This document shows positions 1 to 64,000 of a stretch of 64,000 nucleotides of DNA, piece by piece. The position numbers were made by a program, and so were the translations under genes. Numbering within the stretch: the first letter of the stretch is position 1; each line of letters opens with the position of its first letter. The DNA comes from Pseudolabrys sp. (lineage in GTDB: Bacteria; Pseudomonadota; Alphaproteobacteria; Rhizobiales; Xanthobacteraceae): NCBI GenBank assembly GCA_026125895.1, contig JAHCKG010000017.1, forward strand, positions 1 through 64,000, in the 5' to 3' direction. The notes beneath the pieces were generated by a model that saw only the letters and a program-made list of their open reading frames with translations, was not told the DNA's origin and did no database searches.

Positions 1-390
1 CACCAGACGCCGCAGACGCTGCTGATGCGTCAGCGCCAGGCGCTGCGCGATCAGCCCGCCCAGCGAAAAGCCGGCGAGGTTGAAGGTGTCGAAGCCGGCA
101 TGGTCGGCCAGCGCCAGCACGTCGCCGACGAAATCGTCGATCTCGTAGCGGCCGCGCACCTTCGTCGATCGCCCATGACCGCGCAGATCGAAGGTCAGGA
201 TACGGAAGCGATCGGCAAGACGCTCGGCGACGCCATCCCAGGCTTCGAGGTAGGAGCCGACACCGTGAATGCAGACGAGCGGTTCGCCCTGCCCCACGAT
301 GCGATAGTTCAACGTCACTCCGCCATGGTCGAAACTCCGGGTGCCGGAGCCGGACCTGGTGTCGGTGACGATGGGCGTCGCAGCGGCCAT
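1..390 (-). CDS. Alpha/beta hydrolase, N-terminal part (runs off left edge)
   Basis: Only the first 130 residues lie inside the window. The start is the ATG complementary to 388-390, three bases beyond the stop of the upstream flavin monooxygenase gene, so the two are probably co-transcribed. Landmarks of the alpha/beta hydrolase fold are the oxyanion-loop HGVG (residues 42-45), DLRGHGRS (68-75) and the nucleophile elbow GFSLGG with Ser109. The acid and histidine of the triad would be beyond the edge. The family hydrolyses esters, amides, lactones or C-C bonds in the cytoplasm. Next to a flavin monooxygenase and flavin reductase, a role in cleaving the oxygenated product is plausible (inference). 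No signal peptide is seen. Confidence 0.88.
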   Translation of the reverse strand, partial: MAAATPIVTDTRSGSGTRSFDHGGVTLNYRIVGQGEPLVCIHGVGSYLEAWDGVAERLADRFRILTFDLRGHGRSTKVRGRYEIDDFVGDVLALADHAGFDTFNLAGFSLGGLIAQRLALTHQQRLRRLV

Positions 391-393
391 GGT

Positions 394-1482
394 TTAGTGT
401 CCCACGGCGGCGAGGCGTGACGGCTGACCCGTGTCGCGCTCGCGCGCGGCAAAGTGCGGCATCACCTCGTCGATGAACAGGCGCAGCGTCTTCTTTTGCA
501 ACTCGAACGGCAGATTGAAGGACAGCCCCAGCGCAAACTGATCGACGCCGGCGTCCTCATAGACTTGCAGCTTACGGATGATCTCGTCCGGCGTGCCGAA
601 CATCAGATTGTCATGCACCGCCTGCGGATTGTAGTTGTCCCGGTTGGTGACGATCTCCATCGGCACGGCTTCGGGGAAGCCGTTCTTCACACCGCCGAGG
701 TTCTGCATCAGGTTCTCGAAATAGCGTCCGTAATCGACCGAATGCCGGACCGCGACCTCCCAATCCTGCTTGCGGTCGTAGACGCAGGTGCGACGCTGCA
801 TCATCAGGCGCGGCCGCGGACGCTCCGGATGATCGGCGACCGCCTTGCGGAATTTCTCGCCGAGCACGCCGACTTCGGCCGGCGGCGCCGACAGCGGCGT
901 CGAGAGAATGTTGGCGCCGATGCCGACCGCCCAATCGAAGGTGCCGGGATCGCGCGCCGCCACCCAGATCGCGGGATGCGGTTGCTGCAACGGCTTGGGC
1001 ACCGACGTGGCGAGCGGGAATTTCCAGTAGTGGCCGTCATGGGCATAGTCGCCGGCCCACAGTTTCTGCACCGCCGGCACCAGCTCCTTCATGAAGGCGA
1101 CGCCTTCCTGCTGCGGAATGCCGCCGGCCATGCGGTCGAATTCGTATTGATAGGCGCCGCGGGCGATGCCGAATTCGAGCCGGCCGCCCGTCAGGTGATC
1201 GCAGAGCGCGGCCTCGCCGGCGAGCCGGATCGGCGACCAGTATGGCGCGACGATCGTCGCGGTGCCGAGGCGAATGCGATCGGTGTGTTGCGCGATCCAG
1301 GTCAGGCTCTGAAACGGATTCGGCGAAATCGTGCACTCGATGGTGTGGTGCTCGGCAGTCCACAAGGTCTCGAAGCCGCCCTCGTCGGCGATCATCGCCA
1401 GCGTGAGAAAGTTTCTAACGGCCTCCTGCATGGACTCCTGCGGCGAGAACCGTTCCATGGCGATCGAGACGGCGAATTTCAC
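394..1482 (-). CDS. LLM-class (bacterial luciferase-like) flavin-dependent monooxygenase
   Basis: This 362-residue protein has the usual length and features of the luciferase-like monooxygenase superfamily. It begins MKFAVSIAMERF, has the ETLWTAEHH segment near residue 40, the IRLGTATIVAPYWSP strand near residue 70, and GGRLEFGIARG near residue 100. The C-terminal FGTPDEIIRKLQVYEDAGVD is the typical end-of-barrel element. Such enzymes use reduced FMN delivered by a partner reductase plus O2 to oxidise an organic substrate in the cytoplasm. A flavin reductase gene lies 72 bases upstream and an alpha/beta hydrolase 3 bases downstream, a convincing two-component oxygenase operon. The substrate cannot be deduced. 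Confidence 0.92.
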   Translation of the reverse strand: MKFAVSIAMERFSPQESMQEAVRNFLTLAMIADEGGFETLWTAEHHTIECTISPNPFQSLTWIAQHTDRIRLGTATIVAPYWSPIRLAGEAALCDHLTGGRLEFGIARGAYQYEFDRMAGGIPQQEGVAFMKELVPAVQKLWAGDYAHDGHYWKFPLATSVPKPLQQPHPAIWVAARDPGTFDWAVGIGANILSTPLSAPPAEVGVLGEKFRKAVADHPERPRPRLMMQRRTCVYDRKQDWEVAVRHSVDYGRYFENLMQNLGGVKNGFPEAVPMEIVTNRDNYNPQAVHDNLMFGTPDEIIRKLQVYEDAGVDQFALGLSFNLPFELQKKTLRLFIDEVMPHFAARERDTGQPSRLAAVGH

Positions 1483-1554
1483 GGCTGCTTCTCCATTCCA
1501 GTTTCGGTTCGGGACGTCAGCGCAGGCAGTCCTGCATCCGATCGCCCGGCTTGA

Positions 1555-2535
1555 TCACGTGTTCGGCAGGCTGGACCAAGGCTGCGCATCGCCGACCATG
1601 GCGAGACGGCCGCCGTCATCCGAACCCATGTAGATGCCGAAGCGCTTGTCGGCGCTTTCGCGCGCATAGCGCCGCAGCATCGTCCTGATTTCGCGGGTTG
1701 GTATGGTCTCGTAAGGCAGCTCGGCCATCGGGAAAAACTTCAATCCGGCGGGGAGGGCGACCGAGGTGGAGTCCTGCGCGAGCCGGGCGCGGTAAATGAG
1801 ATAGCCGGGATCGTCATCGCTGACGTCGAAGACCGAATAGAGAAACGTCGCGTCGGGCACCAGCGTGAGCGCCTCGCCGCCCTCGAGCTTGAGTGCGGTG
1901 TCGGCGATGCGGCGCCGCGCGCTCGGCAAGGCCCAGCCGCCCTTGCCGTCGTCGCGCAACAGCAACTGACCGTCGGCCTCGATCAGATAGCCGACGATCA
2001 TGTCGTGCGACTCGAGCCAGCCCGGCGGCAACGGATCCTTCACGTTGGCGTAGCGGCCGCGGCAGAAGCCGAGCGGCGCGCTCGGGCTGGTGCCGAAGGC
2101 TTTAACTTCGCCGATCAGGATGACGTGGTCGCCGGCATCGACGCGGTTGTGCACGGTGCAGTCGAACCAGGTCAGACAATCGACCAGGATCGGCGCGCCG
2201 GTATGAACCCGGTCGTGATCGACGCTGTCGAATTTCGCCGCCGACTTCGAGGCGAAGAGCTTCGAGACCTCGGTCTGCGCTTCGTGCAGCAGATTGACCG
2301 CGAAGGAATCCGAACGGTTGAAGGCGGCGAAGCTGTGCGCGCTCTTGCCGACGCAAACGAGCAGCAGCGGCGGGTCGAGCGACACCGAGGTGAAGGAGTT
2401 CGCCGTCATGCCGCGCGGCGTGCCGTCGGCGTCGCGGGTGGTGATGACGGTGACGCCGGTGACGAAGGTGCCGAAGGCGCGGCGCAGCGCCACCGTGTCG
2501 ATCGAACTGACCGTCTTTTCGCCTGGGGCGAGCAT
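1555..2535 (-). CDS. Flavin reductase domain fused to a degenerate Nudix-like domain
   Basis: The protein has 326 residues where a stand-alone flavin reductase has about 160-180. Residues about 10-170 are an FMN-binding split barrel of the flavin reductase type (FGTFVTGVTVITT, GMTANSFTSVSLDPP, and the GRYANVKD end). This part should reduce FMN with NAD(P)H for the neighbouring luciferase-like monooxygenase. Residues about 180-310 resemble a Nudix-fold beta-grasp (MIVGYLIEADGQLLLRDD, GGWALPSA), but I do not see the catalytic Nudix box with its REXXEE core. The second domain is therefore more likely a binding or sensing module than a pyrophosphatase. The start at 2535 gives a short N-terminal extension; a start at the internal SSIDTVALRRAFG region would also fit the family. 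Confidence 0.85.
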   Translation of the reverse strand: MLAPGEKTVSSIDTVALRRAFGTFVTGVTVITTRDADGTPRGMTANSFTSVSLDPPLLLVCVGKSAHSFAAFNRSDSFAVNLLHEAQTEVSKLFASKSAAKFDSVDHDRVHTGAPILVDCLTWFDCTVHNRVDAGDHVILIGEVKAFGTSPSAPLGFCRGRYANVKDPLPPGWLESHDMIVGYLIEADGQLLLRDDGKGGWALPSARRRIADTALKLEGGEALTLVPDATFLYSVFDVSDDDPGYLIYRARLAQDSTSVALPAGLKFFPMAELPYETIPTREIRTMLRRYARESADKRFGIYMGSDDGGRLAMVGDAQPWSSLPNT

Positions 2536-2664
2536 CCGCCTTCCCTCGATCCATGCAGTCTCAGGATCGCAAGGTTAGGCCCGCTCAGGGTCCGCGGCTT
2601 CCTATGAACCGCGGGACGAAACAACGAAACCTTTCCGGCAAACGCAGGAAGAACGCCTGCCGGT

Positions 2665-4479
2665 CTAGTTGGCCGGCGTTCGGCCGTTCTCGATCACCCC
2701 GTGCAACCGGATGGCCAGTTCGATGGCGAAGCGCTTGTCCGCCGTTTCCGGGTCGATGCCGAACAGCGCCTGGATGCGCGACAGCCGGTACCGCAAGGTG
2801 GTCACATGCAGCCCCATCGCATCGGCGCAGGCCTGCGCCCGGCAGCCTTCGCGCAGATAGGCGGCGAGCGTCTCGAGATAAGGTGTGCCCTGCTCGCGGT
2901 CGTGAGCGATGACGGCGCCGATGGAACCGTCCACGAACGTGCGCACATCCGCGGATTCCGCCGCCCCGATCAGCATCGGCATCGGCCCGAAGTCGGAGGC
3001 CGACAGCACGCCATAGCGTCCGAAAGAGCGCGCGATGCGGATCATGCGCCAGCAGCGCTCCCACTCCTTGGAGTAGCTTTCCAATTCGTCGCAGGTGCCG
3101 CCGAGCACGACGATCGGCTCGCGATTGAAACTGTGGCGCAAGGCCTCGACCACGCGCCGGGCGAGCCGCGCCGCGCGCTCCTGCTCGCCCTGTTTCTCTT
3201 CGGGCAGGAAGCAGACGAGACCGCCGCCGACGGCGACGACGCTGACCGGAAGGTTGAGCTGCCGCGCCACCCGCGTCACCGCGTGATGGCAATCGGCGCC
3301 GATATCGGCCGGCAGTTTCGGCGTATCGGGGAAATCCACCACGATCATGCGCGCCGGCGTGCCGAGCGGCAGGCCGAGCCGGCGCCCGCGCTGGATGACG
3401 TCCTCGACATCGCGCCAGCGCCGCTCGACGATCTCGAAGAAGAGTTCGGTCTGGGTCCGCGTCTCGAAGCGAAAACGGATGACGCTGCGCATCATCTGCA
3501 CACTGAGGGCAAAGGTCACGCTCTCCAGCATCAAACGCTGGATGTCGTCCTCGGCGCCTTGCCCGCTCGGGAAGATGACGAGCGCGCCCACCGCCTGACC
3601 GTCCACATTGAGCGCCACGGCGCGCGCCGGGACCTGCAGGCGGCGCGTTCCGTCAGCGAGCCGGAGGCTCTGCGGCTCCGCCCTGCCCGCGGCCAGCGCG
3701 TCGCGGGCGGCGGCGGCCAGTTGCAGGCCGATCTGACCCCCGAGCGCGCGCTGCCATTCGGCGTCGTCGATCTCATGGGGCGCCGGCGAGCGGCTGGCGG
3801 CGATGGCATTGCCGGCAAAATCCACGACGGCGACGGCGTCGATGAGAAGTCCGGCGAGCCTCGCCGTCAGGGCTGCGGTCGAGCCGCCGGAGAGGACTTC
3901 CTGCAGCAGCGCCGTTTGCGTCTGCAGCGCGTTCTGCAACTGCTCGGCCGCCTGGCGCTGGGCGCGCAGGCGGTGCTCGCGGGCGACCGCAATGCCGCCG
4001 AGATGGACGATGATACCCATGAACGCCAGGTCGTCGTCCGAGACATCGGTGACGTCGCGGGAGATGACGTTGAGCACCATGGGCCGGCCTTCGCTGTCGA
4101 AACAGCTCATCGGCAACACGAGCACGGTGCGATAATCGCGCTCAAACGCTTCCTTGCGATAGCCGGGAAACTCGTCCGAGGCGCGCGCGTCGCGGATGTA
4201 GACGGGCTCGTTGCGCTGGAGCGCGATCAGGGCCGGGCTTGTCGCCAGCTCCCAGCGGTTCACCAGCGGCCGGCGCAGCAAGGTCGGGTCGTGACGGACG
4301 ATGACATGCGCCTCGCCGTGCGGCGCGTCGATGGCCATGATCGAGCCGAGCGCCCAGCCGCCATGCTCGCAGGCCGCCAGGACTAGGCTGCGCAGCACGC
4401 TTTCGAGATCGCCGCCGGAATCGATCTGGCTGGCAACATCGCGCAGCGAACTCAGCCGCGATATCTGATCCGGCATCAA
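2665..4479 (-). CDS. GAF-domain transcriptional regulator with PucR-type C-terminal helix-turn-helix
   Basis: The protein has 604 residues. Residues about 10-175 look like a GAF sensory domain (SQIDSGGDLESVLRSLV, then RTVLVLPMSCFDSEGRPM). The middle carries a coiled stretch (RAQRQAAEQLQNALQTQT) followed by a second ligand-binding-like region. The C-terminus (about 540-595) is the PucR-type helix-turn-helix, with YLREGCRAQACADAMGLH and TTLRYRLSRIQALFGIDP. Members regulate purine, amine or aromatic catabolism in response to a small molecule. It heads the minus-strand monooxygenase unit (129 bases to the flavin reductase) and is divergent from the DUF1185 gene at 4617, so the 137-base gap probably holds the controlled promoters. 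Confidence 0.9.
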   Translation of the reverse strand: MMPDQISRLSSLRDVASQIDSGGDLESVLRSLVLAACEHGGWALGSIMAIDAPHGEAHVIVRHDPTLLRRPLVNRWELATSPALIALQRNEPVYIRDARASDEFPGYRKEAFERDYRTVLVLPMSCFDSEGRPMVLNVISRDVTDVSDDDLAFMGIIVHLGGIAVAREHRLRAQRQAAEQLQNALQTQTALLQEVLSGGSTAALTARLAGLLIDAVAVVDFAGNAIAASRSPAPHEIDDAEWQRALGGQIGLQLAAAARDALAAGRAEPQSLRLADGTRRLQVPARAVALNVDGQAVGALVIFPSGQGAEDDIQRLMLESVTFALSVQMMRSVIRFRFETRTQTELFFEIVERRWRDVEDVIQRGRRLGLPLGTPARMIVVDFPDTPKLPADIGADCHHAVTRVARQLNLPVSVVAVGGGLVCFLPEEKQGEQERAARLARRVVEALRHSFNREPIVVLGGTCDELESYSKEWERCWRMIRIARSFGRYGVLSASDFGPMPMLIGAAESADVRTFVDGSIGAVIAHDREQGTPYLETLAAYLREGCRAQACADAMGLHVTTLRYRLSRIQALFGIDPETADKRFAIELAIRLHGVIENGRTPAN

Positions 4480-4616
4480 ACTCCCCTATGGCGCCTCATG
4501 ATCTTACGCCGGCTCATAGGGCGATCAAACCGTTTCTTCCCCCATTCCGAGGGAAGACGGGGTAGCGGCGCCGCCGCTAGCCTGCAAACCTCGCGAACTC
4601 ATGAAGTGGACCCGCC

Positions 4617-5207
4617 ATGACCTACGGCCTGCGAAAGATCTCGACCTTCATCGAGGAAACCTTCATCGAGGGCGGCAAGACGGCGCCCAGGCCGGTGCGT
4701 TTCGTGGTGGTGGCCGCCGTCCTGCGTAACCCGTGGGCGGGCAAGGGCTTCGTTGAGGACCTGCGACCCGAGATCCTGCGCATCGCGCCCGAACTTGGCG
4801 CCGAGCTGACCCGGCGCCTCGTCGCCGTCATGCCGGCCGGCCAGGTCGAGGCCTACGGCAAGTGCGCCGCCTTCGGCACCAATGGCGAGATCGAACATGC
4901 CTCGGCGCTCATACACACCTTGCGCTTCGGCAACATGTTCCGCGAAGCCGTGAAAGGTACGGCCTATCTGAGCTTCACCAACACCCGCAACGCGCCGGGC
5001 GCCCTGCTGTCGCTGCCGATGATCCATAAGTCCGAGACCGGCAAGCGCTCGCACTTCCTCACCGCGCAATTTCAGATCCCGGATGCGCCGGCGGCCGACG
5101 AGGTTCTTGTCGCCATCGGCGCCGCCGACAACAGCCGGGCCCATCCGCGCCTCGCCGACCGCTTCCAGGACATGGAAGACATGAAGCGAGACCTGGCTCA
5201 CGCTTGA
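4617..5207 (+). CDS. DUF1185 ('amino acid synthesis') family protein
   Basis: This 196-residue protein matches the DUF1185 family, which databases name 'amino acid synthesis family protein' although its biochemistry is unsettled. Typical features are the N-terminal ISTFIEETFIEGG, VVVAAVLRNPWAGKGFVEDL near residue 30, and the C-terminal LVAIGAADNSRAHPRL block. It has no signal peptide or membrane segment. It is divergent from the PucR-type regulator and followed by an Lrp-type regulator. The ATG at 4617 aligns with the family N-terminus. Association with a flavin monooxygenase and reductase suggests a role in handling a nitrogen-containing compound (inference). No catalytic residues can be named. 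Confidence 0.88.
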   Translation: MTYGLRKISTFIEETFIEGGKTAPRPVRFVVVAAVLRNPWAGKGFVEDLRPEILRIAPELGAELTRRLVAVMPAGQVEAYGKCAAFGTNGEIEHASALIHTLRFGNMFREAVKGTAYLSFTNTRNAPGALLSLPMIHKSETGKRSHFLTAQFQIPDAPAADEVLVAIGAADNSRAHPRLADRFQDMEDMKRDLAHA

Positions 5208-5235
5208 ATTTTCGGTGGATCGACGGGACCGTCAC

Positions 5236-5724
5236 ATGGCCGGCCATCCGAAACTCGACCGAATCGACCTCAATATCCTCGTCCAGTTGCAGTCCGACGG
5301 AGCGCAGACCAATCTCAAGCTGGCGCAGAAGGTCGGGTTGTCGCCCAGCCCCTGCCTGCAGCGGGTCAAGCGCCTGGAAGATGCCGGCTACATCTCAGGC
5401 TACGGCGCGCGCATCAACCTCGCGCGATTGACCGACAGTGTGACCGTGTTCACCGAAGTAACGCTGCTCGATCACCGTCTCGACGACCTCAACAAGTTCG
5501 AGGCCAATATCCGCGAAGTGAATGAGCTCCTCGAATGCCACCTCGTCAGCGGCGGCTACGATTATCTCTTGCGCTTCCTCACACCCAGCATCGCGCATTA
5601 TCAGGAATGCATGGAAGCGCTGCTCCGCAGAAACATCGGCATCAAGACCTATTTCAGCTATGTCGTCCTCAAATCGCCGATCGTCAAAAGCACGCTGCCG
5701 CTGAATGCGCTGCTCCCGGCTTGA
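5236..5724 (+). CDS. Lrp/AsnC family transcriptional regulator
   Basis: A 162-residue protein with the standard Lrp layout. An N-terminal winged helix-turn-helix (LDRIDLNILVQLQSDG, NLKLAQKVGLSPSPCLQRV, GYISGYGARI) is followed by the RAM ligand-binding/oligomerisation domain. The ATG at 5236 (MAGHPKLDRID) is chosen over one 21 bases upstream because it gives the usual short leader before the helix-turn-helix. It lies 28 bases after the DUF1185 gene and is probably co-expressed. Such regulators respond to amino acids or related metabolites and often control adjacent genes. It is convergent with the RidA gene. Confidence 0.93.
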   Translation: MAGHPKLDRIDLNILVQLQSDGAQTNLKLAQKVGLSPSPCLQRVKRLEDAGYISGYGARINLARLTDSVTVFTEVTLLDHRLDDLNKFEANIREVNELLECHLVSGGYDYLLRFLTPSIAHYQECMEALLRRNIGIKTYFSYVVLKSPIVKSTLPLNALLPA

Positions 5725-5810
5725 GCGCGGCCGCTCATCCTTAGCTCAGCCCGCAATATGGGAAGGACCTTCGCGAGACAAAGCCGGAAATGCGCCAGCG
5801 TCAATGCCGC

Positions 5811-6218
5811 TTAGGTGCGCTTCCGTCCTGCAATGGCTTCAATTTCGACCAGCATACCTGGCACGGCGAGCGCCGAAACCTCGACAAGTGTCGACGCCGG
5901 CCGTGCTTCGCCGAAATATTTTATCCGCACAGGATTGATCATGGCGCGATGATTGATATCGGCCAAGTAGACCGTGACCTTGAGAACATCGCCAAACCCC
6001 ATCCCTGCGCGCTCCAGGACGTCTCGCATGCCCTTCAGGATGCATTCCGTTTGCGCAACAGGATCGTCCTTCCCAACCAGCTTTCCATCGGCGTCCAGCG
6101 GCGGAATCCCGGAGATAAACAGAAGATCTCCAAACCGCACCGCATCGGTATAATGGCTCAATGGCGGCGGAAAGTGAGCCAGCCGGATCTCTTCTCGGAG
6201 AGTATCTTGTGTCATCAC
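5811..6218 (-). CDS. RidA family protein (YjgF/YER057c/UK114)
   Basis: The 135-residue length is normal for RidA proteins, which form trimers and deaminate reactive enamines/imines or act on related intermediates. Visible family elements are GDLLFISGIPPLDADG, the central KGMRDVLERAGMGFGDV helix, and GEARPASTLVEVSALA, which carries the conserved Arg of the active-site cleft. It is cytoplasmic. It sits on the opposite strand from the Lrp-type regulator. RidA proteins (RutC) accompany a luciferase-like oxygenase, flavin reductase and hydrolase in the Rut pyrimidine pathway, and the same set of families is present here, though split over two transcription units. Confidence 0.92.
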   Translation of the reverse strand: MMTQDTLREEIRLAHFPPPLSHYTDAVRFGDLLFISGIPPLDADGKLVGKDDPVAQTECILKGMRDVLERAGMGFGDVLKVTVYLADINHRAMINPVRIKYFGEARPASTLVEVSALAVPGMLVEIEAIAGRKRT

Positions 6219-6645
6219 ATTCTCCCTTGGTGACCCTCAATGACATAAAGCGCGTTGCAATGTACCCGGCGAAAGCCCCATTTCAGGCGTCGCGGCATAT
6301 CGATCGTTCCGACAAGATGATTCTCGCTCAGAGTTGAGAGTCAACGGATACGATTATCCGGGAGAGTGATTTTCTGCCCGCCCTGCCTCGATTTGGCGGC
6401 ATCCGGCGGCAGTCGCACGGGTGCACCAACCTCGCTCGGCACGCGACGTAGCGGCGTTGAAAGAGATAACGGACCGGATTGGCACGTCGCAAGTCGTTTG
6501 ATCCCGGACGATCGGGAAATTCGCAACGAAGAGATCGACATCGTCGAGGTTCAACTCGCACGGCGCAACGGACCATTCGTCGGATGGCCGGTGCTGAGCA
6601 TACGCCGCACGTCGGCCTGAGGCAGATTCCGCGCTCAATCGGCAC
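6219..6645. other. Intergenic stretch with no convincing gene
   Basis: These 427 bases separate the RidA gene from a small hydrophilic protein gene. Open frames of 66-105 codons exist on both strands, but none shows a recognisable domain, a good ribosome binding site or amino-acid composition like the neighbours. The base composition is a little less GC-rich than the surrounding genes. It may hold the RidA promoter, or be the remains of a decayed gene. I see no clear terminator, operator or repeat. Confidence 0.5.
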
Positions 6646-6810
6646 TCACGCTGTATGGCCGTCGAATTCTCCGCTCTTGGGGGTTTGCTCTTCGGCGTCC
6701 GGCGTCATCTTCCGCTGATCGGGCTTGCCCGGGTTGCCCTGCGGACCGAGTTCGGCGCGCGCACGGTCGTCTTCTGTGAGACGTTCAATGTCTTTGGGCG
6801 CTTTCCCCAT
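6646..6810 (-). CDS. Small hydrophilic protein of unknown function (54 residues)
   Basis: I chose the ATG at 6810 because a GGAGGA ribosome binding site lies seven bases in front of it; the open frame extends upstream but without such a site. The 54-residue product starts MGKAPKDIERLTEDDRARAE and continues with Gly/Pro/Asp/Lys-rich sequence (GPQGNPGKPDQ, EEQTPKSGEFDGHTA). It is highly charged, has no membrane segment and is likely disordered. I do not recognise a named family. It stands alone between two non-coding stretches. The good ribosome binding site and skewed composition favour a real gene. Confidence 0.5.
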   Translation of the reverse strand: MGKAPKDIERLTEDDRARAELGPQGNPGKPDQRKMTPDAEEQTPKSGEFDGHTA

Positions 6811-7282
6811 CGTGCGATCCTCCATGGTCTGCTGGAAAACGCCATTCCGCGCGAATGGTTCGACAGCCACTGCCTGCGGGCGGACTGTGCGTCGCCCGCT
6901 GGCGAGCGCCGCGATCACTGTCCTTGTTCAATAAGAAATCATGTTGCTGCGGCATTACGACGCCGCTCAAGGAACTGCCCCCGGCAGACCTCCCTCAAGT
7001 CCGATCCGATTTTCGTAAAAACTATTTCCGCAGCGCGTCGCGGCTTTGGTTAGGCAAAGTTTATTCCGTGATGCAGCATTAACGCCTTTACTTGCCACAT
7101 AATGAACTTTGAATGTCACCGCCGCGTCCTGCGCCGTGAAAATGAGACGCTTGGATATTCGCGGTTACCTCTTTGAACGGCAGCTTACGCGAAGGCGCGC
7201 CCAAGGGGCGCGATACAAGGCGCGCATGGGGGGCCGGCGTGACTGCCGAATTCCTCCTGTCGCGTCACAGGGAGGAATAACA
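6811..7282. other. Intergenic stretch upstream of a Liv-type binding protein gene
   Basis: These 472 bases lie between divergent genes. The part around 7010-7115 is clearly AT-richer than its surroundings and is the best place for a promoter of the binding-protein gene, but I cannot align a convincing -35/-10 pair. Frames starting at 7109 are in phase with the binding protein but give an unlikely N-terminal extension in front of the signal peptide. A strong ribosome binding site, GGAGG at 7271, precedes the chosen start at 7283. Confidence 0.5.
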
Positions 7283-8548
7283 ATGCGCAAGATGTTACTT
7301 GGCGCCGTCGCGGCAGTCGCCGTCAGTCTGCCGGGCGCGGCTCTCGCCCAAAGCAACACCATCAAGATCGGCATTCTGGTCGCCCTCGAAGGCGCCTTCG
7401 CCACCGGCGGCCAGGATGGCGTTCGTAACGTCGAACTGGCCCTGAAGCAGGTCAACAACACGATTGCGGGCAAGAAGGTCGAAACGGTCGTCGCGCCGAC
7501 TGATACCAAACCAGACACCACAGTCCGCATGGCACGCAAGCTTATCGAGCAGGACAAGGTCGACATCATCATCGGTCCGCTGTCCGGCTCCGAAGGCATC
7601 GCCATGCGCGACTTCGCCAAGACCATCCCCGACAAGGTGGTGATCAACGGCATTTCCGGCGCGCTGGAGACCACCTGGGTCGATCCGGCGCCGAACTTCT
7701 ACCGCTTCAATCTCGACGGCTCGCAATGGGGCTACGGCCTCGGCAGCTACGTCGTGAAGAAGAAGGGCTGGAAGAAGGTGGCGACGATCGCCGCCGACTA
7801 TTCTTTCGGCTACACCAACTTCATGGGCTTCGCGGTGGACTACTGCAAGGCGGGCGGCGACATCGTCCAGCGCTTCTGGCAGCCGCTCGGCCAGTCCGAT
7901 TTCGCGGGCATCATCGCGCAATTGCCGGACAATGTTGATGCGATCTATCTGGGCCTCGGCGGCACGGACGCGATCAACTTCCTCAACCAGTATCAACAGG
8001 CCGGCGAGCATACGAAACTGATCGGCGGCACCATCATGGCCGACCAGACGGTTCTGACGGCGCGCGGCAAGGCGAAGGATGCGCTGAAGGGGACGCCGAC
8101 CTCCGGCCCGTTCGCTGACGACGACACCGATCCGGCGTGGACTTCCTACGTCAAGCTGTATCAGAACGGTTTCCCCGCCAATCAGCGTCTGCCGTCGCCT
8201 TCGCTGTTCGGTCTCGGCTACTACGTGGCAACGCTCGCGGCGATCAAGGGCCTGGAGGAAGCCGGCGGCGACCTGTCGAACGGTCAGGCGAAATTCAAGG
8301 CCGCCCTGAACAAGATGGAGCTCGCCAGCCCGGTCGGCAAAATCACCTTGAACGAAAACCGGCAGGCGACGGGTACGGTTTATGTCACCGAAGTGGTCGA
8401 TGGTGCCGATGGCAACATGACCAACAAGATGGTGGCCAAGACCGAGAACGTGAACCAGACTCTCGGCATGACGCCCGCCCAGTTCAAGGCCCTGGGACTG
8501 CCGTCGCGCGATGTGGTCGATTGCGCCAAGTTGCGCGCAGGCGGCTGA
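7283..8548 (+). CDS. Liv-type ABC transporter substrate-binding protein
   Basis: This 421-residue periplasmic protein has a clear Sec signal peptide (MRKMLLGAVAAVAVS, ending PGAALAQ) followed by the mature start SNTIKIGILVALEGAFATGG. It belongs to the type I periplasmic-binding-fold Leu/Ile/Val or amide-binding family (IIGPLSGSEGIAMRD and NGISGALETTWVD near the first lobe). GGAGG at 7271 fixes the start at 7283. The matching permeases and ATPases begin at 10829, after an alcohol dehydrogenase-like gene and an AraC regulator on the same strand, so it is likely the binding protein of that transporter. The ligand is unknown; homologues also bind aromatic acids and amides. Confidence 0.93.
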   Translation: MRKMLLGAVAAVAVSLPGAALAQSNTIKIGILVALEGAFATGGQDGVRNVELALKQVNNTIAGKKVETVVAPTDTKPDTTVRMARKLIEQDKVDIIIGPLSGSEGIAMRDFAKTIPDKVVINGISGALETTWVDPAPNFYRFNLDGSQWGYGLGSYVVKKKGWKKVATIAADYSFGYTNFMGFAVDYCKAGGDIVQRFWQPLGQSDFAGIIAQLPDNVDAIYLGLGGTDAINFLNQYQQAGEHTKLIGGTIMADQTVLTARGKAKDALKGTPTSGPFADDDTDPAWTSYVKLYQNGFPANQRLPSPSLFGLGYYVATLAAIKGLEEAGGDLSNGQAKFKAALNKMELASPVGKITLNENRQATGTVYVTEVVDGADGNMTNKMVAKTENVNQTLGMTPAQFKALGLPSRDVVDCAKLRAGG

Positions 8549-8573
8549 GTACATCAGCCCTGACGTCGTGAAA

Positions 8574-8603
8574 GGTGGCCGACCGTCGTCCCGGCCGGCC
8601 ACC
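8574..8603 (+). terminator. Stem-loop after the binding-protein gene
   Basis: GGTGGCCG at 8574-8581 pairs perfectly with CGGCCACC at 8596-8603 around a 14-base loop, 25 bases after the stop codon. It is followed by a short T/C run (TTTCCTT). It could be a weak intrinsic terminator or a 3' stabilising hairpin that leaves more binding-protein mRNA than downstream mRNA, a common arrangement in binding-protein operons. Confidence 0.45.
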
Positions 8604-8665
8604 GTTTCCTTCGCGAATTCCGCCGTCATGAATCCTCTGCGGCGAACGCGCCGGGAGCGTCTTAG

Positions 8666-9721
8666 ATGACCCTGATCGGTTACCTCACGCGGACGCATTT
8701 TGCAGAAGCGGCGATCGAGGATGCCCTTCCCGAAGAGGTCGGGCAGATCGCCCGCGCTCTGGTTCTCGTCGATGACGAACCGGGAAGCGCGGCCGCCTGC
8801 ACGCGCGTGCAGGAAGCCCTCGGCCACACCACCGTCAGCCTGGCGCGAACCGGCGCCGCCACCTCTCACCGGGAAGCCGTTTCCCGGGTTCTCGACGCCG
8901 TGCGTGACATACGAACCGATACACTGATCGCGGTGGGCGGGGCGGCGGCCATCGGCCAGGCGCGGCTCGCCGCCGAACATTCGGCGCGGCGGGGCGATCG
9001 CCTGACACTCATCGCCGTTCCAGCCGGCCTCAGCGACTTTGGCTTGGCCCGTCGAGTGCGCCTCGGGCAAGCCCAGCCAATCGCCTGCCCCCGACCCGAT
9101 CAGGTGATTGCCGATCCGACCGTGCTCGAAGGTTCGCCGACACGCTGCCTCGCCGCCTCGGCCATGGAGGTGCTGGTCCATGCCATCGAGGCCTATGCGA
9201 GCCCTGTCTATCACCCGCCGGCGGATGCGCTGGCGCTCGAGGCCACGAAACGTCTCACGCGGTGGCTTCCCGTCGCGCTGGCGTCGCCCGATCACCGCGA
9301 AGCGCAGCGTGAATTGATGGCGGCCGCGCTCACAGCCGGGCTGGCGCTCGAAAAGGCCGTCGGCGGCGTCGATGCGCTGGCGCATTCCATCAAGGTCGAG
9401 CTCGGCGCCGACATCATGCACGGCGATCTGCACGCCCCACTGATGGCGGCGATGGCCGATTTCAACACCGAAGCGGTTGGTGATCGTTATGCCACTATGG
9501 CCGAAACCTTCGCCCGGCCGGTGCCGCAGCCCCATTTCAGCACCACCATCGGCGCTTTTGCCCGTGCCGTCGGCCTGCCGACCTCCTTACGCGAAATCGG
9601 CGTCGATCCGGCTCGTTTCGACCGCTTTGCGGAGATCGCGGCCAACGATCCCGGCGCCCTCGCCAATCCCCGGCGGCTCACCCCTGGCGACTGCCGCCGC
9701 ATTCTCGAGGCCGCCTGGTGA
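8666..9721 (+). CDS. Iron-type alcohol dehydrogenase / maleylacetate reductase-like protein
   Basis: A 351-residue member of the group III (Fe-type) alcohol dehydrogenase fold, which includes maleylacetate reductase and glycerol dehydrogenase. The N-terminal half has a dinucleotide-binding region (LIAVGGAAAIGQARLAA near residue 95). The metal site region shows VLVHAIEAY (near residue 172), LAHSI and MHGDLHAP (about 240-260), supplying three histidines. The acidic ligand four residues before the first His is Glu rather than the usual Asp or Asn. It probably reduces a ketone or maleylacetate-like intermediate with NAD(P)H. It follows the binding-protein gene by 117 bases. Confidence 0.8.
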   Translation: MTLIGYLTRTHFAEAAIEDALPEEVGQIARALVLVDDEPGSAAACTRVQEALGHTTVSLARTGAATSHREAVSRVLDAVRDIRTDTLIAVGGAAAIGQARLAAEHSARRGDRLTLIAVPAGLSDFGLARRVRLGQAQPIACPRPDQVIADPTVLEGSPTRCLAASAMEVLVHAIEAYASPVYHPPADALALEATKRLTRWLPVALASPDHREAQRELMAAALTAGLALEKAVGGVDALAHSIKVELGADIMHGDLHAPLMAAMADFNTEAVGDRYATMAETFARPVPQPHFSTTIGAFARAVGLPTSLREIGVDPARFDRFAEIAANDPGALANPRRLTPGDCRRILEAAW

Positions 9722-9740
9722 GTACGAACGAGGAACGCCT

Positions 9741-9854
9741 ATGGGACAGCAATGCCAAAAGGGGAGCAATACCCGAGGCATTTTGCCCGTTGTGGCAACG
9801 GTGGCTGTTTATACACTCATCCAAAACCGCAGACATAAGCGGTCCGGGAGGTAG
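9741..9854 (+). CDS. Possible 37-residue small ORF
   Basis: An ATG at 9741 is preceded by a GAGGAA-like ribosome binding site and opens a frame of 37 codons ending just before the AraC gene. The product (start MGQQCQKGSNTR, then the hydrophobic ILPVVATVAVYTLI, then NRRHKRSGR) would be a single-span mini-protein with a basic tail. It has no known homologue that I recognise. It may be chance; the only support is the ribosome binding site and the topology. Confidence 0.2.
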   Translation: MGQQCQKGSNTRGILPVVATVAVYTLIQNRRHKRSGR

Positions 9855-9857
9855 ACG

Positions 9858-10694
9858 ATGAGTATCGCTCACGCGGTCGCCCATGGGGCGTTCGGGCGCG
9901 CATGTCTCTACGAATTGGACCGTCCGATGGTGCCGCATGCCCATCGCGAAGGACATTTGATTTTTCATGTCAGCGGACCGATCGCCAGCGTCGTCGTGGA
10001 CGGCAAGGTCTGGCCGCTGACGCCCCGGCGCGCCACCGCCATCAGCCCGTGGCAGCCGCATTACTTCGCGCCGATCGATCGCCGCGAGCCGACGCTCACG
10101 CTCGTTCTTTATATCCGGCCGGGCTGGTTCGTGGACGCCAGCCACACCGCCTTCGAGATCCTGCGCTTCGGCCGCGTCGCCGTCGAAATGAGCGATCACA
10201 TCACTCGGCTTGCCTCGGAAACGGCGCGGCTGCTCGCCGCCCATGGCGGCTCCGACGGCTCCTTCGAGGACCGGCTCAGCGCGCTCACTCAGGCCGCTTT
10301 CGATCAGACCTGGCAATGGACAAGCGCCGGCGACCGCCCGGCGGCACACTGTTCGGGGCTGCGGGATTTCCGGCTGCGCCGTGCCATCAACCTCATGAGC
10401 GAGCAACTCGGCCAGCCGGTCGATCTCGCCGAGATTTCGCGCAGCGCCGGCCTGTCGCGGCCGCATTTCTTCAAACTGTTTCGCGAACAGATGGGTTTGC
10501 CGCCCACGATCTTCCTAAACGCCTTGCGCATGGAGTGCGCCATCGATCGGCTGGCCAGAGGCACCGAAACCGTGTCCGAGATCGGCTTTGATCTCGGCTT
10601 CGCTACGCCTGCGAGCTTCTCTCGCTTCTTTATTGCCAACGGCGTCGTGCCGCCGAGCGCCTACCGGCGCAGTGTCGCCGGTCCCATGCATTGA
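9858..10694 (+). CDS. AraC family transcriptional regulator
   Basis: This 278-residue protein has an N-terminal cupin-like sensing domain (GHLIFHVSGPIASVVVDG, then the AISPWQPHYF turn) and a C-terminal AraC DNA-binding domain with two helix-turn-helix motifs from about residue 170. The first includes LAEISRSAGLSRPHFFKLF and the second VSEIGFDLGFATPASFSRFF, the AraC signature. The gene lies directly in front of the 16-gene run starting at 10829 on the same strand, so it is the most likely regulator of that run and possibly of the binding protein at 7283. The effector is unknown. Confidence 0.93.
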   Translation: MSIAHAVAHGAFGRACLYELDRPMVPHAHREGHLIFHVSGPIASVVVDGKVWPLTPRRATAISPWQPHYFAPIDRREPTLTLVLYIRPGWFVDASHTAFEILRFGRVAVEMSDHITRLASETARLLAAHGGSDGSFEDRLSALTQAAFDQTWQWTSAGDRPAAHCSGLRDFRLRRAINLMSEQLGQPVDLAEISRSAGLSRPHFFKLFREQMGLPPTIFLNALRMECAIDRLARGTETVSEIGFDLGFATPASFSRFFIANGVVPPSAYRRSVAGPMH

Positions 10695-10828
10695 CGCCTG
10701 TGCTGCACTGCGAAGAAGAGACGGCCGGGCGAATGAACAGACGTTCGGGAAAGGACAAGCCGGGAGGTTCGAACTAGCCTTTCAATGGTGGCCAGACCGC
10801 CACGGGAGTTTTGCCGGGCCGTTCTGAG

Positions 10829-11845
10829 ATGGACAAGTTCATCGCGCGCTATCCGCTCTGGAGCCTGATCATCATCGTTTTGATCGCGGGCTTCCTGTGG
10901 CTGGTGCTGGCGGCATGGCCGCCCGAACTCGTTGCCGCCTGGGGCCGCAAGCAGATTTTCCTCAACGCGCTGCTCGGCGGCATCACGCTCGGCGCGCTGT
11001 ATTTCCTCGTCGCCGCCGGCTTCACCCTGATCTTCGGCCTGATGCGCGTCGTCAACCTCGCCCACGGCTCGCTCTATCTGATCGGCGGCTATCTTGGTTA
11101 CGAGATCTCTATCGCCTCGAATTCCTGGCTGCTGACCTTCCCGATCGTCTTCGTCATCGTGGCGATCATCGGCCTGCTGATGCAGCGCTTCATCTTCTCG
11201 AAGATGGAAGGTGAAGAACTGCGCCAGACCCTGGTCAGCATCGGCCTGTCGATCGTCTTCGCCGATCTGATGCTGTGGTGGTGGGGCGGGCAATCCTATT
11301 CGATCCTCGCCCCGCAATTCCTGCAAGGGCCGATGCACCTGCCCATCGTCAGCGCCGTCAACGAGTCGACCGGCGCGACCGTCTGGCTGCGTTATCCGGC
11401 CGTGCGCATCTGGATCCTGATCGCGGCCATCGTCATCGGCATCGCCATGTGGCTGGTGCTCAACCGCACCGCGCTCGGCATGCTGGTCCGCGCCGGCGTT
11501 GACGACCGTGAAATGCTGGCCGCCTCGGGCGTGCGCATCCAGCTTCTGTTTCTCGCGGTGTTCGGTTTTGGTGCCGGGCTTGCCGGCGTTGCCGGCATTG
11601 TCGGCGCCACGTTCCAGTCTCTGTCGCCTGGCGAAGACACGCGCTTCCTGCTGTCGAGCCTCGTTGTGGTGATCGTCGGCGGCATGGGCTCGATTGTCGG
11701 CGCGGCGCTGGGCGCGCTGATCATCGGCGTCGCCGAGCAAATGGGCTTCGTCTACGCGCCGACTTATTCGATCGTCTTCACCTTCCTGATCATGGCGGCG
11801 GTGCTGGCCTTCCGGCCGCAGGGCCTCCTCGGCACGAGGCGATAG
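10829..11845 (+). CDS. Branched-chain amino acid-type ABC transporter permease (LivH-like)
   Basis: This 338-residue inner-membrane protein has the LivH layout. It starts with one extra N-terminal membrane segment (WSLIIIVLIAGFLWLVL), followed by the core NALLGGITLGALYFLVAAGF and FGLMRVVNLAHGSLYLIGGY, the standard LivH motif. The C-terminal half holds the cytoplasmic coupling loop (VDDREMLAASGVRIQLLF). I chose ATG 10829 (MDKFIARYPLW); a TTG six codons upstream is less likely. It begins the long plus-strand run and is followed three bases later by the LivM-like gene. Confidence 0.93.
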   Translation: MDKFIARYPLWSLIIIVLIAGFLWLVLAAWPPELVAAWGRKQIFLNALLGGITLGALYFLVAAGFTLIFGLMRVVNLAHGSLYLIGGYLGYEISIASNSWLLTFPIVFVIVAIIGLLMQRFIFSKMEGEELRQTLVSIGLSIVFADLMLWWWGGQSYSILAPQFLQGPMHLPIVSAVNESTGATVWLRYPAVRIWILIAAIVIGIAMWLVLNRTALGMLVRAGVDDREMLAASGVRIQLLFLAVFGFGAGLAGVAGIVGATFQSLSPGEDTRFLLSSLVVVIVGGMGSIVGAALGALIIGVAEQMGFVYAPTYSIVFTFLIMAAVLAFRPQGLLGTRR

Positions 11846-11848
11846 ATC

Positions 11849-12910
11849 ATGTCGGTGCCCGATAACGCCCCTCGCCTGGCCGACCTTGCCGACCACCGCT
11901 CGTGGGCGCAGCGCATTCCCGTCGCCTGGTGGGTCGCCGCCGTCGTCCTGCTGCTGATGCCCATTGTCGCCAACAGCTTCTGGCTGTTCCAAGTGATGGG
12001 CTGGACCTTCATTCTCGGCATGATCGGGCTGAGCCTGATGTTTCTCGCCGGCTACGGCGGCATGGTCAGCCTGCTGCAGATGACGGTCGCCGGCGTCGCC
12101 GGTTACATGGTGGCGATCCTCGGCCAGTCGGGCGCGCACAATGTCAGCCTCGGCCTGTCGTGGTGGGTCTTTCTGCCGGCCGCATTCCTGATCGCCGCCA
12201 TCTTCGCCACCGTTTGCGGCGCGCTCGCCGTCCGCACCGACGGCATCTACACCATCATGATCACGCTCGCGATCGCCGCGGCCTTCTTCTATTTCACGCG
12301 GCAGAACTACTCGATCTTCAACGGCTATTCCGGTTTCAACCTGGTGCTGCCGCCGAAACTGTTCGGCGTGAACTGGCGCGATCCTATACCCTTCTATTAC
12401 CTGTCGCTCGCCTGCGCCGCCTTGTGTTACGGCGCCGTCGCCTACATCGCGCGCTCGCCCTTCGGGCTGGCGCTGCAGGGCGTGCGCGACAATCCGCGGC
12501 GCATGGCGGCACTCGGCTTCAACGTCATCGCGCATCGCGTTGCCGCCTATGCGCTGGCGAGTGTGTTCGCCTCGGCCGGCGGCATTCTCCTCGTGTGGCA
12601 GAATGCGCAGATCGCGCCGGGCACCATCGGCATCGCCTCGGCGATCGACGTTCTCGTCGTCGCGGTGGTCGGCGGGCTGCGCCGGCCGCTCGGGCCCTTC
12701 ATCGGCGCCTTCATCTATGTCCTGCTGCAGGTGTTCTCGACCGATATTCTCGGCTTCTTCGGCTTCTCCGCGGATCGCTTCAAGCTGATCATCGGCATCG
12801 GCTTCCTCGCCATCGTGCTGTTCTCGCCGGACGGCGTGCTGGCGCTGTGGGATCGCTGGCGGGTGCGGGCAGCGGCGCGCAAGGCGGCCGAGACCGGAGG
12901 TGGGGCATGA
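11849..12910 (+). CDS. Branched-chain amino acid-type ABC transporter permease (LivM-like)
   Basis: This 353-residue membrane protein is the second permease of the Liv-type importer. Typical LivM elements are FILGMIGLSLMFLAGYGGMVSL near residue 60 and VRDNPRRMAALGFNVIAHR near residue 215, the coupling segment that contacts the ATPases. It ends with a cytoplasmic Arg/Ala tail. Its stop overlaps the start of the LivG-like ATPase by four bases (ATGA), a sign of translational coupling. With its neighbours it imports an unknown organic acid, amide or aromatic compound delivered by a periplasmic binding protein. Confidence 0.93.
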   Translation: MSVPDNAPRLADLADHRSWAQRIPVAWWVAAVVLLLMPIVANSFWLFQVMGWTFILGMIGLSLMFLAGYGGMVSLLQMTVAGVAGYMVAILGQSGAHNVSLGLSWWVFLPAAFLIAAIFATVCGALAVRTDGIYTIMITLAIAAAFFYFTRQNYSIFNGYSGFNLVLPPKLFGVNWRDPIPFYYLSLACAALCYGAVAYIARSPFGLALQGVRDNPRRMAALGFNVIAHRVAAYALASVFASAGGILLVWQNAQIAPGTIGIASAIDVLVVAVVGGLRRPLGPFIGAFIYVLLQVFSTDILGFFGFSADRFKLIIGIGFLAIVLFSPDGVLALWDRWRVRAAARKAAETGGGA

Positions 12911-13710
12911 ATGCGCCCGTCGCCCCGTCCCGTCTGACCCAGCTCGGCGCCGGCACCACCACGTCCGGCAACGCGCTGGAGCTGCGCGGCATCACCAAGA
13001 TGTTCGGCGCGCTGGCGGCGATCTCCGACGTGACGCTGTCGGTCAAGCCGGGCGAACGGCGCGCCGTGCTTGGCTCGAACGGCGCCGGCAAGACCACTTT
13101 GTTCAACTGCATCGCCGGCGACTTCCTCCCCACCGCCGGCTTCATCCGCTTCTTCGGCGAGGACGTCACGGTATTCCCGCCGCACGAGCGCATCCGCCGC
13201 GGGCTGCGCCGCACCTATCAGATCTCCTCGCTGTTCACCGGCTTGAGCGTGATCGACAATGTCTATCTCGCCTGCGTCGGCGTCTCGCGAAACCGTTTCT
13301 CGCTGATCCGGCCGCGGGCCGACGATGCGCTGATGCACGCGGCGGGCATGCTGGTCGATGCCGTGCATCTCACTGGCGAGAAAGAACGCCTTGTCGGCGA
13401 ACTCGCTTACGGCCAGCAGCGCCAGCTCGAAATCGCGCTGGCGCTTTCCGGCGCGCCCCGCTTCATCCTGTTCGACGAACCGGCGGCGGGCCTCTCGCCG
13501 ACCGAGCGCAGCGACCTGATCCATATCCTGACGTCGCTGCCGAACCACATCGGCTACATCATCATCGAGCACGACATGGACGTCGCTTTGCGCGTCGCCG
13601 AGAGCGTGACGATGATGCACAACGGCCGCATCTTCAAGGAAGGCCGGCCGGAAGAGATCGAGGACGACCCGGAAGTCCAGGAGCTTTACCTCGGAGGCGG
13701 GCATGGCTGA
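12907..13710 (+). CDS. ABC transporter ATP-binding protein (LivG-like)
   Basis: This 267-residue ATPase has Walker A GSNGAGKTTLF (near residue 58), signature LAYGQQRQLEIALAL in place of LSGGQ, Walker B ILFDEPAAGLSP and switch His in IIEHDMD. The LAYGQQR variant is normal for LivG. The N-terminus carries about 20 extra residues before the ABC core. The start at 12907 overlaps the LivM stop by four bases, and its own end overlaps the next gene by eight, so the transporter genes are tightly coupled. Confidence 0.95.
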   Translation: MNAPVAPSRLTQLGAGTTTSGNALELRGITKMFGALAAISDVTLSVKPGERRAVLGSNGAGKTTLFNCIAGDFLPTAGFIRFFGEDVTVFPPHERIRRGLRRTYQISSLFTGLSVIDNVYLACVGVSRNRFSLIRPRADDALMHAAGMLVDAVHLTGEKERLVGELAYGQQRQLEIALALSGAPRFILFDEPAAGLSPTERSDLIHILTSLPNHIGYIIIEHDMDVALRVAESVTMMHNGRIFKEGRPEEIEDDPEVQELYLGGGHG

Positions 13711-15937
13711 ACGCCCGCACCGCCCGGCCGGATCGTCCATGCCCATCCTTCAGCTCCAGGGCGTGAACGTCTTCTACGGCCGCAGCCACGCCTTGCAGGG
13801 CGTCGATCTGGCGCTCGCCTCCGGGGTCCTCTCCGTCGTCGGGCGCAACGGCATGGGCAAGACCACCATGTGCAAGGCGATCATGGGCCTTGTCCCGGTG
13901 TCGTCGGGATCGATCCGCTTCATGGGCGATGAGCTCACCGGGCGCTCGCCGACCGAGATCGCGCGCATGGGCATCGGCTATGTGCCGCAAGGCCGCCGCC
14001 TGTGGCGCTCGCTGACGGTGGACGAGCACCTGCGCGTGATGTCGTCGGGCAAAGGAAGCTGGACGCCGGAACGGGTCTACGAAGTGTTCCCGCGGCTTGC
14101 CGAGCGGCGGCGCAACTTCGGCGGCGAATTGTCCGGCGGCGAACAGCAGATGCTGGCGATCAGCCGCGCACTGCTGATGAATCCGCGCCTGCTCATCATG
14201 GATGAGCCGACCGAGGGTCTCGCCCCCGTCATCGTCGCCCATGTCGAGGAAACGCTGGTGCGGCTTGCCGCCGAAGGCGACGTCTCCATCCTGGTTATCG
14301 AGCAGAACATCGGCGTCGCGACGCAGATGTCCGATCCCGTGGCCATCATGGTCAACGGCCGCATCCACCGCGTCATCGCCTCGCAGACTTTGGCCGCCGA
14401 TCGCGACCTGCAGCAGCGCCTGCTCGGCGTCGGCCGCCACAGCCACGACCAGACCGAAGAAGCCGACCCGACCACGGCAACCGCTGCGCGTCAGACGACG
14501 GCGCCCGCCGCGTCGCAGGGGCCGACGCGGATCTACGTCGCCAACCCGGTGCTGCCGACACGCTGGTCGCAGGACGTCCCGGCCGCCCGCATCGAAGCGG
14601 CGGCGCGCACCGTGTCGCGGCCCACGCTGGCGACGCTCGATGGCCGGCGCGTCGGCGACGTCTCGCCGCTGGCGGCGCGCGCGCCGCAGGAGCCGCACGT
14701 CATCGTCGCCGGGACGCTCGACACCAAAGGCGACGAACTGCGCTACATCCGCGATATCATCAAGGCTTCGGGTCTGCGCACGCGGCTGATCGATCTCTCG
14801 ACGATCGGCCGCAATCAGGGCGCCGATGTCTCCGCGCAGGAAGTCGCGCTCGCCTCGCCGACCGGCTCGGCCGGCATCGCGTCGGGCGACCGCGGCACCG
14901 CCGTCGCGGCAATGACCGATGCCTTCCGCGTCTGGATCGGCAAACAGCAGAACGTCGCCGGCATCATCTCGGCCGGCGGCTCGGGCGGCACGGCGATCGC
15001 GACCGCCGGCATGCAGGTCCTGCCGGTCGGCGTGCCGAAGATCATGATCTCGACCATGGCCGCGGGGAACGTCGCCGCCTATGTCGGCCCGACCGACATC
15101 ACCATGATGCACTCGGTCACCGATGTGCAGGGCCTCAACCGCGTCTCGCGCGCCGTGCTCGGCAACGCCGCCCATGCCATGGCGGCGATGGCGCGCAACT
15201 GGATCGAGCAGAACGCACCGGGCAAGACGCCACGCGCCGACGCCGATCGCCCCCTGGTCGGTATGACCATGTTCGGCGTCACCACGCCGTGCGTGCAACA
15301 GGTCGTCAAGCTGATCGAGAAGGAGTGGGAGCCGCTGGTGTTCCACGCCACCGGCATCGGCGGCCGTTCTATGGAGAAGCTCATCGACTCCGGGCTGATC
15401 CGCGCCGTCATCGACGTCTCGACCACCGAAGTCTGCGACATGATGATGGGCGGCATTCTCCCCGCCACGGAAGACCGCTTCGGCGCTGTCATCCGCACGC
15501 GCATTCCTTATGTCGGTTCGGTCGGCGCGCTCGACATGGTCAACTTCGGCGCGCCGGACACCGTGCCGGCGCAGTACCGCAACCGCAATCTCTATCCGCA
15601 CAATCCGCAGGTCACGCTGATGCGCACCACGACGGAAGAGAACCGGCGGATGGGCCGCTGGATCGGCGACAAGCTCAATCAGATGGACGGCCCGGTGCGC
15701 TTCCTCATCCCTGAAGGTGGCGTGTCGGCGCTCGATGCGCCGGGTCAGGCGTTCTGGGATCCGCAGGCGGATGCCGCCCTGTTCAATGCCATCACCGAGA
15801 CGGTGCGCGCCACCGCCACGCGGCAGATCATCCGCCTGCCGCACCACATCAACGATCCGGCTTTCGCCGCCGCTCTGGCACAGCACTTTCGCGCCTTGCA
15901 TCAGAGCCGCGCCCGCGGCGCATCCGGCAGGACCTGA
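13703..15937 (+). CDS. Fusion of a LivF-type ABC ATPase with a Tm-1-like (UPF0261) domain
   Basis: This is a 744-residue two-part protein. Residues about 13-242 are a complete LivF-type ATPase: Walker A GRNGMGKTT, signature LSGGEQQMLAISRAL, Walker B LLIMDEPTEG, and a VIEQNIG switch. Residues about 243-330 form an Ala/Thr/Pro-rich linker. Residues about 331-740 are a Tm-1-like/UPF0261 domain: VIVAGTLDTKGDEL, the glycine-rich SAGGSGGTAIATAG, MISTMAAGNVAAYVGPTDI, and the terminal IPEGGVSALD. Tm-1-like domains bind nucleotide; the name comes from a tomato antiviral protein. Their bacterial role is poorly defined. The start at 13703 follows a GGAGG and overlaps LivG by eight bases. No frameshift separates the two halves in the sequence given. 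Confidence 0.93.
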   Translation: MAERPHRPAGSSMPILQLQGVNVFYGRSHALQGVDLALASGVLSVVGRNGMGKTTMCKAIMGLVPVSSGSIRFMGDELTGRSPTEIARMGIGYVPQGRRLWRSLTVDEHLRVMSSGKGSWTPERVYEVFPRLAERRRNFGGELSGGEQQMLAISRALLMNPRLLIMDEPTEGLAPVIVAHVEETLVRLAAEGDVSILVIEQNIGVATQMSDPVAIMVNGRIHRVIASQTLAADRDLQQRLLGVGRHSHDQTEEADPTTATAARQTTAPAASQGPTRIYVANPVLPTRWSQDVPAARIEAAARTVSRPTLATLDGRRVGDVSPLAARAPQEPHVIVAGTLDTKGDELRYIRDIIKASGLRTRLIDLSTIGRNQGADVSAQEVALASPTGSAGIASGDRGTAVAAMTDAFRVWIGKQQNVAGIISAGGSGGTAIATAGMQVLPVGVPKIMISTMAAGNVAAYVGPTDITMMHSVTDVQGLNRVSRAVLGNAAHAMAAMARNWIEQNAPGKTPRADADRPLVGMTMFGVTTPCVQQVVKLIEKEWEPLVFHATGIGGRSMEKLIDSGLIRAVIDVSTTEVCDMMMGGILPATEDRFGAVIRTRIPYVGSVGALDMVNFGAPDTVPAQYRNRNLYPHNPQVTLMRTTTEENRRMGRWIGDKLNQMDGPVRFLIPEGGVSALDAPGQAFWDPQADAALFNAITETVRATATRQIIRLPHHINDPAFAAALAQHFRALHQSRARGASGRT

Positions 15938-15940
15938 GCC

Positions 15941-16825
15941 ATGCCCCGCTTTGCCCGATCCGATCTTCTCGCCCGCTACCGCGCCATGATCGCCCGCGGC
16001 GAGCCGATCGTCGGCGGCGGCGCCGGCACCGGCCTGTCCGCCAAATGCGAGGAAGCCGGCGGCATCGACCTTATCGTCATCTACAATTCCGGCCGTTTCC
16101 GCATGGCCGGCCGAGGTTCGCTGTCCGGCCTGATGCCCTATGGCGACGCCAACGCCATCGTCATGGACATGGCCGGCGAAGTGCTGCCGGTGGTGAAGAA
16201 CACGCCGGTGATCGCCGGGGTGTGCGGCACCGACCCATTTCGCTCCATGGACGTCTTCCTCGACGAGGTGAAGCGCATCGGCTTCTCCGGCGTGCAGAAT
16301 TTCCCGACCGTCGGCCTGATCGACGGCGTGTTCCGCCAGAACCTCGAAGAAACCGGCATAGGCTACGGCCTTGAGGTCGAGATGGTGGCGCTCGCCCACC
16401 GCAAGGATCTGCTCACGACCCCCTATGTATTCTGCGAGGCCGATGCCGTGGCCATGGCCAAGGCCGGCGCCGACATCATCGTCTGCCATCTCGGCCTCAC
16501 CACGGGCGGCTCGATCGGCGCCGAAACCGCGCTCCAGCTCGCCGACTGCCCGGCCATCGTCGATCGGTACGCCGAGGCAGCGCTGTCGGTGAAGCCGGAT
16601 GCGATCATTCTCGTCCATGGCGGCCCGGTCGCCGAACCGCCGGAAGCCGATTTCATCATGAAGAACACGCGGCACTGCCACGGCTTTTACGGCGCCTCCT
16701 CGATGGAGCGCCTGCCGGTCGAGACGGCGATCCGCGACCAGACACGGGCTTTCAAGACGATCAGCCGCGAAGGCGGCGCAGACAACCCGGCGGGGACAAC
16801 CCGCCGATCAAACGCCACCCGGTGA
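15941..16825 (+). CDS. PEP-hydrolase-family TIM-barrel protein
   Basis: This 294-residue protein belongs to the family called 'phosphoenolpyruvate hydrolase' or TIM-barrel signal transduction protein, related to the isocitrate lyase/PEP mutase superfamily. Landmarks are [18 protein letters not shown] at the N-terminus, [52 protein letters not shown], and the C-terminal [13 protein letters not shown]. The same barrel forms the C-terminal half of tomato Tm-1, whose N-terminal half resembles the UPF0261 domain ending three bases upstream. The two gene products therefore probably act as one functional unit. The natural reaction is not firmly known. No membrane segment is present. Confidence 0.9.
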
Positions 16826-16855
16826 TGCCGGCGCGGCGGACAGGAGAAACGTGAC

Positions 16856-19438
16856 ATGTCGGGGCAATTGATCGGATCCCTCATCCTCTGGCTCATCGTG
16901 GCGGTGATCGTCATCGCGATCGTCGTCTACCTGGTGAACTGGCTTTATCGGCGCTCCTCGAAGGAGGTGTCGTTCGTCCGCACCGGTCTGTTCGGAGAAA
17001 AAGTGGTGATCAACGGCGGCGCCTTCGTGCTCCCGATCATCCACGACGTCACGCCGGTCAACATGAACGTCATCCGCATGGCGGTGACCCGCGCCAATGA
17101 CGAGGCGCTCATCACCCGCGACCGGATGCGCGTCGATATCGACGCCGAGTTCTATGTGCGCGTACGCCCGCAACGCGAAGCCGTATCCGTCGCCGCGGCC
17201 ACACTCGGCCGCCGCACGCTGCAGCCGGAACAGCTCAACACCCTCCTCTCCGGCCGACTCGTCTCGGCGCTGCGCTCGATCGCCTCCGAAATGACCATGG
17301 AGGAGATGCACGAGAAGCGCGGCACCTATGTGCAGCGCGTCAAGGAATCGGCCGCGGAGGCGTTCGACCAGAACGGCCTCGAATTGGAAAGCGTCGCCAT
17401 CACCAATCTCGACCAGACCGACCTGCAATATTTCAACCCGTCCAACCGCTTCGATGCCGAAGGTCTCACCCGGATCATCGGGGAGATCGAGGAAAAGCGG
17501 AAGCTGCGCAACGACATCGAACAGGATGCGATGATCAAGATTCGCACCCGCAACCTCGAAGCCGAGCGTCTGTCGCTCGATATCGAACGCGACAGCGAGT
17601 CAGCCAAGCTCGAACAGCAGCGCGAGATCGAGATTCGCCGCGCCATGCAGCGCGCCGAAGTCGCCCGCGAACGCGCCGCGCGCGACACCGAAGCCGAACA
17701 GGCGCTGATCCAGTCCCGCGAGGAAATCGAGAAATCCCGCATTTCCAACGAACGCGCCATCAGCGAAGCACGCATCGCCTCCGAGCGTGACATCCGCCAC
17801 AAGGAAATCGAGCGTACCCGTGCGGTCGAGGAAGCCGAAATCGCCGCACGCGAACTGGTCGAGAAGGCCCGCATCGCCAACGAGCAGACCATCAACGCCG
17901 CGCGCATCGCCTCCGAACGCGAGATCCGCCAGAAGGAAATCGAGCGCATGCGTGTGCTCGAAGCCGCCGAAATCTCGGCGCGCGAATCCACCGACAAGGC
18001 CCGCGTTCTTCAGGAAGCGGCGGTGAATGTCGAGCGCATCGCCCGCGAACAGGAAGTTCGCCACCTCGAAATCGAACGCACCCGCGCCCTCGAACAGGAA
18101 GATATCGCGGCGCGCGAAGAGATCGAAGCCGCCCGCATCGCCCACGAAGAGCGCGTTCAGGCCCTGCAGATCGCTCGCAACAAGGCCATCAACGCCGCGG
18201 AAATCGCTGCGCGCGAGTCGACCGAGGCCGCCCGCATCGCCCAGGAGAAGGCGACCCGGGAACTGGATATCCAGCGCACCGCGGCGCTCGAAGCCGAGGA
18301 AATCAAGAAGCGCGACAGTGTGGAGCGCCAGCGCATCGCCACCGAGCTCAAGCTCGAACAGGAGCGCATCGCCTCGACCAAGACGCGCGAAATGCTCCAG
18401 ATCGACCAGAAGAAGACCATCGAGGTCGCCGAGGAAGAGCGCGCCATTACGCTGGCGGCCAAGAAGGCCGAGCGCACCGACGCCGACAAGGCGCTGCGTC
18501 AGGCCGAGATCGTGGCGCGGCAGGAGGTCGAGAAGATCGACATCGCCCGCGAACAGGCGCTCGAAGCCGCGCGGGTGGAACGCAGGCGCGCGCTCGAACA
18601 GCTCGAAATCGCCCGCAATCAGTCGCTGCAGGAAGCGCAGATCACCTCGAACGAGGAAGTCGAGCGCGCCCGCATTTCGTCGGATCGCGGCCTCGACGAG
18701 GCGCGCGTCGGCCGCCAGCGCGATCTGCGCAAGCTGGAGATCGAGCGCGAGCGTGACGTCGAGAACGCGGCGATGGAAAAGGCCATCGCGCTTTATGCCA
18801 AGTCGCTCGAGGAGTCGGCCGCGCAGGTCAAGGCCGAACTCGCCCGCGCCAAGGCCGTGGAAGCCGAAGAGCTCGTCAAGACGGTTCAGGAAAGCGAATC
18901 CGCCAAACGCCGCAAGGCCGTGGAAGTCACCCTCGCCGAAAAGGCGGCGGAAGAGATGCGCATCGCCGCCGCGGCCGACAAAGTGCGCCGCGCCGTCGAG
19001 GCGGAATCGCAGAAACTGCTCTACGAAGCCGAGAACGTTCTCTCCGATGGCGCGCGCTACGGCCTGTTCCGCCGCCGCCTGCTCGACCGCATCGAGGGCA
19101 TCGTGCGCGAGAGCGTCAAGCCGATGGAGCGGATCGAAGGCATCAAGATTCTGCACGTCGATGGCCTCGGGGGCGTCGGCGGTGCCGGCAGTGCCGTGCG
19201 TTCACCCACCGACGAGGTGATCGAGAGCGCACTGCGCTATCGCGTCCAGGCGCCGCTGATCGACGAGGTGCTCAAGGAAATCGGCATTGAAGGCGGCAAT
19301 CTCGCCAAAATGGGCGGCCTCATCCGTGAGGCCAGCGACATGCAGCGCATCGGCAAGGACGCGAAGGCGAAAGACGGCGGCGGCGACGGAAGCGGCAGTA
19401 GCGGCGGCAGCGGCTCCGGCCGCAAGGCCAAGGAGTAA
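16856..19438 (+). CDS. Giant flotillin-like SPFH protein with long 11-residue-repeat coiled region
   Basis: An 860-residue membrane-anchored protein. Residues about 5-31 are a hydrophobic anchor (LIGSLILWLIVAVIVIAIVV). Residues about 35-195 are an SPFH/flotillin head (GGAFVLPIIHDVTPVNMNVI, and TMEEMHEKRGTYVQRVKES). Residues about 282-523 and 560-636 are built of 11-residue units with Ile or Val at the fourth position (for example EARIASERDIR, HKEIERTRAVE, EAEIAARELVE). A conserved C-terminal segment (ALRYRVQAPLIDEVLKEIGI) and a Gly/Ser-rich tail follow. Ordinary flotillins have about 450-530 residues, so the stalk is much expanded. SPFH proteins build cages or microdomains at membranes. An AGGAGA site precedes the ATG. 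Confidence 0.9.
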   Translation: MSGQLIGSLILWLIVAVIVIAIVVYLVNWLYRRSSKEVSFVRTGLFGEKVVINGGAFVLPIIHDVTPVNMNVIRMAVTRANDEALITRDRMRVDIDAEFYVRVRPQREAVSVAAATLGRRTLQPEQLNTLLSGRLVSALRSIASEMTMEEMHEKRGTYVQRVKESAAEAFDQNGLELESVAITNLDQTDLQYFNPSNRFDAEGLTRIIGEIEEKRKLRNDIEQDAMIKIRTRNLEAERLSLDIERDSESAKLEQQREIEIRRAMQRAEVARERAARDTEAEQALIQSREEIEKSRISNERAISEARIASERDIRHKEIERTRAVEEAEIAARELVEKARIANEQTINAARIASEREIRQKEIERMRVLEAAEISARESTDKARVLQEAAVNVERIAREQEVRHLEIERTRALEQEDIAAREEIEAARIAHEERVQALQIARNKAINAAEIAARESTEAARIAQEKATRELDIQRTAALEAEEIKKRDSVERQRIATELKLEQERIASTKTREMLQIDQKKTIEVAEEERAITLAAKKAERTDADKALRQAEIVARQEVEKIDIAREQALEAARVERRRALEQLEIARNQSLQEAQITSNEEVERARISSDRGLDEARVGRQRDLRKLEIERERDVENAAMEKAIALYAKSLEESAAQVKAELARAKAVEAEELVKTVQESESAKRRKAVEVTLAEKAAEEMRIAAAADKVRRAVEAESQKLLYEAENVLSDGARYGLFRRRLLDRIEGIVRESVKPMERIEGIKILHVDGLGGVGGAGSAVRSPTDEVIESALRYRVQAPLIDEVLKEIGIEGGNLAKMGGLIREASDMQRIGKDAKAKDGGGDGSGSSGGSGSGRKAKE
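17765..18160 (+). repeat. Three tandem imperfect 132-bp units inside the flotillin gene
   Basis: The units start at 17765, 17897 and 18029 and encode 44 residues each, that is four 11-residue blocks. Each begins with an ARIASE- or ERIARE-like block followed by KEIER/LEIER, AEIAARE/EDIAARE and a fourth ARI/ARV block. Homology is clearest at the protein level. The 11-residue phase continues on both sides with weaker 44-residue order, pointing to growth by internal duplication. Confidence 0.75.
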
Positions 19439-19444
19439 GCGACC

Positions 19445-19882
19445 ATGGCTCGGGTTTACGCCTCCAGCGTCATCGGCGCGCCGGCCAGCCGGGTCTGGGC
19501 CCGGGTGCGCGACTTCAACGGCCTGCCGAACTGGCATCCGGCCATCGCCGAAAGCCGCATCGAGAATAGCGAGCCGGCGGACAAGGTCGGCTGCGTCCGC
19601 GCCTTCTCGCTGCGCAACGGCGACCGCCTGCGCGAGCAGATGCTCGGCCTGTCCGACTACGACATGTTCTGCACCTACTCGATCCTCGACTCGCCGATGC
19701 CGCTGACCAACTACGTGGCGACCTTGCGGCTGACGCCGATCACCGACCACGACCGCACCTTCATCGAATGGTCGGCGGACTTCGATTGCGCCCCGGAGCG
19801 CGAGGCCGAACTGGTGTCCGGCATCGGCGGCAACGTGTTCCAGGCCGGCTTCGACGCCCTGAAACGCGCGTTCGGAGGCTGA
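19445..19882 (+). CDS. SRPBCC (START-like helix-grip) protein, first of a tandem pair
   Basis: This 145-residue soluble protein has the SRPBCC/polyketide-cyclase pattern: an N-terminal strand and helix (ASSVIGAPASRVWARVRDFN), LPNWHPAI, DKVGCVRAFSLRNGDRLREQ, and the long C-terminal helix (GNVFQAGFDALKRAF). These folds bind hydrophobic ligands or act as small-molecule lyases or cyclases. CoxG, a protein of CO-dehydrogenase operons that associates with the membrane, is of the same superfamily, and this gene lies just before a molybdenum hydroxylase. It is clearly paralogous to the next gene; both contain an identical 21-base block encoding DKVGCVR. The ATG at 19445 lies six bases after the flotillin stop. 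Confidence 0.88.
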   Translation: MARVYASSVIGAPASRVWARVRDFNGLPNWHPAIAESRIENSEPADKVGCVRAFSLRNGDRLREQMLGLSDYDMFCTYSILDSPMPLTNYVATLRLTPITDHDRTFIEWSADFDCAPEREAELVSGIGGNVFQAGFDALKRAFGG

Positions 19883-19883
19883 C

Positions 19884-20336
19884 GTGCCGAAGGTCGTCCG
19901 CAGCACGATCATCGATGTCCCGGTCGACCGGCTGTGGGCGGTCGTGCGCGATTTCAACGCCCACGACCAGTACCATCCAATTGTCGCCGCCAGCACCATC
20001 GAGCGCGGCTATCCGGTCGACAAGGTCGGCTGCGTCCGCCACTTCTTCCTCGCAGATGGCAGCGAACTACGCGAGCAACTGCTGTCGCTGTCCGATCTCG
20101 AAATGACCTACAGCTATTGCCTGCTCGACACGCCGATCCCGCTCTTCAACTACGTCGCCCATATCCGCCTGCTGCCGGTCACCGACGGCAATCGCAGCTT
20201 CTGGCATTGGGAAAGCCGCTTCACCACGCCGCCGGGGCGCGAGGAAGAATTGGCGCGCAAGGTGGGCGAAGACGTCTATGTCGCCGGCATGGAAGCCGTG
20301 CGCCATCTCCCTGAACTTCAACGAGAGGGCATCTGA
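19884..20336 (+). CDS. SRPBCC (START-like helix-grip) protein, second of a tandem pair
   Basis: This 150-residue paralogue of the preceding protein lies one base downstream of it. Matching elements are RLWAVVRDFNAHDQYHPIV, DKVGCVRHFFLADGSELREQ, LLDTPIPLFNYVAHIRL and a C-terminal helix (VGEDVYVAGMEAVRHLPEL). Two copies in succession suggest either a heterodimer or two different ligands. Position directly in front of the FAD-binding subunit suggests a CoxG-like maturation, delivery or membrane-docking role for the hydroxylase (inference from context). Alternatively it may act on the hydroxylated product. Confidence 0.88.
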   Translation: MPKVVRSTIIDVPVDRLWAVVRDFNAHDQYHPIVAASTIERGYPVDKVGCVRHFFLADGSELREQLLSLSDLEMTYSYCLLDTPIPLFNYVAHIRLLPVTDGNRSFWHWESRFTTPPGREEELARKVGEDVYVAGMEAVRHLPELQREGI

Positions 20337-20337
20337 C

Positions 20338-21162
20338 ATGGCGCTCCAGGTACGCGTCGCCATCACCATGGCGGAAGCCGCCGGCATTCTCGGCGCCGAT
20401 CAGCGCACTCGCCTGCTCTCCGGCGGCACGCTGGTCATGCGTGACGTCAATGAAGGCCGCTTCCTCGACGGCACGCTGCTACGCCTCACCGATCCCGCCT
20501 ATCGCCAGATCAATGCCTCCGGCGCTCGCGTCGAGCTCGGTGCCGGCACGACCATGGCGATGGTGCTGGCCAATCACGACCTCGCCTTCCTCCACCCGGT
20601 TGCCCGGGCTATCGGCGGACCGGCCGTGCGGCAGATGGCGACGCTCGGCGGCAATCTGTTCGCCGAAACGCCTTACGGCGACTTCGCTGTCGCGCTGCTG
20701 GCGCTCGACGCGCAGGTGATGGTGCAGTCGAGTTACGGCTCGGCGCGTGCCATCGCGATCGAGGAATTCCTCAATAGCCGGGAGCGCGGCATCTCCGGCC
20801 TCGTCACCGCCGTTCAATTCGCCAAGCCACAGAACACCGCCGACTTCCGCTTCCGCAAGATCAGCCGGGTCAAGCCGAAGGGCATTTCGGTGATGAGCAT
20901 TGCCGCGCACCTGCCGAATTCCGCCAGCCGGATCAGCCAGGCCCGCGTCGCCTACGGCGCCATGGCGCCGACGCCCGTGCGCGCGCGCGGCGTCGAACGC
21001 GCGCTCGAAGGCAAGCCGCTCGATGCCGCCGCCATTCAGGCCGCGAAAGCTGTCGCGCTCGAAGGCACCCGCCCCGCCACCGATGCCATCGCATCCGACT
21101 GGTACCGCCGCGAAGTCGCGCCGGTGCATCTCGGCCGGCTGCTCGCCGACGAAGGACGCTGA
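20338..21162 (+). CDS. FAD-binding subunit of a xanthine-dehydrogenase-family molybdenum hydroxylase
   Basis: This 274-residue medium subunit corresponds to CoxM/NdhF-type proteins. The two flavin-binding loops are visible: TRLLSGGTLVM near residue 25 and GGPAVRQMATLGGNLF near residue 90. The C-terminal CO-dehydrogenase flavoprotein domain follows (FRFRKISRVKPKGISVMSIAA). It passes electrons from the [2Fe-2S] subunit to an acceptor through FAD. It starts one base after the second SRPBCC gene and is followed 10 bases later by the iron-sulfur subunit, giving the order FAD, FeS, Mo. The ATG at 20338 is used since the longer frame overlaps the upstream gene. Confidence 0.92.
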   Translation: MALQVRVAITMAEAAGILGADQRTRLLSGGTLVMRDVNEGRFLDGTLLRLTDPAYRQINASGARVELGAGTTMAMVLANHDLAFLHPVARAIGGPAVRQMATLGGNLFAETPYGDFAVALLALDAQVMVQSSYGSARAIAIEEFLNSRERGISGLVTAVQFAKPQNTADFRFRKISRVKPKGISVMSIAAHLPNSASRISQARVAYGAMAPTPVRARGVERALEGKPLDAAAIQAAKAVALEGTRPATDAIASDWYRREVAPVHLGRLLADEGR

Positions 21163-21172
21163 GGAGAACCGC

Positions 21173-21655
21173 ATGGCCAAAAGTCCCGTCCAGTTTCGCC
21201 TCAACGGTTCCGACCGAGCGACCTTCGTCGATCCCGGCGACAATCTTCTGACCACGCTGCGGCGCGGGCTCAACGAGTTCGGCCCGAAATACGGCTGCGG
21301 CCAGGGCGCCTGCGGCGTCTGTACAGTACTGGTCGACGGTCAGCCCCACCTCTCCTGCCTCACATTGGCGGTCGCCTGCGAGGGCCGCCATGTCGAGACG
21401 GTGTCCGGGATGGCGGATGGCCCGAACCTGCATCCGCTGCAAAACGCGTTCATGGACAATTTCGCGGCGCAGTGCGGCTTCTGCACGCCGGGCATGCTGA
21501 TGGCGGCGCGCGCCCTGCTCGAGCGCAACCCGAACCCGACCCGCGAAGATGTTGTCGAGGCCATCGCCGGCAATATCTGCCGCTGCACCGGTTACGAACC
21601 GATCATCGCCGCCATCCTCGCCGCTGCCGGCAACCGCAACCAGCGGCAGGCCTGA
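21173..21655 (+). CDS. [2Fe-2S] subunit of the molybdenum hydroxylase
   Basis: This 160-residue small subunit has all eight cluster cysteines. The plant-ferredoxin-type cluster is held by CGQGACGVC and a later Cys in HLSCLTLA (about residues 43-65). The second cluster is held by CGFCTPGM and CRCTGYEP in the helical C-terminal domain. The length is typical of CoxS/NdhS. It carries electrons from the molybdenum site to FAD. The ATG at 21173 follows a GAGGAGA ribosome binding site. Confidence 0.95.
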   Translation: MAKSPVQFRLNGSDRATFVDPGDNLLTTLRRGLNEFGPKYGCGQGACGVCTVLVDGQPHLSCLTLAVACEGRHVETVSGMADGPNLHPLQNAFMDNFAAQCGFCTPGMLMAARALLERNPNPTREDVVEAIAGNICRCTGYEPIIAAILAAAGNRNQRQA

Positions 21656-21666
21656 AGGAGAACGCG

Positions 21667-23412
21667 ATGCTCGAATTCAGGAAAGACCTTTTCGCCAACG
21701 AGCGCGACGACAATCTCAACGTCGTCGGCAAGGGCGTCCAGCGCCAGGACATGCCGGGCCATGTCACCGGCCGCTCGCCGTTCTTCGACGATCATGTCTT
21801 CGAGGGCTTGCTGCATCTCAAGGTCGTGCGCAGCCCGCATCATCACGCGCGCATCCGCTCCATCGACACCAGCGCCGCCGAGCGTGCGCCGGGCGTCAAG
21901 CGCATCCTGCGCGCCGCCGATGTACCGCTGAACAAGAACACCCTGCTGAGCCTGATCGGCTTCGGCAAGGACGATGAGCCCTCGCTTGCCGTCGACAAGG
22001 TTCACTACAAGGGCGAGCCGGTCGTCGCCGTCATTGCCGACAGCGAAGCCGCGGCTCTTGCCGGGCGCAACCTCGTGCGCATCGACTACGAGGCCCTGCC
22101 CCATGTGTTCGACGTCGAGGACGCGCTCAAGCCCGGCGCCCCAGTCGTCAACGAGACCTATCCGAACAATTACTTCGAGTACCACGAGAAGTTCGATCAC
22201 CAGAAGCTGCGCTTCGGCGACACCGAAAAGGCCTTCCGTTCCGCCGACATCGTGATGGAAGAACGCTACCAGATGTCGCCGATCGAGCATGCGCCGACGG
22301 AGACCAACGGCTCGATCGCAGCGCCGGAGCAGGACAACCGCTTCGTCGTACATTCCTGCGCGCAGGGGCTTTTCTTTTCGCTAGGCACCGCCGCCAAGAT
22401 CCTCAAGCTGGATTCCAACCGGCTGCATTTCATCGGCGGTACGGTCGGCGGCGGCTTCGGCGGCAAGGTGGATTCGATCACCGAGCCGCTCGCCGTCCTC
22501 GGCGCCATGATGACCGGGCGGCCGGTGCGTTACGTGCTCGATCGCGAAGAGGAGATGCTGTACGGGTCGCCGCGCGGCGCCGAACGCATCTACGTCAAAG
22601 ACGGCGTGATGCGCGATGGCCGCATCGTCGCGCGCCACATTCGCTCCTATTTCGACGCCGGCGCCTATACACGCCTCTCCTCCTACGCCGCAGTGAAGTG
22701 CACGGCGCATGTGCCGGGCCCGTATTGGGTGCCGAACGTGTCGTCGGACATTTATGTCACCTACACCAATCGTTGCCCCTCTACCGCCATGCGCGGGTTC
22801 GGCATCACGGCGGTCGATTTCGCCATCGAGGTGCAGATGGACAAACTGGCCCATGCCGTGAACATGGACCCGATGGAATTCCGCATCCTCAACGCCTATC
22901 GCGACGGGGACATGAAGCCACACCGGCGTGTCGCCAAGAACACGGCGCTGATCGAATGCGTGCAGGTCGCGGCGGACAAGGCGCACTGGCCGATCTCGGA
23001 CAACGCCAAACGAATGTCGTCGCTGGTCGGCGGCGGCGAAGGCGAGCGCAGCCAGATCCCGGCGACGCCGATTGACCAACGTGGCCAGATCGGCCGGCCC
23101 GAGACGCGCAACGCGCCGTCGACGCAGACGCTGCCGGCCGGCACCTCGCGCATCGCGCTGTCGAAGCAGCCCGAGATGGAAGGCAGCCGCGACGCGCGGC
23201 CGGCGGCCGCGAATGTGCCGCGCTACGAGCCGGCGCGTCCGATGGGCCAACCGGCCGTGCAGGCGCCCGCGCCGCTCGCACCCTCGGCACCCTCGGCACC
23301 GCTGCCACATGCCGCGCCGCCAGCGCCGCCTCCGCCCGCACCGACGCCCGGCGCGACATCGCAACACGGCGCGATGCGCTTCTCGTCCGTCTTCGGCACC
23401 AGGAGGCGCTGA
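21667..23412 (+). CDS. Molybdopterin-binding subunit of the hydroxylase, N-terminal half, with Pro/Ala-rich tail
   Basis: This 581-residue protein covers only the first part of a xanthine-dehydrogenase-type large subunit, which is normally a single chain of about 750-800 residues. It contains the a/b hammerhead domain (VTGRSPFFDDHVFEGLLHLKV), the cofactor loop GGTVGGGFGGK (near 257-267) and the substrate-pocket motif STAMRGFG (about 371-378). The pocket motif matches the xanthine dehydrogenase TAFRGFG pattern and not the AYRCSFR loop of CO dehydrogenase. From about residue 450 it becomes low-complexity, ending in a Pro/Ala-rich stretch (about 515-565), where the normal chain would continue. 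The remainder is encoded by the next gene, one base downstream. Confidence 0.9.
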   Translation: MLEFRKDLFANERDDNLNVVGKGVQRQDMPGHVTGRSPFFDDHVFEGLLHLKVVRSPHHHARIRSIDTSAAERAPGVKRILRAADVPLNKNTLLSLIGFGKDDEPSLAVDKVHYKGEPVVAVIADSEAAALAGRNLVRIDYEALPHVFDVEDALKPGAPVVNETYPNNYFEYHEKFDHQKLRFGDTEKAFRSADIVMEERYQMSPIEHAPTETNGSIAAPEQDNRFVVHSCAQGLFFSLGTAAKILKLDSNRLHFIGGTVGGGFGGKVDSITEPLAVLGAMMTGRPVRYVLDREEEMLYGSPRGAERIYVKDGVMRDGRIVARHIRSYFDAGAYTRLSSYAAVKCTAHVPGPYWVPNVSSDIYVTYTNRCPSTAMRGFGITAVDFAIEVQMDKLAHAVNMDPMEFRILNAYRDGDMKPHRRVAKNTALIECVQVAADKAHWPISDNAKRMSSLVGGGEGERSQIPATPIDQRGQIGRPETRNAPSTQTLPAGTSRIALSKQPEMEGSRDARPAAANVPRYEPARPMGQPAVQAPAPLAPSAPSAPLPHAAPPAPPPPAPTPGATSQHGAMRFSSVFGTRRR

Positions 23413-23413
23413 C

Positions 23414-24442
23414 ATGGCACGCTACAAAGGCCGCGGCATGGCCTCGATCAACTACCCGATCGGCATGAACCTCGGCGGCGATCCCAGCCAGGCGCTGATC
23501 CATTCCAACCCGGACGGCAAGTTCACGGTCGCGCTCTCGGCCATCGATCTCGGCCAGGGCATGAAGCAGGTGACGCGGCAGGTGGCGGCGGAAACGCTCG
23601 GCGTGCCGGTCGAGGATGTCTATGTCGACACCGCCGACAGCGACACCGGCCCGCACGACATGGGCTCCTTCGCCTCGCGCGGCACGCACCGCATGGGCAA
23701 TGCCGTGATCGCCGCGGCGCGCGAGGCGCGCGGCGTGCTGCTTGAAGCGGCGGCGGAAGAGCTCGAAGTCAACGCCGCCGATCTCGTCACCGATGGCCGC
23801 GGAAACATCCACGTGCGCGGCGCGCCGTCGCGTTCGATCACGGTGCGCGCCACCGCGCAGGCCGCGCAGTTCAAGCAGGGCAAGACCATTGCCGGGCGCG
23901 GCATCTTCCTCATCCCGCTGTCGGCGGTCGATGCCGAGACCGGCGAGATGAATCCCAATACCGCTTTCGCCCATGCCTGTCTGGTCGCCGACGTCGAAGT
24001 CGATGACGAGACCGGGGAAGTCGCCCTGCTCGGCATCACCAGCGCCTATGAACTCGGCCGCGCGCTCAATCCGAAAATGGTCGAGCAGCAACTGGTTGGC
24101 GGCGCCTGGATGGGCCAGAGCCACGCGCTGTATGAAACGCCCGAGCCATACTATCCTAATCCGGATCACGGCCCGCGCGACTTCAATGAATATCTGATGC
24201 CGGGCCCCGGCGACATCGCGCCCTACTCGGTCACCATCCTCGAGCGTCCCGCGCCGGATGGTCCGTTTGGTGGCAAAGGCCCCGGCGAGATGTGCGCCAA
24301 TCCGGTGCTGCCGGCGGTCGCCAATGCCGTGTTCAACGCCGTCGGCGTGCGCGTCGATGAACTGCCGATCACGCCCGAGAAGGTGTTGCGCGGTCTGCGC
24401 GCCAATGGCGGCGCCAAGCCGCAAGCGCGCCGGGGCAACTGA
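23414..24442 (+). CDS. Molybdopterin-binding subunit of the hydroxylase, C-terminal half
   Basis: This 342-residue protein corresponds to the second molybdopterin-binding domain. It begins ARYKGRGMASINYPIGMNLGG and contains AIDLGQGMKQVTRQVAAETLGV, the SFASRGTHRMGNAV helix, and FGGKGPGEMCANPVLPAVA near residue 280, whose Glu is the catalytic base of the family. Its sequence takes up where the preceding protein loses homology, so the pair makes one active site. Eubacterium barkeri nicotinate dehydrogenase has a similarly split large subunit (NdhL and NdhM), which is a precedent and not proof of substrate. The gene has its own ATG at 23414 right after the previous stop. Confidence 0.92.
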   Translation: MARYKGRGMASINYPIGMNLGGDPSQALIHSNPDGKFTVALSAIDLGQGMKQVTRQVAAETLGVPVEDVYVDTADSDTGPHDMGSFASRGTHRMGNAVIAAAREARGVLLEAAAEELEVNAADLVTDGRGNIHVRGAPSRSITVRATAQAAQFKQGKTIAGRGIFLIPLSAVDAETGEMNPNTAFAHACLVADVEVDDETGEVALLGITSAYELGRALNPKMVEQQLVGGAWMGQSHALYETPEPYYPNPDHGPRDFNEYLMPGPGDIAPYSVTILERPAPDGPFGGKGPGEMCANPVLPAVANAVFNAVGVRVDELPITPEKVLRGLRANGGAKPQARRGN

Positions 24443-24444
24443 CC

Positions 24445-25329
24445 ATGGCCTTGCGCACGACCATCGCCGGCATTTCCAGCCCCGAAGCGCTCGCCGACGC
24501 GCTGCGGTCGGCTCTCTATCTCGCCGACGACGGCATCGCGACTGCTGGCTATCTGGCACTGGCGCTCGGCAAGCCATTGCTGCTCGAGGGCGCGCCGGGC
24601 GTCGGCAAGACCGAAGCGGCGAAGGCAATTGCCGGCATTCTCGGGCGGCAATTGATCCGCCTGCAATGTTTCGAGGGCATCGACGCCGCCGCCGCGCTTT
24701 ATGAATGGAACTATCCGCGCCAGATGCTGGCAATACGCCAGGCCCAGGACGGCAACAACGTCGATATCTACCGCGACGAGTTCCTGATAGAGCGGCCGAT
24801 GCTCACCGCCTTGCGACGGCCGGAATCCACCGTGCTGCTGATCGACGAAATCGACCGCTCCGACCACGAATTTGAAGCGTTCCTGCTCGAGTTCCTGTCG
24901 GACTTCTCGATCTCTATCCCTGAGCGCGGCACCTTGCGCGCGGCGGAGCGGCCGGTGGTGATCCTCACCTCAAACCGCACGCGCGACCTGCACGAAGCGC
25001 TGCGGCGCCGCTGCGTCTACCACTACATCGCCTATCCCGATCCGGCGCGCGAAGCCGAGATCATCATGCTGCGCTCGTCCGCCGTCGCCGAAAGCACGGC
25101 GCGCGCTGTGGTCGCCGCCGTCGGCATCCTGCGCAACGAGCCATTGTCGAAACCGCCCGGCGTCGCCGAAGCAGTCGACTGGGCCGAAGCCGCGACGGCG
25201 CTGGCCCGCACCGGCGCCTCCTGGCCGGAAGCGTTCCGCCGCTCGCTCGGCGCGGCGATCAAAGATGAGGAAGACCTCGCGCATCTGCGCCCGCGCCTCG
25301 CGCAATTCATCCCGGGAATGGCGGCATGA
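24445..25329 (+). CDS. MoxR-family AAA+ ATPase (CoxD-like)
   Basis: This 294-residue ATPase has Walker A GAPGVGKTEAAK (near residue 50), Walker B VLLIDEIDRSD (near 130), and the sensor-1 region VVILTSNRTRDLHEALRRRC. In CO-dehydrogenase operons CoxD, a MoxR ATPase, works with the VWA protein CoxE to complete the molybdenum-copper site. Here the same pair follows a hydroxylase whose pocket is xanthine-dehydrogenase-like, so it may serve active-site maturation or assembly of the split enzyme. It begins two bases after the hydroxylase and overlaps the VWA gene by four bases. Confidence 0.93.
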   Translation: MALRTTIAGISSPEALADALRSALYLADDGIATAGYLALALGKPLLLEGAPGVGKTEAAKAIAGILGRQLIRLQCFEGIDAAAALYEWNYPRQMLAIRQAQDGNNVDIYRDEFLIERPMLTALRRPESTVLLIDEIDRSDHEFEAFLLEFLSDFSISIPERGTLRAAERPVVILTSNRTRDLHEALRRRCVYHYIAYPDPAREAEIIMLRSSAVAESTARAVVAAVGILRNEPLSKPPGVAEAVDWAEAATALARTGASWPEAFRRSLGAAIKDEEDLAHLRPRLAQFIPGMAA

Positions 25330-26438
25330 CCATGCGGGTCCCAGGCGCGGCCCGGCCGCTGATCGCGTTTCCGGCGCTGCTGCGCAGCCACGGATTCATG
25401 GTCGCGCCGGAGCAGACGGTCAGCTTCCTGGAAGCGGTCGAACTGCTCGGCCCGCGTACCATCGAGCATGTGCGCAAGGCCGCGGTGGCGACGCTGGCGC
25501 CGCACCCCGAACAGCGCCCGCTGTTCGACACGCTGTTCGACATGCATTTCATCGGCGCGGTCGGCGAACCCGGCGAGGACAGTTTCGAACCCGATGATGA
25601 GATGCAGGTGCAGGACGATGTCGGCACCGAAGAGATCGTCGTCGGCGACGAGGTCAACGAAACCGGGCAGACTGCGACCGGCGCGGAAGCGCTTGCGGTG
25701 CGCGAACTGCGCGTGCCGGACGACACCGCCACCTTGCGGCGCTTCGGCGATGCTTTGCCCGATGCCTTGCCGCGTCGGCGCGGCTATCGCCAAAAGGCCG
25801 CGCGCCGCGGCAAGGGCATCGATCTCGCGCGCAGCCTGCGGGCCGCCATGCGCAACGAAGGCGAGGTCATGGACCTCAAGCGGCTGCGGCGTGCTACGCG
25901 ACCTCGCCCCATTCTTCTTCTCATCGACGTTTCTGGCTCAATGAAGCAACGGAGCGACGCGCATCTGGCGCTGGCGCATGAGATCGTCCATGCACTACCG
26001 CGGGTCGAGGTGTTCACCTTCGGCACAAGGCTCACCCGCCTCACCCGCGCGCTGCGACTGCGCAACCGCCAGCAGGCGCTTCGGGAAGCCTCCGGCCTCG
26101 TCGCCGACTGGGACGGCGGCACGCGGATCGGCGATGCGCTCGAAGCCTTCCTCGCGGTGCCGCGCTTTGCCGGCTACGCCCGCGGCGCCAATGTCATCGT
26201 GCTGTCGGACGGCCTCGAACGCGGCGATCCGACGACCATGATCCGCGCCGTCAAGCGGCTCGCGGCCCGCGCCCACCGCATCGACTGGTTCACGCCGCTC
26301 GCTACCGAGCCCAGCTACAGCCCGCAGACCGAGGCGCTGCGCGCCATCCGCCCGCTGCTGGCCTCGCTCGGCGATGCCAGTTCCACCGCCCGGCTGTGCC
26401 GGGACATTCTTGCCATCGGAGACTTGCAAGCAGCATGA
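25326..26438 (+). CDS. VWA-domain protein (CoxE-like)
   Basis: This 370-residue protein has an N-terminal helical region, an acidic middle (DSFEPDDEMQVQDD) and a C-terminal von Willebrand A domain. The MIDAS motif DVSGSMKQRS (DxSxS) is near residue 199, a conserved Thr lies in DWDGGTRIGDA, and LSDGLERGDP follows. CoxE proteins partner with MoxR ATPases to remodel or load metalloenzymes. The start ATGA overlaps the MoxR stop, and the end overlaps the amidohydrolase by four bases. It is soluble with no signal peptide. Confidence 0.92.
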   Translation: MTMRVPGAARPLIAFPALLRSHGFMVAPEQTVSFLEAVELLGPRTIEHVRKAAVATLAPHPEQRPLFDTLFDMHFIGAVGEPGEDSFEPDDEMQVQDDVGTEEIVVGDEVNETGQTATGAEALAVRELRVPDDTATLRRFGDALPDALPRRRGYRQKAARRGKGIDLARSLRAAMRNEGEVMDLKRLRRATRPRPILLLIDVSGSMKQRSDAHLALAHEIVHALPRVEVFTFGTRLTRLTRALRLRNRQQALREASGLVADWDGGTRIGDALEAFLAVPRFAGYARGANVIVLSDGLERGDPTTMIRAVKRLAARAHRIDWFTPLATEPSYSPQTEALRAIRPLLASLGDASSTARLCRDILAIGDLQAA

Positions 26439-27316
26439 CCGGCCTCGTCGACGCACATTTTCATATCTGGCGCCAAGCAGACCTGCCCTGGCTGATGGGG
26501 CCTATGCAGCCGCGCATCTTCGGACCCTATGAGCCGATCCGGCGCGATTATCCCGTCGAGGAATATCTCGCCGATTGCCGGCCGCAAGGCTGCACCGAGG
26601 CCGTCTACGTGCAGGCGAACTGGGCGCCGAACCGGGCGCTGGACGAGGTGCGGTTCGTCGCGGAGTCGGCGCGCCGCGCCGCCTTCCCGATCGCCACCGT
26701 CGCTTATGCCGACATGCTGGCCGCCGATATCCGGCCGCAACTCGATGCGCTCGCCGCCGAGCCTTCGGTGCGCGGCGTCCGCATGCAGTTGCATTGGCAC
26801 GAGAACGCGCTGTACCGCTTCGCGCCGAATCCGGACCTCGCCCGCGATCCGCTGGTTCAGCGCAATACGGCGCGGCTCTCCGACTACGGCTTCAGTTTCG
26901 ACCTTCAGGTGTTCGCCAGCCAGATGGCCGGCGCGGCCGAGCTTGCCAAATCCTGCCCGAACGTCACCTTCGTTCTCCAGCATGCCGGCATGCTGGAGGA
27001 CCTGACACCGGACGGCATCGCCGCGTGGCGCGACGGCATGAAGCTGCTGGCCGCCTGCCCCAACATCGTTAGCAAGCTGTCCGGTCTCGGCACTTTCATC
27101 CGCCGCAACGATGCGGCGCACGTCGCCTTTATCGCCGGCGAGACGCTGGCGCTGTTCGGCGCCGAGCGTTGCCTGTTCGGCTCGAATTTTCCGATCGAGA
27201 AGCTGTGGACAAGCTACGCCGCGCTGGTCGAGGCGCACCGCGCCGCCGTCCCGGCTGCCGATCACGATCACGTCTTCAACAAAACCGCGCGCCGCGTCTA
27301 CAGGCTCGGCCAATAG
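26435..27316 (+). CDS. Amidohydrolase-2 family (TIM-barrel lactonase type) protein
   Basis: This 293-residue metal-dependent hydrolase is of the amidohydrolase-2/COG3618 type, which includes sugar lactonases and 2-pyrone-4,6-dicarboxylate lactonase. The first metal ligands are in DAHFHIW (residues 6-12). Later active-site segments are VRGVRMQLHWHE, VLQHAGMLED and RCLFGSNFP. The last is FGSNFP rather than the more common FGSDxP, so the usual catalytic Asp position reads Asn. That form also occurs in relatives. It probably opens a lactone or cleaves an amide made by the upstream hydroxylase (inference). The ATG at 26435 overlaps the VWA stop. Confidence 0.87.
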   Translation: MTGLVDAHFHIWRQADLPWLMGPMQPRIFGPYEPIRRDYPVEEYLADCRPQGCTEAVYVQANWAPNRALDEVRFVAESARRAAFPIATVAYADMLAADIRPQLDALAAEPSVRGVRMQLHWHENALYRFAPNPDLARDPLVQRNTARLSDYGFSFDLQVFASQMAGAAELAKSCPNVTFVLQHAGMLEDLTPDGIAAWRDGMKLLAACPNIVSKLSGLGTFIRRNDAAHVAFIAGETLALFGAERCLFGSNFPIEKLWTSYAALVEAHRAAVPAADHDHVFNKTARRVYRLGQ

Positions 27317-27335
27317 AACGAATGGGAGGCTCACG

Positions 27336-28184
27336 ATGGCTTTGGAAATCAAAATTCTCGACTACGGCGATATCGAGCTTGAATCGAGCTTCCTCGTTCT
27401 CGGCCGCGATTGCGGCCGCGTCCGCCGCGTTCACACCTTCGGCTTCCTGGTACTGGGCGGGCCCTGGCCGATCGTTGTCGATACCGGGTATCGCCACAAC
27501 CAGATCATGGAGAGCCTCGGCATGCGCGGCCTCCAGTTCCACGAGAACATGATCGAGAACCAGCTCGCGAAGCACGGCGTGCGCATGGGCGACGTGCGTT
27601 ACGTGTTGCACACCCACCTGCATATCGACCACGCCGGCAAGGACGAATTATTCCCGATGAACACCACGGTGATCATCAACCGGCGCGAACTCGAATATTC
27701 GGTGTCCGGCCTGATGCATCCGCAATACCCGGCGCCTGATATCAAGCATCTCGTCGATCGCCTGCACACCCGCGACGCGTTGCGCCTCGAAGACCTCGAA
27801 CTCTCCGGCATGATCGAGCTGTTCCCCGGCTGCTATCTGGAGATGGCCGGCGCCCACACCGAGGGCTCGATGAACGTCCACGTCGACACCGCCGAGGGCC
27901 GCGCCACCATCTGCGGCGACGTCATCTACGATTTCAACGACCAGATCGTGAATCCCTTCCACGAATTGCACGCGAACGAGCCGCGCACCACCGGCAATCA
28001 TGGCGTCTCCAAGCGTGAGGAAAAGGCGGCGATCAAGAAGCTGCTCAACAGCTCGAAGTTCCTGCTGCCGATCCACGACAAGCCGGCGAAAATCGCCCAC
28101 GGCCAGGTGATCGGGCGCATGGACATGACCGTCCCCGGCCCGGTGGTGCAGAGCCTGCCGCCGCGCAACTGGTTCGCGGCCTAG
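27336..28184 (+). CDS. Metallo-beta-lactamase-fold hydrolase, N-acyl-homoserine-lactonase-like
   Basis: This 282-residue protein has the metal-binding signature HTHLHIDHAG near residue 92, a further His in AGAHTEGSM, and an Asp in ICGDVIYDF. It resembles the AHL-lactonase family, whose members open homoserine lactones, but many serve other lactones. Its position among catabolic genes makes a metabolic lactonase role more likely than quorum quenching (inference). A GGGAGG ribosome binding site precedes the ATG at 27336. No signal peptide is visible. Confidence 0.87.
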   Translation: MALEIKILDYGDIELESSFLVLGRDCGRVRRVHTFGFLVLGGPWPIVVDTGYRHNQIMESLGMRGLQFHENMIENQLAKHGVRMGDVRYVLHTHLHIDHAGKDELFPMNTTVIINRRELEYSVSGLMHPQYPAPDIKHLVDRLHTRDALRLEDLELSGMIELFPGCYLEMAGAHTEGSMNVHVDTAEGRATICGDVIYDFNDQIVNPFHELHANEPRTTGNHGVSKREEKAAIKKLLNSSKFLLPIHDKPAKIAHGQVIGRMDMTVPGPVVQSLPPRNWFAA

Positions 28185-28236
28185 CAAACGATAAGGGGCG
28201 CATGGAAAGACGCCCGACGCTGTCGAGGATTTGGTC

Positions 28237-29826
28237 ATGACAACGCATGTCGCCGTCCGTCCGGGCTTTGCCGACCTCATCGATCCGTGGGCGCCCGTGC
28301 GGCAGATCGGCACCGGCTTCCAGTTCACGGAAGGGCCGATCTGGCACCCGGCCGACGGCTACCTCTTGTTCTCCGACATGCCGGGCGATGTGCGCCGCCG
28401 CTACGATGGAGGTGGCATCCGCGAGGTCATGAAGCCGGCCAACAAGTGCAACGGCATGACCTACGATGCCGAGCTCAACCTCATCGTCTGCGAGCACGCG
28501 ACCTCGACGCTCGTGCGCGAGCGGCCGGACGGCCGGCGCGAGGTCATCGCCTCTCATTTCGACGGCATGGAGCTCAACAGCCCGAACGACGTCTGTGTCA
28601 AATCGGACGGCGCGATCTATTTCTCCGATCCCTGGTATGGCCGCATGCCGGTTTACGGCGTCGAGCGGCCGCGCCAGCTCGGCTTCCAGGGCGTCTATCG
28701 CGTGCCGCCGGGCGGCGGCAAGCCGCAATTGCTGGTGGACCGCTATCTGTTCGATCAGCCGAACGGTCTCTGCTTCTCGCCGGACGAGAAGCTGCTCTAC
28801 ATCAACGACACGGTGCAACAGGTCATACGCGTCTTCGACGTGCAACCCGACGGCAAGCTGTCGGGCGGGCGGATGTTCGCCTCGGGCATTTACTCGGCCG
28901 CCGAACCGGGCGTGCCGGACGGCATGAAATGCGATGCGCAAGGCAATATCTGGGTCTGCGCGCCGGGCGGCGTCTGGGTCTATGCGCCGGACGGCGCACT
29001 GATCGGCAAGGTGCGCGTGCCCGAACTGGTCGGCAACCTGACCTGGGGCGGTTCGGACTTCCGCACCCTGTTTCTCACCGCCTCTCATTCGGTCTACACG
29101 GTGCAGACCAAGGTCGGCCCACGCATCGAACCCTACATGCGACAAGGAGCGACCCGCGGTGGATCGGCGCCGCAAGCGGGCGCCAGCGTCGCCCGCAACG
29201 GCACGAAGAAAGCGGCCGCCGGTTACACGCTCGACCCGTCGCGCTGCGCGCTCATCATTCAGGACATGCAGAACGATGTCGTGATGGATGGCGGCGCTTT
29301 CGCCTCGTCCGGCTCCCCCGCCCATTGCCGCGAGCAGAACGCCATCGGCAATGCGTCACGGCTCGCCGCCGCCGCGCGCGCGCGCGGCATCCCGGTCATC
29401 CATGTCTGGTTCGTGGTCGAAGCCGGCTGCCCCGGCGTCACGATGAATGCGCCGTTGTTCGAAGGCCTGGCCGATGCGCGCGCCCTGGTACGCGGAAGCT
29501 GGGGATCGGCTCCTGTACCCGGCCTCGAGGCCCAGCCAGGCGATCACATCGTCGAAAAGCAGCGCATGAGCGCTTGGGAAGGCACCCGGCTCGAGACGGT
29601 GCTCAAGGCGCTCAAGCGCGACATCGTCATCGTCACCGGCGCCTGGACCAACATGTCTATCGAACACACCTCGCGCACCGGCGCCGACAAGGGCTACTAC
29701 ATGGTGGTGCCGGAGGATTGCTGCTCGACGATGAACGCCGAATGGCACACCGCGTCAGTGAACTACGCGCTGCAGAACGTCGCCGTCGTCACCGACAGCG
29801 ACGCCCTGGCGGGATCCTGGAACTGA
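28237..29826 (+). CDS. SMP-30/gluconolactonase domain fused to an isochorismatase-like domain lacking the catalytic Cys
   Basis: This is a 529-residue fusion. Residues about 10-300 form an SMP-30/gluconolactonase beta-propeller (GFQFTEGPIWHPADGYLLFSD, NSPNDVCVKSDGAIYFSDPW, PNGLCFSPDEKLLY). Residues about 330-529 form an isochorismatase/cysteine-hydrolase fold with Asp in LIIQDMQNDV and Lys in HIVEKQRMSAW. Where the family has TNVCV, this protein reads TNMSI, so the nucleophilic Cys is Ser. The second domain may therefore be a non-amidase hydrolase or a structural partner. I used ATG 28237 in place of a TTG two codons earlier. It closes the long plus-strand run and is convergent with another SMP-30 gene. 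Confidence 0.9.
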   Translation: MTTHVAVRPGFADLIDPWAPVRQIGTGFQFTEGPIWHPADGYLLFSDMPGDVRRRYDGGGIREVMKPANKCNGMTYDAELNLIVCEHATSTLVRERPDGRREVIASHFDGMELNSPNDVCVKSDGAIYFSDPWYGRMPVYGVERPRQLGFQGVYRVPPGGGKPQLLVDRYLFDQPNGLCFSPDEKLLYINDTVQQVIRVFDVQPDGKLSGGRMFASGIYSAAEPGVPDGMKCDAQGNIWVCAPGGVWVYAPDGALIGKVRVPELVGNLTWGGSDFRTLFLTASHSVYTVQTKVGPRIEPYMRQGATRGGSAPQAGASVARNGTKKAAAGYTLDPSRCALIIQDMQNDVVMDGGAFASSGSPAHCREQNAIGNASRLAAAARARGIPVIHVWFVVEAGCPGVTMNAPLFEGLADARALVRGSWGSAPVPGLEAQPGDHIVEKQRMSAWEGTRLETVLKALKRDIVIVTGAWTNMSIEHTSRTGADKGYYMVVPEDCCSTMNAEWHTASVNYALQNVAVVTDSDALAGSWN

Positions 29827-29878
29827 GGAAACGCGAACGTCAGCCCTTGCCGCCGCGATAAACGCCGATGCGCCGCCG

Positions 29879-30793
29879 TCAAAAGCCCGCGAACGGCAGC
29901 CGCCCCGGCACCGGCATGTCGGCCTGCAGGATCGTGCCCGTTTCCGACTCGGTGATGTACAGGCGCCGCCGCTCCGGCCCGCCATAAACGACATTCGTGG
30001 TGTGCGTGCCGGCGCTTGAATTGATGCGCAGCATGGGTTCGCCGCGCGCACTGAACAGCCAGACGACGCCGAGCCCGATATGGGCGACGACGAGATTGCC
30101 TTGCTCATCGACCGTGATGCCATCCGGACCGCCGCCGCCGCTGAGCTGGATGAAGGTGCCGACTTTGGCCACCGTGCCGTCCCGCATCAGCGGCACGCGC
30201 CAGATCGCATTGGCACGCGTCACCGCGACGTAGAGCACGCTTTCGCTCGGATCGAGCACCAGGCCGTTCGGGCTGGGGACATTGTCGAGCAGGCAATCCA
30301 CCTCCCCGCTGGCGCGGACGCGGAACACCCGCCCCGTCTGATCGTGCCAGCCGGTCAGGCCCTGATCGGTGAAATACAGGTCGCCGTTCGACGCGAAGGT
30401 CAGATCGTTGACCGCCTTGAGGCGCTCGAGCCGCACGCGGGTGACGAAAGGCGAGACCTTCCCCGTCTCGGGATCGAGCGTGACGATTCCGTGCTTGTAG
30501 TCGGCGATGAAGATGCGGCCGTCGCGGTGGAATTTCAGCCCGTTCGGTTCGCCGTCATACTCGGCGACCAGCGTGAACTCGCCTCTGGCGTCGATGCGAA
30601 ACACGCGGCCCCACGGGATATCCACGCAATAGAGGTTGCCGTCGCGGTCGAAGGCCGGCCCCTCCAGCAGCGAATGCGGCGGCAGCAGGCCGGGCTGGTG
30701 CCGATGCCATTCCGAGTCCGCCTTGGATTTGCGGAAGCGATCGGGCAGCCGCGCGAAGGCGCTGGCGGTGATGGCGGGTGGCGCAGCAAACAC
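29879..30793 (-). CDS. SMP-30/gluconolactonase family protein
   Basis: This 304-residue six-bladed propeller is typical of sugar lactonases. Blocks seen are LLEGPAFDRDGNLYCVDIPWG (split here as LLEGPAFDRDGNL and YCVDIPWG), PNGLKFHRDGRIFIADYKHG, AVNDLTFASNGDLYFTDQGL and PNGLVLDPSESVLYVAVTRA. The Glu in LEGPAF and the Asn in the AVNDL and SPNGL loops are the metal ligands. It hydrolyses aldonolactones or similar lactones. It lies 43 bases downstream of a TRAP transporter on the same strand, suggesting the lactone's acid or the lactone itself is imported by that transporter. The gene is convergent with the SMP-30 fusion at 28237. Confidence 0.9.
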   Translation of the reverse strand: MFAAPPAITASAFARLPDRFRKSKADSEWHRHQPGLLPPHSLLEGPAFDRDGNLYCVDIPWGRVFRIDARGEFTLVAEYDGEPNGLKFHRDGRIFIADYKHGIVTLDPETGKVSPFVTRVRLERLKAVNDLTFASNGDLYFTDQGLTGWHDQTGRVFRVRASGEVDCLLDNVPSPNGLVLDPSESVLYVAVTRANAIWRVPLMRDGTVAKVGTFIQLSGGGGPDGITVDEQGNLVVAHIGLGVVWLFSARGEPMLRINSSAGTHTTNVVYGGPERRRLYITESETGTILQADMPVPGRLPFAGF

Positions 30794-30836
30794 GGGGTGA
30801 ACTCCTCGATCGCGCGGGGGCAGAACCTGCCGGCCG

Positions 30837-32132
30837 TCACTTCATCACGGCCGGCAGCCACAGGGCAATCTGCGGGAACGCATAGAGCAGGAACGAAAAT
30901 GCGATGATGATCGCGCAGTAAGGCAGTGACGCGATCGCCACATCGCCCAAAGTGCGATCGGGCACGATCGACTGGATGGCGAACAGATTGAGCCCCATCG
31001 GCGGCGTCAGCGCGCCGAGTTCGATGAATACGACCAGGATGATGCCGACCCAGACGCCGTTGAAGCCAAGCGTCGCCAGCGAGGGGTAAAGCAGCGGCAC
31101 CGTCAGCAGCATGATCGACAGGCCGTCGATGAACATGCCGATGATGAGGTAAATGACCAGCAAGATGCAGAAGAACAACAGCGGCGAGACCTGCAGGTGC
31201 GCCAGCCACTCGGCGAGACCGTGTCCGATCCCGGACGAGACCACCGCGAAATTGAGGATCTGGGCGTTGATGGTGACGAACATGATGACGGCGCTGGTCA
31301 GCACCGTGTTGCGCAAGGCGCGCCAGAACCCGGCCGGCGTCAGTTCGCGATAGGCCAGCGCCAGCAGCAATGCCAGCAGGCTGCCGAAGCCCGAGGCCTC
31401 CGTCGGCGTCACGACGCCGGTGTACATGCCGCCGATCACCGCAGCGATCAGCAGGATGATGGGAAAGGAATTCTTGGCGGCCAGAACGTAATCGATCTTG
31501 TCGGTCGGCTTCTTCGGCACCAGGCTCGGCTGGATCAGCACGCGCACGACGACATACACGGAGAACAGTCCGGCCAGCACGAGACCGGGCACGACGCCGG
31601 CCATGAACAGGTCGATGATCGATTCCTGCGTCATGGAGCCGTACACGATCAGCGGAATGCTCGGCGGAATCAGAATGCCGAGGCAGCCGCCGGCGGTCAG
31701 CGTGCCGAGCGTCAGGGTGTCGGCATAGCCATGCGAGCGCATCTCGCGCGTCGCCACGGTGCCGACCGTGAGCGCGGTTGCGACCGATGACCCGGCGATG
31801 GCGGAGAACACCGCGCAGCCGAAGATGTTGGTCTGCGCGAGGCCGCCCGGGACGTGGCGGAACAGCCCGGCGATGCCGGAATAGAAGCGGCTCGAAATGC
31901 CGCTTTGCAGGATGAGTTCGCCCATCAGCACGAACAGCGGGATCGAAACCAGGTTGAAGTTGGTCGTCGTGTTCCAGACCACGTCGCCGAAGGTCGGCCA
32001 CAGCATCATCCCCGAAGCGAGGGTAATGCCCATCATGCCGACGAAGCCCATGCTGGCGCCGATGCTGACGCCGCCGGCGATGCAGCCGACCAGCGTCAAC
32101 CCGTAGATCAACAGCGCGTCGGTCCAGCTCAT
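30837..32132 (-). CDS. dctM: TRAP transporter large permease (DctM-like)
   Basis: This 431-residue membrane protein has around a dozen hydrophobic segments and the DctM signatures: IPLFVLMGELILQSGISSR near residue 65, FGCAVFSAIAGSSVATALTVG near 100, and the repeated-half element FIELGALTPPMGLNLF near 375. TRAP transporters use the sodium or proton gradient to import organic acids delivered by a periplasmic DctP protein. It overlaps the small-permease gene by one base (TGATG) and is followed by a lactonase gene. Confidence 0.95.
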   Translation of the reverse strand: MSWTDALLIYGLTLVGCIAGGVSIGASMGFVGMMGITLASGMMLWPTFGDVVWNTTTNFNLVSIPLFVLMGELILQSGISSRFYSGIAGLFRHVPGGLAQTNIFGCAVFSAIAGSSVATALTVGTVATREMRSHGYADTLTLGTLTAGGCLGILIPPSIPLIVYGSMTQESIIDLFMAGVVPGLVLAGLFSVYVVVRVLIQPSLVPKKPTDKIDYVLAAKNSFPIILLIAAVIGGMYTGVVTPTEASGFGSLLALLLALAYRELTPAGFWRALRNTVLTSAVIMFVTINAQILNFAVVSSGIGHGLAEWLAHLQVSPLLFFCILLVIYLIIGMFIDGLSIMLLTVPLLYPSLATLGFNGVWVGIILVVFIELGALTPPMGLNLFAIQSIVPDRTLGDVAIASLPYCAIIIAFSFLLYAFPQIALWLPAVMK

Positions 32133-32662
32133 CAGTCCAGTCCCTGCAGAAGTTCGGTGTCGCGGTGAGCGTCGGCGGTGTCGCGCCCCAGGATCGCCAG
32201 TGCCGTCTGTTCGATGAAAGCGAGCGTCAGCAGGAAGAAGCCGATCGGCAGCACCGCCTGCGGGATGGCCTGCGGCACCTGGAAAGCCTGCAACGACACC
32301 GTGCCGTAGCTCCAGCTCGTCCAGGCCAGCCCAAAGGTGGTGTAGGTGAGCACCGCGCTCATGACCGCGCCGACGATGCCGCCGACGACCTTGAGCGCGA
32401 CCTGCAGCGGCATCGGCAGGCGGTTCACCACCGCCTCAACCCGGAGAAAACGGCCGTGCCGCAGCGTCGGCACCAGGCACAGCAGCGTCGCGGCGGTGAA
32501 GAAATAGCCGGCGAACTCGTCGGAGATCTGCGTCGAGCGGCCGAACAAAGTGCGGCCGAAAACCTCGACGTTCATCAAGAGCCCCATCAGCAGAATGAAG
32601 ATGATGGAAGCGGCGATGGCCACCCGCTCCAGCCGGTCGAACAATGCTGAAATGGCGGTCAT
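32132..32662 (-). CDS. dctQ: TRAP transporter small permease (DctQ-like)
   Basis: This 176-residue membrane protein has the four-helix DctQ layout. The segments are VAIASIIFILLMGLLMNVEVF, then EFAGYFFTAATLLCLVPTL, the middle VALKVVGGIVGAVMSAV, and a last PIGFFLLTLAFIEQTAL. I start it at 32662 (MTAISALFDRLER), as the 17 residues added by an upstream start look like non-coding sequence. It lies 58 bases after DctP and is coupled to DctM by a one-base overlap. Confidence 0.9.
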   Translation of the reverse strand: MTAISALFDRLERVAIAASIIFILLMGLLMNVEVFGRTLFGRSTQISDEFAGYFFTAATLLCLVPTLRHGRFLRVEAVVNRLPMPLQVALKVVGGIVGAVMSAVLTYTTFGLAWTSWSYGTVSLQAFQVPQAIPQAVLPIGFFLLTLAFIEQTALAILGRDTADAHRDTELLQGLD

Positions 32663-32720
32663 GGGCAGTCCCCGTAGAACAGGCGGCGGACCGCCGAAGC
32701 GATCCGCCGCCACCGTTTCT

Positions 32721-33725
32721 TCAGTTGCACGCCTTGATCGAAGCGCTCAGCATCTGTTTGCCGACATCGCCAACCTTGGCGCTCCATTCGTCGGCGATCG
32801 GCTTGGTCAGCTCGCGGAGCTTGGCCTCTTCCGCCGGCGTCGCGTCATGCAGCGTCATGCCCTTTTCGGCCAGCGTCTTGCGCGCCGCCTGATCGGCCTC
32901 GATCATCTCGGCGCGATAGCGCGGCGCCCATTCCTTGGTCTTGGCGATCAGGATGTCGCGCACGTCGGCCGGCAGTGCATCGAGCGCCGCCTTGTTCACG
33001 GCCAGCACCTGATGCGCCAGCGTCAGGTTCATCATGTAGCCGTACTTCGTCACCTCGTTGAACTTCCAGTCCAGCGCCGGCACCGCCGCGGTGAACGCGC
33101 CGTCGACGACGCCGCGCTGGAGAGCGGGAATGACTTCGGCAGGTGTAATGGTGACGCCGGAGCCGCCGACCAGGCGCATCATCTCCGCCTGCTCGCGATT
33201 CCACGAACGAACCTTGAGATTGCGCAGGCCCTCGATGCCGGAGACCGGCTTGGCGAGCCAAAGCTGCTGCGGCGGCATCGCCCAGTGCATGATGGGATCG
33301 ACCTTGAACTTGGTCAGCAGCACCTGCGAGACCACCGGCGTGATCGCCGGCACCGCCTTGTCGTAGAACTTGTCGATCGAGGTGCAGGAGAACGGCATCG
33401 ACAGCGCGTTCAGCTCCGGCACGTCGCCGGCGACGAAGCCGAGCGCGACGTCGCCCATCTGCACCTGATTGCCGGCGGTGATGCGCAGCACGTCGGAGGC
33501 CTTGTAGGGCAGCTCGCTGGCGGCGAAGACCGTGATCTTGAGCCGGCCGCCCGTCGCCTTGGTGACGTCCTCGGCGAAGGCGCGGTGCAGCATCGTCGGC
33601 TTATCTTTGGCGCCGAAGTAGGTGTACAGCTTCCACTCGGCGTCGGCCGCCATGGACGGCGCGGACAATGGCACCAGCAACGCGCCTGCTGCGATCAGCG
33701 CGCGGAACATGTGCGGCAATTTCAT
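32721..33725 (-). CDS. dctP: TRAP transporter substrate-binding protein (DctP-like)
   Basis: This 334-residue periplasmic protein has a signal peptide (MKLPHMFRALIAAGALLV, ending APSMA). Family features include TMLHRAFAEDVTKATGGRLKI, the GLRNLKVRSWNREQAEMMRL segment with the Arg that usually contacts the ligand carboxylate, and a C-terminal LRELTKPIADEW helix. The ATG at 33725 is preceded by a good GGGGAGG ribosome binding site; the open frame extends upstream but lacks such a site. It heads the minus-strand transporter-lactonase unit and is divergent from the DeoR gene. Confidence 0.93.
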   Translation of the reverse strand: MKLPHMFRALIAAGALLVPLSAPSMAADAEWKLYTYFGAKDKPTMLHRAFAEDVTKATGGRLKITVFAASELPYKASDVLRITAGNQVQMGDVALGFVAGDVPELNALSMPFSCTSIDKFYDKAVPAITPVVSQVLLTKFKVDPIMHWAMPPQQLWLAKPVSGIEGLRNLKVRSWNREQAEMMRLVGGSGVTITPAEVIPALQRGVVDGAFTAAVPALDWKFNEVTKYGYMMNLTLAHQVLAVNKAALDALPADVRDILIAKTKEWAPRYRAEMIEADQAARKTLAEKGMTLHDATPAEEAKLRELTKPIADEWSAKVGDVGKQMLSASIKACN

Positions 33726-33788
33726 TGGAATCCTCCCCAGGAAGGCCCGTCGGTTGGGACGATCGCGGGCACGGGGGAAACTCTTGAT

Positions 33789-33857
33789 GCGAATTTGATC
33801 GTTGTCAATCGAATTTGTCGTAGTTTGACGCCGGTTGATCGAGTTTGTTATAGTTGC
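33789..33857 (+). promoter_or_regulatory. Three direct repeats, likely DeoR operator, in the dctP-deoR divergent region
   Basis: The related sites are GCGAATTTGATCGTTGT at 33789, TCGAATTTGTCGTAGTT at 33809 and TCGAGTTTGTTATAGTT at 33839. The last two share 14 of 17 bases. Spacing is 20 and 30 bases, close to two and three helical turns, which would place bound proteins on one face of the DNA. The array is in the 142-base gap between two divergent genes and 10 bases in front of the DeoR start, as expected for autoregulation plus control of the TRAP operon. Confidence 0.55.
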
Positions 33858-33867
33858 GGGAGCACCC

Positions 33868-34686
33868 ATGACCAATGACCGACAATCCACCACGCGCGTC
33901 GCGCTCATCCCTGCCCAGCGCCAGGCGATGATCCTTGAACTGTTGCAGGCGGACGGCGCCGCCTCGGTGCAGCAGTTCGCCGACGCCATCGGCGCATCGG
34001 TCGCGACCATCCGGCGCGATCTGGAAACACTTGAAGCCAAAGGCTTTCTCGACCGCACCTTCGGCGGCGCCAGCCTGCGCGCGCGGGCGCTGGCGCGGCT
34101 CGAGCCGGGTCACGCGGTCTCCGCTCACATCCGCCACGACGAGAAAGTCGCGATCGGCCGGACCGCCGCAGCGCGCATCGAGCCCCACCAGAGCGTGATA
34201 TTTGACAGCAGCTCAACCGTTCGCGAAGCTGCGCAGGCGATCCTCGACCGTGACATCCCGATCACCGCGATCACCAACGACATTCTCGTTGCGCAGACCC
34301 TCGCCAATTCGACCGCCATCACCGTGCTCACCATCGGCGGCCGGGTGCGTCCCGGTTCGATGACCCTGTACGGCGCACCGGGGGAGGATTTCCTGCTCGG
34401 CGTGAAAGCCGACGTGGCGCTGATCGGCGCGCATGCCGTGACACTCGATGGGCCGAGCGAAGTGACCGTCGAAATCACGCGCATCAAGCAACTGATGGCG
34501 AAGGCGGCGCGCAGCGTGCGCGTGCTGGCCGATCACACCAAGCTCGGCGACGCCTCGACATTCCGCATCTGCGCCATCGAAGACATCGACGAACTGGTCA
34601 CCGACTGGAAAGCCGATCCGGCGATCTGCGCCGCGCTGCGCGCACGCGGCACGACCGTGACCGTCGCCACCGGCGACACAGACTAG
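33868..34686 (+). CDS. DeoR/GlpR family transcriptional regulator
   Basis: This 272-residue protein has a DeoR-type N-terminal helix-turn-helix (ALIPAQRQAMILELLQADG, VQQFADAIGASVATIRRDLE, LEAKGFLDRTFGGA) and a C-terminal sugar-phosphate-sensing domain of the DeoRC type (VIFDSSSTVREAAQAIL, and ADHTKLGDASTFRIC). The ATG at 33868 (MTNDRQ) is preferred over an upstream TTG. The effector is usually a phosphorylated sugar or sugar acid, which agrees with the kinase and phosphate-dehydrogenase genes that follow. The next gene starts two bases after its stop. Confidence 0.93.
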   Translation: MTNDRQSTTRVALIPAQRQAMILELLQADGAASVQQFADAIGASVATIRRDLETLEAKGFLDRTFGGASLRARALARLEPGHAVSAHIRHDEKVAIGRTAAARIEPHQSVIFDSSSTVREAAQAILDRDIPITAITNDILVAQTLANSTAITVLTIGGRVRPGSMTLYGAPGEDFLLGVKADVALIGAHAVTLDGPSEVTVEITRIKQLMAKAARSVRVLADHTKLGDASTFRICAIEDIDELVTDWKADPAICAALRARGTTVTVATGDTD

Positions 34687-34688
34687 CC

Positions 34689-35798
34689 GTGCAGCTCATC
34701 CGTATCCTCGCTGACGATCTGACCGGCGCGCTGGATACGGCTGGCTGCTTCGTCCGCGAGGGACAGTCCCTGCCCCTGATTTTCGATGCCGCCTCCCTTC
34801 CGCGCAGCGGGAGTTGTGCGCTCTCGAGCGAAACGCGCGATGTCCCGGAGGATGAGGCGCTCGCCCGGGTGAGCGCGTTCGGCATGGCCTTCGACGGCTT
34901 CGAAGGTTTGGCCTTCAAGAAAATCGACAGCCTGTTGCGCGGCCACGTCGCCGCAGAGATCGTCCGTATCGTCCGGCAGAACCGTTTCGAGGCGGTGGTG
35001 CTGGCCCCTGCCCTTCCCGGGCTCGGGCGCGTCACCCGCAATGGCCGGCAATGGGCGAAGCTGGCCGGCGACGATGAGTACCGGATGATCGGGCCGGACC
35101 TCGCTTCCGCGTTCGCCCGTCTCGATATCGCCGTGCACTTCGACTTGTCCGCACCGCGCACATCCGGCGCGCCACAGGTTTTCCTTTGCGATGCGGAGAC
35201 CGATGACGACCTCGAACGCATCGCCGATCATGGCAGGCGCATGGGCCGCGTGCTCTGGTGCGGCAGCGCGGGCCTTGCCGAAGCAATCGCAGGCCCCGTC
35301 GCGCCGATCAAACTCGCCGCCCGCCGCGTGCTCGTCATTTGCGGCACGAGGCACCCCGTCGCATCGCTTCAGGTAAAGCGGCTCTGCCGCGACGAGCCAT
35401 CGGCGGTGGCGGCGTTGCCGCCCGATTACGATGCGACAGCCGCCGCGCGCATCGTCAATGCGCGGCTGAAAGCCAATACCTGGGCAGCGCTCGCCGCCGA
35501 CTTTCCCGACATGCCGGCCACCGAGGCCCGGCGCCTGCTCGACGAGGCTTTGCGCGACGTGATGCCGCGCCTCGACCGCCCGGATGCCGTGATCGTTATG
35601 GGCGGCGACACGCTCGCCGTCTGCAACGGGAGTCTCGGCGCTTACGGCTTGGCGGTGCGCGGCCTGCTGGCGCGGGGCATCGCCGTTTCGGAATTCGCCG
35701 ACGGCGCCTGGGCGGGCATGCCCGTCATTTCCAAATCCGGCGCCTTCGGTTCCGAGGATACGCTGCGCAAGATCATCGAGAAGGTTCAATGCCCCTGA
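34689..35798 (+). CDS. Four-carbon acid sugar kinase family protein (DUF1537)
   Basis: This 369-residue protein has the DUF1537 N-terminal substrate domain (IRILADDLTGALDTAGCF and FKKIDSLLRGH) and the C-terminal nucleotide-binding domain (AVIVMGGDTLAVCNGSLGA, then SKSGAFGSEDTL). Characterised members (OtnK, DtnK) phosphorylate 3-oxo-tetronate or D-threonate at O4. Pairing with a PdxA-type dehydrogenase matches the known D-threonate route, in which the kinase product is oxidised and decarboxylated to dihydroxyacetone phosphate. The start is GTG at 34689. The last ten bases overlap the PdxA gene. Confidence 0.9.
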   Translation: MQLIRILADDLTGALDTAGCFVREGQSLPLIFDAASLPRSGSCALSSETRDVPEDEALARVSAFGMAFDGFEGLAFKKIDSLLRGHVAAEIVRIVRQNRFEAVVLAPALPGLGRVTRNGRQWAKLAGDDEYRMIGPDLASAFARLDIAVHFDLSAPRTSGAPQVFLCDAETDDDLERIADHGRRMGRVLWCGSAGLAEAIAGPVAPIKLAARRVLVICGTRHPVASLQVKRLCRDEPSAVAALPPDYDATAAARIVNARLKANTWAALAADFPDMPATEARRLLDEALRDVMPRLDRPDAVIVMGGDTLAVCNGSLGAYGLAVRGLLARGIAVSEFADGAWAGMPVISKSGAFGSEDTLRKIIEKVQCP

Positions 35799-36790
35799 CA
35801 CGTCTTTGCATCACCATGGGCGACGCCGCCGGCATCGGCCCCGAAATCATTCTGAAGGCGCTGCGCACGCTGCGCTCCGGTAGCGCAGTGCCGACGGCGC
35901 GGATCAGCGTGGCCGGCTCGGCCAAGGTCTTCGACGCGGCAGCCAAAGCGATGTCGCTGCCGGCGCTGCAAAGCTTCGACGGCATCGAACTGATCGAGAT
36001 CGACAGCGGTGCAGAGCCGCCCGCTTTCGGCCAATGGTCGGCCCGAACCGGCGAACTTGCCTATCGCGCCATCGCCGCGGCGGTCGAGGCGCAACGCGGC
36101 GGCCGTTCCGACGCCATCGTCACCGCGCCGCTGAGCAAGGAAGCCTTGCACCTCGCCGGCCATCAATATCCCGGCCACACCGAGCTGCTCGCCGATCTCT
36201 CCGGCGGCGCCGGACCGGTGATGATGCTGGCGCACGGCGACTTCCGCGTCAGCCACGTCACGACGCATATTCCGCTCGAGCAGGTGCCAGCCAAAGCGAC
36301 GCCGGAGCGGCTCGCCCGCGTCGTTGCCCTCACCCATCAAACGCTGATCCGCCTCGGCATCGAGCAGCCGCGCATCGCGGTTGCCGCGCTCAATCCGCAT
36401 GCCGGCGAAGGCGGCGTGCTCGGACGCTACGACATCGATGTCGCCGGACCCGTGCTCGAAAAGCTGCGCAAGGACGGCATCGACGTCTCCGGGCCGGTGC
36501 CGGGCGATACGGTGTTCGTCAAGATGCGCGCCCGTCAGTTCGACGCGGTGGTGGCGATGTATCACGACCAGGGCCACATTCCGGTGAAGCTGCTCGGCTT
36601 CTCCGTCGATCCGGCAACCGGAAAATGGGAGGCCCTGAGCGGCGTGAACATCACTCTCGGCCTACCGATCATCCGCACGTCGGTCGATCACGGCACGGCC
36701 TTCGACATCGCCGGCAAGGGCATCGCGAGCGAACGAAGCCTGATCGAAGCCATCGAATACGCCGAGCTGCTCGCCAGCCGCAAACAGTGA
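35789..36790 (+). CDS. pdxA: PdxA-family dehydrogenase (PdxA2-type, 4-phospho-threonate or related substrate)
   Basis: This 333-residue NAD-dependent oxidative decarboxylase has the PdxA pattern: the N-terminal ITMGDAAGIGPEI, APLSKEALHLAGHQYPGHTE with a metal-ligand His, ALNPHAGEGG, and MYHDQGHIPVKLLGF with the second metal His. True PdxA makes pyridoxal precursors from 4-hydroxythreonine phosphate. PdxA2 homologues next to DUF1537 kinases oxidise 4-phospho-D-threonate or -erythronate. The location here, overlapping a DUF1537 kinase gene and near a TRAP transporter, favours the catabolic role. The ATG at 35789 is 10 bases inside the kinase gene. Confidence 0.92.
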   Translation: MPLTRLCITMGDAAGIGPEIILKALRTLRSGSAVPTARISVAGSAKVFDAAAKAMSLPALQSFDGIELIEIDSGAEPPAFGQWSARTGELAYRAIAAAVEAQRGGRSDAIVTAPLSKEALHLAGHQYPGHTELLADLSGGAGPVMMLAHGDFRVSHVTTHIPLEQVPAKATPERLARVVALTHQTLIRLGIEQPRIAVAALNPHAGEGGVLGRYDIDVAGPVLEKLRKDGIDVSGPVPGDTVFVKMRARQFDAVVAMYHDQGHIPVKLLGFSVDPATGKWEALSGVNITLGLPIIRTSVDHGTAFDIAGKGIASERSLIEAIEYAELLASRKQ

Positions 36791-36803
36791 TCGGATTCGC
36801 ACC

Positions 36804-38336
36804 ATGACAGAGCAAACCTCGAAGGCGCCGCGCATCATTCGTCTCGCCGCCGACGACAATGTCATCGTCGCCGTCGATCAGGTCGGCCAGGGCGCGTCGG
36901 TGGCCGGCGTCACGGCGCAGGCGCGCATCCCGCGCGGCCACAAGATGGCGATCGTGCCGATCGCGCTGAATGAGCCGGTGCGCAAATATGGCCAGATCAT
37001 CGGCTTCGCCGCCAAGCCCATCGCGCCGGGCGACTGGGTGCATGAGCACAATGTCGTCATGCACGATTTTGCCCGCGATTATCGCCATGCCGAAGATGCA
37101 AGAAACGACGAAGTGCTGCCGCCGGAACTGCGCGCTACGTTCGAAGGCTATGTCCGGCCGAACGGCCGCACCGGCACGCGCAACTATGTGGGCATTCTCA
37201 CCTCGGTGAACTGCTCGGCCAGCGTCGCCAAGTTCATCGCCGAACAGGTCAACCGCTCCGGCGTGCTCGACGACTATCCGGAGATCGATGGCGTCGTGCC
37301 CTTCGTTCATGGCACCGGCTGCGGCATGGCTTCGCGTGGCGAAGGCTATGACGTGCTGCAACGGACGCAATCGGGCTACGCCACTCATCCCAATCTCGGT
37401 GCGGCGCTGATGGTGGGGCTCGGTTGCGAGGCCTTCCAGATCGAGCGCATGAAGAGCGAGGGACACCTCGTCGAAGGCGACCACTTCCAGACCATGACCA
37501 TCCAGGCAGTCGGCGGCACGCGGAAGACCGTTGCCGAAGGCGTCGAGCGTATCAAGGCCATGCTGCCAGCGGCCGCTAAGGCCAGGCGCGAGACGCGGCC
37601 GGCCTCAGAGGTGGTGCTGGCTCTGCAATGCGGCGGATCGGACGGCTATTCCGGCATCACCGCGAACCCGGCCCTCGGCAAGGCCGTCGACCTGCTGGCG
37701 AAACACGGCGGCACCGGCGTGCTCGCCGAGACCCCGGAGATCTACGGCGCCGAACATCTGCTGACGCGCCGCGCGCTCAATACCAAGGTCGGCGAGAAGC
37801 TGGTCGAGCGCATCCGCTGGTGGGAAGACTACACGACGCGCAATCGCGGCGAGATGAACAACAACCCCTCGCCCGGCAACAAGGCCGGCGGCCTCACCAC
37901 CATCCTCGAGAAGTCGCTCGGCGCCGCCGCCAAGGGCGGCTCGAGCACCTTGCGTGCGGTCTACGAGTATGCCGAGCCGATCACCGAACGCGGCTTCGTC
38001 TTCATGGATACGCCGGGCTACGACCCGGTCGGCGCCACCGGCCAGGTCGCCGGCGGCTGCAACGTCATGTGCTTCACCACCGGCCGCGGCTCGGCGTTCG
38101 GCTGCAAGCCGACGCCGTCGATCAAGCTCGCCACCAATCATTATGTCTACGAAACGATGACCGAAGATATGGACATCAACTGCGGCGATGTCCTCGACGG
38201 CGTGTCGCTGGAGCAGAAGGGCCAGGAGATCTTCGACAAGGTGCTCAAGGTCGCCTCCGGCGAGCACACCAAGTCGGAAGATCTCGGCTACGGCGATCTC
38301 GAATTCGTGCCTTGGCAGATCGGCGCGACGATGTAG
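36804..38336 (+). CDS. UxaA/GarD-family sugar-acid dehydratase
   Basis: This 510-residue protein has an N-terminal SAF domain (residues about 10-95, DNVIVAVDQVGQGASVAG and IAPGDWVHEHNVVMHDF) and the large D-galactarate dehydratase/altronate hydrolase domain. Visible blocks are FEGYVRPNGRTGTRNYVGIL, PFVHGTGCGMASRGEGYD, LQCGGSDGYSGITANPALG and GQVAGGCNVMCFTTGRGSAFG. The family uses iron to dehydrate altronate, galactarate or similar acids. It lies 13 bases after the PdxA gene. Its substrate may be a longer sugar acid or a tetronate. It is full length. Confidence 0.9.
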   Translation: MTEQTSKAPRIIRLAADDNVIVAVDQVGQGASVAGVTAQARIPRGHKMAIVPIALNEPVRKYGQIIGFAAKPIAPGDWVHEHNVVMHDFARDYRHAEDARNDEVLPPELRATFEGYVRPNGRTGTRNYVGILTSVNCSASVAKFIAEQVNRSGVLDDYPEIDGVVPFVHGTGCGMASRGEGYDVLQRTQSGYATHPNLGAALMVGLGCEAFQIERMKSEGHLVEGDHFQTMTIQAVGGTRKTVAEGVERIKAMLPAAAKARRETRPASEVVLALQCGGSDGYSGITANPALGKAVDLLAKHGGTGVLAETPEIYGAEHLLTRRALNTKVGEKLVERIRWWEDYTTRNRGEMNNNPSPGNKAGGLTTILEKSLGAAAKGGSSTLRAVYEYAEPITERGFVFMDTPGYDPVGATGQVAGGCNVMCFTTGRGSAFGCKPTPSIKLATNHYVYETMTEDMDINCGDVLDGVSLEQKGQEIFDKVLKVASGEHTKSEDLGYGDLEFVPWQIGATM

Positions 38337-38365
38337 CCTGAGCGGATCGCAACGGGACACGGATC

Positions 38366-39109
38366 ATGACGATGCAACCGCCAAGCGCCGATGTCGTGCA
38401 GAGCCTGGCGCCGACGGGGCGGCTCCGCGCCGCCATCAATCGCGGCAATGCCGTGCTCGTGCAGTCCGATCCGGCTTCGCGCACGCTGACCGGCGTCACC
38501 ATCGATCTGGCGCGCGCACTCGGCGAAAGACTGTCGGTGCCGGTCGATCACGTGGTGTTCGATGCCGCCGGCAAGGTGTTCGAGGCGCTCAAGCGGCAGG
38601 AATGGGATATCGCCTTCCTCGCGGTCGATCCGGTGCGCGCCACCGAGATCGCCTTCACCGCGCCCTACCTGGTCATCGAAGGCAACTATCTGGTGCGCGC
38701 TGACTCGCCGTTGCAAACGCCCGAGGAAGTGGACCGTGCCGGCAACCGGATCGCGGTCGCCGCCGGCTCCGCTTACGAGCTGCATCTCACCCGCGCCATC
38801 AAGGCGGCGACGCTGATGCGCTCACCCGACGGCCGTGAAGCGATGAACCGGTTCGAGCAGGACGGGCTCGAGGTTGTCGCGGGCGTGCGCCAGGCGCTGC
38901 AGAACACCATGGCGATCCGGCCGGGCCTGCGCCTCCTCGAGCCGCCTTTCATGGCGATCCACCAGGCGATGGGAACGCCGGCCGGCCGCGCGGCCGGCGC
39001 TGCTTTTCTCGGCGGCTTCATCGAGGAGATGAAGGCCTCAGGCTTCGTTGCCGGCTCGCTGCGGCGCGCCGGCCAGGGCGACGTGACCATCGCGCCGCCG
39101 GCGCGATAG
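38366..39109 (+). CDS. Family-3 solute-binding-type protein without a visible signal peptide
   Basis: This 247-residue protein has the type II periplasmic-binding fold of family 3 (LRAAINRGNAVLVQ, TLTGVTIDLARALGERL, WDIAFLAVDPVRATEIAFTAPYLVIEG, then AVAAGSAYELHLTRAIKAA). Binding proteins are normally exported, but the N-terminus MTMQPPSADVVQSLAP has no hydrophobic stretch and no lipobox. Either it works in the cytoplasm as a sensor or enzyme-like domain, or a signal peptide upstream has been lost; only 29 bases separate it from the previous gene. No permease or ATPase is adjacent. It may sense a metabolite of the sugar-acid pathway. Confidence 0.8.
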   Translation: MTMQPPSADVVQSLAPTGRLRAAINRGNAVLVQSDPASRTLTGVTIDLARALGERLSVPVDHVVFDAAGKVFEALKRQEWDIAFLAVDPVRATEIAFTAPYLVIEGNYLVRADSPLQTPEEVDRAGNRIAVAAGSAYELHLTRAIKAATLMRSPDGREAMNRFEQDGLEVVAGVRQALQNTMAIRPGLRLLEPPFMAIHQAMGTPAGRAAGAAFLGGFIEEMKASGFVAGSLRRAGQGDVTIAPPAR

Positions 39110-39144
39110 CCGCCGCAGCAAAACCGCCTCCTCCGCGTCATCCA

Positions 39145-39954
39145 TCAGGCGGCGTCGTTCGGCATGACGTCGAGCCGCACGACAATGCCCTCCAGCGCCT
39201 TGTTCGGCGCCGGATAGCGCTTCATCACCAGCGGATCGTGGCCCGGAACGATGTGCGCCGGGGTCGGCGCCTGCGCAATCAGCGTCTCGAAGGCATCGAG
39301 CATCTCGCCGACATGGAACGAGGTCGTGTAAGGCCGGCGGCTCTCCAGATTCTCGTAGAAATGCGAAACGTCGGACGCCACCACGACCCAGCCGCGCCTG
39401 GTGTGCACCCGCACGAACTGCAGCCCCGCCGAATGCCCGCCGACGACGTGCAGCGACAGGCCGGGCGCCAGGTCGCCGCTGCCGAAATGCCACGCCACGC
39501 GCTGCGCGAAATTGAGGCGGACGATGCCGCAGACATCGTCGGCCTCGAAGGAATGCGCGAGCCGCGGATAGGCCATGTAGTGGCCGGTCGCGTAATGCAT
39601 CTCCGGCTCCTGGAGATGGAAGCGCGCCTTCGGAAAGCGGTGGAAGTTGCCGACGTGATCGTAATGCAGATGGGTGAGGATGACGTCGGTGACGTCGCCG
39701 GCGTTGATACCGATCAGCCCGAGCGCGTCGATCGGATCGCGCAGGAAAGTCCGCTTGCGCCTCGCCGCGACCTCGGCCGTGAAGCCGCAGTCGATGACGA
39801 AGGTCCGCTCGGGCGACACCGCCGCCCACAGGAAGTAGTCCATGGGCATCGGCCCATCATGCGGGTCGCCGCCGATGAAATGGTCGCGGCGCCGCGCCTC
39901 ACGCGTCGCATAGCGCAGAGCGTAGAGCTCGAATTCCGGCAGGTCGGAGGGCAT
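39145..39954 (-). CDS. Metallo-beta-lactamase-fold hydrolase, N-acyl-homoserine-lactonase-like (paralogue 1)
   Basis: This 269-residue protein has the metal signature HLHYDHVGN (near residue 114), a His in VVGGHSAGLQ, an Asp in VVASDVSHFYEN and a final His in IVPGHDPLV. It is plainly paralogous to the divergent gene at 40394: both have FIGGDPHD, PMPMDYF/PMPLDYF and the H-HYDH-GN motif in the same places. The family includes AHL lactonases, but other lactones are equally possible. It has no signal peptide. Confidence 0.88.
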   Translation of the reverse strand: MPSDLPEFELYALRYATREARRRDHFIGGDPHDGPMPMDYFLWAAVSPERTFVIDCGFTAEVAARRKRTFLRDPIDALGLIGINAGDVTDVILTHLHYDHVGNFHRFPKARFHLQEPEMHYATGHYMAYPRLAHSFEADDVCGIVRLNFAQRVAWHFGSGDLAPGLSLHVVGGHSAGLQFVRVHTRRGWVVVASDVSHFYENLESRRPYTTSFHVGEMLDAFETLIAQAPTPAHIVPGHDPLVMKRYPAPNKALEGIVVRLDVMPNDAA

Positions 39955-40393
39955 CGCGTGTCCTTGAACGTTTCAGTGGGCTTATCTTCCGCGCGTCGCG
40001 CAACGGGACGCCTGCGGCAGCTCGGCCGCGCGCATCGCGCGGCGCCGGCGCGCATCGTTTCGGATGGCGGAATATGGCTTGCCGGCACTCCATCCTTGCA
40101 TGTCGCCTTCCCCGCCGATATGACGTTACTATAATATTGTAATACAATTTTCGGCGCGGCGGGGATTGCTCTTGGCGGGCCGCGAGGGAGGAACGGCTCA
40201 TGGCCGCGGGCACGACCGCCGCGAGCAGAACCGCCGCACCTACGGGCGGTCTTCACGTCCGTGCGACGAACCTCACCGACCCGATCGCGCAATTACGTCG
40301 CAGGCCGATGACGGGCGCCGGCCGCCTCGTCTCTTTGCCGAATGGAGCGTCAATCCCTAGGATCGCCGGCAAAGACACCGAGCGGAGGACGCG
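39955..40393. other. Divergent intergenic region between two MBL-fold paralogues
   Basis: These 439 bases separate the divergent lactonase-like genes. The stretch 40121-40152 is strikingly AT-rich against a GC-rich background and holds an exact TATAAT (40130-40135) plus a palindrome directly after it, so this is the likely promoter-operator zone. A possible small ORF (40200-40397) fills the right part. Otherwise I see nothing I can name. Confidence 0.55.
40136..40148 (+). promoter_or_regulatory. Perfect palindrome ATTGTA-A-TACAAT next to a TATAAT box
   Basis: The 13-base site has two perfect six-base half-sites around one central base and sits one helical turn or less from the TATAAT at 40130. 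Such ATTGTA/TACAAT half-sites resemble operators of GntR-family regulators, and a GntR/FCD gene lies at 47746 and a GntR/UTRA gene at 61278. Which regulator binds is unknown. Confidence 0.45.
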
Positions 40394-40397
40394 ATGA
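40200..40397 (+). CDS. Possible 65-residue small ORF ahead of an MBL gene
   Basis: An ATG at 40200 follows a strong GGAGGAA ribosome binding site, and the frame ends with an ATGA overlap at the start of the MBL gene at 40394, a typical translational-coupling layout. The product (MAAGTTAASRTAAPTGG, later QLRRRPMTGAGRL) is Arg/Ala/Thr-rich with no recognisable domain. It may be a leader peptide that aids MBL translation, or chance in GC-rich DNA. Confidence 0.3.
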   Translation: MAAGTTAASRTAAPTGGLHVRATNLTDPIAQLRRRPMTGAGRLVSLPNGASIPRIAGKDTERRTR

Positions 40398-41212
40398 GCG
40401 ACGACACCTACGAAATCTACGCGATCAAGTACGGCCGCCATGAGCGGAACGCCCCGGACAATTTCATCGGCGGCGATCCCCACGATGTACCCATGCCGCT
40501 CGACTATTTCGTCTGGGCCATCGTCGGCAAGGATCGCACAATCGTGCTCGACACCGGCTTTGATGAAGCGCGGGCCGCCGCGCGCAAGCGCAACATTTCC
40601 AAGCCGGTCGGCGACGGCCTGCGTGCGCTCGGCGTCGATCCCGCCTCGGTGCAGGACGTCATCATCTCGCACATGCATTACGACCACGCCGGCAACCACG
40701 ACCTCTTTCCCAATGCCCGCTACCACCTGCAGGAATGCGAGATGGCCTATGCCACCGGGCGCTGCATGTGCCACGCCATGATGCGCATGGCGTTCGAGGC
40801 GGCGGACGTCACCGCGATGGTCAATAAGGTCTTCAAGGACCGCGTCATATTTCACGACGGCGCCGCCGAAATCGCGCCCGGCCTGTCGGTGCATCATGTC
40901 GGCGGTCACTCCAAGGGGCTGCAGGCAACGCGGGTCAAGACGCGGCGCGGCTGGGTCGTGCTGGCATCCGATGCCGCGCACTACTACGCGCATCTCGACC
41001 AGCGCCGCGTGTTTCCGATCACCTACAATGTCGGCGACGTGCTCGCCGGCTACGACAAGGTCGAGGCGCTGGCGACGTCGAAAGCGCATGTCGTGCCCGG
41101 CCACGACCCGATCGTCCTCGACATTTATCCGGCGGCGCGTCCCAACATGGAGGGTTGGGTGGCGCGGCTCGATGCCGACCCGAAAGCGAGACCGTCCGCC
41201 GCGCACGGCTGA
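40394..41212 (+). CDS. Metallo-beta-lactamase-fold hydrolase, N-acyl-homoserine-lactonase-like (paralogue 2)
   Basis: This 272-residue protein is paralogous to the product of 39145-39954. The metal motif is HMHYDHAGN near residue 95, with a His in HHVGGHSKGLQ, an Asp in VLASDAAHYYAHL and a final His in VVPGHDPIV. All expected ligands are present, so it should be an active di-metal hydrolase, probably a lactonase. It is followed 70 bases later by an SsuABC-type transporter on the same strand, which could supply its substrate. It has no signal peptide. Confidence 0.88.
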   Translation: MSDDTYEIYAIKYGRHERNAPDNFIGGDPHDVPMPLDYFVWAIVGKDRTIVLDTGFDEARAAARKRNISKPVGDGLRALGVDPASVQDVIISHMHYDHAGNHDLFPNARYHLQECEMAYATGRCMCHAMMRMAFEAADVTAMVNKVFKDRVIFHDGAAEIAPGLSVHHVGGHSKGLQATRVKTRRGWVVLASDAAHYYAHLDQRRVFPITYNVGDVLAGYDKVEALATSKAHVVPGHDPIVLDIYPAARPNMEGWVARLDADPKARPSAAHG

Positions 41213-41282
41213 CGATCCGCGATCGGAGCGGCAAATTGGAATGCCGATGTTCGAAAAACCAATAAACAGAAGGAAACGCACA

Positions 41283-42284
41283 ATGAAGAAAGTGATTGCC
41301 GCTCTTGCACTCGGCGCGGCCGTGATGGCGGCCGCCCCGGCCCGTGCCGAGGTCAGCGAACTGCGGGTGCCGCTCGGCGCCGGCGGCTTCGGCTTCCTGC
41401 CGCTGCACATGATGAAGAAATTTCAGCTCGTCGAGAAGGAAGCCGAGAAGCTCGGCATCAAGCTGACCGTCAACTACGCCAATATCGGCGGCCCCTCGGT
41501 CATGAACGACGCGCTGCTGTCGGGCTCGGCCGACTTCATTTCCGCTGGCCCGCCCGCCTTCCTGATCCTCTGGGACCGCACCAAGGGCAAGGGCGACGTC
41601 AAGGGCGTCGCGGCCATGAGCACGATCCCGATGTATCTCAACACCAAGTCCGACCATCTCAAGAAGATTGAGGACCTCAAAGACGAAGACAAGATCGCCG
41701 TCACCGCGGTCAAGGTTTCGATCCCCGCGATCATCATGCAGATGTATGCGCGGCAGAAGGAAGGCGCCGACGCCACCTTCAAGTATGACAAGTCGACCGT
41801 GTCGATGACGCACCCAGACGCGGTGGTCGCGATCCTGTCGGGCAACAAGCAGGTGACCGCGCATTACGCGTCGGCGCCCTTCCACCAGCGCGAAATCAAG
41901 GAAGGCGCGCGTACCATCCAGAACACCAATGATGTGATGGGCGGGCCGCAAACCTTCACCATGATCTCGACGACGACGAAATTCCACAAGGAGAACCCGA
42001 AGGCCTACGCCGCCTTCGTGAACGCGCTGAAAGTCTCCTTCGACATGATCAAGAAGGACAAGAAAGCCGCTGCCGAAGTGTTGCTCGAATCCATGGGCGG
42101 CAAGGGCTGGGACGTCAACGAGCTTGCCACGATGCTCGACGACAAGGACATGAAGTATACGACAACGCCGGAAGGCGTGATGAAATATGCCGACTTCATG
42201 AACTCGATCGGCACGCTCAAGAACAAGCCGGCTTCGCTCGACGACCTGTTCTTCGACGCCAAGTCGCTCGGCGGCGGCAACTAG
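41283..42284 (+). CDS. ABC transporter substrate-binding protein (NMT1/SsuA type)
   Basis: This 333-residue periplasmic protein has a clear signal peptide (MKKVIAALALGAAVMAAA, ending PARA). It belongs to the NMT1/THI5-SsuA-type family (VPLGAGGFGFLPLHMMKKF, MNDALLSGSADFISAGPPA, LKDEDKIAVTAVKVSIPAI). Relatives bind sulfonates, nitrate, pyrimidine precursors or other small anions. An AAGGAAA site precedes the ATG at 41283. Between its stop and the ATPase gene, CGCCGC (42290-42295) can pair with GCGGCG (42314-42319), a weak candidate hairpin for limiting read-through. Confidence 0.9.
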   Translation: MKKVIAALALGAAVMAAAPARAEVSELRVPLGAGGFGFLPLHMMKKFQLVEKEAEKLGIKLTVNYANIGGPSVMNDALLSGSADFISAGPPAFLILWDRTKGKGDVKGVAAMSTIPMYLNTKSDHLKKIEDLKDEDKIAVTAVKVSIPAIIMQMYARQKEGADATFKYDKSTVSMTHPDAVVAILSGNKQVTAHYASAPFHQREIKEGARTIQNTNDVMGGPQTFTMISTTTKFHKENPKAYAAFVNALKVSFDMIKKDKKAAAEVLLESMGGKGWDVNELATMLDDKDMKYTTTPEGVMKYADFMNSIGTLKNKPASLDDLFFDAKSLGGGN

Positions 42285-42367
42285 GACCACGCCGCTTTTT
42301 CCTTCGGCCAGTGGCGGCGCCCTCGTGCGGTGTCGTCACTGGCCCCTTCATTCGGAGCATCGGGACA

Positions 42368-43156
42368 ATGGATCAAGGCCCCGCCCCCATTCTGGCTGTA
42401 AAGGGCGTGACACTTCAGTACCAGACGCGCGATCACCTCGTCACCGCCACCTACCGCGTCAGCTTCGACATCTATCGCTCCGACCGCTACGTCATTCTCG
42501 GGCCGTCCGGCTGCGGCAAGTCGACCTTGCTGAAAGCGGTCGGCGGCTTCATCCGTCCGGTCGAGGGCGAAATCCGGCTCAATGATGTCTCGATCAGCAA
42601 ACCGGGGCCCGACCGGGTGCTGGTGTTCCAGGAGTTCGACCAGCTGCTGCCGTGGAAGACGGTGAAGCAGAACATCGCCTTCGCGTTGACCGCGAGCGGC
42701 AAGATGTCCGGCAAGGAAGCCGAGCAGCGCGCGCTGCATTACATCGACAAGGTCGGCCTTACCAAATTCGCCGACAATTATCCGCACACTTTGTCCGGCG
42801 GCATGAAGCAGCGCGTGGCGATCGCGCGCGGCATGGCGATGGAGCCGGAAATCCTGCTGATGGACGAACCCTTCGCCGCGCTCGATGCGCTGACGCGCGC
42901 CAAGATGCAGGAAGAGCTCCTGCAATTGTGGGACGACACCAAGTTCACCGTGCTGTTCGTCACCCACTCGATCACCGAAGCGGTGCGCGTCGGCAACCGC
43001 ATCCTTCTGCTCTCGGCGCATCCGGGTCAGGTCAAGGGCGAGATCAACAGCAACGGCACCGACGACATCGGCGCCGATGGCCGGCCTTTGTCGGAACGCA
43101 TCGAACATCTTCTTTTTGAACAGCAGATCGGCGAAAGGAGCGCGTCTCATGGCTGA
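42368..43156 (+). CDS. ABC transporter ATP-binding protein (SsuB/TauB type)
   Basis: This 262-residue ATPase has Walker A GPSGCGKSTLL, Q-loop VFQEFDQLLPWKTVKQN (typical of the nitrate/sulfonate/taurine group), signature LSGGMKQRVAIARGM, Walker B ILLMDEPFAALD and switch His in VTHSITEA. The ATG at 42368 aligns with the start of the family core. Its stop overlaps the permease start by eight bases. Confidence 0.95.
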   Translation: MDQGPAPILAVKGVTLQYQTRDHLVTATYRVSFDIYRSDRYVILGPSGCGKSTLLKAVGGFIRPVEGEIRLNDVSISKPGPDRVLVFQEFDQLLPWKTVKQNIAFALTASGKMSGKEAEQRALHYIDKVGLTKFADNYPHTLSGGMKQRVAIARGMAMEPEILLMDEPFAALDALTRAKMQEELLQLWDDTKFTVLFVTHSITEAVRVGNRILLLSAHPGQVKGEINSNGTDDIGADGRPLSERIEHLLFEQQIGERSASHG

Positions 43157-44024
43157 CGCCCGCCCCGTCCTCCATCCTCGTCCCGAGGCCATCTACCAGG
43201 TCAGCACCGCCGGCATCGGCGTCGTACAGCGTCCGCTGTCGCTCGGCCAGCGCCTCGCCAACCAGGGCGCCCTGCGCAAGACGCTGGTGCTCGTCGTGCT
43301 GGCGGCGATTTGGGAAGGCTATGCGCGCTGGCTCGGCAACGATCTCCTTTTCCCAACCTTCAGCGCCACCGTCGCGGCGTTCTGGCAATCGATCGTCAGC
43401 GGCGAACTGCCCGCCGCCACCTGGTATTCGATGAAGATCTTGTTCCAGGGTTACGCCGCGGGCCTGCTGCTCGCCGGCCTGCTGACCGCCCTCGCCAGCG
43501 CGACGCGGATCGGCGCCGATCTGCTCGAGGTGCTGACGGCGATGTTCAATCCCCTGCCCTCGATCGCGCTGTTGCCGCTCGCCATGATCTGGTTCGGCCT
43601 CGGCACCGGCGGCATCGTCTTCGTGCTGATCCATGCCGTGCTGTGGTCGGTCGCGCTCAACACCCATTCCGGCTTCCGCGGCGTCAGCCCGACCTGGCGC
43701 ATGGTCGGACAGAACTACGGCCTGTCCAATATCGGTTACGTCGTGCGCATTCTGATTCCGGGCGCGTTTCCCAGCATCCTCACCGGCCTCAAGATCGGTT
43801 GGGCTTTCGCCTGGCGCACCCTCATCGCGGCGGAGCTGGTGTTCGGCGCCAATTCCGGCGGCGGCGGGCTCGGCTGGTTCATCTTCCAGAGCAAAAATTC
43901 TCTGGAGATCCCGTCGGTGTTTGCCGGCCTGCTGACCGTCATCCTGCTCGGTCTGATCGTGGAGAATGTCGTCTTCCTCACCGCCGAGAAGATGACGGTG
44001 CGGCGCTGGGGCATGCAGCACTAG
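43149..44024 (+). CDS. ABC transporter permease (SsuC/TauC type)
   Basis: This 291-residue inner-membrane protein has about six membrane segments. The coupling loop is recognisable as NYGLSNIGYVVRILIPGAFPSILTGLK (here in two parts, NYGLSNIGYVV and PGAFPSILTGLK), followed by GWAFAWRTLIAAELVFG. The approximately 45-residue N-terminal cytoplasmic leader is a little longer than average. It completes the binding protein-ATPase-permease set. Its stop codon TAG lies in the sequence CTAG, whose other strand supplies the stop of the convergent PrpD gene. Confidence 0.93.
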   Translation: MADARPVLHPRPEAIYQVSTAGIGVVQRPLSLGQRLANQGALRKTLVLVVLAAIWEGYARWLGNDLLFPTFSATVAAFWQSIVSGELPAATWYSMKILFQGYAAGLLLAGLLTALASATRIGADLLEVLTAMFNPLPSIALLPLAMIWFGLGTGGIVFVLIHAVLWSVALNTHSGFRGVSPTWRMVGQNYGLSNIGYVVRILIPGAFPSILTGLKIGWAFAWRTLIAAELVFGANSGGGGLGWFIFQSKNSLEIPSVFAGLLTVILLGLIVENVVFLTAEKMTVRRWGMQH

Positions 44025-45373
44025 GCGGCGCGCGGCACGCTCAAGGCGCAGAGCCCGGCGACGTCCGGGCTCTCATCAAGCGACCAGATGGCATCGACCA
44101 GCGGAGCGATGTCGTGACGCGGATTCCATGCGGCGGCGGCGCGACGCAGCTTGGCCTCGAGATCGCCGTCGTTCATCGGATTGAGCTGGCTGCCGCGCGC
44201 CGCCTGCGTCGAGAGCTTGTGCACCTTGCCGTCGCGGGTGACGATATCGACCGCCGCGGCGATGGTCGCGAAGGACGCATCGCGCACCACCTCGACCTTG
44301 CCGCGCAGCGCCGCAACCTCCGGATCGGCGACACATTCGTCGCTGAACTCCTCCGGGCCCGCCTTGCCGCGCACCAGCGCGGCGCCAACCGCATGCTGCA
44401 CGCTCACTTGTGACAGCCGCCCGCTGGTGACATGCGGCCGATCGGTACGGTCGGCGAGCAGCGGGTTGCCGCGCACGACAACCTTGACCACCTCGGCGTC
44501 GCCATGGTCGCGCCGCCAGTCCAGCACGCAGTCGAGCACCGGATTGATCACGAAGCCACACGGATACGGCTTGTAGGCGGTCTCCATGATCTGCCACGTT
44601 TTGCCCCAGCCCTCGGTCAGGAACGAGAGGTCCGGCGGCACACCCATGGCGTTGTAGAGACCCTGCACGCCGTTGAGCGGCTCCGGCGGGCCGTCGAAGC
44701 CGCGCTCCGCCAGCAGCGCCGACAGCAGTCCGTTGCGCGCCGCATTGCCGACGCTGGCGCTCTTCGATGCCGTGCCGAGATTTTCGCAAAGTCCGGACGA
44801 TTGCGTCGCCGCCGCGCCCAGCGCCCAGACCAGGTGCTGCGCATCGAGCCCGATCAGCCGGCCGACGGCGGCGGCCGCACCGAATACGCCGCAGGTCGAG
44901 GTGATGTGCCAGCCCAGCCCGTAATGCTGCGGCGACACAGCCAGCCCGATGCGATCCTCGATCTCGTTGCCGAGCACGACGCCGAACAGCAACTCCGGAC
45001 CCGTGACGCGGCGCAGCTCGGCCAGCGCCAGCAGCGGCGGCACCACGGGCGCGGTCGGATGGATCACCGTACGGGTGTGCGTGTCGCAGAAATCATAGAC
45101 ATTGGCGCCGGCGGCATTGAGGAAGGCGGCGCTCAGCGCATCGATGCGCTCGCCGCGGCCGACGAGGGTCGCCTGCCTGCCGCCGGAGAACGGCGCCAAA
45201 GTCGCCAGGGCGATCTCGACCGGCGCGGTGCGGCAACCGGCCAGCGCCACGGCGAAGAAGTTCATCACCGAGCGCTTGGCCTGGTGCATCGCGTCGGCGG
45301 GGATGTCCTCGATCCGGGTGCCGGCAACGAACCGCGCCAGCTGCTGGGTGACGTTGGGACGGTCGAGCATCAA
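44021..45373 (-). CDS. MmgE/PrpD family protein (first of two in the window)
   Basis: This 450-residue protein matches the MmgE/PrpD fold, whose best known members dehydrate 2-methylcitrate; others act as cis-aconitate decarboxylase or have unknown substrates. Typical blocks are the N-terminal SVMNFFAVALAGCRT, ANVYDFCDTHTRTVIHPTAPVVP with an active-site-type Asp/His cluster, and KPYPCGFVINPVLDC. It is the last gene of a three-gene minus-strand group after a carboxymuconolactone-decarboxylase-family gene and an enoyl-CoA hydratase. The context favours a side-chain or dicarboxylate degradation step. The substrate is unknown. Confidence 0.9.
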   Translation of the reverse strand: MMLDRPNVTQQLARFVAGTRIEDIPADAMHQAKRSVMNFFAVALAGCRTAPVEIALATLAPFSGGRQATLVGRGERIDALSAAFLNAAGANVYDFCDTHTRTVIHPTAPVVPPLLALAELRRVTGPELLFGVVLGNEIEDRIGLAVSPQHYGLGWHITSTCGVFGAAAAVGRLIGLDAQHLVWALGAAATQSSGLCENLGTASKSASVGNAARNGLLSALLAERGFDGPPEPLNGVQGLYNAMGVPPDLSFLTEGWGKTWQIMETAYKPYPCGFVINPVLDCVLDWRRDHGDAEVVKVVVRGNPLLADRTDRPHVTSGRLSQVSVQHAVGAALVRGKAGPEEFSDECVADPEVAALRGKVEVVRDASFATIAAAVDIVTRDGKVHKLSTQAARGSQLNPMNDGDLEAKLRRAAAAWNPRHDIAPLVDAIWSLDESPDVAGLCALSVPRAA

Positions 45374-45385
45374 AGCCTCGCGGAT

Positions 45386-46024
45386 TTAGGCGGCTGAAGT
45401 CGGATTATCGGTTGCGTTGCTTACCATGGCCGCCGTCACGTCGGCGACATAGGCTTCCAGCGCGGCATCGGCAACGGTGTGATTGATAAGCCCCATCGCC
45501 AACGCCTCCGCCGCCGTGAACTGGCGCGCCGTATAGAAGATCTCCTTGGCGAAGGACGGCCCGACGACATCGACCAGCCGCTTGATGCCCGCAAAACCGT
45601 AGCCGAGGCCGAGCTTGGCCGCCGGGATGCCGAACTTCGACGTCTCGGTCGCGATGCGCATGTTGCAGCACATCGCCAGCGCCATGCCGCCGCCGATGCA
45701 ATAGCCGCGGATCATGGCGATGGTCGGCTTGGGAAATTCGTAGAACGCCGTATAGGCGCGACCGACCAGTTTGCCGTAGCGCTCGACCGCTTCTTCGGTC
45801 GCGCGGTCCTTCTCGAACCGCGAAATGTCGGCGCCGGACACGAAAGCCTTGCCGGCCGCGCCGGAGACGACCATGACGCGGATCGCGTCATCGGAGCGGA
45901 AATCGGCGACCACGGCTTCGGCCGCTGCCCACATGTCGAGCGACACCGCGTTGTGCCGCTCCGGATTGTTGAAGATCAGGTGACCGACCGCGCCCTCCTT
46001 GCGCGATAGAATCTTGTCGGTCAT
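45386..46024 (-). CDS. Enoyl-CoA hydratase/isomerase family protein, C-terminally short
   Basis: This 212-residue crotonase-fold protein keeps the CoA-binding and oxyanion-hole elements (VSGADISRF, and RGYCIGGGMALAMCC near residue 105). It ends at about the point where relatives of 255-265 residues continue into the helical trimerisation region. The last residues (VSNATDNPTSAA) do not look like family sequence, hinting at a past deletion or frameshift. At the position of the first catalytic Glu it reads IPAAKLGLGYGF, so Ala replaces Glu. It may work as an isomerase or variant hydratase, or have reduced function. It is 12 bases upstream of the PrpD gene. Confidence 0.85.
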   Translation of the reverse strand: MTDKILSRKEGAVGHLIFNNPERHNAVSLDMWAAAEAVVADFRSDDAIRVMVVSGAAGKAFVSGADISRFEKDRATEEAVERYGKLVGRAYTAFYEFPKPTIAMIRGYCIGGGMALAMCCNMRIATETSKFGIPAAKLGLGYGFAGIKRLVDVVGPSFAKEIFYTARQFTAAEALAMGLINHTVADAALEAYVADVTAAMVSNATDNPTSAA

Positions 46025-46105
46025 GCCGCCACTCCCGTCTGGCCGAGGCCGCCGCGCGCCAGCGGCGGCTCATTGAGCCGACCCTGGGCCTGGAGGCAGG
46101 CGATC

Positions 46106-46531
46106 TTACGGCTTCTTCGCCGGGGCCGCCGAGACCTTGCCCATTTCCTTCAAGACTTCGTTGGCGATCTTGAAGGCGTCGAGGCCCGCGGGAATGCCGC
46201 AGTAGATCGTGGCGTGCAGCAGCGTTTCCTGGATTTCCTCGACGGTGACGCCGTTGTTGATGGCGCCGCGCACGTGCAGCTTGATTTCCGGGCCGCGGTT
46301 GAGCGCGGTGAGCATCGCGAGATTGAGCAGGCTGCGCGTCTTGCGCGGCAGACCCGGACGCGACCAGCCATAGCCCCAGCACCACTCCGTGGTGATGTGC
46401 TGGAACGCCATCATGAAGTCGTTGGCATTGGCGATCGACCCGTCGACATACTCCGGGCCCAACACTTCGCGGCGATGCTTCAGACCTTCGTCGAACATCA
46501 CCTTGGCGGCTTTATCCATTTCGCTGCTCAT
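46106..46531 (-). CDS. Carboxymuconolactone decarboxylase family protein
   Basis: This 141-residue small helical protein resembles PcaC, 4-carboxymuconolactone decarboxylase. Key parts are FQHITTEWCWGYGWSRPGL, NLAMLTALNRGPEIKLHVRG and LLHATIYCGIPAGLDAF, the conserved C-terminal active-site block. PcaC converts 4-carboxymuconolactone to a 3-oxoadipate enol-lactone in aromatic breakdown, but many paralogues have other roles. I start it at 46531 (MSSEMDKAAKVM); an upstream start would add a Cys/Arg-rich leader with no family match. It heads the minus-strand group with the enoyl-CoA hydratase and PrpD. Confidence 0.9.
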   Translation of the reverse strand: MSSEMDKAAKVMFDEGLKHRREVLGPEYVDGSIANANDFMMAFQHITTEWCWGYGWSRPGLPRKTRSLLNLAMLTALNRGPEIKLHVRGAINNGVTVEEIQETLLHATIYCGIPAGLDAFKIANEVLKEMGKVSAAPAKKP

Positions 46532-46829
46532 GATCGCTTCCTGTTGTGAGAGGGACTTGCTGTGTTGAGAAGGGAATCGTGCGGAGGCTGGGCAGAACCG
46601 GCAACCGTTGGGACTTGCCAGGCAGCGGCGCTGGCGCATGCTGCCGAACCGAGGCTCGGGCTTCCTGACGCTTCCTCCGCTGCTGTGTGCCGCCGGCTTT
46701 GCCGGGCTTTCCCGGCCGTCGGCGCCGGCATGATTGTCTGACAGTCCTACAGGGTGTAAAATAGCGCCGCCGGGCGGTCAAGAACCCGCTCCGCGCAAAC
46801 CCGATGCAAAAATGGATGGCGGGAACGAA
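46532..46829. promoter_or_regulatory. Divergent promoter region with palindrome TGTCTGACA
   Basis: This 298-base gap lies between the carboxymuconolactone-decarboxylase-family gene (left) and the SDR gene (right). TGTCTGACA at 46735-46743 is a perfect palindrome about one centre base. It lies just in front of a relatively AT-rich TGTAAAATAG at 46755. The half-site TGTC/GACA recurs in CAGATGTCTG (47695-47704) in front of the GntR/FCD gene, so both could be sites for that regulator. I see no gene here. Confidence 0.35.
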
Positions 46830-47621
46830 ATGCCGGCAATGCTGGACGGTCGCTGCGCGCTCATCACCGGCTCGGTCGGCGGCATCGGTTACGCCATCGC
46901 GCAGGCGCTCGCCGAGGCCGGCGCCACGGTTGTGCTGAACGCGCTCGTCGATCCGGCCACCGGCGAGGCCGCGGCGGCACATCTTGCGAAGGACACCGGC
47001 CGCGACATCGTCTTCGATGGCGCCGACCTGACCGATGTTGCCGCCATCGAGCGCATGCATGGAAACGCAGTCGCGCGGTTCGGGAATGTCGATATCGTGG
47101 TCAACAATGCCGTCGTCCGGCATTACGCGCCGGTCGATCAATTCAGCACCGAGGACTGGAACCGCTCGCTCGCGGTCAATGTGTCCGCCGCCTTTCATTG
47201 CGTCCGGCTCGCCGTACCGGGCATGCGCGCCGGAGGCTGGGGCCGCATCATCAACATGTCGTCGATCTTCGGCGCGCGCGGCGGCGAGAACCGCATCGAC
47301 TACATCACGACCAAGACCGCCCTGCTCGGCCTGACGCGCGCCGTCGCCGTTGAGACGGCGGCGACCGGCATCACCTGCAACGCCATCGCGCCGGGCGCCG
47401 TCCCGACGCCGCCGCTGCTCGGCCGCATTCACGAACTGGCGGCCGAGGAAGGCGTGGACGCGTCGCAAGCCGAGCGCCGCTACGTAGCCGAACGCCACCC
47501 GACCAGGCGCTTCGTGGCGCCCGCCAATGTCGGGGCGCTGGCCGCGTTCCTGTGCAGCCCGGCCGGCGACGACATCACCGGCGCGACCTTCCCGATCGAC
47601 GGAGGCTGGCAGGCTCGATAA
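46830..47621 (+). CDS. SDR family oxidoreductase (3-hydroxybutyrate dehydrogenase-like)
   Basis: This 263-residue short-chain dehydrogenase has the cofactor motif TGSVGGIGYAIA (near residue 12), NNAV in the fourth strand, Ser in NMSSIFGARG, and YITTK as the catalytic Tyr-x-x-x-Lys. It ends with FPIDGGWQAR, as is usual. The pattern is closest to 3-hydroxybutyrate dehydrogenase or related 3-hydroxyacid oxidising SDRs. I start at 46830 (MPAMLDGRCALITG); longer starts add a proline-rich leader without homology. It is probably controlled with the following GntR gene. Confidence 0.88.
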   Translation: MPAMLDGRCALITGSVGGIGYAIAQALAEAGATVVLNALVDPATGEAAAAHLAKDTGRDIVFDGADLTDVAAIERMHGNAVARFGNVDIVVNNAVVRHYAPVDQFSTEDWNRSLAVNVSAAFHCVRLAVPGMRAGGWGRIINMSSIFGARGGENRIDYITTKTALLGLTRAVAVETAATGITCNAIAPGAVPTPPLLGRIHELAAEEGVDASQAERRYVAERHPTRRFVAPANVGALAAFLCSPAGDDITGATFPIDGGWQAR

Positions 47622-47745
47622 CTAGCCGCGCGGGGGGACGAAAATCCGCCGCCCCCCACGCCGGCGGCATTCCGGCGCCCCGCATTCCGTTGTACAGATG
47701 TCTGGAATCGGTCCGCCAGGACCGGCATTTTCGGAGGAAACGGCT

Positions 47746-48495
47746 TTGACCGTCCCTTTCCTGAAGCCTGATCTGCGGGTCGAGAGAATTGCCGCGCCGC
47801 TGCGCCAGAGCGTCACCGAGAGCATCCGCTACGCCATCGCGCTGGGACACTTCACCGCCGGCGAGCGATTGACCGAGCGCGCGCTGTGCGAGATGACCGG
47901 CGTCAGCCGCACGCTGGTGCGTGAGGCGCTGCGGCAGCTCGAATCCGAGGGACTGATCGAGGTCGTGCCGAACCGCGGCCCGATGGTGACGCGGCTGTCC
48001 GCCGAACAGGCCGAGGGCGTTTATCAGGTGCGCATCGAGCTCGAAGGGCTCGCCTGCCAGCTCTTCGCCGAACAGGCCACCGGCCAGCAGCGCGACGCGC
48101 TGCACGAAGCGTTCCGCAATCTCAAGAGATCATTGAAGGACACCGATCCGCTGGCGCGGCTGCGAGCCAAGAATCATTTCTACGAATGTCTCGTCGAAGG
48201 CGCCGGCAATCAGGCCCTCGGCGATACGCTGCGGCTGCTCAACGCCCGCATCATGTTGCTGCGCGCGACGTCGCTGCGCGCGCCCGGCCGCTCGACGGCG
48301 AGCCTCGCCGAACTCTCCGAGATGATGACGGCGCTCGACGAAAAGAACGGCAAGAAAGCCCGCGCGCTCGCCGAACATCACGTGCGCAATGCGGCGAAGG
48401 CGGCGGTCGCCCTGCTCCATGCGCAGCCGCAAACCGCTCCAGCCAAGCCGGCGCGCGCCGCCAAGCGGCCCGCCGCGGCCGTCGGCGCACGCTAG
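47746..48495 (+). CDS. GntR family (FCD subgroup) transcriptional regulator
   Basis: This regulator has an N-terminal winged helix-turn-helix (RQSVTESIRYAIALGHF, LTERALCEMTGVSRTLVREAL, ESEGLIEVVPNRG) and a C-terminal helical FCD ligand domain (VYQVRIELEGLACQLFAEQA, then the His-bearing KNHFYECLVEGAGN). The tail is Ala/Lys-rich. I prefer a TTG start at 47746 because GGAGG lies eight bases in front of it; an ATG at 47698 would add 16 residues without a ribosome binding site. FCD regulators typically sense organic acids. It is convergent with the second PrpD gene, only seven bases away. Confidence 0.88.
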   Translation: MTVPFLKPDLRVERIAAPLRQSVTESIRYAIALGHFTAGERLTERALCEMTGVSRTLVREALRQLESEGLIEVVPNRGPMVTRLSAEQAEGVYQVRIELEGLACQLFAEQATGQQRDALHEAFRNLKRSLKDTDPLARLRAKNHFYECLVEGAGNQALGDTLRLLNARIMLLRATSLRAPGRSTASLAELSEMMTALDEKNGKKARALAEHHVRNAAKAAVALLHAQPQTAPAKPARAAKRPAAAVGAR

Positions 48496-48502
48496 CGGCG
48501 CT

Positions 48503-49873
48503 TCAACCGAGGCCGAGGAGCAAGGTCAATTCCGCTGCCGGATGGCCTTTGTCAAAGCCGCGGATCAGCGCCAGGCTTTTGTCGGCGCGCGCGCCGGCCA
48601 GGCCCGACATCGGCACCAGCGCGCGATACTTCGCCTCGAGATCGCTCCACTCGACACCGCGCGGGCCGGAGCCGCGTGGCGCCTTGCAGGTGCTGCGGAA
48701 CTCCTCGCCGTTCTTCATGGTGATGATGACCGTGCCGCCATGGCGGTGCGGAAACCGGTCGGGCAAAGGTGCCGGGTTCGGATCGAACGTCACCTTGTCC
48801 TGCAAGCCGGCAATCACCGGATCCGCCATCTTGCCCGGGTCCATGTGTTGCCAGCTGAAGCCGCCGTCGGCGATCGATGCTGCGACGAAGTAATAAAGAC
48901 TATGCGCGGCATCGACGAGATTGCGCGGATGCGGCTCGCCCTTGAACTTGGTCCACTGCACCGACGACGAGATCATGATCTTCTCGACATCGGCCGGATC
49001 GACATGACCCAGACGCGCGGCGTCGGAAGCCGCCTCCGCCGTGGCGTGAAACGGATGCGCGCCCGGCATCAGCTTGATCGCCATGTCGGTGACGATATCC
49101 CATGAGCCGCCGAGATCGCGGGTGATGTCGGCCAGTTCCTGTCCGCCCATGGCGGCGAGAAAACCGCGCGGGTGATCGAGCACGCCGAGTTCGCCTTCAA
49201 AACCGGCTTGCGCGGCCATCGCCGCTTGCAGGCCGGCGGCCGCCGAGCAGCCGGCGTGATATTCGCGGCCGCAACTGGTGTCGGCGGAAATCGCCATGCC
49301 GCCGATCGACGTCGCGGCGAGCGCTATGGCGTGCGCCATCTGCTGGGTATTGAGGCCCAGCAATCGCCCCGCCGCCACCGTGCCGCCAAAGACGGTCGAC
49401 ACCGAGCCGTGAAAGCCCCGCTGCATGCGTCCCGGCGTCAGCGCCTCATCGATACGCCCCGCCACCTCGTAACCGACGACCATGGCCGCCAGCATGTCGA
49501 GACCGGACGCGCCGAGCTTTTCGCCCAGCGCCACCGCGGTCGTCGAAACGACCGTACCGATATGCGCGATGCTGCGCAGGTCGCTGTCGTCGCTGGCCGC
49601 AGCGTCACTCGCCACCGCATTGACGCGCGCGGCCGCGACGGCCGGCAGCTTGGTGCCGACGAACCACAAGGTCGCGTCGGGCGTGCCGCCGTTGCGCAGG
49701 TCGAGATCGCGAATAATGCGGGCCGAGGCGATGTTCTGCCCCATGGCCGTGCTCGCCACCGTGCTCGCCAGACTCATCTTGGCGCGCTCCAGCGCTTCGG
49801 CAGGCAGCGTCGCGGCTGCCGTATCCGTGGCGAAGGCAGCGAGCTTGACGGCAAGGCGCTGATCGGTGCTCAT
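48503..49873 (-). CDS. MmgE/PrpD family protein (second of two in the window)
   Basis: This 456-residue MmgE/PrpD-fold protein has the N-terminal LASTVASTAMGQNIASARI, AMVVGYEVAGRIDEALTPG, RGFHGSVSTVFGGTVAAGRL and KLMPGAHPFHATAEA blocks. It differs considerably from the PrpD at 44021, so this is not a recent duplication. I start it at 49873 (MSTDQRLAVKLAAF). It is 116 bases downstream of the FAD oxidoreductase gene on the same strand, with a palindrome in the gap, so it may have its own promoter. The substrate is unknown. Confidence 0.9.
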   Translation of the reverse strand: MSTDQRLAVKLAAFATDTAAATLPAEALERAKMSLASTVASTAMGQNIASARIIRDLDLRNGGTPDATLWFVGTKLPAVAAARVNAVASDAAASDDSDLRSIAHIGTVVSTTAVALGEKLGASGLDMLAAMVVGYEVAGRIDEALTPGRMQRGFHGSVSTVFGGTVAAGRLLGLNTQQMAHAIALAATSIGGMAISADTSCGREYHAGCSAAAGLQAAMAAQAGFEGELGVLDHPRGFLAAMGGQELADITRDLGGSWDIVTDMAIKLMPGAHPFHATAEAASDAARLGHVDPADVEKIMISSSVQWTKFKGEPHPRNLVDAAHSLYYFVAASIADGGFSWQHMDPGKMADPVIAGLQDKVTFDPNPAPLPDRFPHRHGGTVIITMKNGEEFRSTCKAPRGSGPRGVEWSDLEAKYRALVPMSGLAGARADKSLALIRGFDKGHPAAELTLLLGLG

Positions 49874-49961
49874 CTTCACGTTCCCGGAATAACGCAGTCC
49901 CGCCGCGGACTGGAAGCTACGGCGCCGCAACCTCTATAGGGGCGGCCCGCCGGGCAATCAA

Positions 49962-49974
49962 TATGACGATCATA
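49962..49974 (+). promoter_or_regulatory. Palindrome TATGA-CGA-TCATA upstream of the second PrpD gene
   Basis: This 13-base inverted repeat with five-base arms lies in an AT-rich patch of the 116-base gap between the FAD oxidoreductase stop and the PrpD start. It is followed by ACAAT, so TCATACAAT recalls the TACAAT half-site at 40136. It could be an operator for one of the GntR regulators. Confidence 0.35.
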
Positions 49975-49989
49975 CAATGCGGGTGGCGA

Positions 49990-51387
49990 TCAGCCGACGA
50001 GCCGCCGTGCGGCCGAGCGGCCCGCCAGCCGCCCCAGCGTCGTCGCCGTCAGCAGACCATTGCCGGACAGATAACCCGCTGCGCTGTCGCCGGAGACGCC
50101 GGCCGCGGCGCCGCCGGCGGCGAACAGGTTCGGAAACAGCGTGCCATCCTCACGCCTGACGCACGCATCGCCGTCTACAACAAGACCGCCTTGCGTGTGA
50201 AACAACGCGCCGGTGACCTTCACCGCGTGAAACGGCGGCGTAAGTGCCTGCTTGGCCGAGAACACGCGGCCGAAGCGGTCGGTGCCGTTGCGGGCTTTCA
50301 GCGCTTCGGTCTCGTCATACTCAGCGAGCAGCACTTCCGGCGGCACGCGCATGCGCGCGGCAAGCTCCTCGAGCGTGGCTGCCGTCAGCAGCGCGCCGCC
50401 CTTTTCCGCGGCGCGGAAGTCCTCGAACTGCCGCGCGATGCCGGCAATGCGCGCATCGAACACATCGAAGGCGACCTCGCCCGGCTGACGCAGTACTTCG
50501 GCCGCCTGCTCGGAATAGCCATGCGTCTCGTCGCTAAAGCGGCGGCCTTGTGCATTGACTTGGAAGCCGCCTTCGGCGATCACCGCCCAGGTGATGAGAA
50601 TATTGTTCGGCGTCGCCACCGAGCCGTGGCCCTGATAGGCCGGCAGATGCGACAGCTGCGCACCGAGCGCGCGGCCCCACAGCACGGCATCGCCCTGATT
50701 GCCGGGATGGCCGAAGTAAAGTGCATCCGCCATCTCCGGAATGAGTTCGCGCACCAGCGCGGCGTTGCCGCCGTAGCCATTGCAGGCGAGGACGAGCGCG
50801 CCGCAGCCGATCGTTTCGTGCGAGCCATCGGCGCGCGTGAGTTCGATGCCGCGGATGCGGCCCTGCTCGTCGGCGAACAACGTCTCGACGCGGCTCTCGG
50901 CCAGGATAGTGACGTCAGCGGTTTCCGCCGCGCTGCGCAGGCGGTCGATCAATTCGGCGCCGGAGCGCGTCGGCAGGCCGTGCATGCGCATCGCCGAATG
51001 GCCGGGGTAATAGAAATTGTCGATGACATCGAACGGCAGGCCGTAGGTCTCAGCGAGCCATTCGACCGCCGGCCCCGCTTCGCGCGCCACGACCTCGACC
51101 ATCGCGGCGTCATTCTCGCCATGCGCCTTTCGCTGGATATCTTCAGCGAACAGCACGGCGCTGTCTTCGATACCCTTGGCGCGCTGGAAGCGCGTGCCCG
51201 CCGCCGGAATGAGTCCCGCCGACAGCGCGGTCGAGCCGGCCGGCACGGCGTCGCGCTCGATGACGACCGGATCGGCGCCGGCCTCCTTCGCCGCCAGCGC
51301 CGCGCACAAACCCGCCGCGCCGGCGCCGATAATGATCAGCGGCACCTCGGCGTCGAAACTCGCAGGCGGCGGCAGGACCTGGCTCAT
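49990..51387 (-). CDS. FAD-dependent oxidoreductase (fumarate reductase/ketosteroid dehydrogenase type)
   Basis: This 465-residue flavoprotein has the FAD dinucleotide-binding motif IIIGAGAAGLCAALAAKEAG (residues about 17-36), VIERDAVPAGSTALSAG, ALVLACNGYGGNAALV, and the C-terminal FAD-binding SAAGYLSGNGLLTATTLGRLAG. This is the FAD_binding_2 family, which includes fumarate reductase, 3-ketosteroid dehydrogenases and tricarballylate dehydrogenase (TcuA). It may dehydrogenate or reduce a C-C bond in an organic acid. I start at 51387 (MSQVLPPPASF), which overlaps the upstream isochorismatase-like gene by four bases. It has no signal peptide, so it is cytoplasmic. Confidence 0.9.
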   Translation of the reverse strand: MSQVLPPPASFDAEVPLIIIGAGAAGLCAALAAKEAGADPVVIERDAVPAGSTALSAGLIPAAGTRFQRAKGIEDSAVLFAEDIQRKAHGENDAAMVEVVAREAGPAVEWLAETYGLPFDVIDNFYYPGHSAMRMHGLPTRSGAELIDRLRSAAETADVTILAESRVETLFADEQGRIRGIELTRADGSHETIGCGALVLACNGYGGNAALVRELIPEMADALYFGHPGNQGDAVLWGRALGAQLSHLPAYQGHGSVATPNNILITWAVIAEGGFQVNAQGRRFSDETHGYSEQAAEVLRQPGEVAFDVFDARIAGIARQFEDFRAAEKGGALLTAATLEELAARMRVPPEVLLAEYDETEALKARNGTDRFGRVFSAKQALTPPFHAVKVTGALFHTQGGLVVDGDACVRREDGTLFPNLFAAGGAAAGVSGDSAAGYLSGNGLLTATTLGRLAGRSAARRLVG

Positions 51388-51977
51388 CCGATGCTCTTCA
51401 TCACCTCGGCGATGGTGGCGATATCGGCGACCGGGCGCAGGCCTTCGATCGCGGCTTTGTGCAAAGCCGGCGTCGGCGCGGCGCAACCGTCTTCCAGCAC
51501 GGTCACGTCGATATCGCGCACATGCGCGTCGCGCACGGTCGAGGCCACGCCGCCATTGGTGACGATGCCGCCGACGATCAGCCGCTCGACGCCGAACTTG
51601 CGCAACAGCCAGTCGAGGCGGCTCATGTAGAACGCCGAGTAAGCGAGTTTCTCGACGGTGAAGTCGAGCGGCTGCAGTTCATCGACCACCTGCTGGCCCC
51701 ACGCCCCAGGCAGGAAGTCGCCCTTACGCAGGAACGGCCGCAACTTCTTGAGATGCGGCGCGATCATCGGCTCGCCGCCGCGGCCCGGCACCAACGTGAA
51801 TAGGGTGCCGCCGACCACGCCGCCTTTGGCGCGCACCGCATCAACAAGCGGCTTCAGTTTGGCCGGCAGAGCGGCGGCCTCGGCGCTGACAGCGCCACCG
51901 CGCGCATAGGCGCCCTTCGGATGGATGAAGTCGTTCTGCAGATCGACCAGCAGCAACGCCGTTGTCGCCATGCTCAT
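51384..51977 (-). CDS. Isochorismatase-like hydrolase with catalytic Cys replaced by Gly
   Basis: This 197-residue protein is a full-length member of the isochorismatase/cysteine hydrolase fold. It has Asp in ALLLVDLQNDFIHPKG and Lys in FTVEKLAYSAFY. At the nucleophile position, usually TNVCV, it reads IVTNGGVAST, so Cys is Gly. Isochorismatases such as PhzD do not need the Cys and cleave vinyl ethers, whereas amidases do. It sits between HyuA and the FAD oxidoreductase with a one-base overlap to HyuA. Its role in a hydantoinase-like cluster would normally be N-carbamoyl or amide hydrolysis, which the missing Cys makes doubtful. Confidence 0.88.
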   Translation of the reverse strand: MSMATTALLLVDLQNDFIHPKGAYARGGAVSAEAAALPAKLKPLVDAVRAKGGVVGGTLFTLVPGRGGEPMIAPHLKKLRPFLRKGDFLPGAWGQQVVDELQPLDFTVEKLAYSAFYMSRLDWLLRKFGVERLIVGGIVTNGGVASTVRDAHVRDIDVTVLEDGCAAPTPALHKAAIEGLRPVADIATIAEVMKSIG

Positions 51978-54046
51978 CACTTGCGCTCCACGACGAGATT
52001 GCCCAGCGCATCGACGCGGCCGGCAAGATCGGGATCGATGAAGATGGTGGCGTCGGGCTGCTCCAGCACCGCCGGCCCTTCGATCACCGCCTTCACCGGC
52101 AGATCGAGCCGCGACCACACCTTGGCGTCGTGCCAGGCGCCGCCGTGAAACACCGGGCGCGTGCCCTTTTCCGCTTTGGAAAGCGAGGCATCCGCCCGCG
52201 GCGCGAAGGCCGTGAGATCGAAAGCCGGGCGGCGCCCGACTGCCGCGGTACGCAGCGACACAATGCGCGTCGGAATGCCCGGCAGCAGCCGGCTGAACGC
52301 CGCCTCATAGGTCTTGTCGAAGGCGGCGCGGATCGCGGCTTCGGTCACGCCTGTGCCGGCCTCGCTGAATGTCACCGGCAGCGGCACCGCCACCGTATGC
52401 GTCTGGCCGAGATAATGCATGTCGAGCTCGAACAGCACATCGACTCGGTCGACGGCGATGCCGGCGGCGTCCACCACCGCCTTCGCTTCCTTGCCGGCGG
52501 TGACCATGCGCGCATCGAGCGCGGCGATGTCGAGACCGTCGACCATCAAGTTGACGGTCTGCACCTGATCGTGGCGCAGATCGGCGATCACGCAGCCGAG
52601 CGCCGAGGTGACGCCCGGGAAGCGTGGCACCAAAGCACCCTTGAGCCCGATCTCCTTGACCAGCGCGCTGACATGCAGCGCGCCGCCGCCGCCGAACGGC
52701 ATGGCGACGAACTTCGCGGGGTCGTGACCGCGCTCGATGGAGACGAGGCGAATGGCGCCGGCCATGCGCGCATCGGCGACGCGGACGATGGCTTCCGCCG
52801 CCGCCATCACGTCGATCTTCAAAGGCTGCGCGACATGCTTGTCGATGGCGCGCCTGGCCGCCTCGACATCGAGTGCGGCGAGCTTGCCGCCGATCGGCCG
52901 CGCCGCATTGATGCGGCCGAGCACGACATGGGCGTCGGTCAGCGTCGGCCGCTCGTTACCCTGCCCGTAGCACACCGGGCCCGGCACCGAGCCGGCGCTT
53001 TCCGGGCCGACCTGCAACAGGCCGCCGCGATCGACCCAGGCGATCGAGCCGCCGCCGGCGCCGATGGTGGTGATCTCGATCATCGGCGTGCGGATGACCA
53101 TGCCGAAATCGATGGTGGTCTGCGCTGCCAGCGACGGCTTGCCGCCGGCGACCAGCGACACGTCGAACGAGGTGCCGCCGAGATCACCGGTGATGATGTT
53201 GTCGTGGCCCGCGGCGCGGGCAATCGCCGCCGCGGCAATGACGCCGGCCGCGGGACCCGACAAGGCCGTGCGCACCGGCAGCCGCCGCGCTGTCTTCGTC
53301 GACATCACGCCGCCGTTCGACTGCACGATATGGAAGGTGCCCTTGAAGTCGTTGTCGTCGAGCGCCTGCTCCAGCCGCGCCAGATAGGCGGCGACGCCGG
53401 GCTGCAGATAGGCGTTGAGACCGGTGGTCGAGGCGCGCTCGAACTCGCGGATCTCCGGCAGCACCTGATGCGAGGCCGAGACATGCTCGTTGTGCCACAC
53501 CGCCTGGGCCGCCGCGAAGGCGCGCTTCTCATTCTCGGCATTGGCGTACGCGTTGATGAAGATGATGGCGAGCGCCTGCGCTCCCTTGCTCTTCAGTTCT
53601 TCCGCCGCCTTGCGGACCGCATCGACATCCACTGCGGTGCGGATGGTGCCGTCGGCAAGCGTGCGCTCATCGACCTCGAGGCGTAGATCGCGGTCGGCGA
53701 TCGGCGTGAAATTGCCCCACAGGCCCCAGGTCTGGCGGCGGTCGCGGCGGCGCATTTCCAGCACGTCGCGAAAGCCACGCGTGGTGATCACGCCGACCCG
53801 CGTGCCCTTGCGTTCGAGCAGCATGTTGGTGCCGACCGTGGTGCCGTGCACGATAGAGCCGAAGCTCTTGACGTCGCCGAGCGCTTCCAGGCCCTGCATG
53901 AAGCCGGCCGCCTCGTTGCCGCGGTTGGACGGCACCTTGGCCGTGCGGAAGGCGCGCGCAGCCTCGTCGAACAGGAACAGATCGGTAAAGGTGCCGCCGA
54001 CATCGACGCCGACGATGGCTTGCTTGTTACTCATCTTGTCACTCAC
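51977..54046 (-). CDS. hyuA: Hydantoinase/oxoprolinase family protein, HyuA-like subunit
   Basis: This 689-residue ATP-grasping actin-like-fold protein has IVGVDVGGTFTDLFLFDEA at the N-terminus, GTTVGTNMLLERKGTRVGVI near residue 65, ITGDLGGTSFDVSLVAGG near 290, and AMPFGGGGALHVSAL near 450. It pairs with HyuB to form ATP-dependent hydantoinases, 5-oxoprolinases or acetone/acetophenone-type carboxylases. The exact reaction cannot be told from the sequence. HyuA starts four bases before the HyuB stop, and its end overlaps the isochorismatase-like gene by one base. An internal start at 54034 is also possible. Confidence 0.94.
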   Translation of the reverse strand: MSDKMSNKQAIVGVDVGGTFTDLFLFDEAARAFRTAKVPSNRGNEAAGFMQGLEALGDVKSFGSIVHGTTVGTNMLLERKGTRVGVITTRGFRDVLEMRRRDRRQTWGLWGNFTPIADRDLRLEVDERTLADGTIRTAVDVDAVRKAAEELKSKGAQALAIIFINAYANAENEKRAFAAAQAVWHNEHVSASHQVLPEIREFERASTTGLNAYLQPGVAAYLARLEQALDDNDFKGTFHIVQSNGGVMSTKTARRLPVRTALSGPAAGVIAAAAIARAAGHDNIITGDLGGTSFDVSLVAGGKPSLAAQTTIDFGMVIRTPMIEITTIGAGGGSIAWVDRGGLLQVGPESAGSVPGPVCYGQGNERPTLTDAHVVLGRINAARPIGGKLAALDVEAARRAIDKHVAQPLKIDVMAAAEAIVRVADARMAGAIRLVSIERGHDPAKFVAMPFGGGGALHVSALVKEIGLKGALVPRFPGVTSALGCVIADLRHDQVQTVNLMVDGLDIAALDARMVTAGKEAKAVVDAAGIAVDRVDVLFELDMHYLGQTHTVAVPLPVTFSEAGTGVTEAAIRAAFDKTYEAAFSRLLPGIPTRIVSLRTAAVGRRPAFDLTAFAPRADASLSKAEKGTRPVFHGGAWHDAKVWSRLDLPVKAVIEGPAVLEQPDATIFIDPDLAGRVDALGNLVVERK

Positions 54047-55782
54047 GCGCGGGCTCCCCCGCGCAGCTTCGCCGTCGCACCGTCATCCACCGTGCCGTCG
54101 GGCTTGACCGCGACGCCGTAATCGCTCGCCGCCTTGTCGCGCGACACGTAGCCGAGCGCCACGTCGCGGGCGACGCGGGCGGGCTCCCGTGTCATGGGGT
54201 CGCCGAAGCCGCCGCCGCCGGGCGTCTCCAGCCGCACGCGCTGGCCGCGCTTGATGCGCACATCGGTGATCTTGGAGACGAGATCCGGCGAGCGCTCACC
54301 GCTCTCGCTGTCAAAGTAGAAGCGATTGAGCGCGGCGCTCTTGCCGCCATTGACGCCGAAGGGCGGAAACTTGCCGCGCTCGCCGAGCAGGAACACGTCG
54401 GTGTCGCCTTCGTTCAGCGCCTCGATCTCGTAAATGGCGCCGCAGCCGCCGCGGTTGAAGCCCGGGCCAGCGGAGTCGACGCGCAGCGCCCACTGCGTGA
54501 ACATCACGGGATAGAGCGACTCCAGGATTTCCGCCGGCGGAATGGTCGCGGTCGAGATCGGGTTGTTGCCGTGGTTGAGGCCGTCGCCTTCCGGATTGCC
54601 CCCTAAGCCGCCGCCGAAGAAACAGAACATCACCCAGCGCCTGTGGTCCGCCCGCCAACCGGCGAGCGACAGCGCGTTGATGGTGGCGTAAGGGCTGCCA
54701 TTGGCGCGCTCCGGCGCCGCCTTGGCGAAGGCGCCGAACACGGTGTCGATGACGCGCAGGATGGTCTCGGTGTAGCCGCCGACCGGCTTGGGCGCCGAGA
54801 CGCCGAGCAGCGTCCTATCGGGAATGACGAACTCGATCGGCGCGAGACACCCGGCATTGGCCGGCACGTCGGTGAACAAATGCTTCAGCGCGACATAGCA
54901 GCAGGCCACCGCGGTCGAGCGCGCGATGTTGAGCGGGCCGCGGCACGGCGGCGCCGAGCGCGAGAAATCCAGCGTCATGCGGTCGCCGGCAATGGTCAGA
55001 TCGAGCGCGATGCGCAGCGGCTCGTCGGTGATGCCGTCATTGTCGAGGAAATCGTCATACGAATAGGTGCCGTCCGGCAGCGCCGCGATATTGGCGCGCA
55101 TCAGCGCCTCGGCGCGCGCCGACAGCGCCTGCATCGCGGCTTGGACGGTGTCGTCGCCATATTCGTCGAGCAAGGCGTGGACGCGCTGCTCGCCAAGCTG
55201 CAGCGCATTGAGCTGGCCGTTGAGGTCGCCCCAGTTCGACTGCGGCACGCGCGAATTGGCGGCGAGGATGTCGGCGATGTCCTGCCGAAATTGACCGCCA
55301 CTGACGATTTTGACCGGCGGGACCCGGAAGCCCTCCTGGAAGCTCTCCGTCGCCTTGGCGTTGAAATTGCCCGGCACATTGCCGCCGACATCGAGCCAGT
55401 GACCGACCGAGGCGAGCCAGGCGAACACCTTGCCGTTGCGCATCACCGGCCGCACCAGGCGGAAGTCGTTGAGATGCGTGCCGCCGTCGTAGGGATCGTT
55501 GAAGAGATAGATGTCGCCCTCTTCGAGATCGCCCTGCGCCTTCGCCTTGTCGATCACCGCCTTGACGGCGAAGGCCATGGCGCCGACGAAGATCGGCAGC
55601 CCGGAAGTGCCCTGCACCAGGGTCGCGCCGGTCTCGGCGTGATAGAGGCCGTGGCAGGCGTCATGCGCTTCGGCGATGATCGGATTGAAGGCCGAGCGGA
55701 AAAGCGTCGCGTCCATCTCGTCGGCGATCTGCACCAGACGGCCGTTGAGCACGGCGAGCGTGACCGGATCGAGCGTGCGCAT
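54043..55782 (-). CDS. hyuB: Hydantoinase/oxoprolinase family protein, HyuB-like subunit
   Basis: This 579-residue partner subunit shows the family blocks VTLAVLNGRLVQIADEMDATL, ADILAANSRVPQSNWGDL, GDIYLFNDPYDGGTHLNDF (an acid/His cluster near residue 95), and the C-terminal LETPGGGGFGDPMTREP. I start it at 55782 (MRTLDPVTLAVLNG), which shares one base with the stop of the lyase gene upstream; a longer start has no family match. HyuA and HyuB together hydrolyse a cyclic amide or carboxylate a ketone at the cost of ATP. Confidence 0.94.
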   Translation of the reverse strand: MRTLDPVTLAVLNGRLVQIADEMDATLFRSAFNPIIAEAHDACHGLYHAETGATLVQGTSGLPIFVGAMAFAVKAVIDKAKAQGDLEEGDIYLFNDPYDGGTHLNDFRLVRPVMRNGKVFAWLASVGHWLDVGGNVPGNFNAKATESFQEGFRVPPVKIVSGGQFRQDIADILAANSRVPQSNWGDLNGQLNALQLGEQRVHALLDEYGDDTVQAAMQALSARAEALMRANIAALPDGTYSYDDFLDNDGITDEPLRIALDLTIAGDRMTLDFSRSAPPCRGPLNIARSTAVACCYVALKHLFTDVPANAGCLAPIEFVIPDRTLLGVSAPKPVGGYTETILRVIDTVFGAFAKAAPERANGSPYATINALSLAGWRADHRRWVMFCFFGGGLGGNPEGDGLNHGNNPISTATIPPAEILESLYPVMFTQWALRVDSAGPGFNRGGCGAIYEIEALNEGDTDVFLLGERGKFPPFGVNGGKSAALNRFYFDSESGERSPDLVSKITDVRIKRGQRVRLETPGGGGFGDPMTREPARVARDVALGYVSRDKAASDYGVAVKPDGTVDDGATAKLRGGARA

Positions 55783-56666
55783 CAGTTCTTGCCCGGCTTG
55801 TAGTCGGCGTACCACTTGCCGCGCTCCAGGGTCTCCGGCGTGCCGATCAGGTCGTTGAGCGCGTTGAAGTCGAACATCTTCGGGCGGTATGCGTCCGTAG
55901 TGCCGTCGGCCTTGATCGTCGTATAAAAATCCTGCGCCGCTCTGGCAATGGCGCGGACGATGCCGCCGGGGAAGATGACGAAGGAAAAGCCTATCTTCTC
56001 CAGCTCATGCGCCGGCACGATCGGCGTCTTGCCACCCTCCACCATGTTGGCCATCAGCGGCAGGCCCTTGCCGACGCGCTCGACGACGCGGGCCAGTTCT
56101 CCGCGCTCGCGCGGCGCCTCGACGAACAGCATGTCGGCGCCGGCCTCGCGATAGGTTGCGACGCGCTCGACGGCGCTGTCGAACCCCTCCACCGCCACGG
56201 CGTCGGTGCGGGCGATGATCAGCGTGTCTCGCGATTGCCGCGCATCGACCGCGGCCTTGATCTTGCCGGCCATTTCCAGCGCCGGGATCAGCGTCTTGTC
56301 GTCGAGATGACCGCAGCGCTTGGGGAAATCCTGATCCTCGAGCTGGATGGCGCTGGCGCCGGCGCGCTCCAGGAGGCGCACGGTGCGCTCGACATTGAGA
56401 GCGTTGCCGTAGCCGGTATCGGCATCGACGACGAGATGGGCCGCGACCCGGTCCCGGATCAAACCGACGGTATCGACCACCTCGCTTAGGGACACGAGAC
56501 CAATATCCGGCCGCCCGAGCCTGGTGTAGGCGATGGCCGCGCCCGAAACATACATCGCCTCGAAGCCGGCCTGCTCCGCGATCAGCGCGGTCAGAGGGTC
56601 GTAAACGCCCGGCGCTACCAGAATCGGCGGCTGCGACAGGCGCGCGCGCAAGTTCTTGTCAGTCAT
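55782..56666 (-). CDS. Isocitrate lyase/PEP mutase family enzyme
   Basis: This 294-residue TIM-barrel enzyme has the superfamily elements GVYDPLTALIAEQAGFEAMYV, VDADTGYGNALNVERTVRL with metal-binding Asp residues, and ELEDQ-type IQLEDQDFPKRCGHLDD, in which KRCGH carries the catalytic Cys of the lyases. Candidates are 2-methylisocitrate lyase, 2,3-dimethylmalate lyase and oxaloacetate decarboxylase. The Cys favours a lyase. It lies three bases from the LivF-like ATPase gene and overlaps HyuB by one base. It should split a C4-C7 diacid to pyruvate or glyoxylate plus a second acid. Confidence 0.9.
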   Translation of the reverse strand: MTDKNLRARLSQPPILVAPGVYDPLTALIAEQAGFEAMYVSGAAIAYTRLGRPDIGLVSLSEVVDTVGLIRDRVAAHLVVDADTGYGNALNVERTVRLLERAGASAIQLEDQDFPKRCGHLDDKTLIPALEMAGKIKAAVDARQSRDTLIIARTDAVAVEGFDSAVERVATYREAGADMLFVEAPRERGELARVVERVGKGLPLMANMVEGGKTPIVPAHELEKIGFSFVIFPGGIVRAIARAAQDFYTTIKADGTTDAYRPKMFDFNALNDLIGTPETLERGKWYADYKPGKN

Positions 56667-56669
56667 GCA

Positions 56670-57383
56670 TCATAGTCCCAGATAGGTCCGTTTGAGTTCG
56701 GGATCGGCGGCGATTTCGGCGGCACGTCCCGACATGACGAAATGGCCTTCGGCGAGGATGTAGGCTCGATCCGCCAGTTCGAGGCTCTGCACCACATTCT
56801 GCTCGACCAGCATGACGGCGACGCCGTCGGCGTGAATGCGCCCGATCAGGGCGAACAGCTCCTCGACCAGCAGCGGCGACAGCCCGAGCGACGGCTCATC
56901 GAGGATGAGAAGTTTCGGCTCGGCCATCAGACCGCGGCCGATCGCCAGCATCTGCTGTTCCCCGCCCGACAAGGTCCCGGCGTACTGGGAGAAACGTTCG
57001 CGCAGCCGCGGGAATATCCCAAACACCCGCTCGCGGTTCTGCGACCGGCGCTCGCGGGCCCGGCCATAGCTGCCGAGGTCGAGGTTTTCGCGCACCGTGA
57101 GGTTCGGGAAGACGCGGCGGCCTTCCGGCACATGGATGAGACCTCGCGCCACGATCGCGGCGCAGCTCTCACGTTCGATCGAGGCGCCGTCGAAACGGAT
57201 GGTGCCGGCCTGCGCCCGCAAGACGCCGGACAAAGTGCGATTGAGCGTCGATTTGCCGACGCCGTTCGAGCCGAGCACCGTGACGATCTCGCCGGCATTG
57301 GCGGTCAAATCAATGCCGCGCAGCACTTCGGTCTCGCCGTAGCCGGCGCGCAGCCCTTCGATGGCGAGAAGCGGCGCGGTCAT
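56670..57383 (-). CDS. ABC transporter ATP-binding protein (LivF-like, second Liv system)
   Basis: This 237-residue ATPase is a stand-alone LivF: Walker A GSNGVGKSTL, RGLIHVPEGRRVFPNLTV, signature LSGGEQQMLAIGRGL, Walker B LLILDEPSLGLSP and VEQNVVQSLEL. Unlike the LivF in the fusion at 13703 it has no extra domain. It overlaps LivG by four bases and belongs to the minus-strand transporter 56670-61262. Confidence 0.95.
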   Translation of the reverse strand: MTAPLLAIEGLRAGYGETEVLRGIDLTANAGEIVTVLGSNGVGKSTLNRTLSGVLRAQAGTIRFDGASIERESCAAIVARGLIHVPEGRRVFPNLTVRENLDLGSYGRARERRSQNRERVFGIFPRLRERFSQYAGTLSGGEQQMLAIGRGLMAEPKLLILDEPSLGLSPLLVEELFALIGRIHADGVAVMLVEQNVVQSLELADRAYILAEGHFVMSGRAAEIAADPELKRTYLGL

Positions 57384-58129
57384 GATGCCGGCCTCGCCAA
57401 GCGGGCCGCAGCGCCGTGGCCGAGGTAGGCCTCGATGACGATCGGGTTGCCGGCCACCTCCTCCGGTGTGCCCTCGGCGACCAGCCGCCCTTCGGCAAGA
57501 ACAAAGACCTGTTCGGCGAGACTCATGACCGCCTGCATGACGTGTTCGATCATCAAAATGGTCACGCCGCGATCGCGCAGGCTTCGGATCACCGGGATGA
57601 TGTCGCGGATTTCAGATGGATTGAGGCCGGCCAGCACTTCGTCGAGCAGCAGAAGTTTAGGCTCCGTTGCCAACGCCTTGGCGAGTTCGAGCCGCTTGCG
57701 GCCAGCGACAGTGAGCGCGTCGGCCGGCGTGTCGAGCAGCGCCTCCAGACCGACTTCGCGCGCCACCTGCTCAGCCGCTGCGATGGCCGCATCGCGCCCG
57801 CGGTGCCGCAAATATGCGCCGACGCGGATGTTCTCGCGCACGGTGAGTCCTGCGAAGGGCTGCACGATCTGGAAGGTGCGGCCGATGCCGCGCCGCGCGA
57901 GCTTATGCGACGGCGCGCCGGTGACATCGTCGCCGTCGTAAAAGACTTCGCCGTCGCTCGGCTTGAGGAAACCGGAAATCACCGAGAACAACGTCGTCTT
58001 GCCGGCGCCGTTCGGGCCGATCAGCGCGGTGATGCTGCCTTCGCGCACGCTCATCGACACGCCGCTGACGGCCAGCAGGCCGCCGAAGCGGCGCGACACA
58101 TTGCGCACATCGAGCACCGGTTCAACCAT
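57380..58129 (-). CDS. ABC transporter ATP-binding protein (LivG-like, second Liv system)
   Basis: This 249-residue ATPase has Walker A GPNGAGKTTLF, IGRTFQIVQPFAGLTVREN, a signature region ALTVAGRKRLELAKAL (LivG proteins commonly deviate from LSGGQ), Walker B LLLLDEVLAGLNPSE and the MIEHVMQ switch. I start at 58129 (MVEPVLDVRNVSR). It overlaps the LivM-like gene by eight bases and the LivF-like gene by four. Confidence 0.95.
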   Translation of the reverse strand: MVEPVLDVRNVSRRFGGLLAVSGVSMSVREGSITALIGPNGAGKTTLFSVISGFLKPSDGEVFYDGDDVTGAPSHKLARRGIGRTFQIVQPFAGLTVRENIRVGAYLRHRGRDAAIAAAEQVAREVGLEALLDTPADALTVAGRKRLELAKALATEPKLLLLDEVLAGLNPSEIRDIIPVIRSLRDRGVTILMIEHVMQAVMSLAEQVFVLAEGRLVAEGTPEEVAGNPIVIEAYLGHGAAARLARPAS

Positions 58130-59105
58130 GACGCACCTTCGCGGCACGAGCGCCCCGGCGCCGGAACTTCGCCAGCAGCGTCTTGCGCAGCCCGATGAGC
58201 CCGCGCGGCGACATCCACACGACGGCGATCAGGACGATGCCGAAGACGACGAGATCGAGACCCGGCGCCTGCCCGGTGATCAGCAGAGCGGCCTCGCCGA
58301 GCGCCTTGACCACGACGGCGCCGACCAGCGGCCCGAACACGGTGCCGGCGCCGCCGATGATCGGCGTCAGCAACGCCTCGATCGAGATCCAGGTGCCATA
58401 GGCGATATGGGAATCGACGAACAGGAAATACTGCACGTAGAAGCAGCCGGCCGCGGCGGTCATGGCCCCGGACACCACCATGGCCGCGAGCTTGATCGTC
58501 AGCGCATTGACGCCGAGCGCGCGCGCCGCATCTTCGTTCTCACGCACGGCGATCAGCCAGGCGCCGAAGCGCGAACGCTCGATCGCCCAGGTGATCACAA
58601 GCCCCGCCGCGACCAGCGACAGGATCAGCCAGTAGAACGAGGCGCGGCTCTGGAATTGCATCGCGGAAAAGCGCAGGTCGAGCGTCACCAGGGTGCCGAC
58701 ACCGGCGCCGGTGACCGGCGCCACGCTCGCGACGATGCGCAGCACCTCGGCAAAGGCGAGCGTTACCAGCGCGAAATACGAGCCGCGCAGCCCGGCGCGG
58801 AACGCCAGCCAGCCGACGACGACGCCGACGGCGGCGCCGGCGACGATGCCGGCGCCGAAGGCCGGCCACGCGTTGACCCCGTATTTCACCTGAAGGATCG
58901 CGGTGACATAGGCGCCGGTGCCGAAGAAGATCGCATGGCCGAACGAATACTGCCCGCCATAACCGCCGAGGATGTTCCAGCCCTGCCCGGCCAGCGCGAT
59001 CATCAGCGTCACGACCAGGAAGTTCAGCACGACGTTCGACTGCACGAGCAGCGGCACCGCCGCGAGCACCGCAATGACGAGCGCGACGGGCACGAACGAC
59101 TTCAT
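58122..59105 (-). CDS. ABC transporter permease (LivM-like, second Liv system)
   Basis: This 327-residue membrane protein begins MKSFVPVALVIAVLAAVPLL and has the LivM motifs LAGQGWNILGGYGGQYSFGHA and VRENEDAARALGVNALTIKL, the coupling segment. A basic C-terminal tail (FRRRGARAAKVRHG) ends it. The ATG at 59105 overlaps the LivH stop by four bases. A frame open further upstream is only the out-of-frame shadow of LivH. Confidence 0.93.
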   Translation of the reverse strand: MKSFVPVALVIAVLAAVPLLVQSNVVLNFLVVTLMIALAGQGWNILGGYGGQYSFGHAIFFGTGAYVTAILQVKYGVNAWPAFGAGIVAGAAVGVVVGWLAFRAGLRGSYFALVTLAFAEVLRIVASVAPVTGAGVGTLVTLDLRFSAMQFQSRASFYWLILSLVAAGLVITWAIERSRFGAWLIAVRENEDAARALGVNALTIKLAAMVVSGAMTAAAGCFYVQYFLFVDSHIAYGTWISIEALLTPIIGGAGTVFGPLVGAVVVKALGEAALLITGQAPGLDLVVFGIVLIAVVWMSPRGLIGLRKTLLAKFRRRGARAAKVRHG

Positions 59106-59983
59106 GCCTTGGCTCCGAACAGGCCCTGCGGGCGCACCAGCAGCACGGCGATGAATATGAGGAAGATGCCGACCTGCCCAAGCGAGTCGCCGAGAAACAG
59201 GCTCGACAGACTCTCGACGACGCCGATCACCAGTCCGCCGATCACGGCGCCGGGCACCGAGCCCATACCGCCGAGCACGACGATGGTGAAGGCGACCAGC
59301 ACGAAGGCATTGCCCGCGGTCGGATTGACATAATAGGTCGGCATCAGCAGGCAGGCGGCGATGGCGACGCAGGCGGTGCCGAGGCCGAAGGTGACGGCAT
59401 AGATGTGGGCGACATCGATGCCCATCAATTGCGCGCCGAGCTTTTCCTTGGCGACGGCGCGGATGGCGCGGCCGACATCGGTCATGGTCATGATCAGCCA
59501 AAGGATCAGCGCGACGACGAATACCGCGCCGAAGCCGACGAGCCGCGGCAGCGCCAGGAAGGTGAAGCCGATGTCGATGCTCTGGAACGCGTAAGGCACA
59601 TCGATCGTGCGCGTATCGCCGCGGAAGTTGAACAGCAGCGCGTTCTCGACGACGACCGCCAGCCCCAGCGTCACCAGCAGCATGTTGCTGTCGCTGCCGT
59701 GCGAAGCCGGACCTATGACGAAACGCTGCAGGCCGTAGCCGAGCGCGAAGAACAGCGGGGCGATGATGAAGATCGACAGATAAGGATCGATGCCCAGCAG
59801 CTTGAACGCGAAATAGGCGGCGAACATCGCCGCCGTCAAAAGCGCGCCGTGGGCGAAGTTGATGATGTGCAGCACGCCGTAGATCAGCGTCAGGCCGAGC
59901 GCGACGAGCGCATAGACCGCCCCGGTCAGGAGGCCGTTGAGCAGCGCCGGAATGAGGATGACGGGTGACAGCACGAAATACAC
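59102..59983 (-). CDS. ABC transporter permease (LivH-like, second Liv system), GTG start
   Basis: This 293-residue membrane protein has the LivH core LNGLLTGAVYALVALGLTLI and YGVLHIINFAHGALLTAAMF near the N-terminus and the second-half VLGGMGSVPGAVIGGLVIG. The start codon at 59983 is GTG and no purine-rich ribosome binding site precedes it. Instead a perfect 10-bp hairpin ends four bases in front of it, so translation may depend on the hairpin state. It lies 49 bases after the binding-protein gene. Confidence 0.92.
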   Translation of the reverse strand: MYFVLSPVILIPALLNGLLTGAVYALVALGLTLIYGVLHIINFAHGALLTAAMFAAYFAFKLLGIDPYLSIFIIAPLFFALGYGLQRFVIGPASHGSDSNMLLVTLGLAVVVENALLFNFRGDTRTIDVPYAFQSIDIGFTFLALPRLVGFGAVFVVALILWLIMTMTDVGRAIRAVAKEKLGAQLMGIDVAHIYAVTFGLGTACVAIAACLLMPTYYVNPTAGNAFVLVAFTIVVLGGMGSVPGAVIGGLVIGVVESLSSLFLGDSLGQVGIFLIFIAVLLVRPQGLFGAKA

Positions 59984-59987
59984 GGGT

Positions 59988-60020
59988 CGCGGGCGGCATC
60001 CTTCGACGGCGCCGCCCGCG
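59988..60020 (-). promoter_or_regulatory. Perfect 10-bp hairpin between binding-protein and permease genes
   Basis: CGCGGGCGGC at 59988-59997 is the exact reverse complement of GCCGCCCGCG at 60011-60020, with a 13-base loop. It falls between the binding-protein stop (60033) and the LivH start (59983), with no T-run after it. It is best read as an mRNA-stabilising or translation-limiting structure that lowers permease relative to binding-protein expression. An attenuator is also possible. Confidence 0.6.
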
Positions 60021-60032
60021 ATCTCTCCTAAA

Positions 60033-61262
60033 TCAAGCCGGGAATTTCGGCTTGGCGTCGGCGAACTTCGCCGGCAGGATCACCTTGATGTCGTTGCCCT
60101 GCACCTGCGTGCCGCACGGCGCGGCGCCCTGGTTCTGGCCATCGACGAACTTGGTCGGTCCGTAGGGCATGATGTGCTCGGCCCAGGTCGAACTCGCCAG
60201 CGCCGCGGTGAGCTTGGCGCGATCGGCCGAGCCCGCCCGCTCCAGCGCGTCGGCGACGAGACCAATCGAGGCGTAGTTCAGATAGACCTCGTAGGTGAAG
60301 AACTGGCCCTTGGCTTCGACCTTCTTCTTCAGCGCCTGCGCCTTGTCGCTCAACGGATTGAACCAGTGATTGCAATCCATGATGCCGTTGGCGGCTTCCG
60401 GGAATTCCTTGACGAACTTGTAGGACGATGCCGCGCCGCCGAGCACCGAGTAGATGCCCTTCGGCTTCACCTGCTGCTGCTGCATGGTGCGGGCGAGCAG
60501 GACGTACTCGTTGTAGTAGTTCGCCGGAATGACGAGATCCGGGTTCTGCGCCTTGATCTTCAGCACGATGGTGTTGAAGTCGCGCGTCGGCGTCGGATGG
60601 CCGATGGTCTCGAGCACCTGGAAGCCTTTCGCCGGCAGCTTCTCGTTGAGGAGCTTGGCGAGGCCCGCGCCGAACAGCGAGTCCTCATGCACGATCATCA
60701 CCGTCTTGGCCGGCTTGCCGGCAGCATCGTTGATGGCGATGAGGTTATCGAGCGCCGTATTGGCGATGACGCCGAAGCCCGGACCGAACCGGAAGGTGTT
60801 CTTGAGGCCGCGCGTCATGATGTTGTCGGCCACGCCGACATCGACGACGTAAGGCAGATCGTAACGCGCCGCCGCCTGCGTGGTAGCGAGACAAATGCCC
60901 GAGGCGTAGCCGCCGACGATGCAGGCGACGCCCGCCGCGTTCATCTTTTCGACTTCGGCGGTGCCGCCGGCCGGCGTCGATTGCGCGTCGCCCGTCACCG
61001 GATCGAACTTGGCGCCGCCCAGCGCCTTGATGCCGCCGGCGGCGTTGATCTCCTCGATCGCCAGCATGGCGCCGAGCTGGCCCTGCGTGCCGGAGTAAGA
61101 GAGTGCGCCCGTGACCGGCTGCAACACACCGATCTTCACCGCTGCGCCTTGCGCGCGCAGCACGGACGGCATGGCGATGGTGCCGGTGGCGGCCGCGGCC
61201 GCGCCGAGCGCGGTCGAAGCGATGAATTGGCGGCGGTTTAGCGATATCTTCTTGTTCGACAT
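60033..61262 (-). CDS. ABC transporter substrate-binding protein (second Liv system), Tat-like signal
   Basis: This 409-residue binding protein of the type I periplasmic fold carries an N-terminal NRRQFIASTALGAAAAATG with twin arginines, so it may be exported folded by the Tat pathway; the cleavage region is VLRAQGA. Mature features are KIGVLQPVTGALSYSGTQG, MLAIEEINAAGGI and VACIVGGYASGICLATTQAA. It is the first structural gene of the minus-strand run 61262-49990 and lies 15 bases after the GntR/UTRA gene. The ligand is unknown and could be a cyclic amide or a short organic acid given the downstream enzymes. Confidence 0.93.
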   Translation of the reverse strand: MSNKKISLNRRQFIASTALGAAAAATGTIAMPSVLRAQGAAVKIGVLQPVTGALSYSGTQGQLGAMLAIEEINAAGGIKALGGAKFDPVTGDAQSTPAGGTAEVEKMNAAGVACIVGGYASGICLATTQAAARYDLPYVVDVGVADNIMTRGLKNTFRFGPGFGVIANTALDNLIAINDAAGKPAKTVMIVHEDSLFGAGLAKLLNEKLPAKGFQVLETIGHPTPTRDFNTIVLKIKAQNPDLVIPANYYNEYVLLARTMQQQQVKPKGIYSVLGGAASSYKFVKEFPEAANGIMDCNHWFNPLSDKAQALKKKVEAKGQFFTYEVYLNYASIGLVADALERAGSADRAKLTAALASSTWAEHIMPYGPTKFVDGQNQGAAPCGTQVQGNDIKVILPAKFADAKPKFPA

Positions 61263-61277
61263 TTCACTCTCCCCTTT

Positions 61278-62162
61278 TTAACGCGACGGCCGAAGCCCGG
61301 CCGGTTTGGCTTTACTGCGCAGTGTCTTCGTCGTTGTCTTTCTCTGACTGTCACTGTCCCGGCGCATCACCGGCGACCAGGACGAACTGGCGGACGTTTC
61401 CGACCGCACCAGATCGATCTCGAAGGCGTAGCGATCGGGCCGGTACAGCGCGTGCAGATGTTCGACGCCGCGACCGTCGCGGTCGTAAACCACGCGCACC
61501 AGTTCGATGAGCGGCGACCCGGTATGGAGATCGAGCGCCGCGGCCGCATCGGGCCCGGCCAGCACGGCGCTGATGCGCTGGCGCGCATGACCGACCTTGA
61601 CGCCGGCGCGTTCGATCAGGTCGAGCAGCGGACGCGTCGCCAGTTCCTGTTCGGAGAACGTCACCGAGACCTTCTCCGGTACATGCGTCGTCAGATACGA
61701 GAACGGCAGGCCATCGACCGAACGAACGCGCACCGAGCGTTGCAGCAGCTGATCGGCGCCGGCGCCCAGCGCCTCGGCCACCGCGCCTTCGGCCGGCACA
61801 TAGTTGAAATCCAGGAGCCTGACCGCCGTGCGGCGCCCCATATCGGCGAGATTGGCGAGAACGCCGGAAATGTCCGCCGTCATCGGCGCCGGCGCCGGAC
61901 GATAGATCACGCGGGTGCCGGCACTGCGGCGGCGGTCGATCAGCCGCTCGCGTTCGAGCTCGCCGAGCGCCCGGCGCACCGTGACGCGGGAAACACCGTA
62001 CTGAGCCGCCAGTTCGTTCTCGGTCGCCAGTCGGGTGCCGAAGCCGGCCGCGCCGCTCATGATGCGGTCGCGCAAGGTCAGATAGACCTGCTTTGCTTTC
62101 GCTTCGCCGAGCCAGTCGCGCAAGGTCCGGGTGCTCCCTGGAGACGCCCGCATGGCGGCCAT
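61278..62162 (-). CDS. GntR family regulator with UTRA domain (HutC-like)
   Basis: This 294-residue protein has an N-terminal winged helix-turn-helix (residues about 25-90: TLRDRIMSGAAGFGTRLATE, LAAQYGVSRVTVRRALGELE, LIDRRRSAGTRVIYRP) and a C-terminal UTRA effector domain (about 110-270, with VRVRSVDGLPFSYLTTHVP and SPLIELVRVVYDRDGRGVEH). Members sense small metabolites such as urocanate or sugar derivatives. It heads the minus-strand run, and the divergent LeuC-like gene starts 74 bases away, so it probably controls both directions. Confidence 0.93.
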   Translation of the reverse strand: MAAMRASPGSTRTLRDWLGEAKAKQVYLTLRDRIMSGAAGFGTRLATENELAAQYGVSRVTVRRALGELERERLIDRRRSAGTRVIYRPAPAPMTADISGVLANLADMGRRTAVRLLDFNYVPAEGAVAEALGAGADQLLQRSVRVRSVDGLPFSYLTTHVPEKVSVTFSEQELATRPLLDLIERAGVKVGHARQRISAVLAGPDAAAALDLHTGSPLIELVRVVYDRDGRGVEHLHALYRPDRYAFEIDLVRSETSASSSWSPVMRRDSDSQRKTTTKTLRSKAKPAGLRPSR

Positions 62163-62173
62163 CCCTTTACTTG

Positions 62174-62189
62174 GTATTCTTTAGCATAC
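62174..62189 (+). promoter_or_regulatory. Inverted repeat GTAT-N8-ATAC in the GntR-leuC divergent gap
   Basis: GTAT at 62174-62177 pairs with ATAC at 62186-62189, and an 8-base palindrome CAATATTG follows at 62189-62196. The patch is AT-rich in a 74-base divergent gap, so it is the natural place for the promoters and the UTRA-regulator operator. Confidence 0.4.
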
Positions 62190-62236
62190 AATATTGGAGG
62201 CGTCCGGCAAGCCCGAGCTTTGCCCCAATAGTGAGC

Positions 62237-63667
62237 ATGATGATGCACGCCATGAGGCAGCCGCCCCTCACTTTGTTCGACAAGCTGTGGTCCGCACACG
62301 AGATCACGCGCCGTGAGGACGGCGCCGCTCTGCTGTTCGTGGACCGGCACTTCGTGCATGAGGGCTCGTTTCACGGCTTCAGCCAGATCAAGGCGCGCGG
62401 CCGCAAGGTCGCCGAGCCGACCCTCACCTACGGCGTCGCCGATCATTATGTGCCGACGCATCACCGCGAGCAGCCGATCGCCAATCCGGAAATCGCCGAG
62501 ATGGTGCGCAAGCTCGAACAGAACACATCCGACAACGGCGTCACCTTGTTCGGCCTGCGCGACCGCCGCCAGGGCATCGTGCATGTCGTCGGCCCCGAAC
62601 AGGGCCTGACATTGCCGGGCCTGCTGATCGTCTGCGGCGACAGCCACACCTCGACGCACGGCGCCTTCGGCACTTATGCCTTTGGTATCGGCGCGTCGGA
62701 AGTCGCGCATGTGCTGATGACGCAGACGCTCTGGCAGAAGAAGCCGAAGCGCATGCGCATCACGGTGGACGGGCAGACGACCGCCGGCATTGCCGCGAAA
62801 GACATCGCGCTCGCCATCATCGCGCAGATCCATGCCGACGGCGCGCAAGGCCACGCCATCGAATATGCCGGCAGCGCCATCCGCGCGCTGTCGATGGAAG
62901 GCCGCCTCACCCTTTGCAACATGTCGATCGAAGGCGGCGGCCGCTGCGGCATGGTGGCGCCGGACGAGACGACCTTCGCCTACATCAAGGGCCGTCCCTA
63001 TGCACCGCAGGGCGAGTTGTTCGAGCGTGCCGTCGAAGACTGGTCGCACCTGCCCTCCGATGCCGATGCCGAATTCGACCGCGAGGTCAGCCTCGATGCG
63101 GCGGCGATCGCGCCCATCGTCACCTGGGGCACCACGCCCGACGACGCGCTGCCGATCGACGCCACCATTCCCGATCCGGCGCGCGAGGCCGATGAAGCGC
63201 GCGCCAGCTATATCCGCGATGCGCTCGATTACATGGGCGTGCGTCCGGCCCAGAAGCTGACGGATATCGCCATCGACCGCGTATTCATCGGCTCCTGCAC
63301 CAACGCGCGCATCGAGGATCTGCGCGCCGCCGCCGCCGTCCTCGCCGGCCGCCGCAGCAAGGTGCCGGGGCTGGTGTCGCCGGGCTCGACGCTGGTCAAG
63401 CAGCAGGCTGAACAGGAAGGCCTCGACCGCATCTTCACGAATGCCGGATTGGAATGGGTCGACTCCGGCTGTTCGATGTGCGTCGGCATCAATGGCGATC
63501 TGGTGCCGGAAGGCGAACGCTGCGCTTCCACCACGAACCGCAACTTCAAGGGCCGCCAGGGCCGCGGCGCGCGCACGCATCTGATGTCGCCGGCGATGGT
63601 GGCCGCGGCCGCCGTCTCCGGCCATCTCGCCGACGTGCGTCCGCTGCTCGCCGGCCGCAAGGTTTGA
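62237..63667 (+). CDS. leuC: LeuC-like 3-isopropylmalate dehydratase large subunit (paralogue)
   Basis: This 476-residue aconitase-family protein has the three [4Fe-4S] cysteines in FIGSCTNARIEDL and SGCSMCVGI, and the N-terminal LTLFDKLWSAHEI and LLFVDRHFVHE. The region after VHE (GSFHGFSQIKARGRKVAEPT) differs from typical leucine-pathway enzymes, and NMSIEGGGRCGMVAPDE replaces the usual EAGAR form. It may therefore serve a related dicarboxylate such as dimethylmaleate or citraconate. Several in-frame starts exist (ATG at 62237, 62240, 62243, 62252); I use 62237. It is divergent from the GntR/UTRA gene. Confidence 0.88.
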   Translation: MMMHAMRQPPLTLFDKLWSAHEITRREDGAALLFVDRHFVHEGSFHGFSQIKARGRKVAEPTLTYGVADHYVPTHHREQPIANPEIAEMVRKLEQNTSDNGVTLFGLRDRRQGIVHVVGPEQGLTLPGLLIVCGDSHTSTHGAFGTYAFGIGASEVAHVLMTQTLWQKKPKRMRITVDGQTTAGIAAKDIALAIIAQIHADGAQGHAIEYAGSAIRALSMEGRLTLCNMSIEGGGRCGMVAPDETTFAYIKGRPYAPQGELFERAVEDWSHLPSDADAEFDREVSLDAAAIAPIVTWGTTPDDALPIDATIPDPAREADEARASYIRDALDYMGVRPAQKLTDIAIDRVFIGSCTNARIEDLRAAAAVLAGRRSKVPGLVSPGSTLVKQQAEQEGLDRIFTNAGLEWVDSGCSMCVGINGDLVPEGERCASTTNRNFKGRQGRGARTHLMSPAMVAAAAVSGHLADVRPLLAGRKV

Positions 63668-63676
63668 GGCACGATC

Positions 63677-64000
63677 ATGGAGAAATTCACCCGCCTCACC
63701 GCCAAGGCCTGCCCGCTGCCGCAGGCCAATCTCAACACCGACCAGATCCTGCCGGCGCGCTTTCTCAAATGGCCGCGCGAGAAAGGTCTGGGCTCGGTGC
63801 TGTTCCAGGATCTGCGCGTCGATGCCGACGGCAAGCAGGATTCGGATTTCCCGCTTAACCAGACGAAATGGCAGGGCGCGCGGATTCTCGTCGCCGGGCG
63901 CAACTTCGGCGGCGGCTCATCGCGCGAGGCCGCGGTCTATGCCGTCTACGACCACGGCTTCCGCTGCGTGATCGCGCCCTCGTTCGGCGACATCTTCGCG
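63677..64000 (+). CDS. leuD: LeuD-like 3-isopropylmalate dehydratase small subunit (runs off right edge)
   Basis: The first 108 residues are present. The swivel domain is recognisable from QANLNTDQILPARFLK near residue 17, DFPLNQTKWQGARILVAGRN and NFGGGSSREAAVYAVYDHGF. The last differs from the usual NFGCGSSREHAPWAL, matching the paralogue character of the preceding LeuC-like subunit. The ATG at 63677 is nine bases after the LeuC-like stop. The two subunits together form an aconitase-type dehydratase. The gene is cut by the window end. Confidence 0.9.
   Translation, partial: MEKFTRLTAKACPLPQANLNTDQILPARFLKWPREKGLGSVLFQDLRVDADGKQDSDFPLNQTKWQGARILVAGRNFGGGSSREAAVYAVYDHGFRCVIAPSFGDIFA

Follow-up and report, generated by a model that had tools for sequence, protein, structure and literature searches.

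Gene content of the locus

The window analysed here is a 64,000-nucleotide stretch of contig JAHCKG010000017.1 from Pseudolabrys sp., in which 17 genes, rather than the 16 first counted, occupy positions 10829-29826, all on the + strand, from a LivH-type permease to a gluconolactonase/isochorismatase fusion. The intergenic gaps, in order, are 3, -4, -8, 3, 30, 6, 1, 1, 10, 11, 1, 2, -4, -4, 19 and 52 bases, which bears out exactly the initial annotation's description of a single strand throughout and a largest gap of 52; its gene families likewise agree with the Pfam matches. Three further + strand genes precede the run: those for a LIV-type periplasmic binding protein (Peripla_BP_6; 7283-8548; PF13458, E 2e-61), an iron-type alcohol dehydrogenase (8666-9721; PF25137) and an AraC-type regulator (9858-10694; PF12833). 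The binding protein, two permeases (LivH-type, 10829-11845, and LivM-type, 11849-12910; both PF02653) and two ATPases together make up a LIV/HAAT ABC importer. One ATPase is LivG-type (12907-13710), its best NCBIfam models, UrtD and LivG, both scoring under cut-off; the other, LivF-type, is fused to UPF0261, the N-terminal half of Tm-1 (13703-15937; PF00005 at residues 33-170, PF06792 at 331-499, PF23189 at 516-732).

The C-terminal half of Tm-1 follows as a PEP_hydrolase-type TIM barrel (15941-16825; PF09370, E 1.1e-127; 411 bits to Mll9387, 2p10). Both Tm-1 domains are present, encoded here by adjacent genes with a 3-base gap rather than on one chain. The best solved structure for the LivF-UPF0261 protein, and the nearest to its UPF0261 half, is plant Tm-1 itself (3wry, 325 bits), which has the same two domains; here, however, they are divided between two genes, one fused to an ABC ATPase, in what appears to be a catabolic operon. 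A bacterial origin for both halves is argued in the accessible text of PMC5028733, which leaves their role beyond virus resistance open; the operon gives both a definite context, in which one of them is fused to a transporter ATPase.

Next lies a gene for a flotillin of 860 aa (16856-19438), with a hydrophobic N-terminal stretch, long charged repeats and a 132-base tandem repeat, in which the SPFH (Band_7; PF01145) and C-terminal Flot (PF15975) domains both score over cut-off; it falls outside the NCBIfam FloT equivalog (38 bits, cut-off 700). Two SRPBCC proteins, 48% identical, follow (19445-19882 and 19884-20336; both PF10604), and then a molybdenum hydroxylase, comprising a FAD subunit (20338-21162; PF00941, PF03450), a 2Fe-2S subunit (21173-21655; PF00111, PF01799) and a Mo subunit in two halves, MoN (21667-23412; PF01315, PF02738) and MoC (23414-24442; PF20256). 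Genes for a CoxD/MoxR-like AAA ATPase (24445-25329; PF00004, PF07728) and a CoxE-like VWA protein (25326-26438; PF05762, E 1e-50) adjoin it. By Pfam, the cofactor domains of the XDH family are complete (FAD, two 2Fe-2S, MoCo-binding), and near the C-terminus of MoC a GE motif (G291-E292), invariant in all seven rows of alignment A1, presumably supplies the catalytic Glu of this family. The division of the Mo subunit, as originally annotated, is genuine: the MoN frame stops before MoC in 124 loci and an archaeal plasmid carries two annotated genes, which rejects a frameshift as its source.

MoN and MoC find their best solved-structure matches, each nearly full-length, in chains A and B respectively of 3HRD, the nicotinate dehydrogenase of Eubacterium barkeri. 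The substrate of nicotinate dehydrogenase is nicotinate, and the enzyme contains labile selenium. Its Mo subunit is likewise in two chains, but at 425 residues the large chain is too short for the tail described below, and Pfam recognised no nicotinate pathway genes in the unit. Aerobic CO dehydrogenase (cox) shares the FAD, FeS and Mo subunits and the CoxD- and CoxE-like factors; it differs in that the SRPBCC proteins here have no CoxG-family match among their Pfam hits, on which ground we reject their assignment as CoxG. The identity of the enzyme as CO dehydrogenase is rejected also, since MoN scores 157 and 159 bits and MoC 130 and 101 against large-subunit models with cut-offs of 950 and 991, far above even the summed halves.

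Conservation and extent of the run

We compared a set of 40 fused loci, chosen by flank length from at least 57 further UPF0261 frames, each 700 aa long or more. The hydroxylase version follows the window's order in 31 of the 40, as far as 20-kb stretches reach (some end before MBL or SGL), and eight have a short form without the Mo enzyme or lactonases. The TIM gene was not detected in two of the 31 (L039, L050), and an AraC homologue stands before LivH in 30, with no match in L063. Further upstream, a binding-protein homologue precedes AraC in all ten relatives checked, and the alcohol dehydrogenase occurs in six of those ten upstream regions and in Shinella L072. The run first delimited at 10829-29826 is accordingly real and too short: judged from relatives, the unit extends upstream to the binding-protein gene at 7283 and holds about 20 genes. 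At its other end, neither the flank genes of the window nor three from Yoonia gave a fixed neighbour past the isochorismatase domain; the downstream side of L224 was not judged. In the short form, a Zn-ADH is fused to the second SRPBCC protein in the one copy scanned. Another short-form locus, L033, has a single SRPBCC gene, with flotillin after it.

Among 80 named loci, the order flotillin-SRPBCC-SRPBCC-FAD-FeS-MoN-MoC is kept in 68, the remaining 12 being cut by contig ends. The order is retained across families and, outside the taxonomic order, in two further genomes, and the run is therefore more than chance. The gene-neighbourhood comparison that had been suggested thus returned strong co-occurrence, and in the loci seen the genes do not turn up separately in most genomes. 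The set is carried by soil bacteria, and species of Bradyrhizobium, Bosea and Xanthobacter are among the named hosts, so that culturable strains are available. Two separable modules are joined in the window, importer/Tm-1/SRPBCC and Mo hydroxylase/CoxDE/lactonase, each of which also occurs apart. The set had been put forward as undescribed, and among the papers searched there was indeed none on it in bacteria. From gene order and spacing, we regard it as a conserved operon for uptake and oxidation, shared by Hyphomicrobiales and certain neighbouring orders and probably co-transcribed. Promoter scans gave no sites in either stretch scanned (upstream; 15800-30200), and terminator-like sites numbered nine upstream (shuffles 3.5) and three in 15800-30200 (shuffles 10.3), with none at the unit end; we base no conclusion on these scans.

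Flotillin, the hydroxylase tail and the membrane

Flotillin is present in 39 of the 40 fused loci picked by UPF0261. Across all loci examined, it accompanies 107 of 108 fused loci as called by script vs none of 31 unfused, apart from L058, scored by the script as unfused with its UPF match in two pieces and counted by us as fused, its frame being a single one of 772 aa. It does not go with the hydroxylase as such, contrary to what the original proposal had implied: the eight short-form loci also have flotillin, and of 60 genomes with the hydroxylase, 13 have the enzyme at loci that yielded no flotillin (the upstream side was visible in 12 of them). Eight of the 60 have UPF and MoC on different contigs and lie outside the loci compared. 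Flotillin length is 860-1183 in hydroxylase-bearing loci vs 536-744 in those without, kinship being ignored in this comparison.

In the window, MoN ends in a 132-residue low-complexity tail with the C-terminal peptide RFSSVFGTRRR. Such tails run to 73-184 residues, are rich in Pro and Ala, and end in this peptide or a close variant. Tail and peptide were found in all 100 loci with flotillin in view vs none of 14 without it; a further ten of the 124 scored lack a view of the flotillin place (nine tailed, one tail-less). Scoring left out loci that did not reach the MoN C-terminus or MoC above 250 bits, such as L081, where MoN is in pieces. The tag pattern required a final RRR, and no row failing it has a tail longer than 12 residues. 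Across the 15 rows of alignment A2, identity is 94% in the last 15 columns vs 66% in the gapped linker, and in the tree the tailed hydroxylases form one clade with a single origin. A conserved terminal peptide, on a variable linker and only in company with a scaffold gene, is what a cargo tag would look like, here with a single origin. The TIM protein is an unlikely partner for the tail, being undetected in L039 and L050, both tailed; so is the MBL protein, undetected in L072 and L200, likewise tailed. LIV-UPF is rejected as a required neighbour, as G100 keeps the tail with its LIV-UPF-TIM half about 180 kb from its flotillin-Mo half.

We propose, with a probability of roughly 45%, an import-oxidation operon whose parts are tethered at the membrane. 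The LIV-type importer would take up a small organic compound, which the Tm-1-like pair (UPF0261 and TIM barrel) and the SRPBCC proteins may act on or bind. The split XDH-family hydroxylase, with CoxD/E-like maturation factors, would then oxidise it, most likely to a lactone, and the lactonase-like proteins would open the ring. The Tm-1-like enzyme would be held at the membrane because it is fused to the ATPase of the importer; the hydroxylase would be held by its flexible tail, the conserved last residues of which are predicted to dock on flotillin or its microdomain. The microdomain idea itself came from the initial annotation; it is now partly supported by three traits, namely the fusion of LivF to UPF0261, the tracking of this fusion by flotillin, and a hydroxylase linker and terminal peptide confined to flotillin loci, which together point to physical tethering near the membrane. 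Operon structure here locks a flotillin together with both an importer and an oxidising enzyme, and the enzyme is tailed in the flotillin-bearing lineage; the 11-residue peptide offers a handle for probing recruitment of the enzyme to a flotillin scaffold.

As every tailed hydroxylase falls in a single clade, the pairing of tail with flotillin may go back to one event passed on by descent, with no functional link behind it. Many of the counted loci are close kin, and 80 of them were found via the Mo gene itself. The single clade favours a plainer catabolic operon, where flotillin would stabilise membrane proteins in general or control their quality and the tail would serve, for example, solubility; so do the short-form loci, which have flotillin but no tailed protein, and a report, in the accessible text of PMC11222466, that a bacterial flotillin holds unfolded proteins. 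We consider this alternative somewhat unlikely, in that the terminal peptide is conserved while the linker turns over, tail-less split hydroxylases exist, so the tail is not needed for enzyme assembly as such, and flotillin keeps its position beside two SRPBCC genes in hydroxylase-bearing loci. It is improbable that the tail anchors directly to membrane, lipid or a polyanion through its cationic, aromatic end, flotillin having no part. The two Phe and four Arg within 11 positions of the commonest peptide would suit such an anchor, as would the absence of the tail from copies without flotillin; the peptide, however, is a short one with Ser, Gly and Thr in it, and its sequence is conserved, so that it looks nearer to a docking motif than to a generic anchor.

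Flotillin docking can be taken further, if tentatively. Encapsulin cargo proteins carry a flexible linker with a short conserved C-terminal peptide and are encoded beside the scaffold gene. The hydroxylase resembles them in having linker and terminal peptide and in lying beside a putative scaffold gene, the difference being that encapsulins have an HK97-fold shell, whereas the putative scaffold here would be a membrane flotillin. SPFH and Flot domains are shared with the flotillin/SPFH cages of PMC11260169, the accessible text of which describes cages possibly holding enzyme activities, and HflK/C around proteases. Those flotillin cages are in mammalian cells, whereas here the gene lies within an oxidising-enzyme operon, and we found no mention of a cargo tail in that text. 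The corresponding reading, of a membrane-attached flotillin nanocompartment, is on balance unlikely: the Mo hydroxylase would be cargo loaded via a C-terminal address peptide, substrate would be handed over from the adjacent importer with its Tm-1-like-fused ATPase, and the longer flotillins would make room.

Lactonase-like genes and the substrate

The last three genes encode an amidohydrolase-2 family, lactonase-like protein (26435-27316; PF04909), an AHL-lactonase-like protein of the metallo-beta-lactamase (MBL) fold (27336-28184; PF00753) and the gluconolactonase fused to an isochorismatase-like domain (28237-29826; PF08450, PF00857). All matches to curated lactonase models are under cut-off, among them L-fuconolactonase for the first (99 bits, cut-off 400) and AiiA for the second (51.5, cut-off 375), which belongs to fold family PF00753. 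Cysteine hydrolases of the isochorismatase fold use an Asp-Lys-Cys triad; the domain here, both in the window and among its relatives (19 of 22), has Ser at the position expected for the catalytic Cys, the remaining three being unreadable at the site.

Around solo hydroxylases, a lactonase-like gene adjoins in 12 of 13 loci; no homologue was found in L176 or, in Salinigranum L078, next to the Mo genes. Oxidation beside a ring oxygen yields a lactone, and most settings seen for the hydroxylase include a lactonase-like gene, so the substrate is best guessed to be a lactol or O-heterocycle; given the sub-cut-off models and the two settings without a homologue, the lactone route is likewise a guess. 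Reading the substrate from solo contexts was rejected, as the neighbours, which include different transporters or nadABC, are inconsistent: a sugar-type ABC transporter (Peripla_BP_4) and an aldo/keto reductase by L173, an aldo/keto reductase by L175, and nadA, nadC and a FAD_binding_2 gene by L171.

There is a slim chance that the unit degrades or senses signals, its lactonases acting on acyl-homoserine-type lactones and its SRPBCC proteins binding small ligands. AHL-lactonase structures are the best, though weak, matches of the MBL protein, and the SRPBCC profile weakly reaches PYR/PYL receptors; yet Shinella L072 and L200 keep the rest where the MBL gene was not found, and an ABC importer with a Mo hydroxylase suits nutrient use better. 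That these are unrelated neighbours under separate regulation is scarcely credible, for although both modules are found apart in other genomes, the genes overlap or nearly touch, and 31 of 40 loci keep them in this order, as do genomes from outside the taxonomic order. In the Yoonia copy (L079), the LivG, TIM and FeS genes are each in two pieces.

Extent and conservation of the proposed operon

Seventeen genes lie on a single strand between 10829 and 29826, the widest gap, and the sole one above 30 bases, being 52 bases; gene coordinates thus bear out the initial annotation as to strand and largest gap, and correct its count of 16 genes. Its family assignments agree with the Pfam domains across the run: two LIV-type permeases, an ABC ATPase (LivF) joined to UPF0261, a PEP_hydrolase TIM barrel (TIM), a flotillin and two SRPBCC proteins in the first part; FAD and 2Fe-2S (FeS) subunits, a molybdenum (Mo) subunit carried as two genes (MoN and MoC, the N- and C-halves), an AAA ATPase and a CoxE-like VWA protein in the oxidative part; and an amidohydrolase-2, a metallo-beta-lactamase fold (MBL) and a fusion of gluconolactonase with an isochorismatase-like domain in the last. 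The LivG-type ATPase was identified by NCBIfam. The source genome is a 4.5-Mb assembly of 50 contigs (completeness 82%, contamination 5%).

When flanks on both sides were fetched for 10 relatives, a binding-protein homologue was found 5' of AraC in all 10 and an Fe-ADH in six, and neither the window's flanking genes nor the three genes after the unit in Yoonia held a fixed place past the isochorismatase domain. Because the upstream genes recur and the downstream genes compared do not, the unit is best taken to span 7283-29826 and to comprise about 20 genes, the first encoding the binding protein (SBP) that an ABC importer requires. Adjoining it is a separate sugar-acid-type cluster (29879-38336), in which minus-strand genes for gluconolactonase and a TRAP transporter come first, ahead of a DeoR regulator, an SBD_N/NBD_C gene and a galactarate/altronate dehydratase-like gene.

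In a sample of 397 genomes of the order, 133 carry UPF0261; in one of 398 drawn across the phylum, 38 do. Among the matches listed, 57 other loci carry a long fused LivF-UPF0261 frame, and 40 were fetched. As far as the 20-kb stretches extend, 31 of these are of the Mo-hydroxylase version, with genes ordered as in the window (TIM undetected in two, AraC in one), and eight hold a short form, LivH-LivM-SBP-LivG-LivF/UPF-TIM-flotillin-SRPBCC-SRPBCC, without the Mo enzyme (TIM undetected in three; a single SRPBCC gene, 5' of flotillin, in L033). In the remaining locus, L064, no flotillin or Mo gene is seen. A Mo C-half scan of named genomes returned at least 562 confirmed relatives; among the best 80, the order flotillin-SRPBCC-SRPBCC-FAD-FeS-MoN-MoC is intact in 68 and cut by contig ends in the other 12. 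Hosts include Bradyrhizobium, Bosea, Phreatobacter, Chelatococcus, Xanthobacter tagetidis and Aquabacter spiritensis, and near-full copies occur on plasmids of Shinella zoogloeoides (MBL not found) and Yoonia (LivG, TIM and FeS in two pieces each), as well as in L200 (MBL not found) and L201, both from beyond the order.

Some copies are mosaic: AraC, LivH and LivM of L065 are 34-62% identical to the window's and its genes from LivG onward 70-91%, and L047 is 86-90% identical from AraC to LivG and 63-86% thereafter. Such swapping of importer parts may have changed substrate range. Extra genes occur inside the run in two loci: in L050 a sulfotransferase-like ORF precedes flotillin and an EamA transporter separates MoN from MoC, and in L056 a PRA-isomerase-like ORF separates TIM from flotillin.

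Two modules that occur apart

Mo C-half orthologues form a clean set at 592 bits or more (next match 215) in 60 of the 397 genomes of the order. Of these genomes, 38 have a fused LivF-UPF0261 no more than 15 kb from it, and in one (G100) the distance is about 180 kb; in eight the two are on separate contigs, and these loci were left out of the fetch. The other 13 genomes have solo hydroxylase loci, with FAD, MoN and MoC in all, FeS, CoxD, CoxE and a lactonase-like gene in 12 each (L174 is cut, losing FeS), and SRPBCC in six; none shows a flotillin (L174 is cut beside MoN). More distant members come from Nonomuraea and the archaeon Salinigranum rubrum, on whose plasmid (L078, 12328-17434) the split hydroxylase lies beside a cyclase-family and an SRPBCC gene. 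The solo locus of L171 (13903-17329) adjoins nadC-, FAD_binding_2- and nadA-type genes.

Around a separate, unfused UPF0261 gene, TIM adjoins in 19 of 24 fetched loci, so the pair has many kinds of surroundings, sugar-importer clusters of rhizobial plasmids among them; an SRPBCC gene adjoins in 12, and a flotillin in none (L224 is cut downstream). A Thermomicrobium roseum plasmid (L074) has an unfused LIV-SBP-Tm-1-TIM set, after which come PEP-synthase-like parts and an enzyme of the XDH family, annotated with one Mo subunit.

Flotillin tracks the LivF-UPF0261 fusion. It is present in 39 of the 40 fused loci picked by UPF0261, and a scripted search for flotillin up to 6 kb from UPF0261, in loci mostly found via the Mo gene, placed it near 107 of 108 fused and one of 32 evaluable unfused genes, with three further stretch-edge loci also having it. 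The single unfused exception, L058, has a UPF match broken in two yet one 772-residue frame; counted as fused, it brings the figures to 108/109 and 0/31. The fused exception, L064, comes from G100, where flotillin sits with the Mo half.

The MoN tail, flotillin and a possible history

At its C-end the window's MoN carries some 130 residues in which Pro, Ala, Gln, Ser, Thr and Gly are plentiful, and then RFSSVFGTRRR. This design is common to all 31 flotillin loci of the first set (window counted), and among 10 loci without flotillin nine stop 7-12 residues past the conserved core, with L081 in pieces. Across 124 loci, 100 have both flotillin and the peptide or a close variant, 14 have neither and none is discordant; in the other 10 the flotillin place is out of view, and the peptide is present in nine. 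Tails span 73-184 residues, and of 109 peptides 79 match RFSSVFGTRRR at every position. In a 15-row alignment identity reaches 94% over the final 15 columns, which are almost gap-free, as against 66% identity and 29% gaps in the linker. Among the operon proteins inspected in nine short-form loci, none carries a tail of this kind.

Since the 29 tailed rows in a tree of 45 cluster together, apart from the 16 solo rows (support 100/100, with one change), the association reflects a single origin and long retention rather than 100 independent events; untailed split enzymes exist, so a split enzyme as such does not require the tail. Flotillin length also separates the forms, with starts deduced by matching to the window's protein and kinship between loci uncorrected: 860-1183 residues (median 969) in 36 hydroxylase-bearing loci and 536-744 (median 733) in 10 short-form loci, without overlap. 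Within the flotillin gene of the window, a tandem repeat of 132 bases, or 44 codons, lies at 17727-17986, and seven short-form flotillins (L041, L046, L048, L057, L066, L068, L070) have Asp-rich C-ends, differing from the hydroxylase-form ends inspected.

The simplest history, its order being our reconstruction from sequence, would have an importer/Tm-1/SRPBCC module gain flotillin along with the fusion, then join the Mo hydroxylase module, after which MoN would gain its tail and fixed terminal peptide while flotillin lengthened. Each step fits recruitment of enzymes to a membrane site, which partly supports the initial annotation's suggestion that the hydroxylase may be organised at a flotillin microdomain, although flotillin belongs first to the importer/Tm-1 module. 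Flotillin cages that might hold enzymes are discussed in PMC11260169; docking, cage loading, the substrate and a lactone route are what we infer here. In line with the earlier statement that no system with this set is known, our literature search found none describing this bacterial gene set among the papers searched. As a catabolic operon it is of a known kind and new design; if the tail were indeed a flotillin address, it would mark a new kind of enzyme compartment.

Enzyme families

Nicotinate dehydrogenase (3HRD) is the closest solved structure to both MoN and MoC. The window's UPF0261 scores 325 bits against plant Tm-1 and 194 against 9mpy, the other solved UPF0261 protein. The SRPBCC profile matches bacterial SRPBCC structures, and PYR/PYL receptors weakly. 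Lactonase labels are fold-family matches, curated lactonase models falling below cut-off. In the isochorismatase-like domain (within 28237-29826), Ser occupies the catalytic Cys position, as in all 19 readable of 22 relatives; because of this conserved Ser, the domain is perhaps not an amidase. The sole short-form copy scanned, L041, has its second SRPBCC protein fused to a Zn-type alcohol dehydrogenase, and the second SRPBCC proteins of L046, L048, L057, L066, L068 and Variovorax L073 are of similar length.
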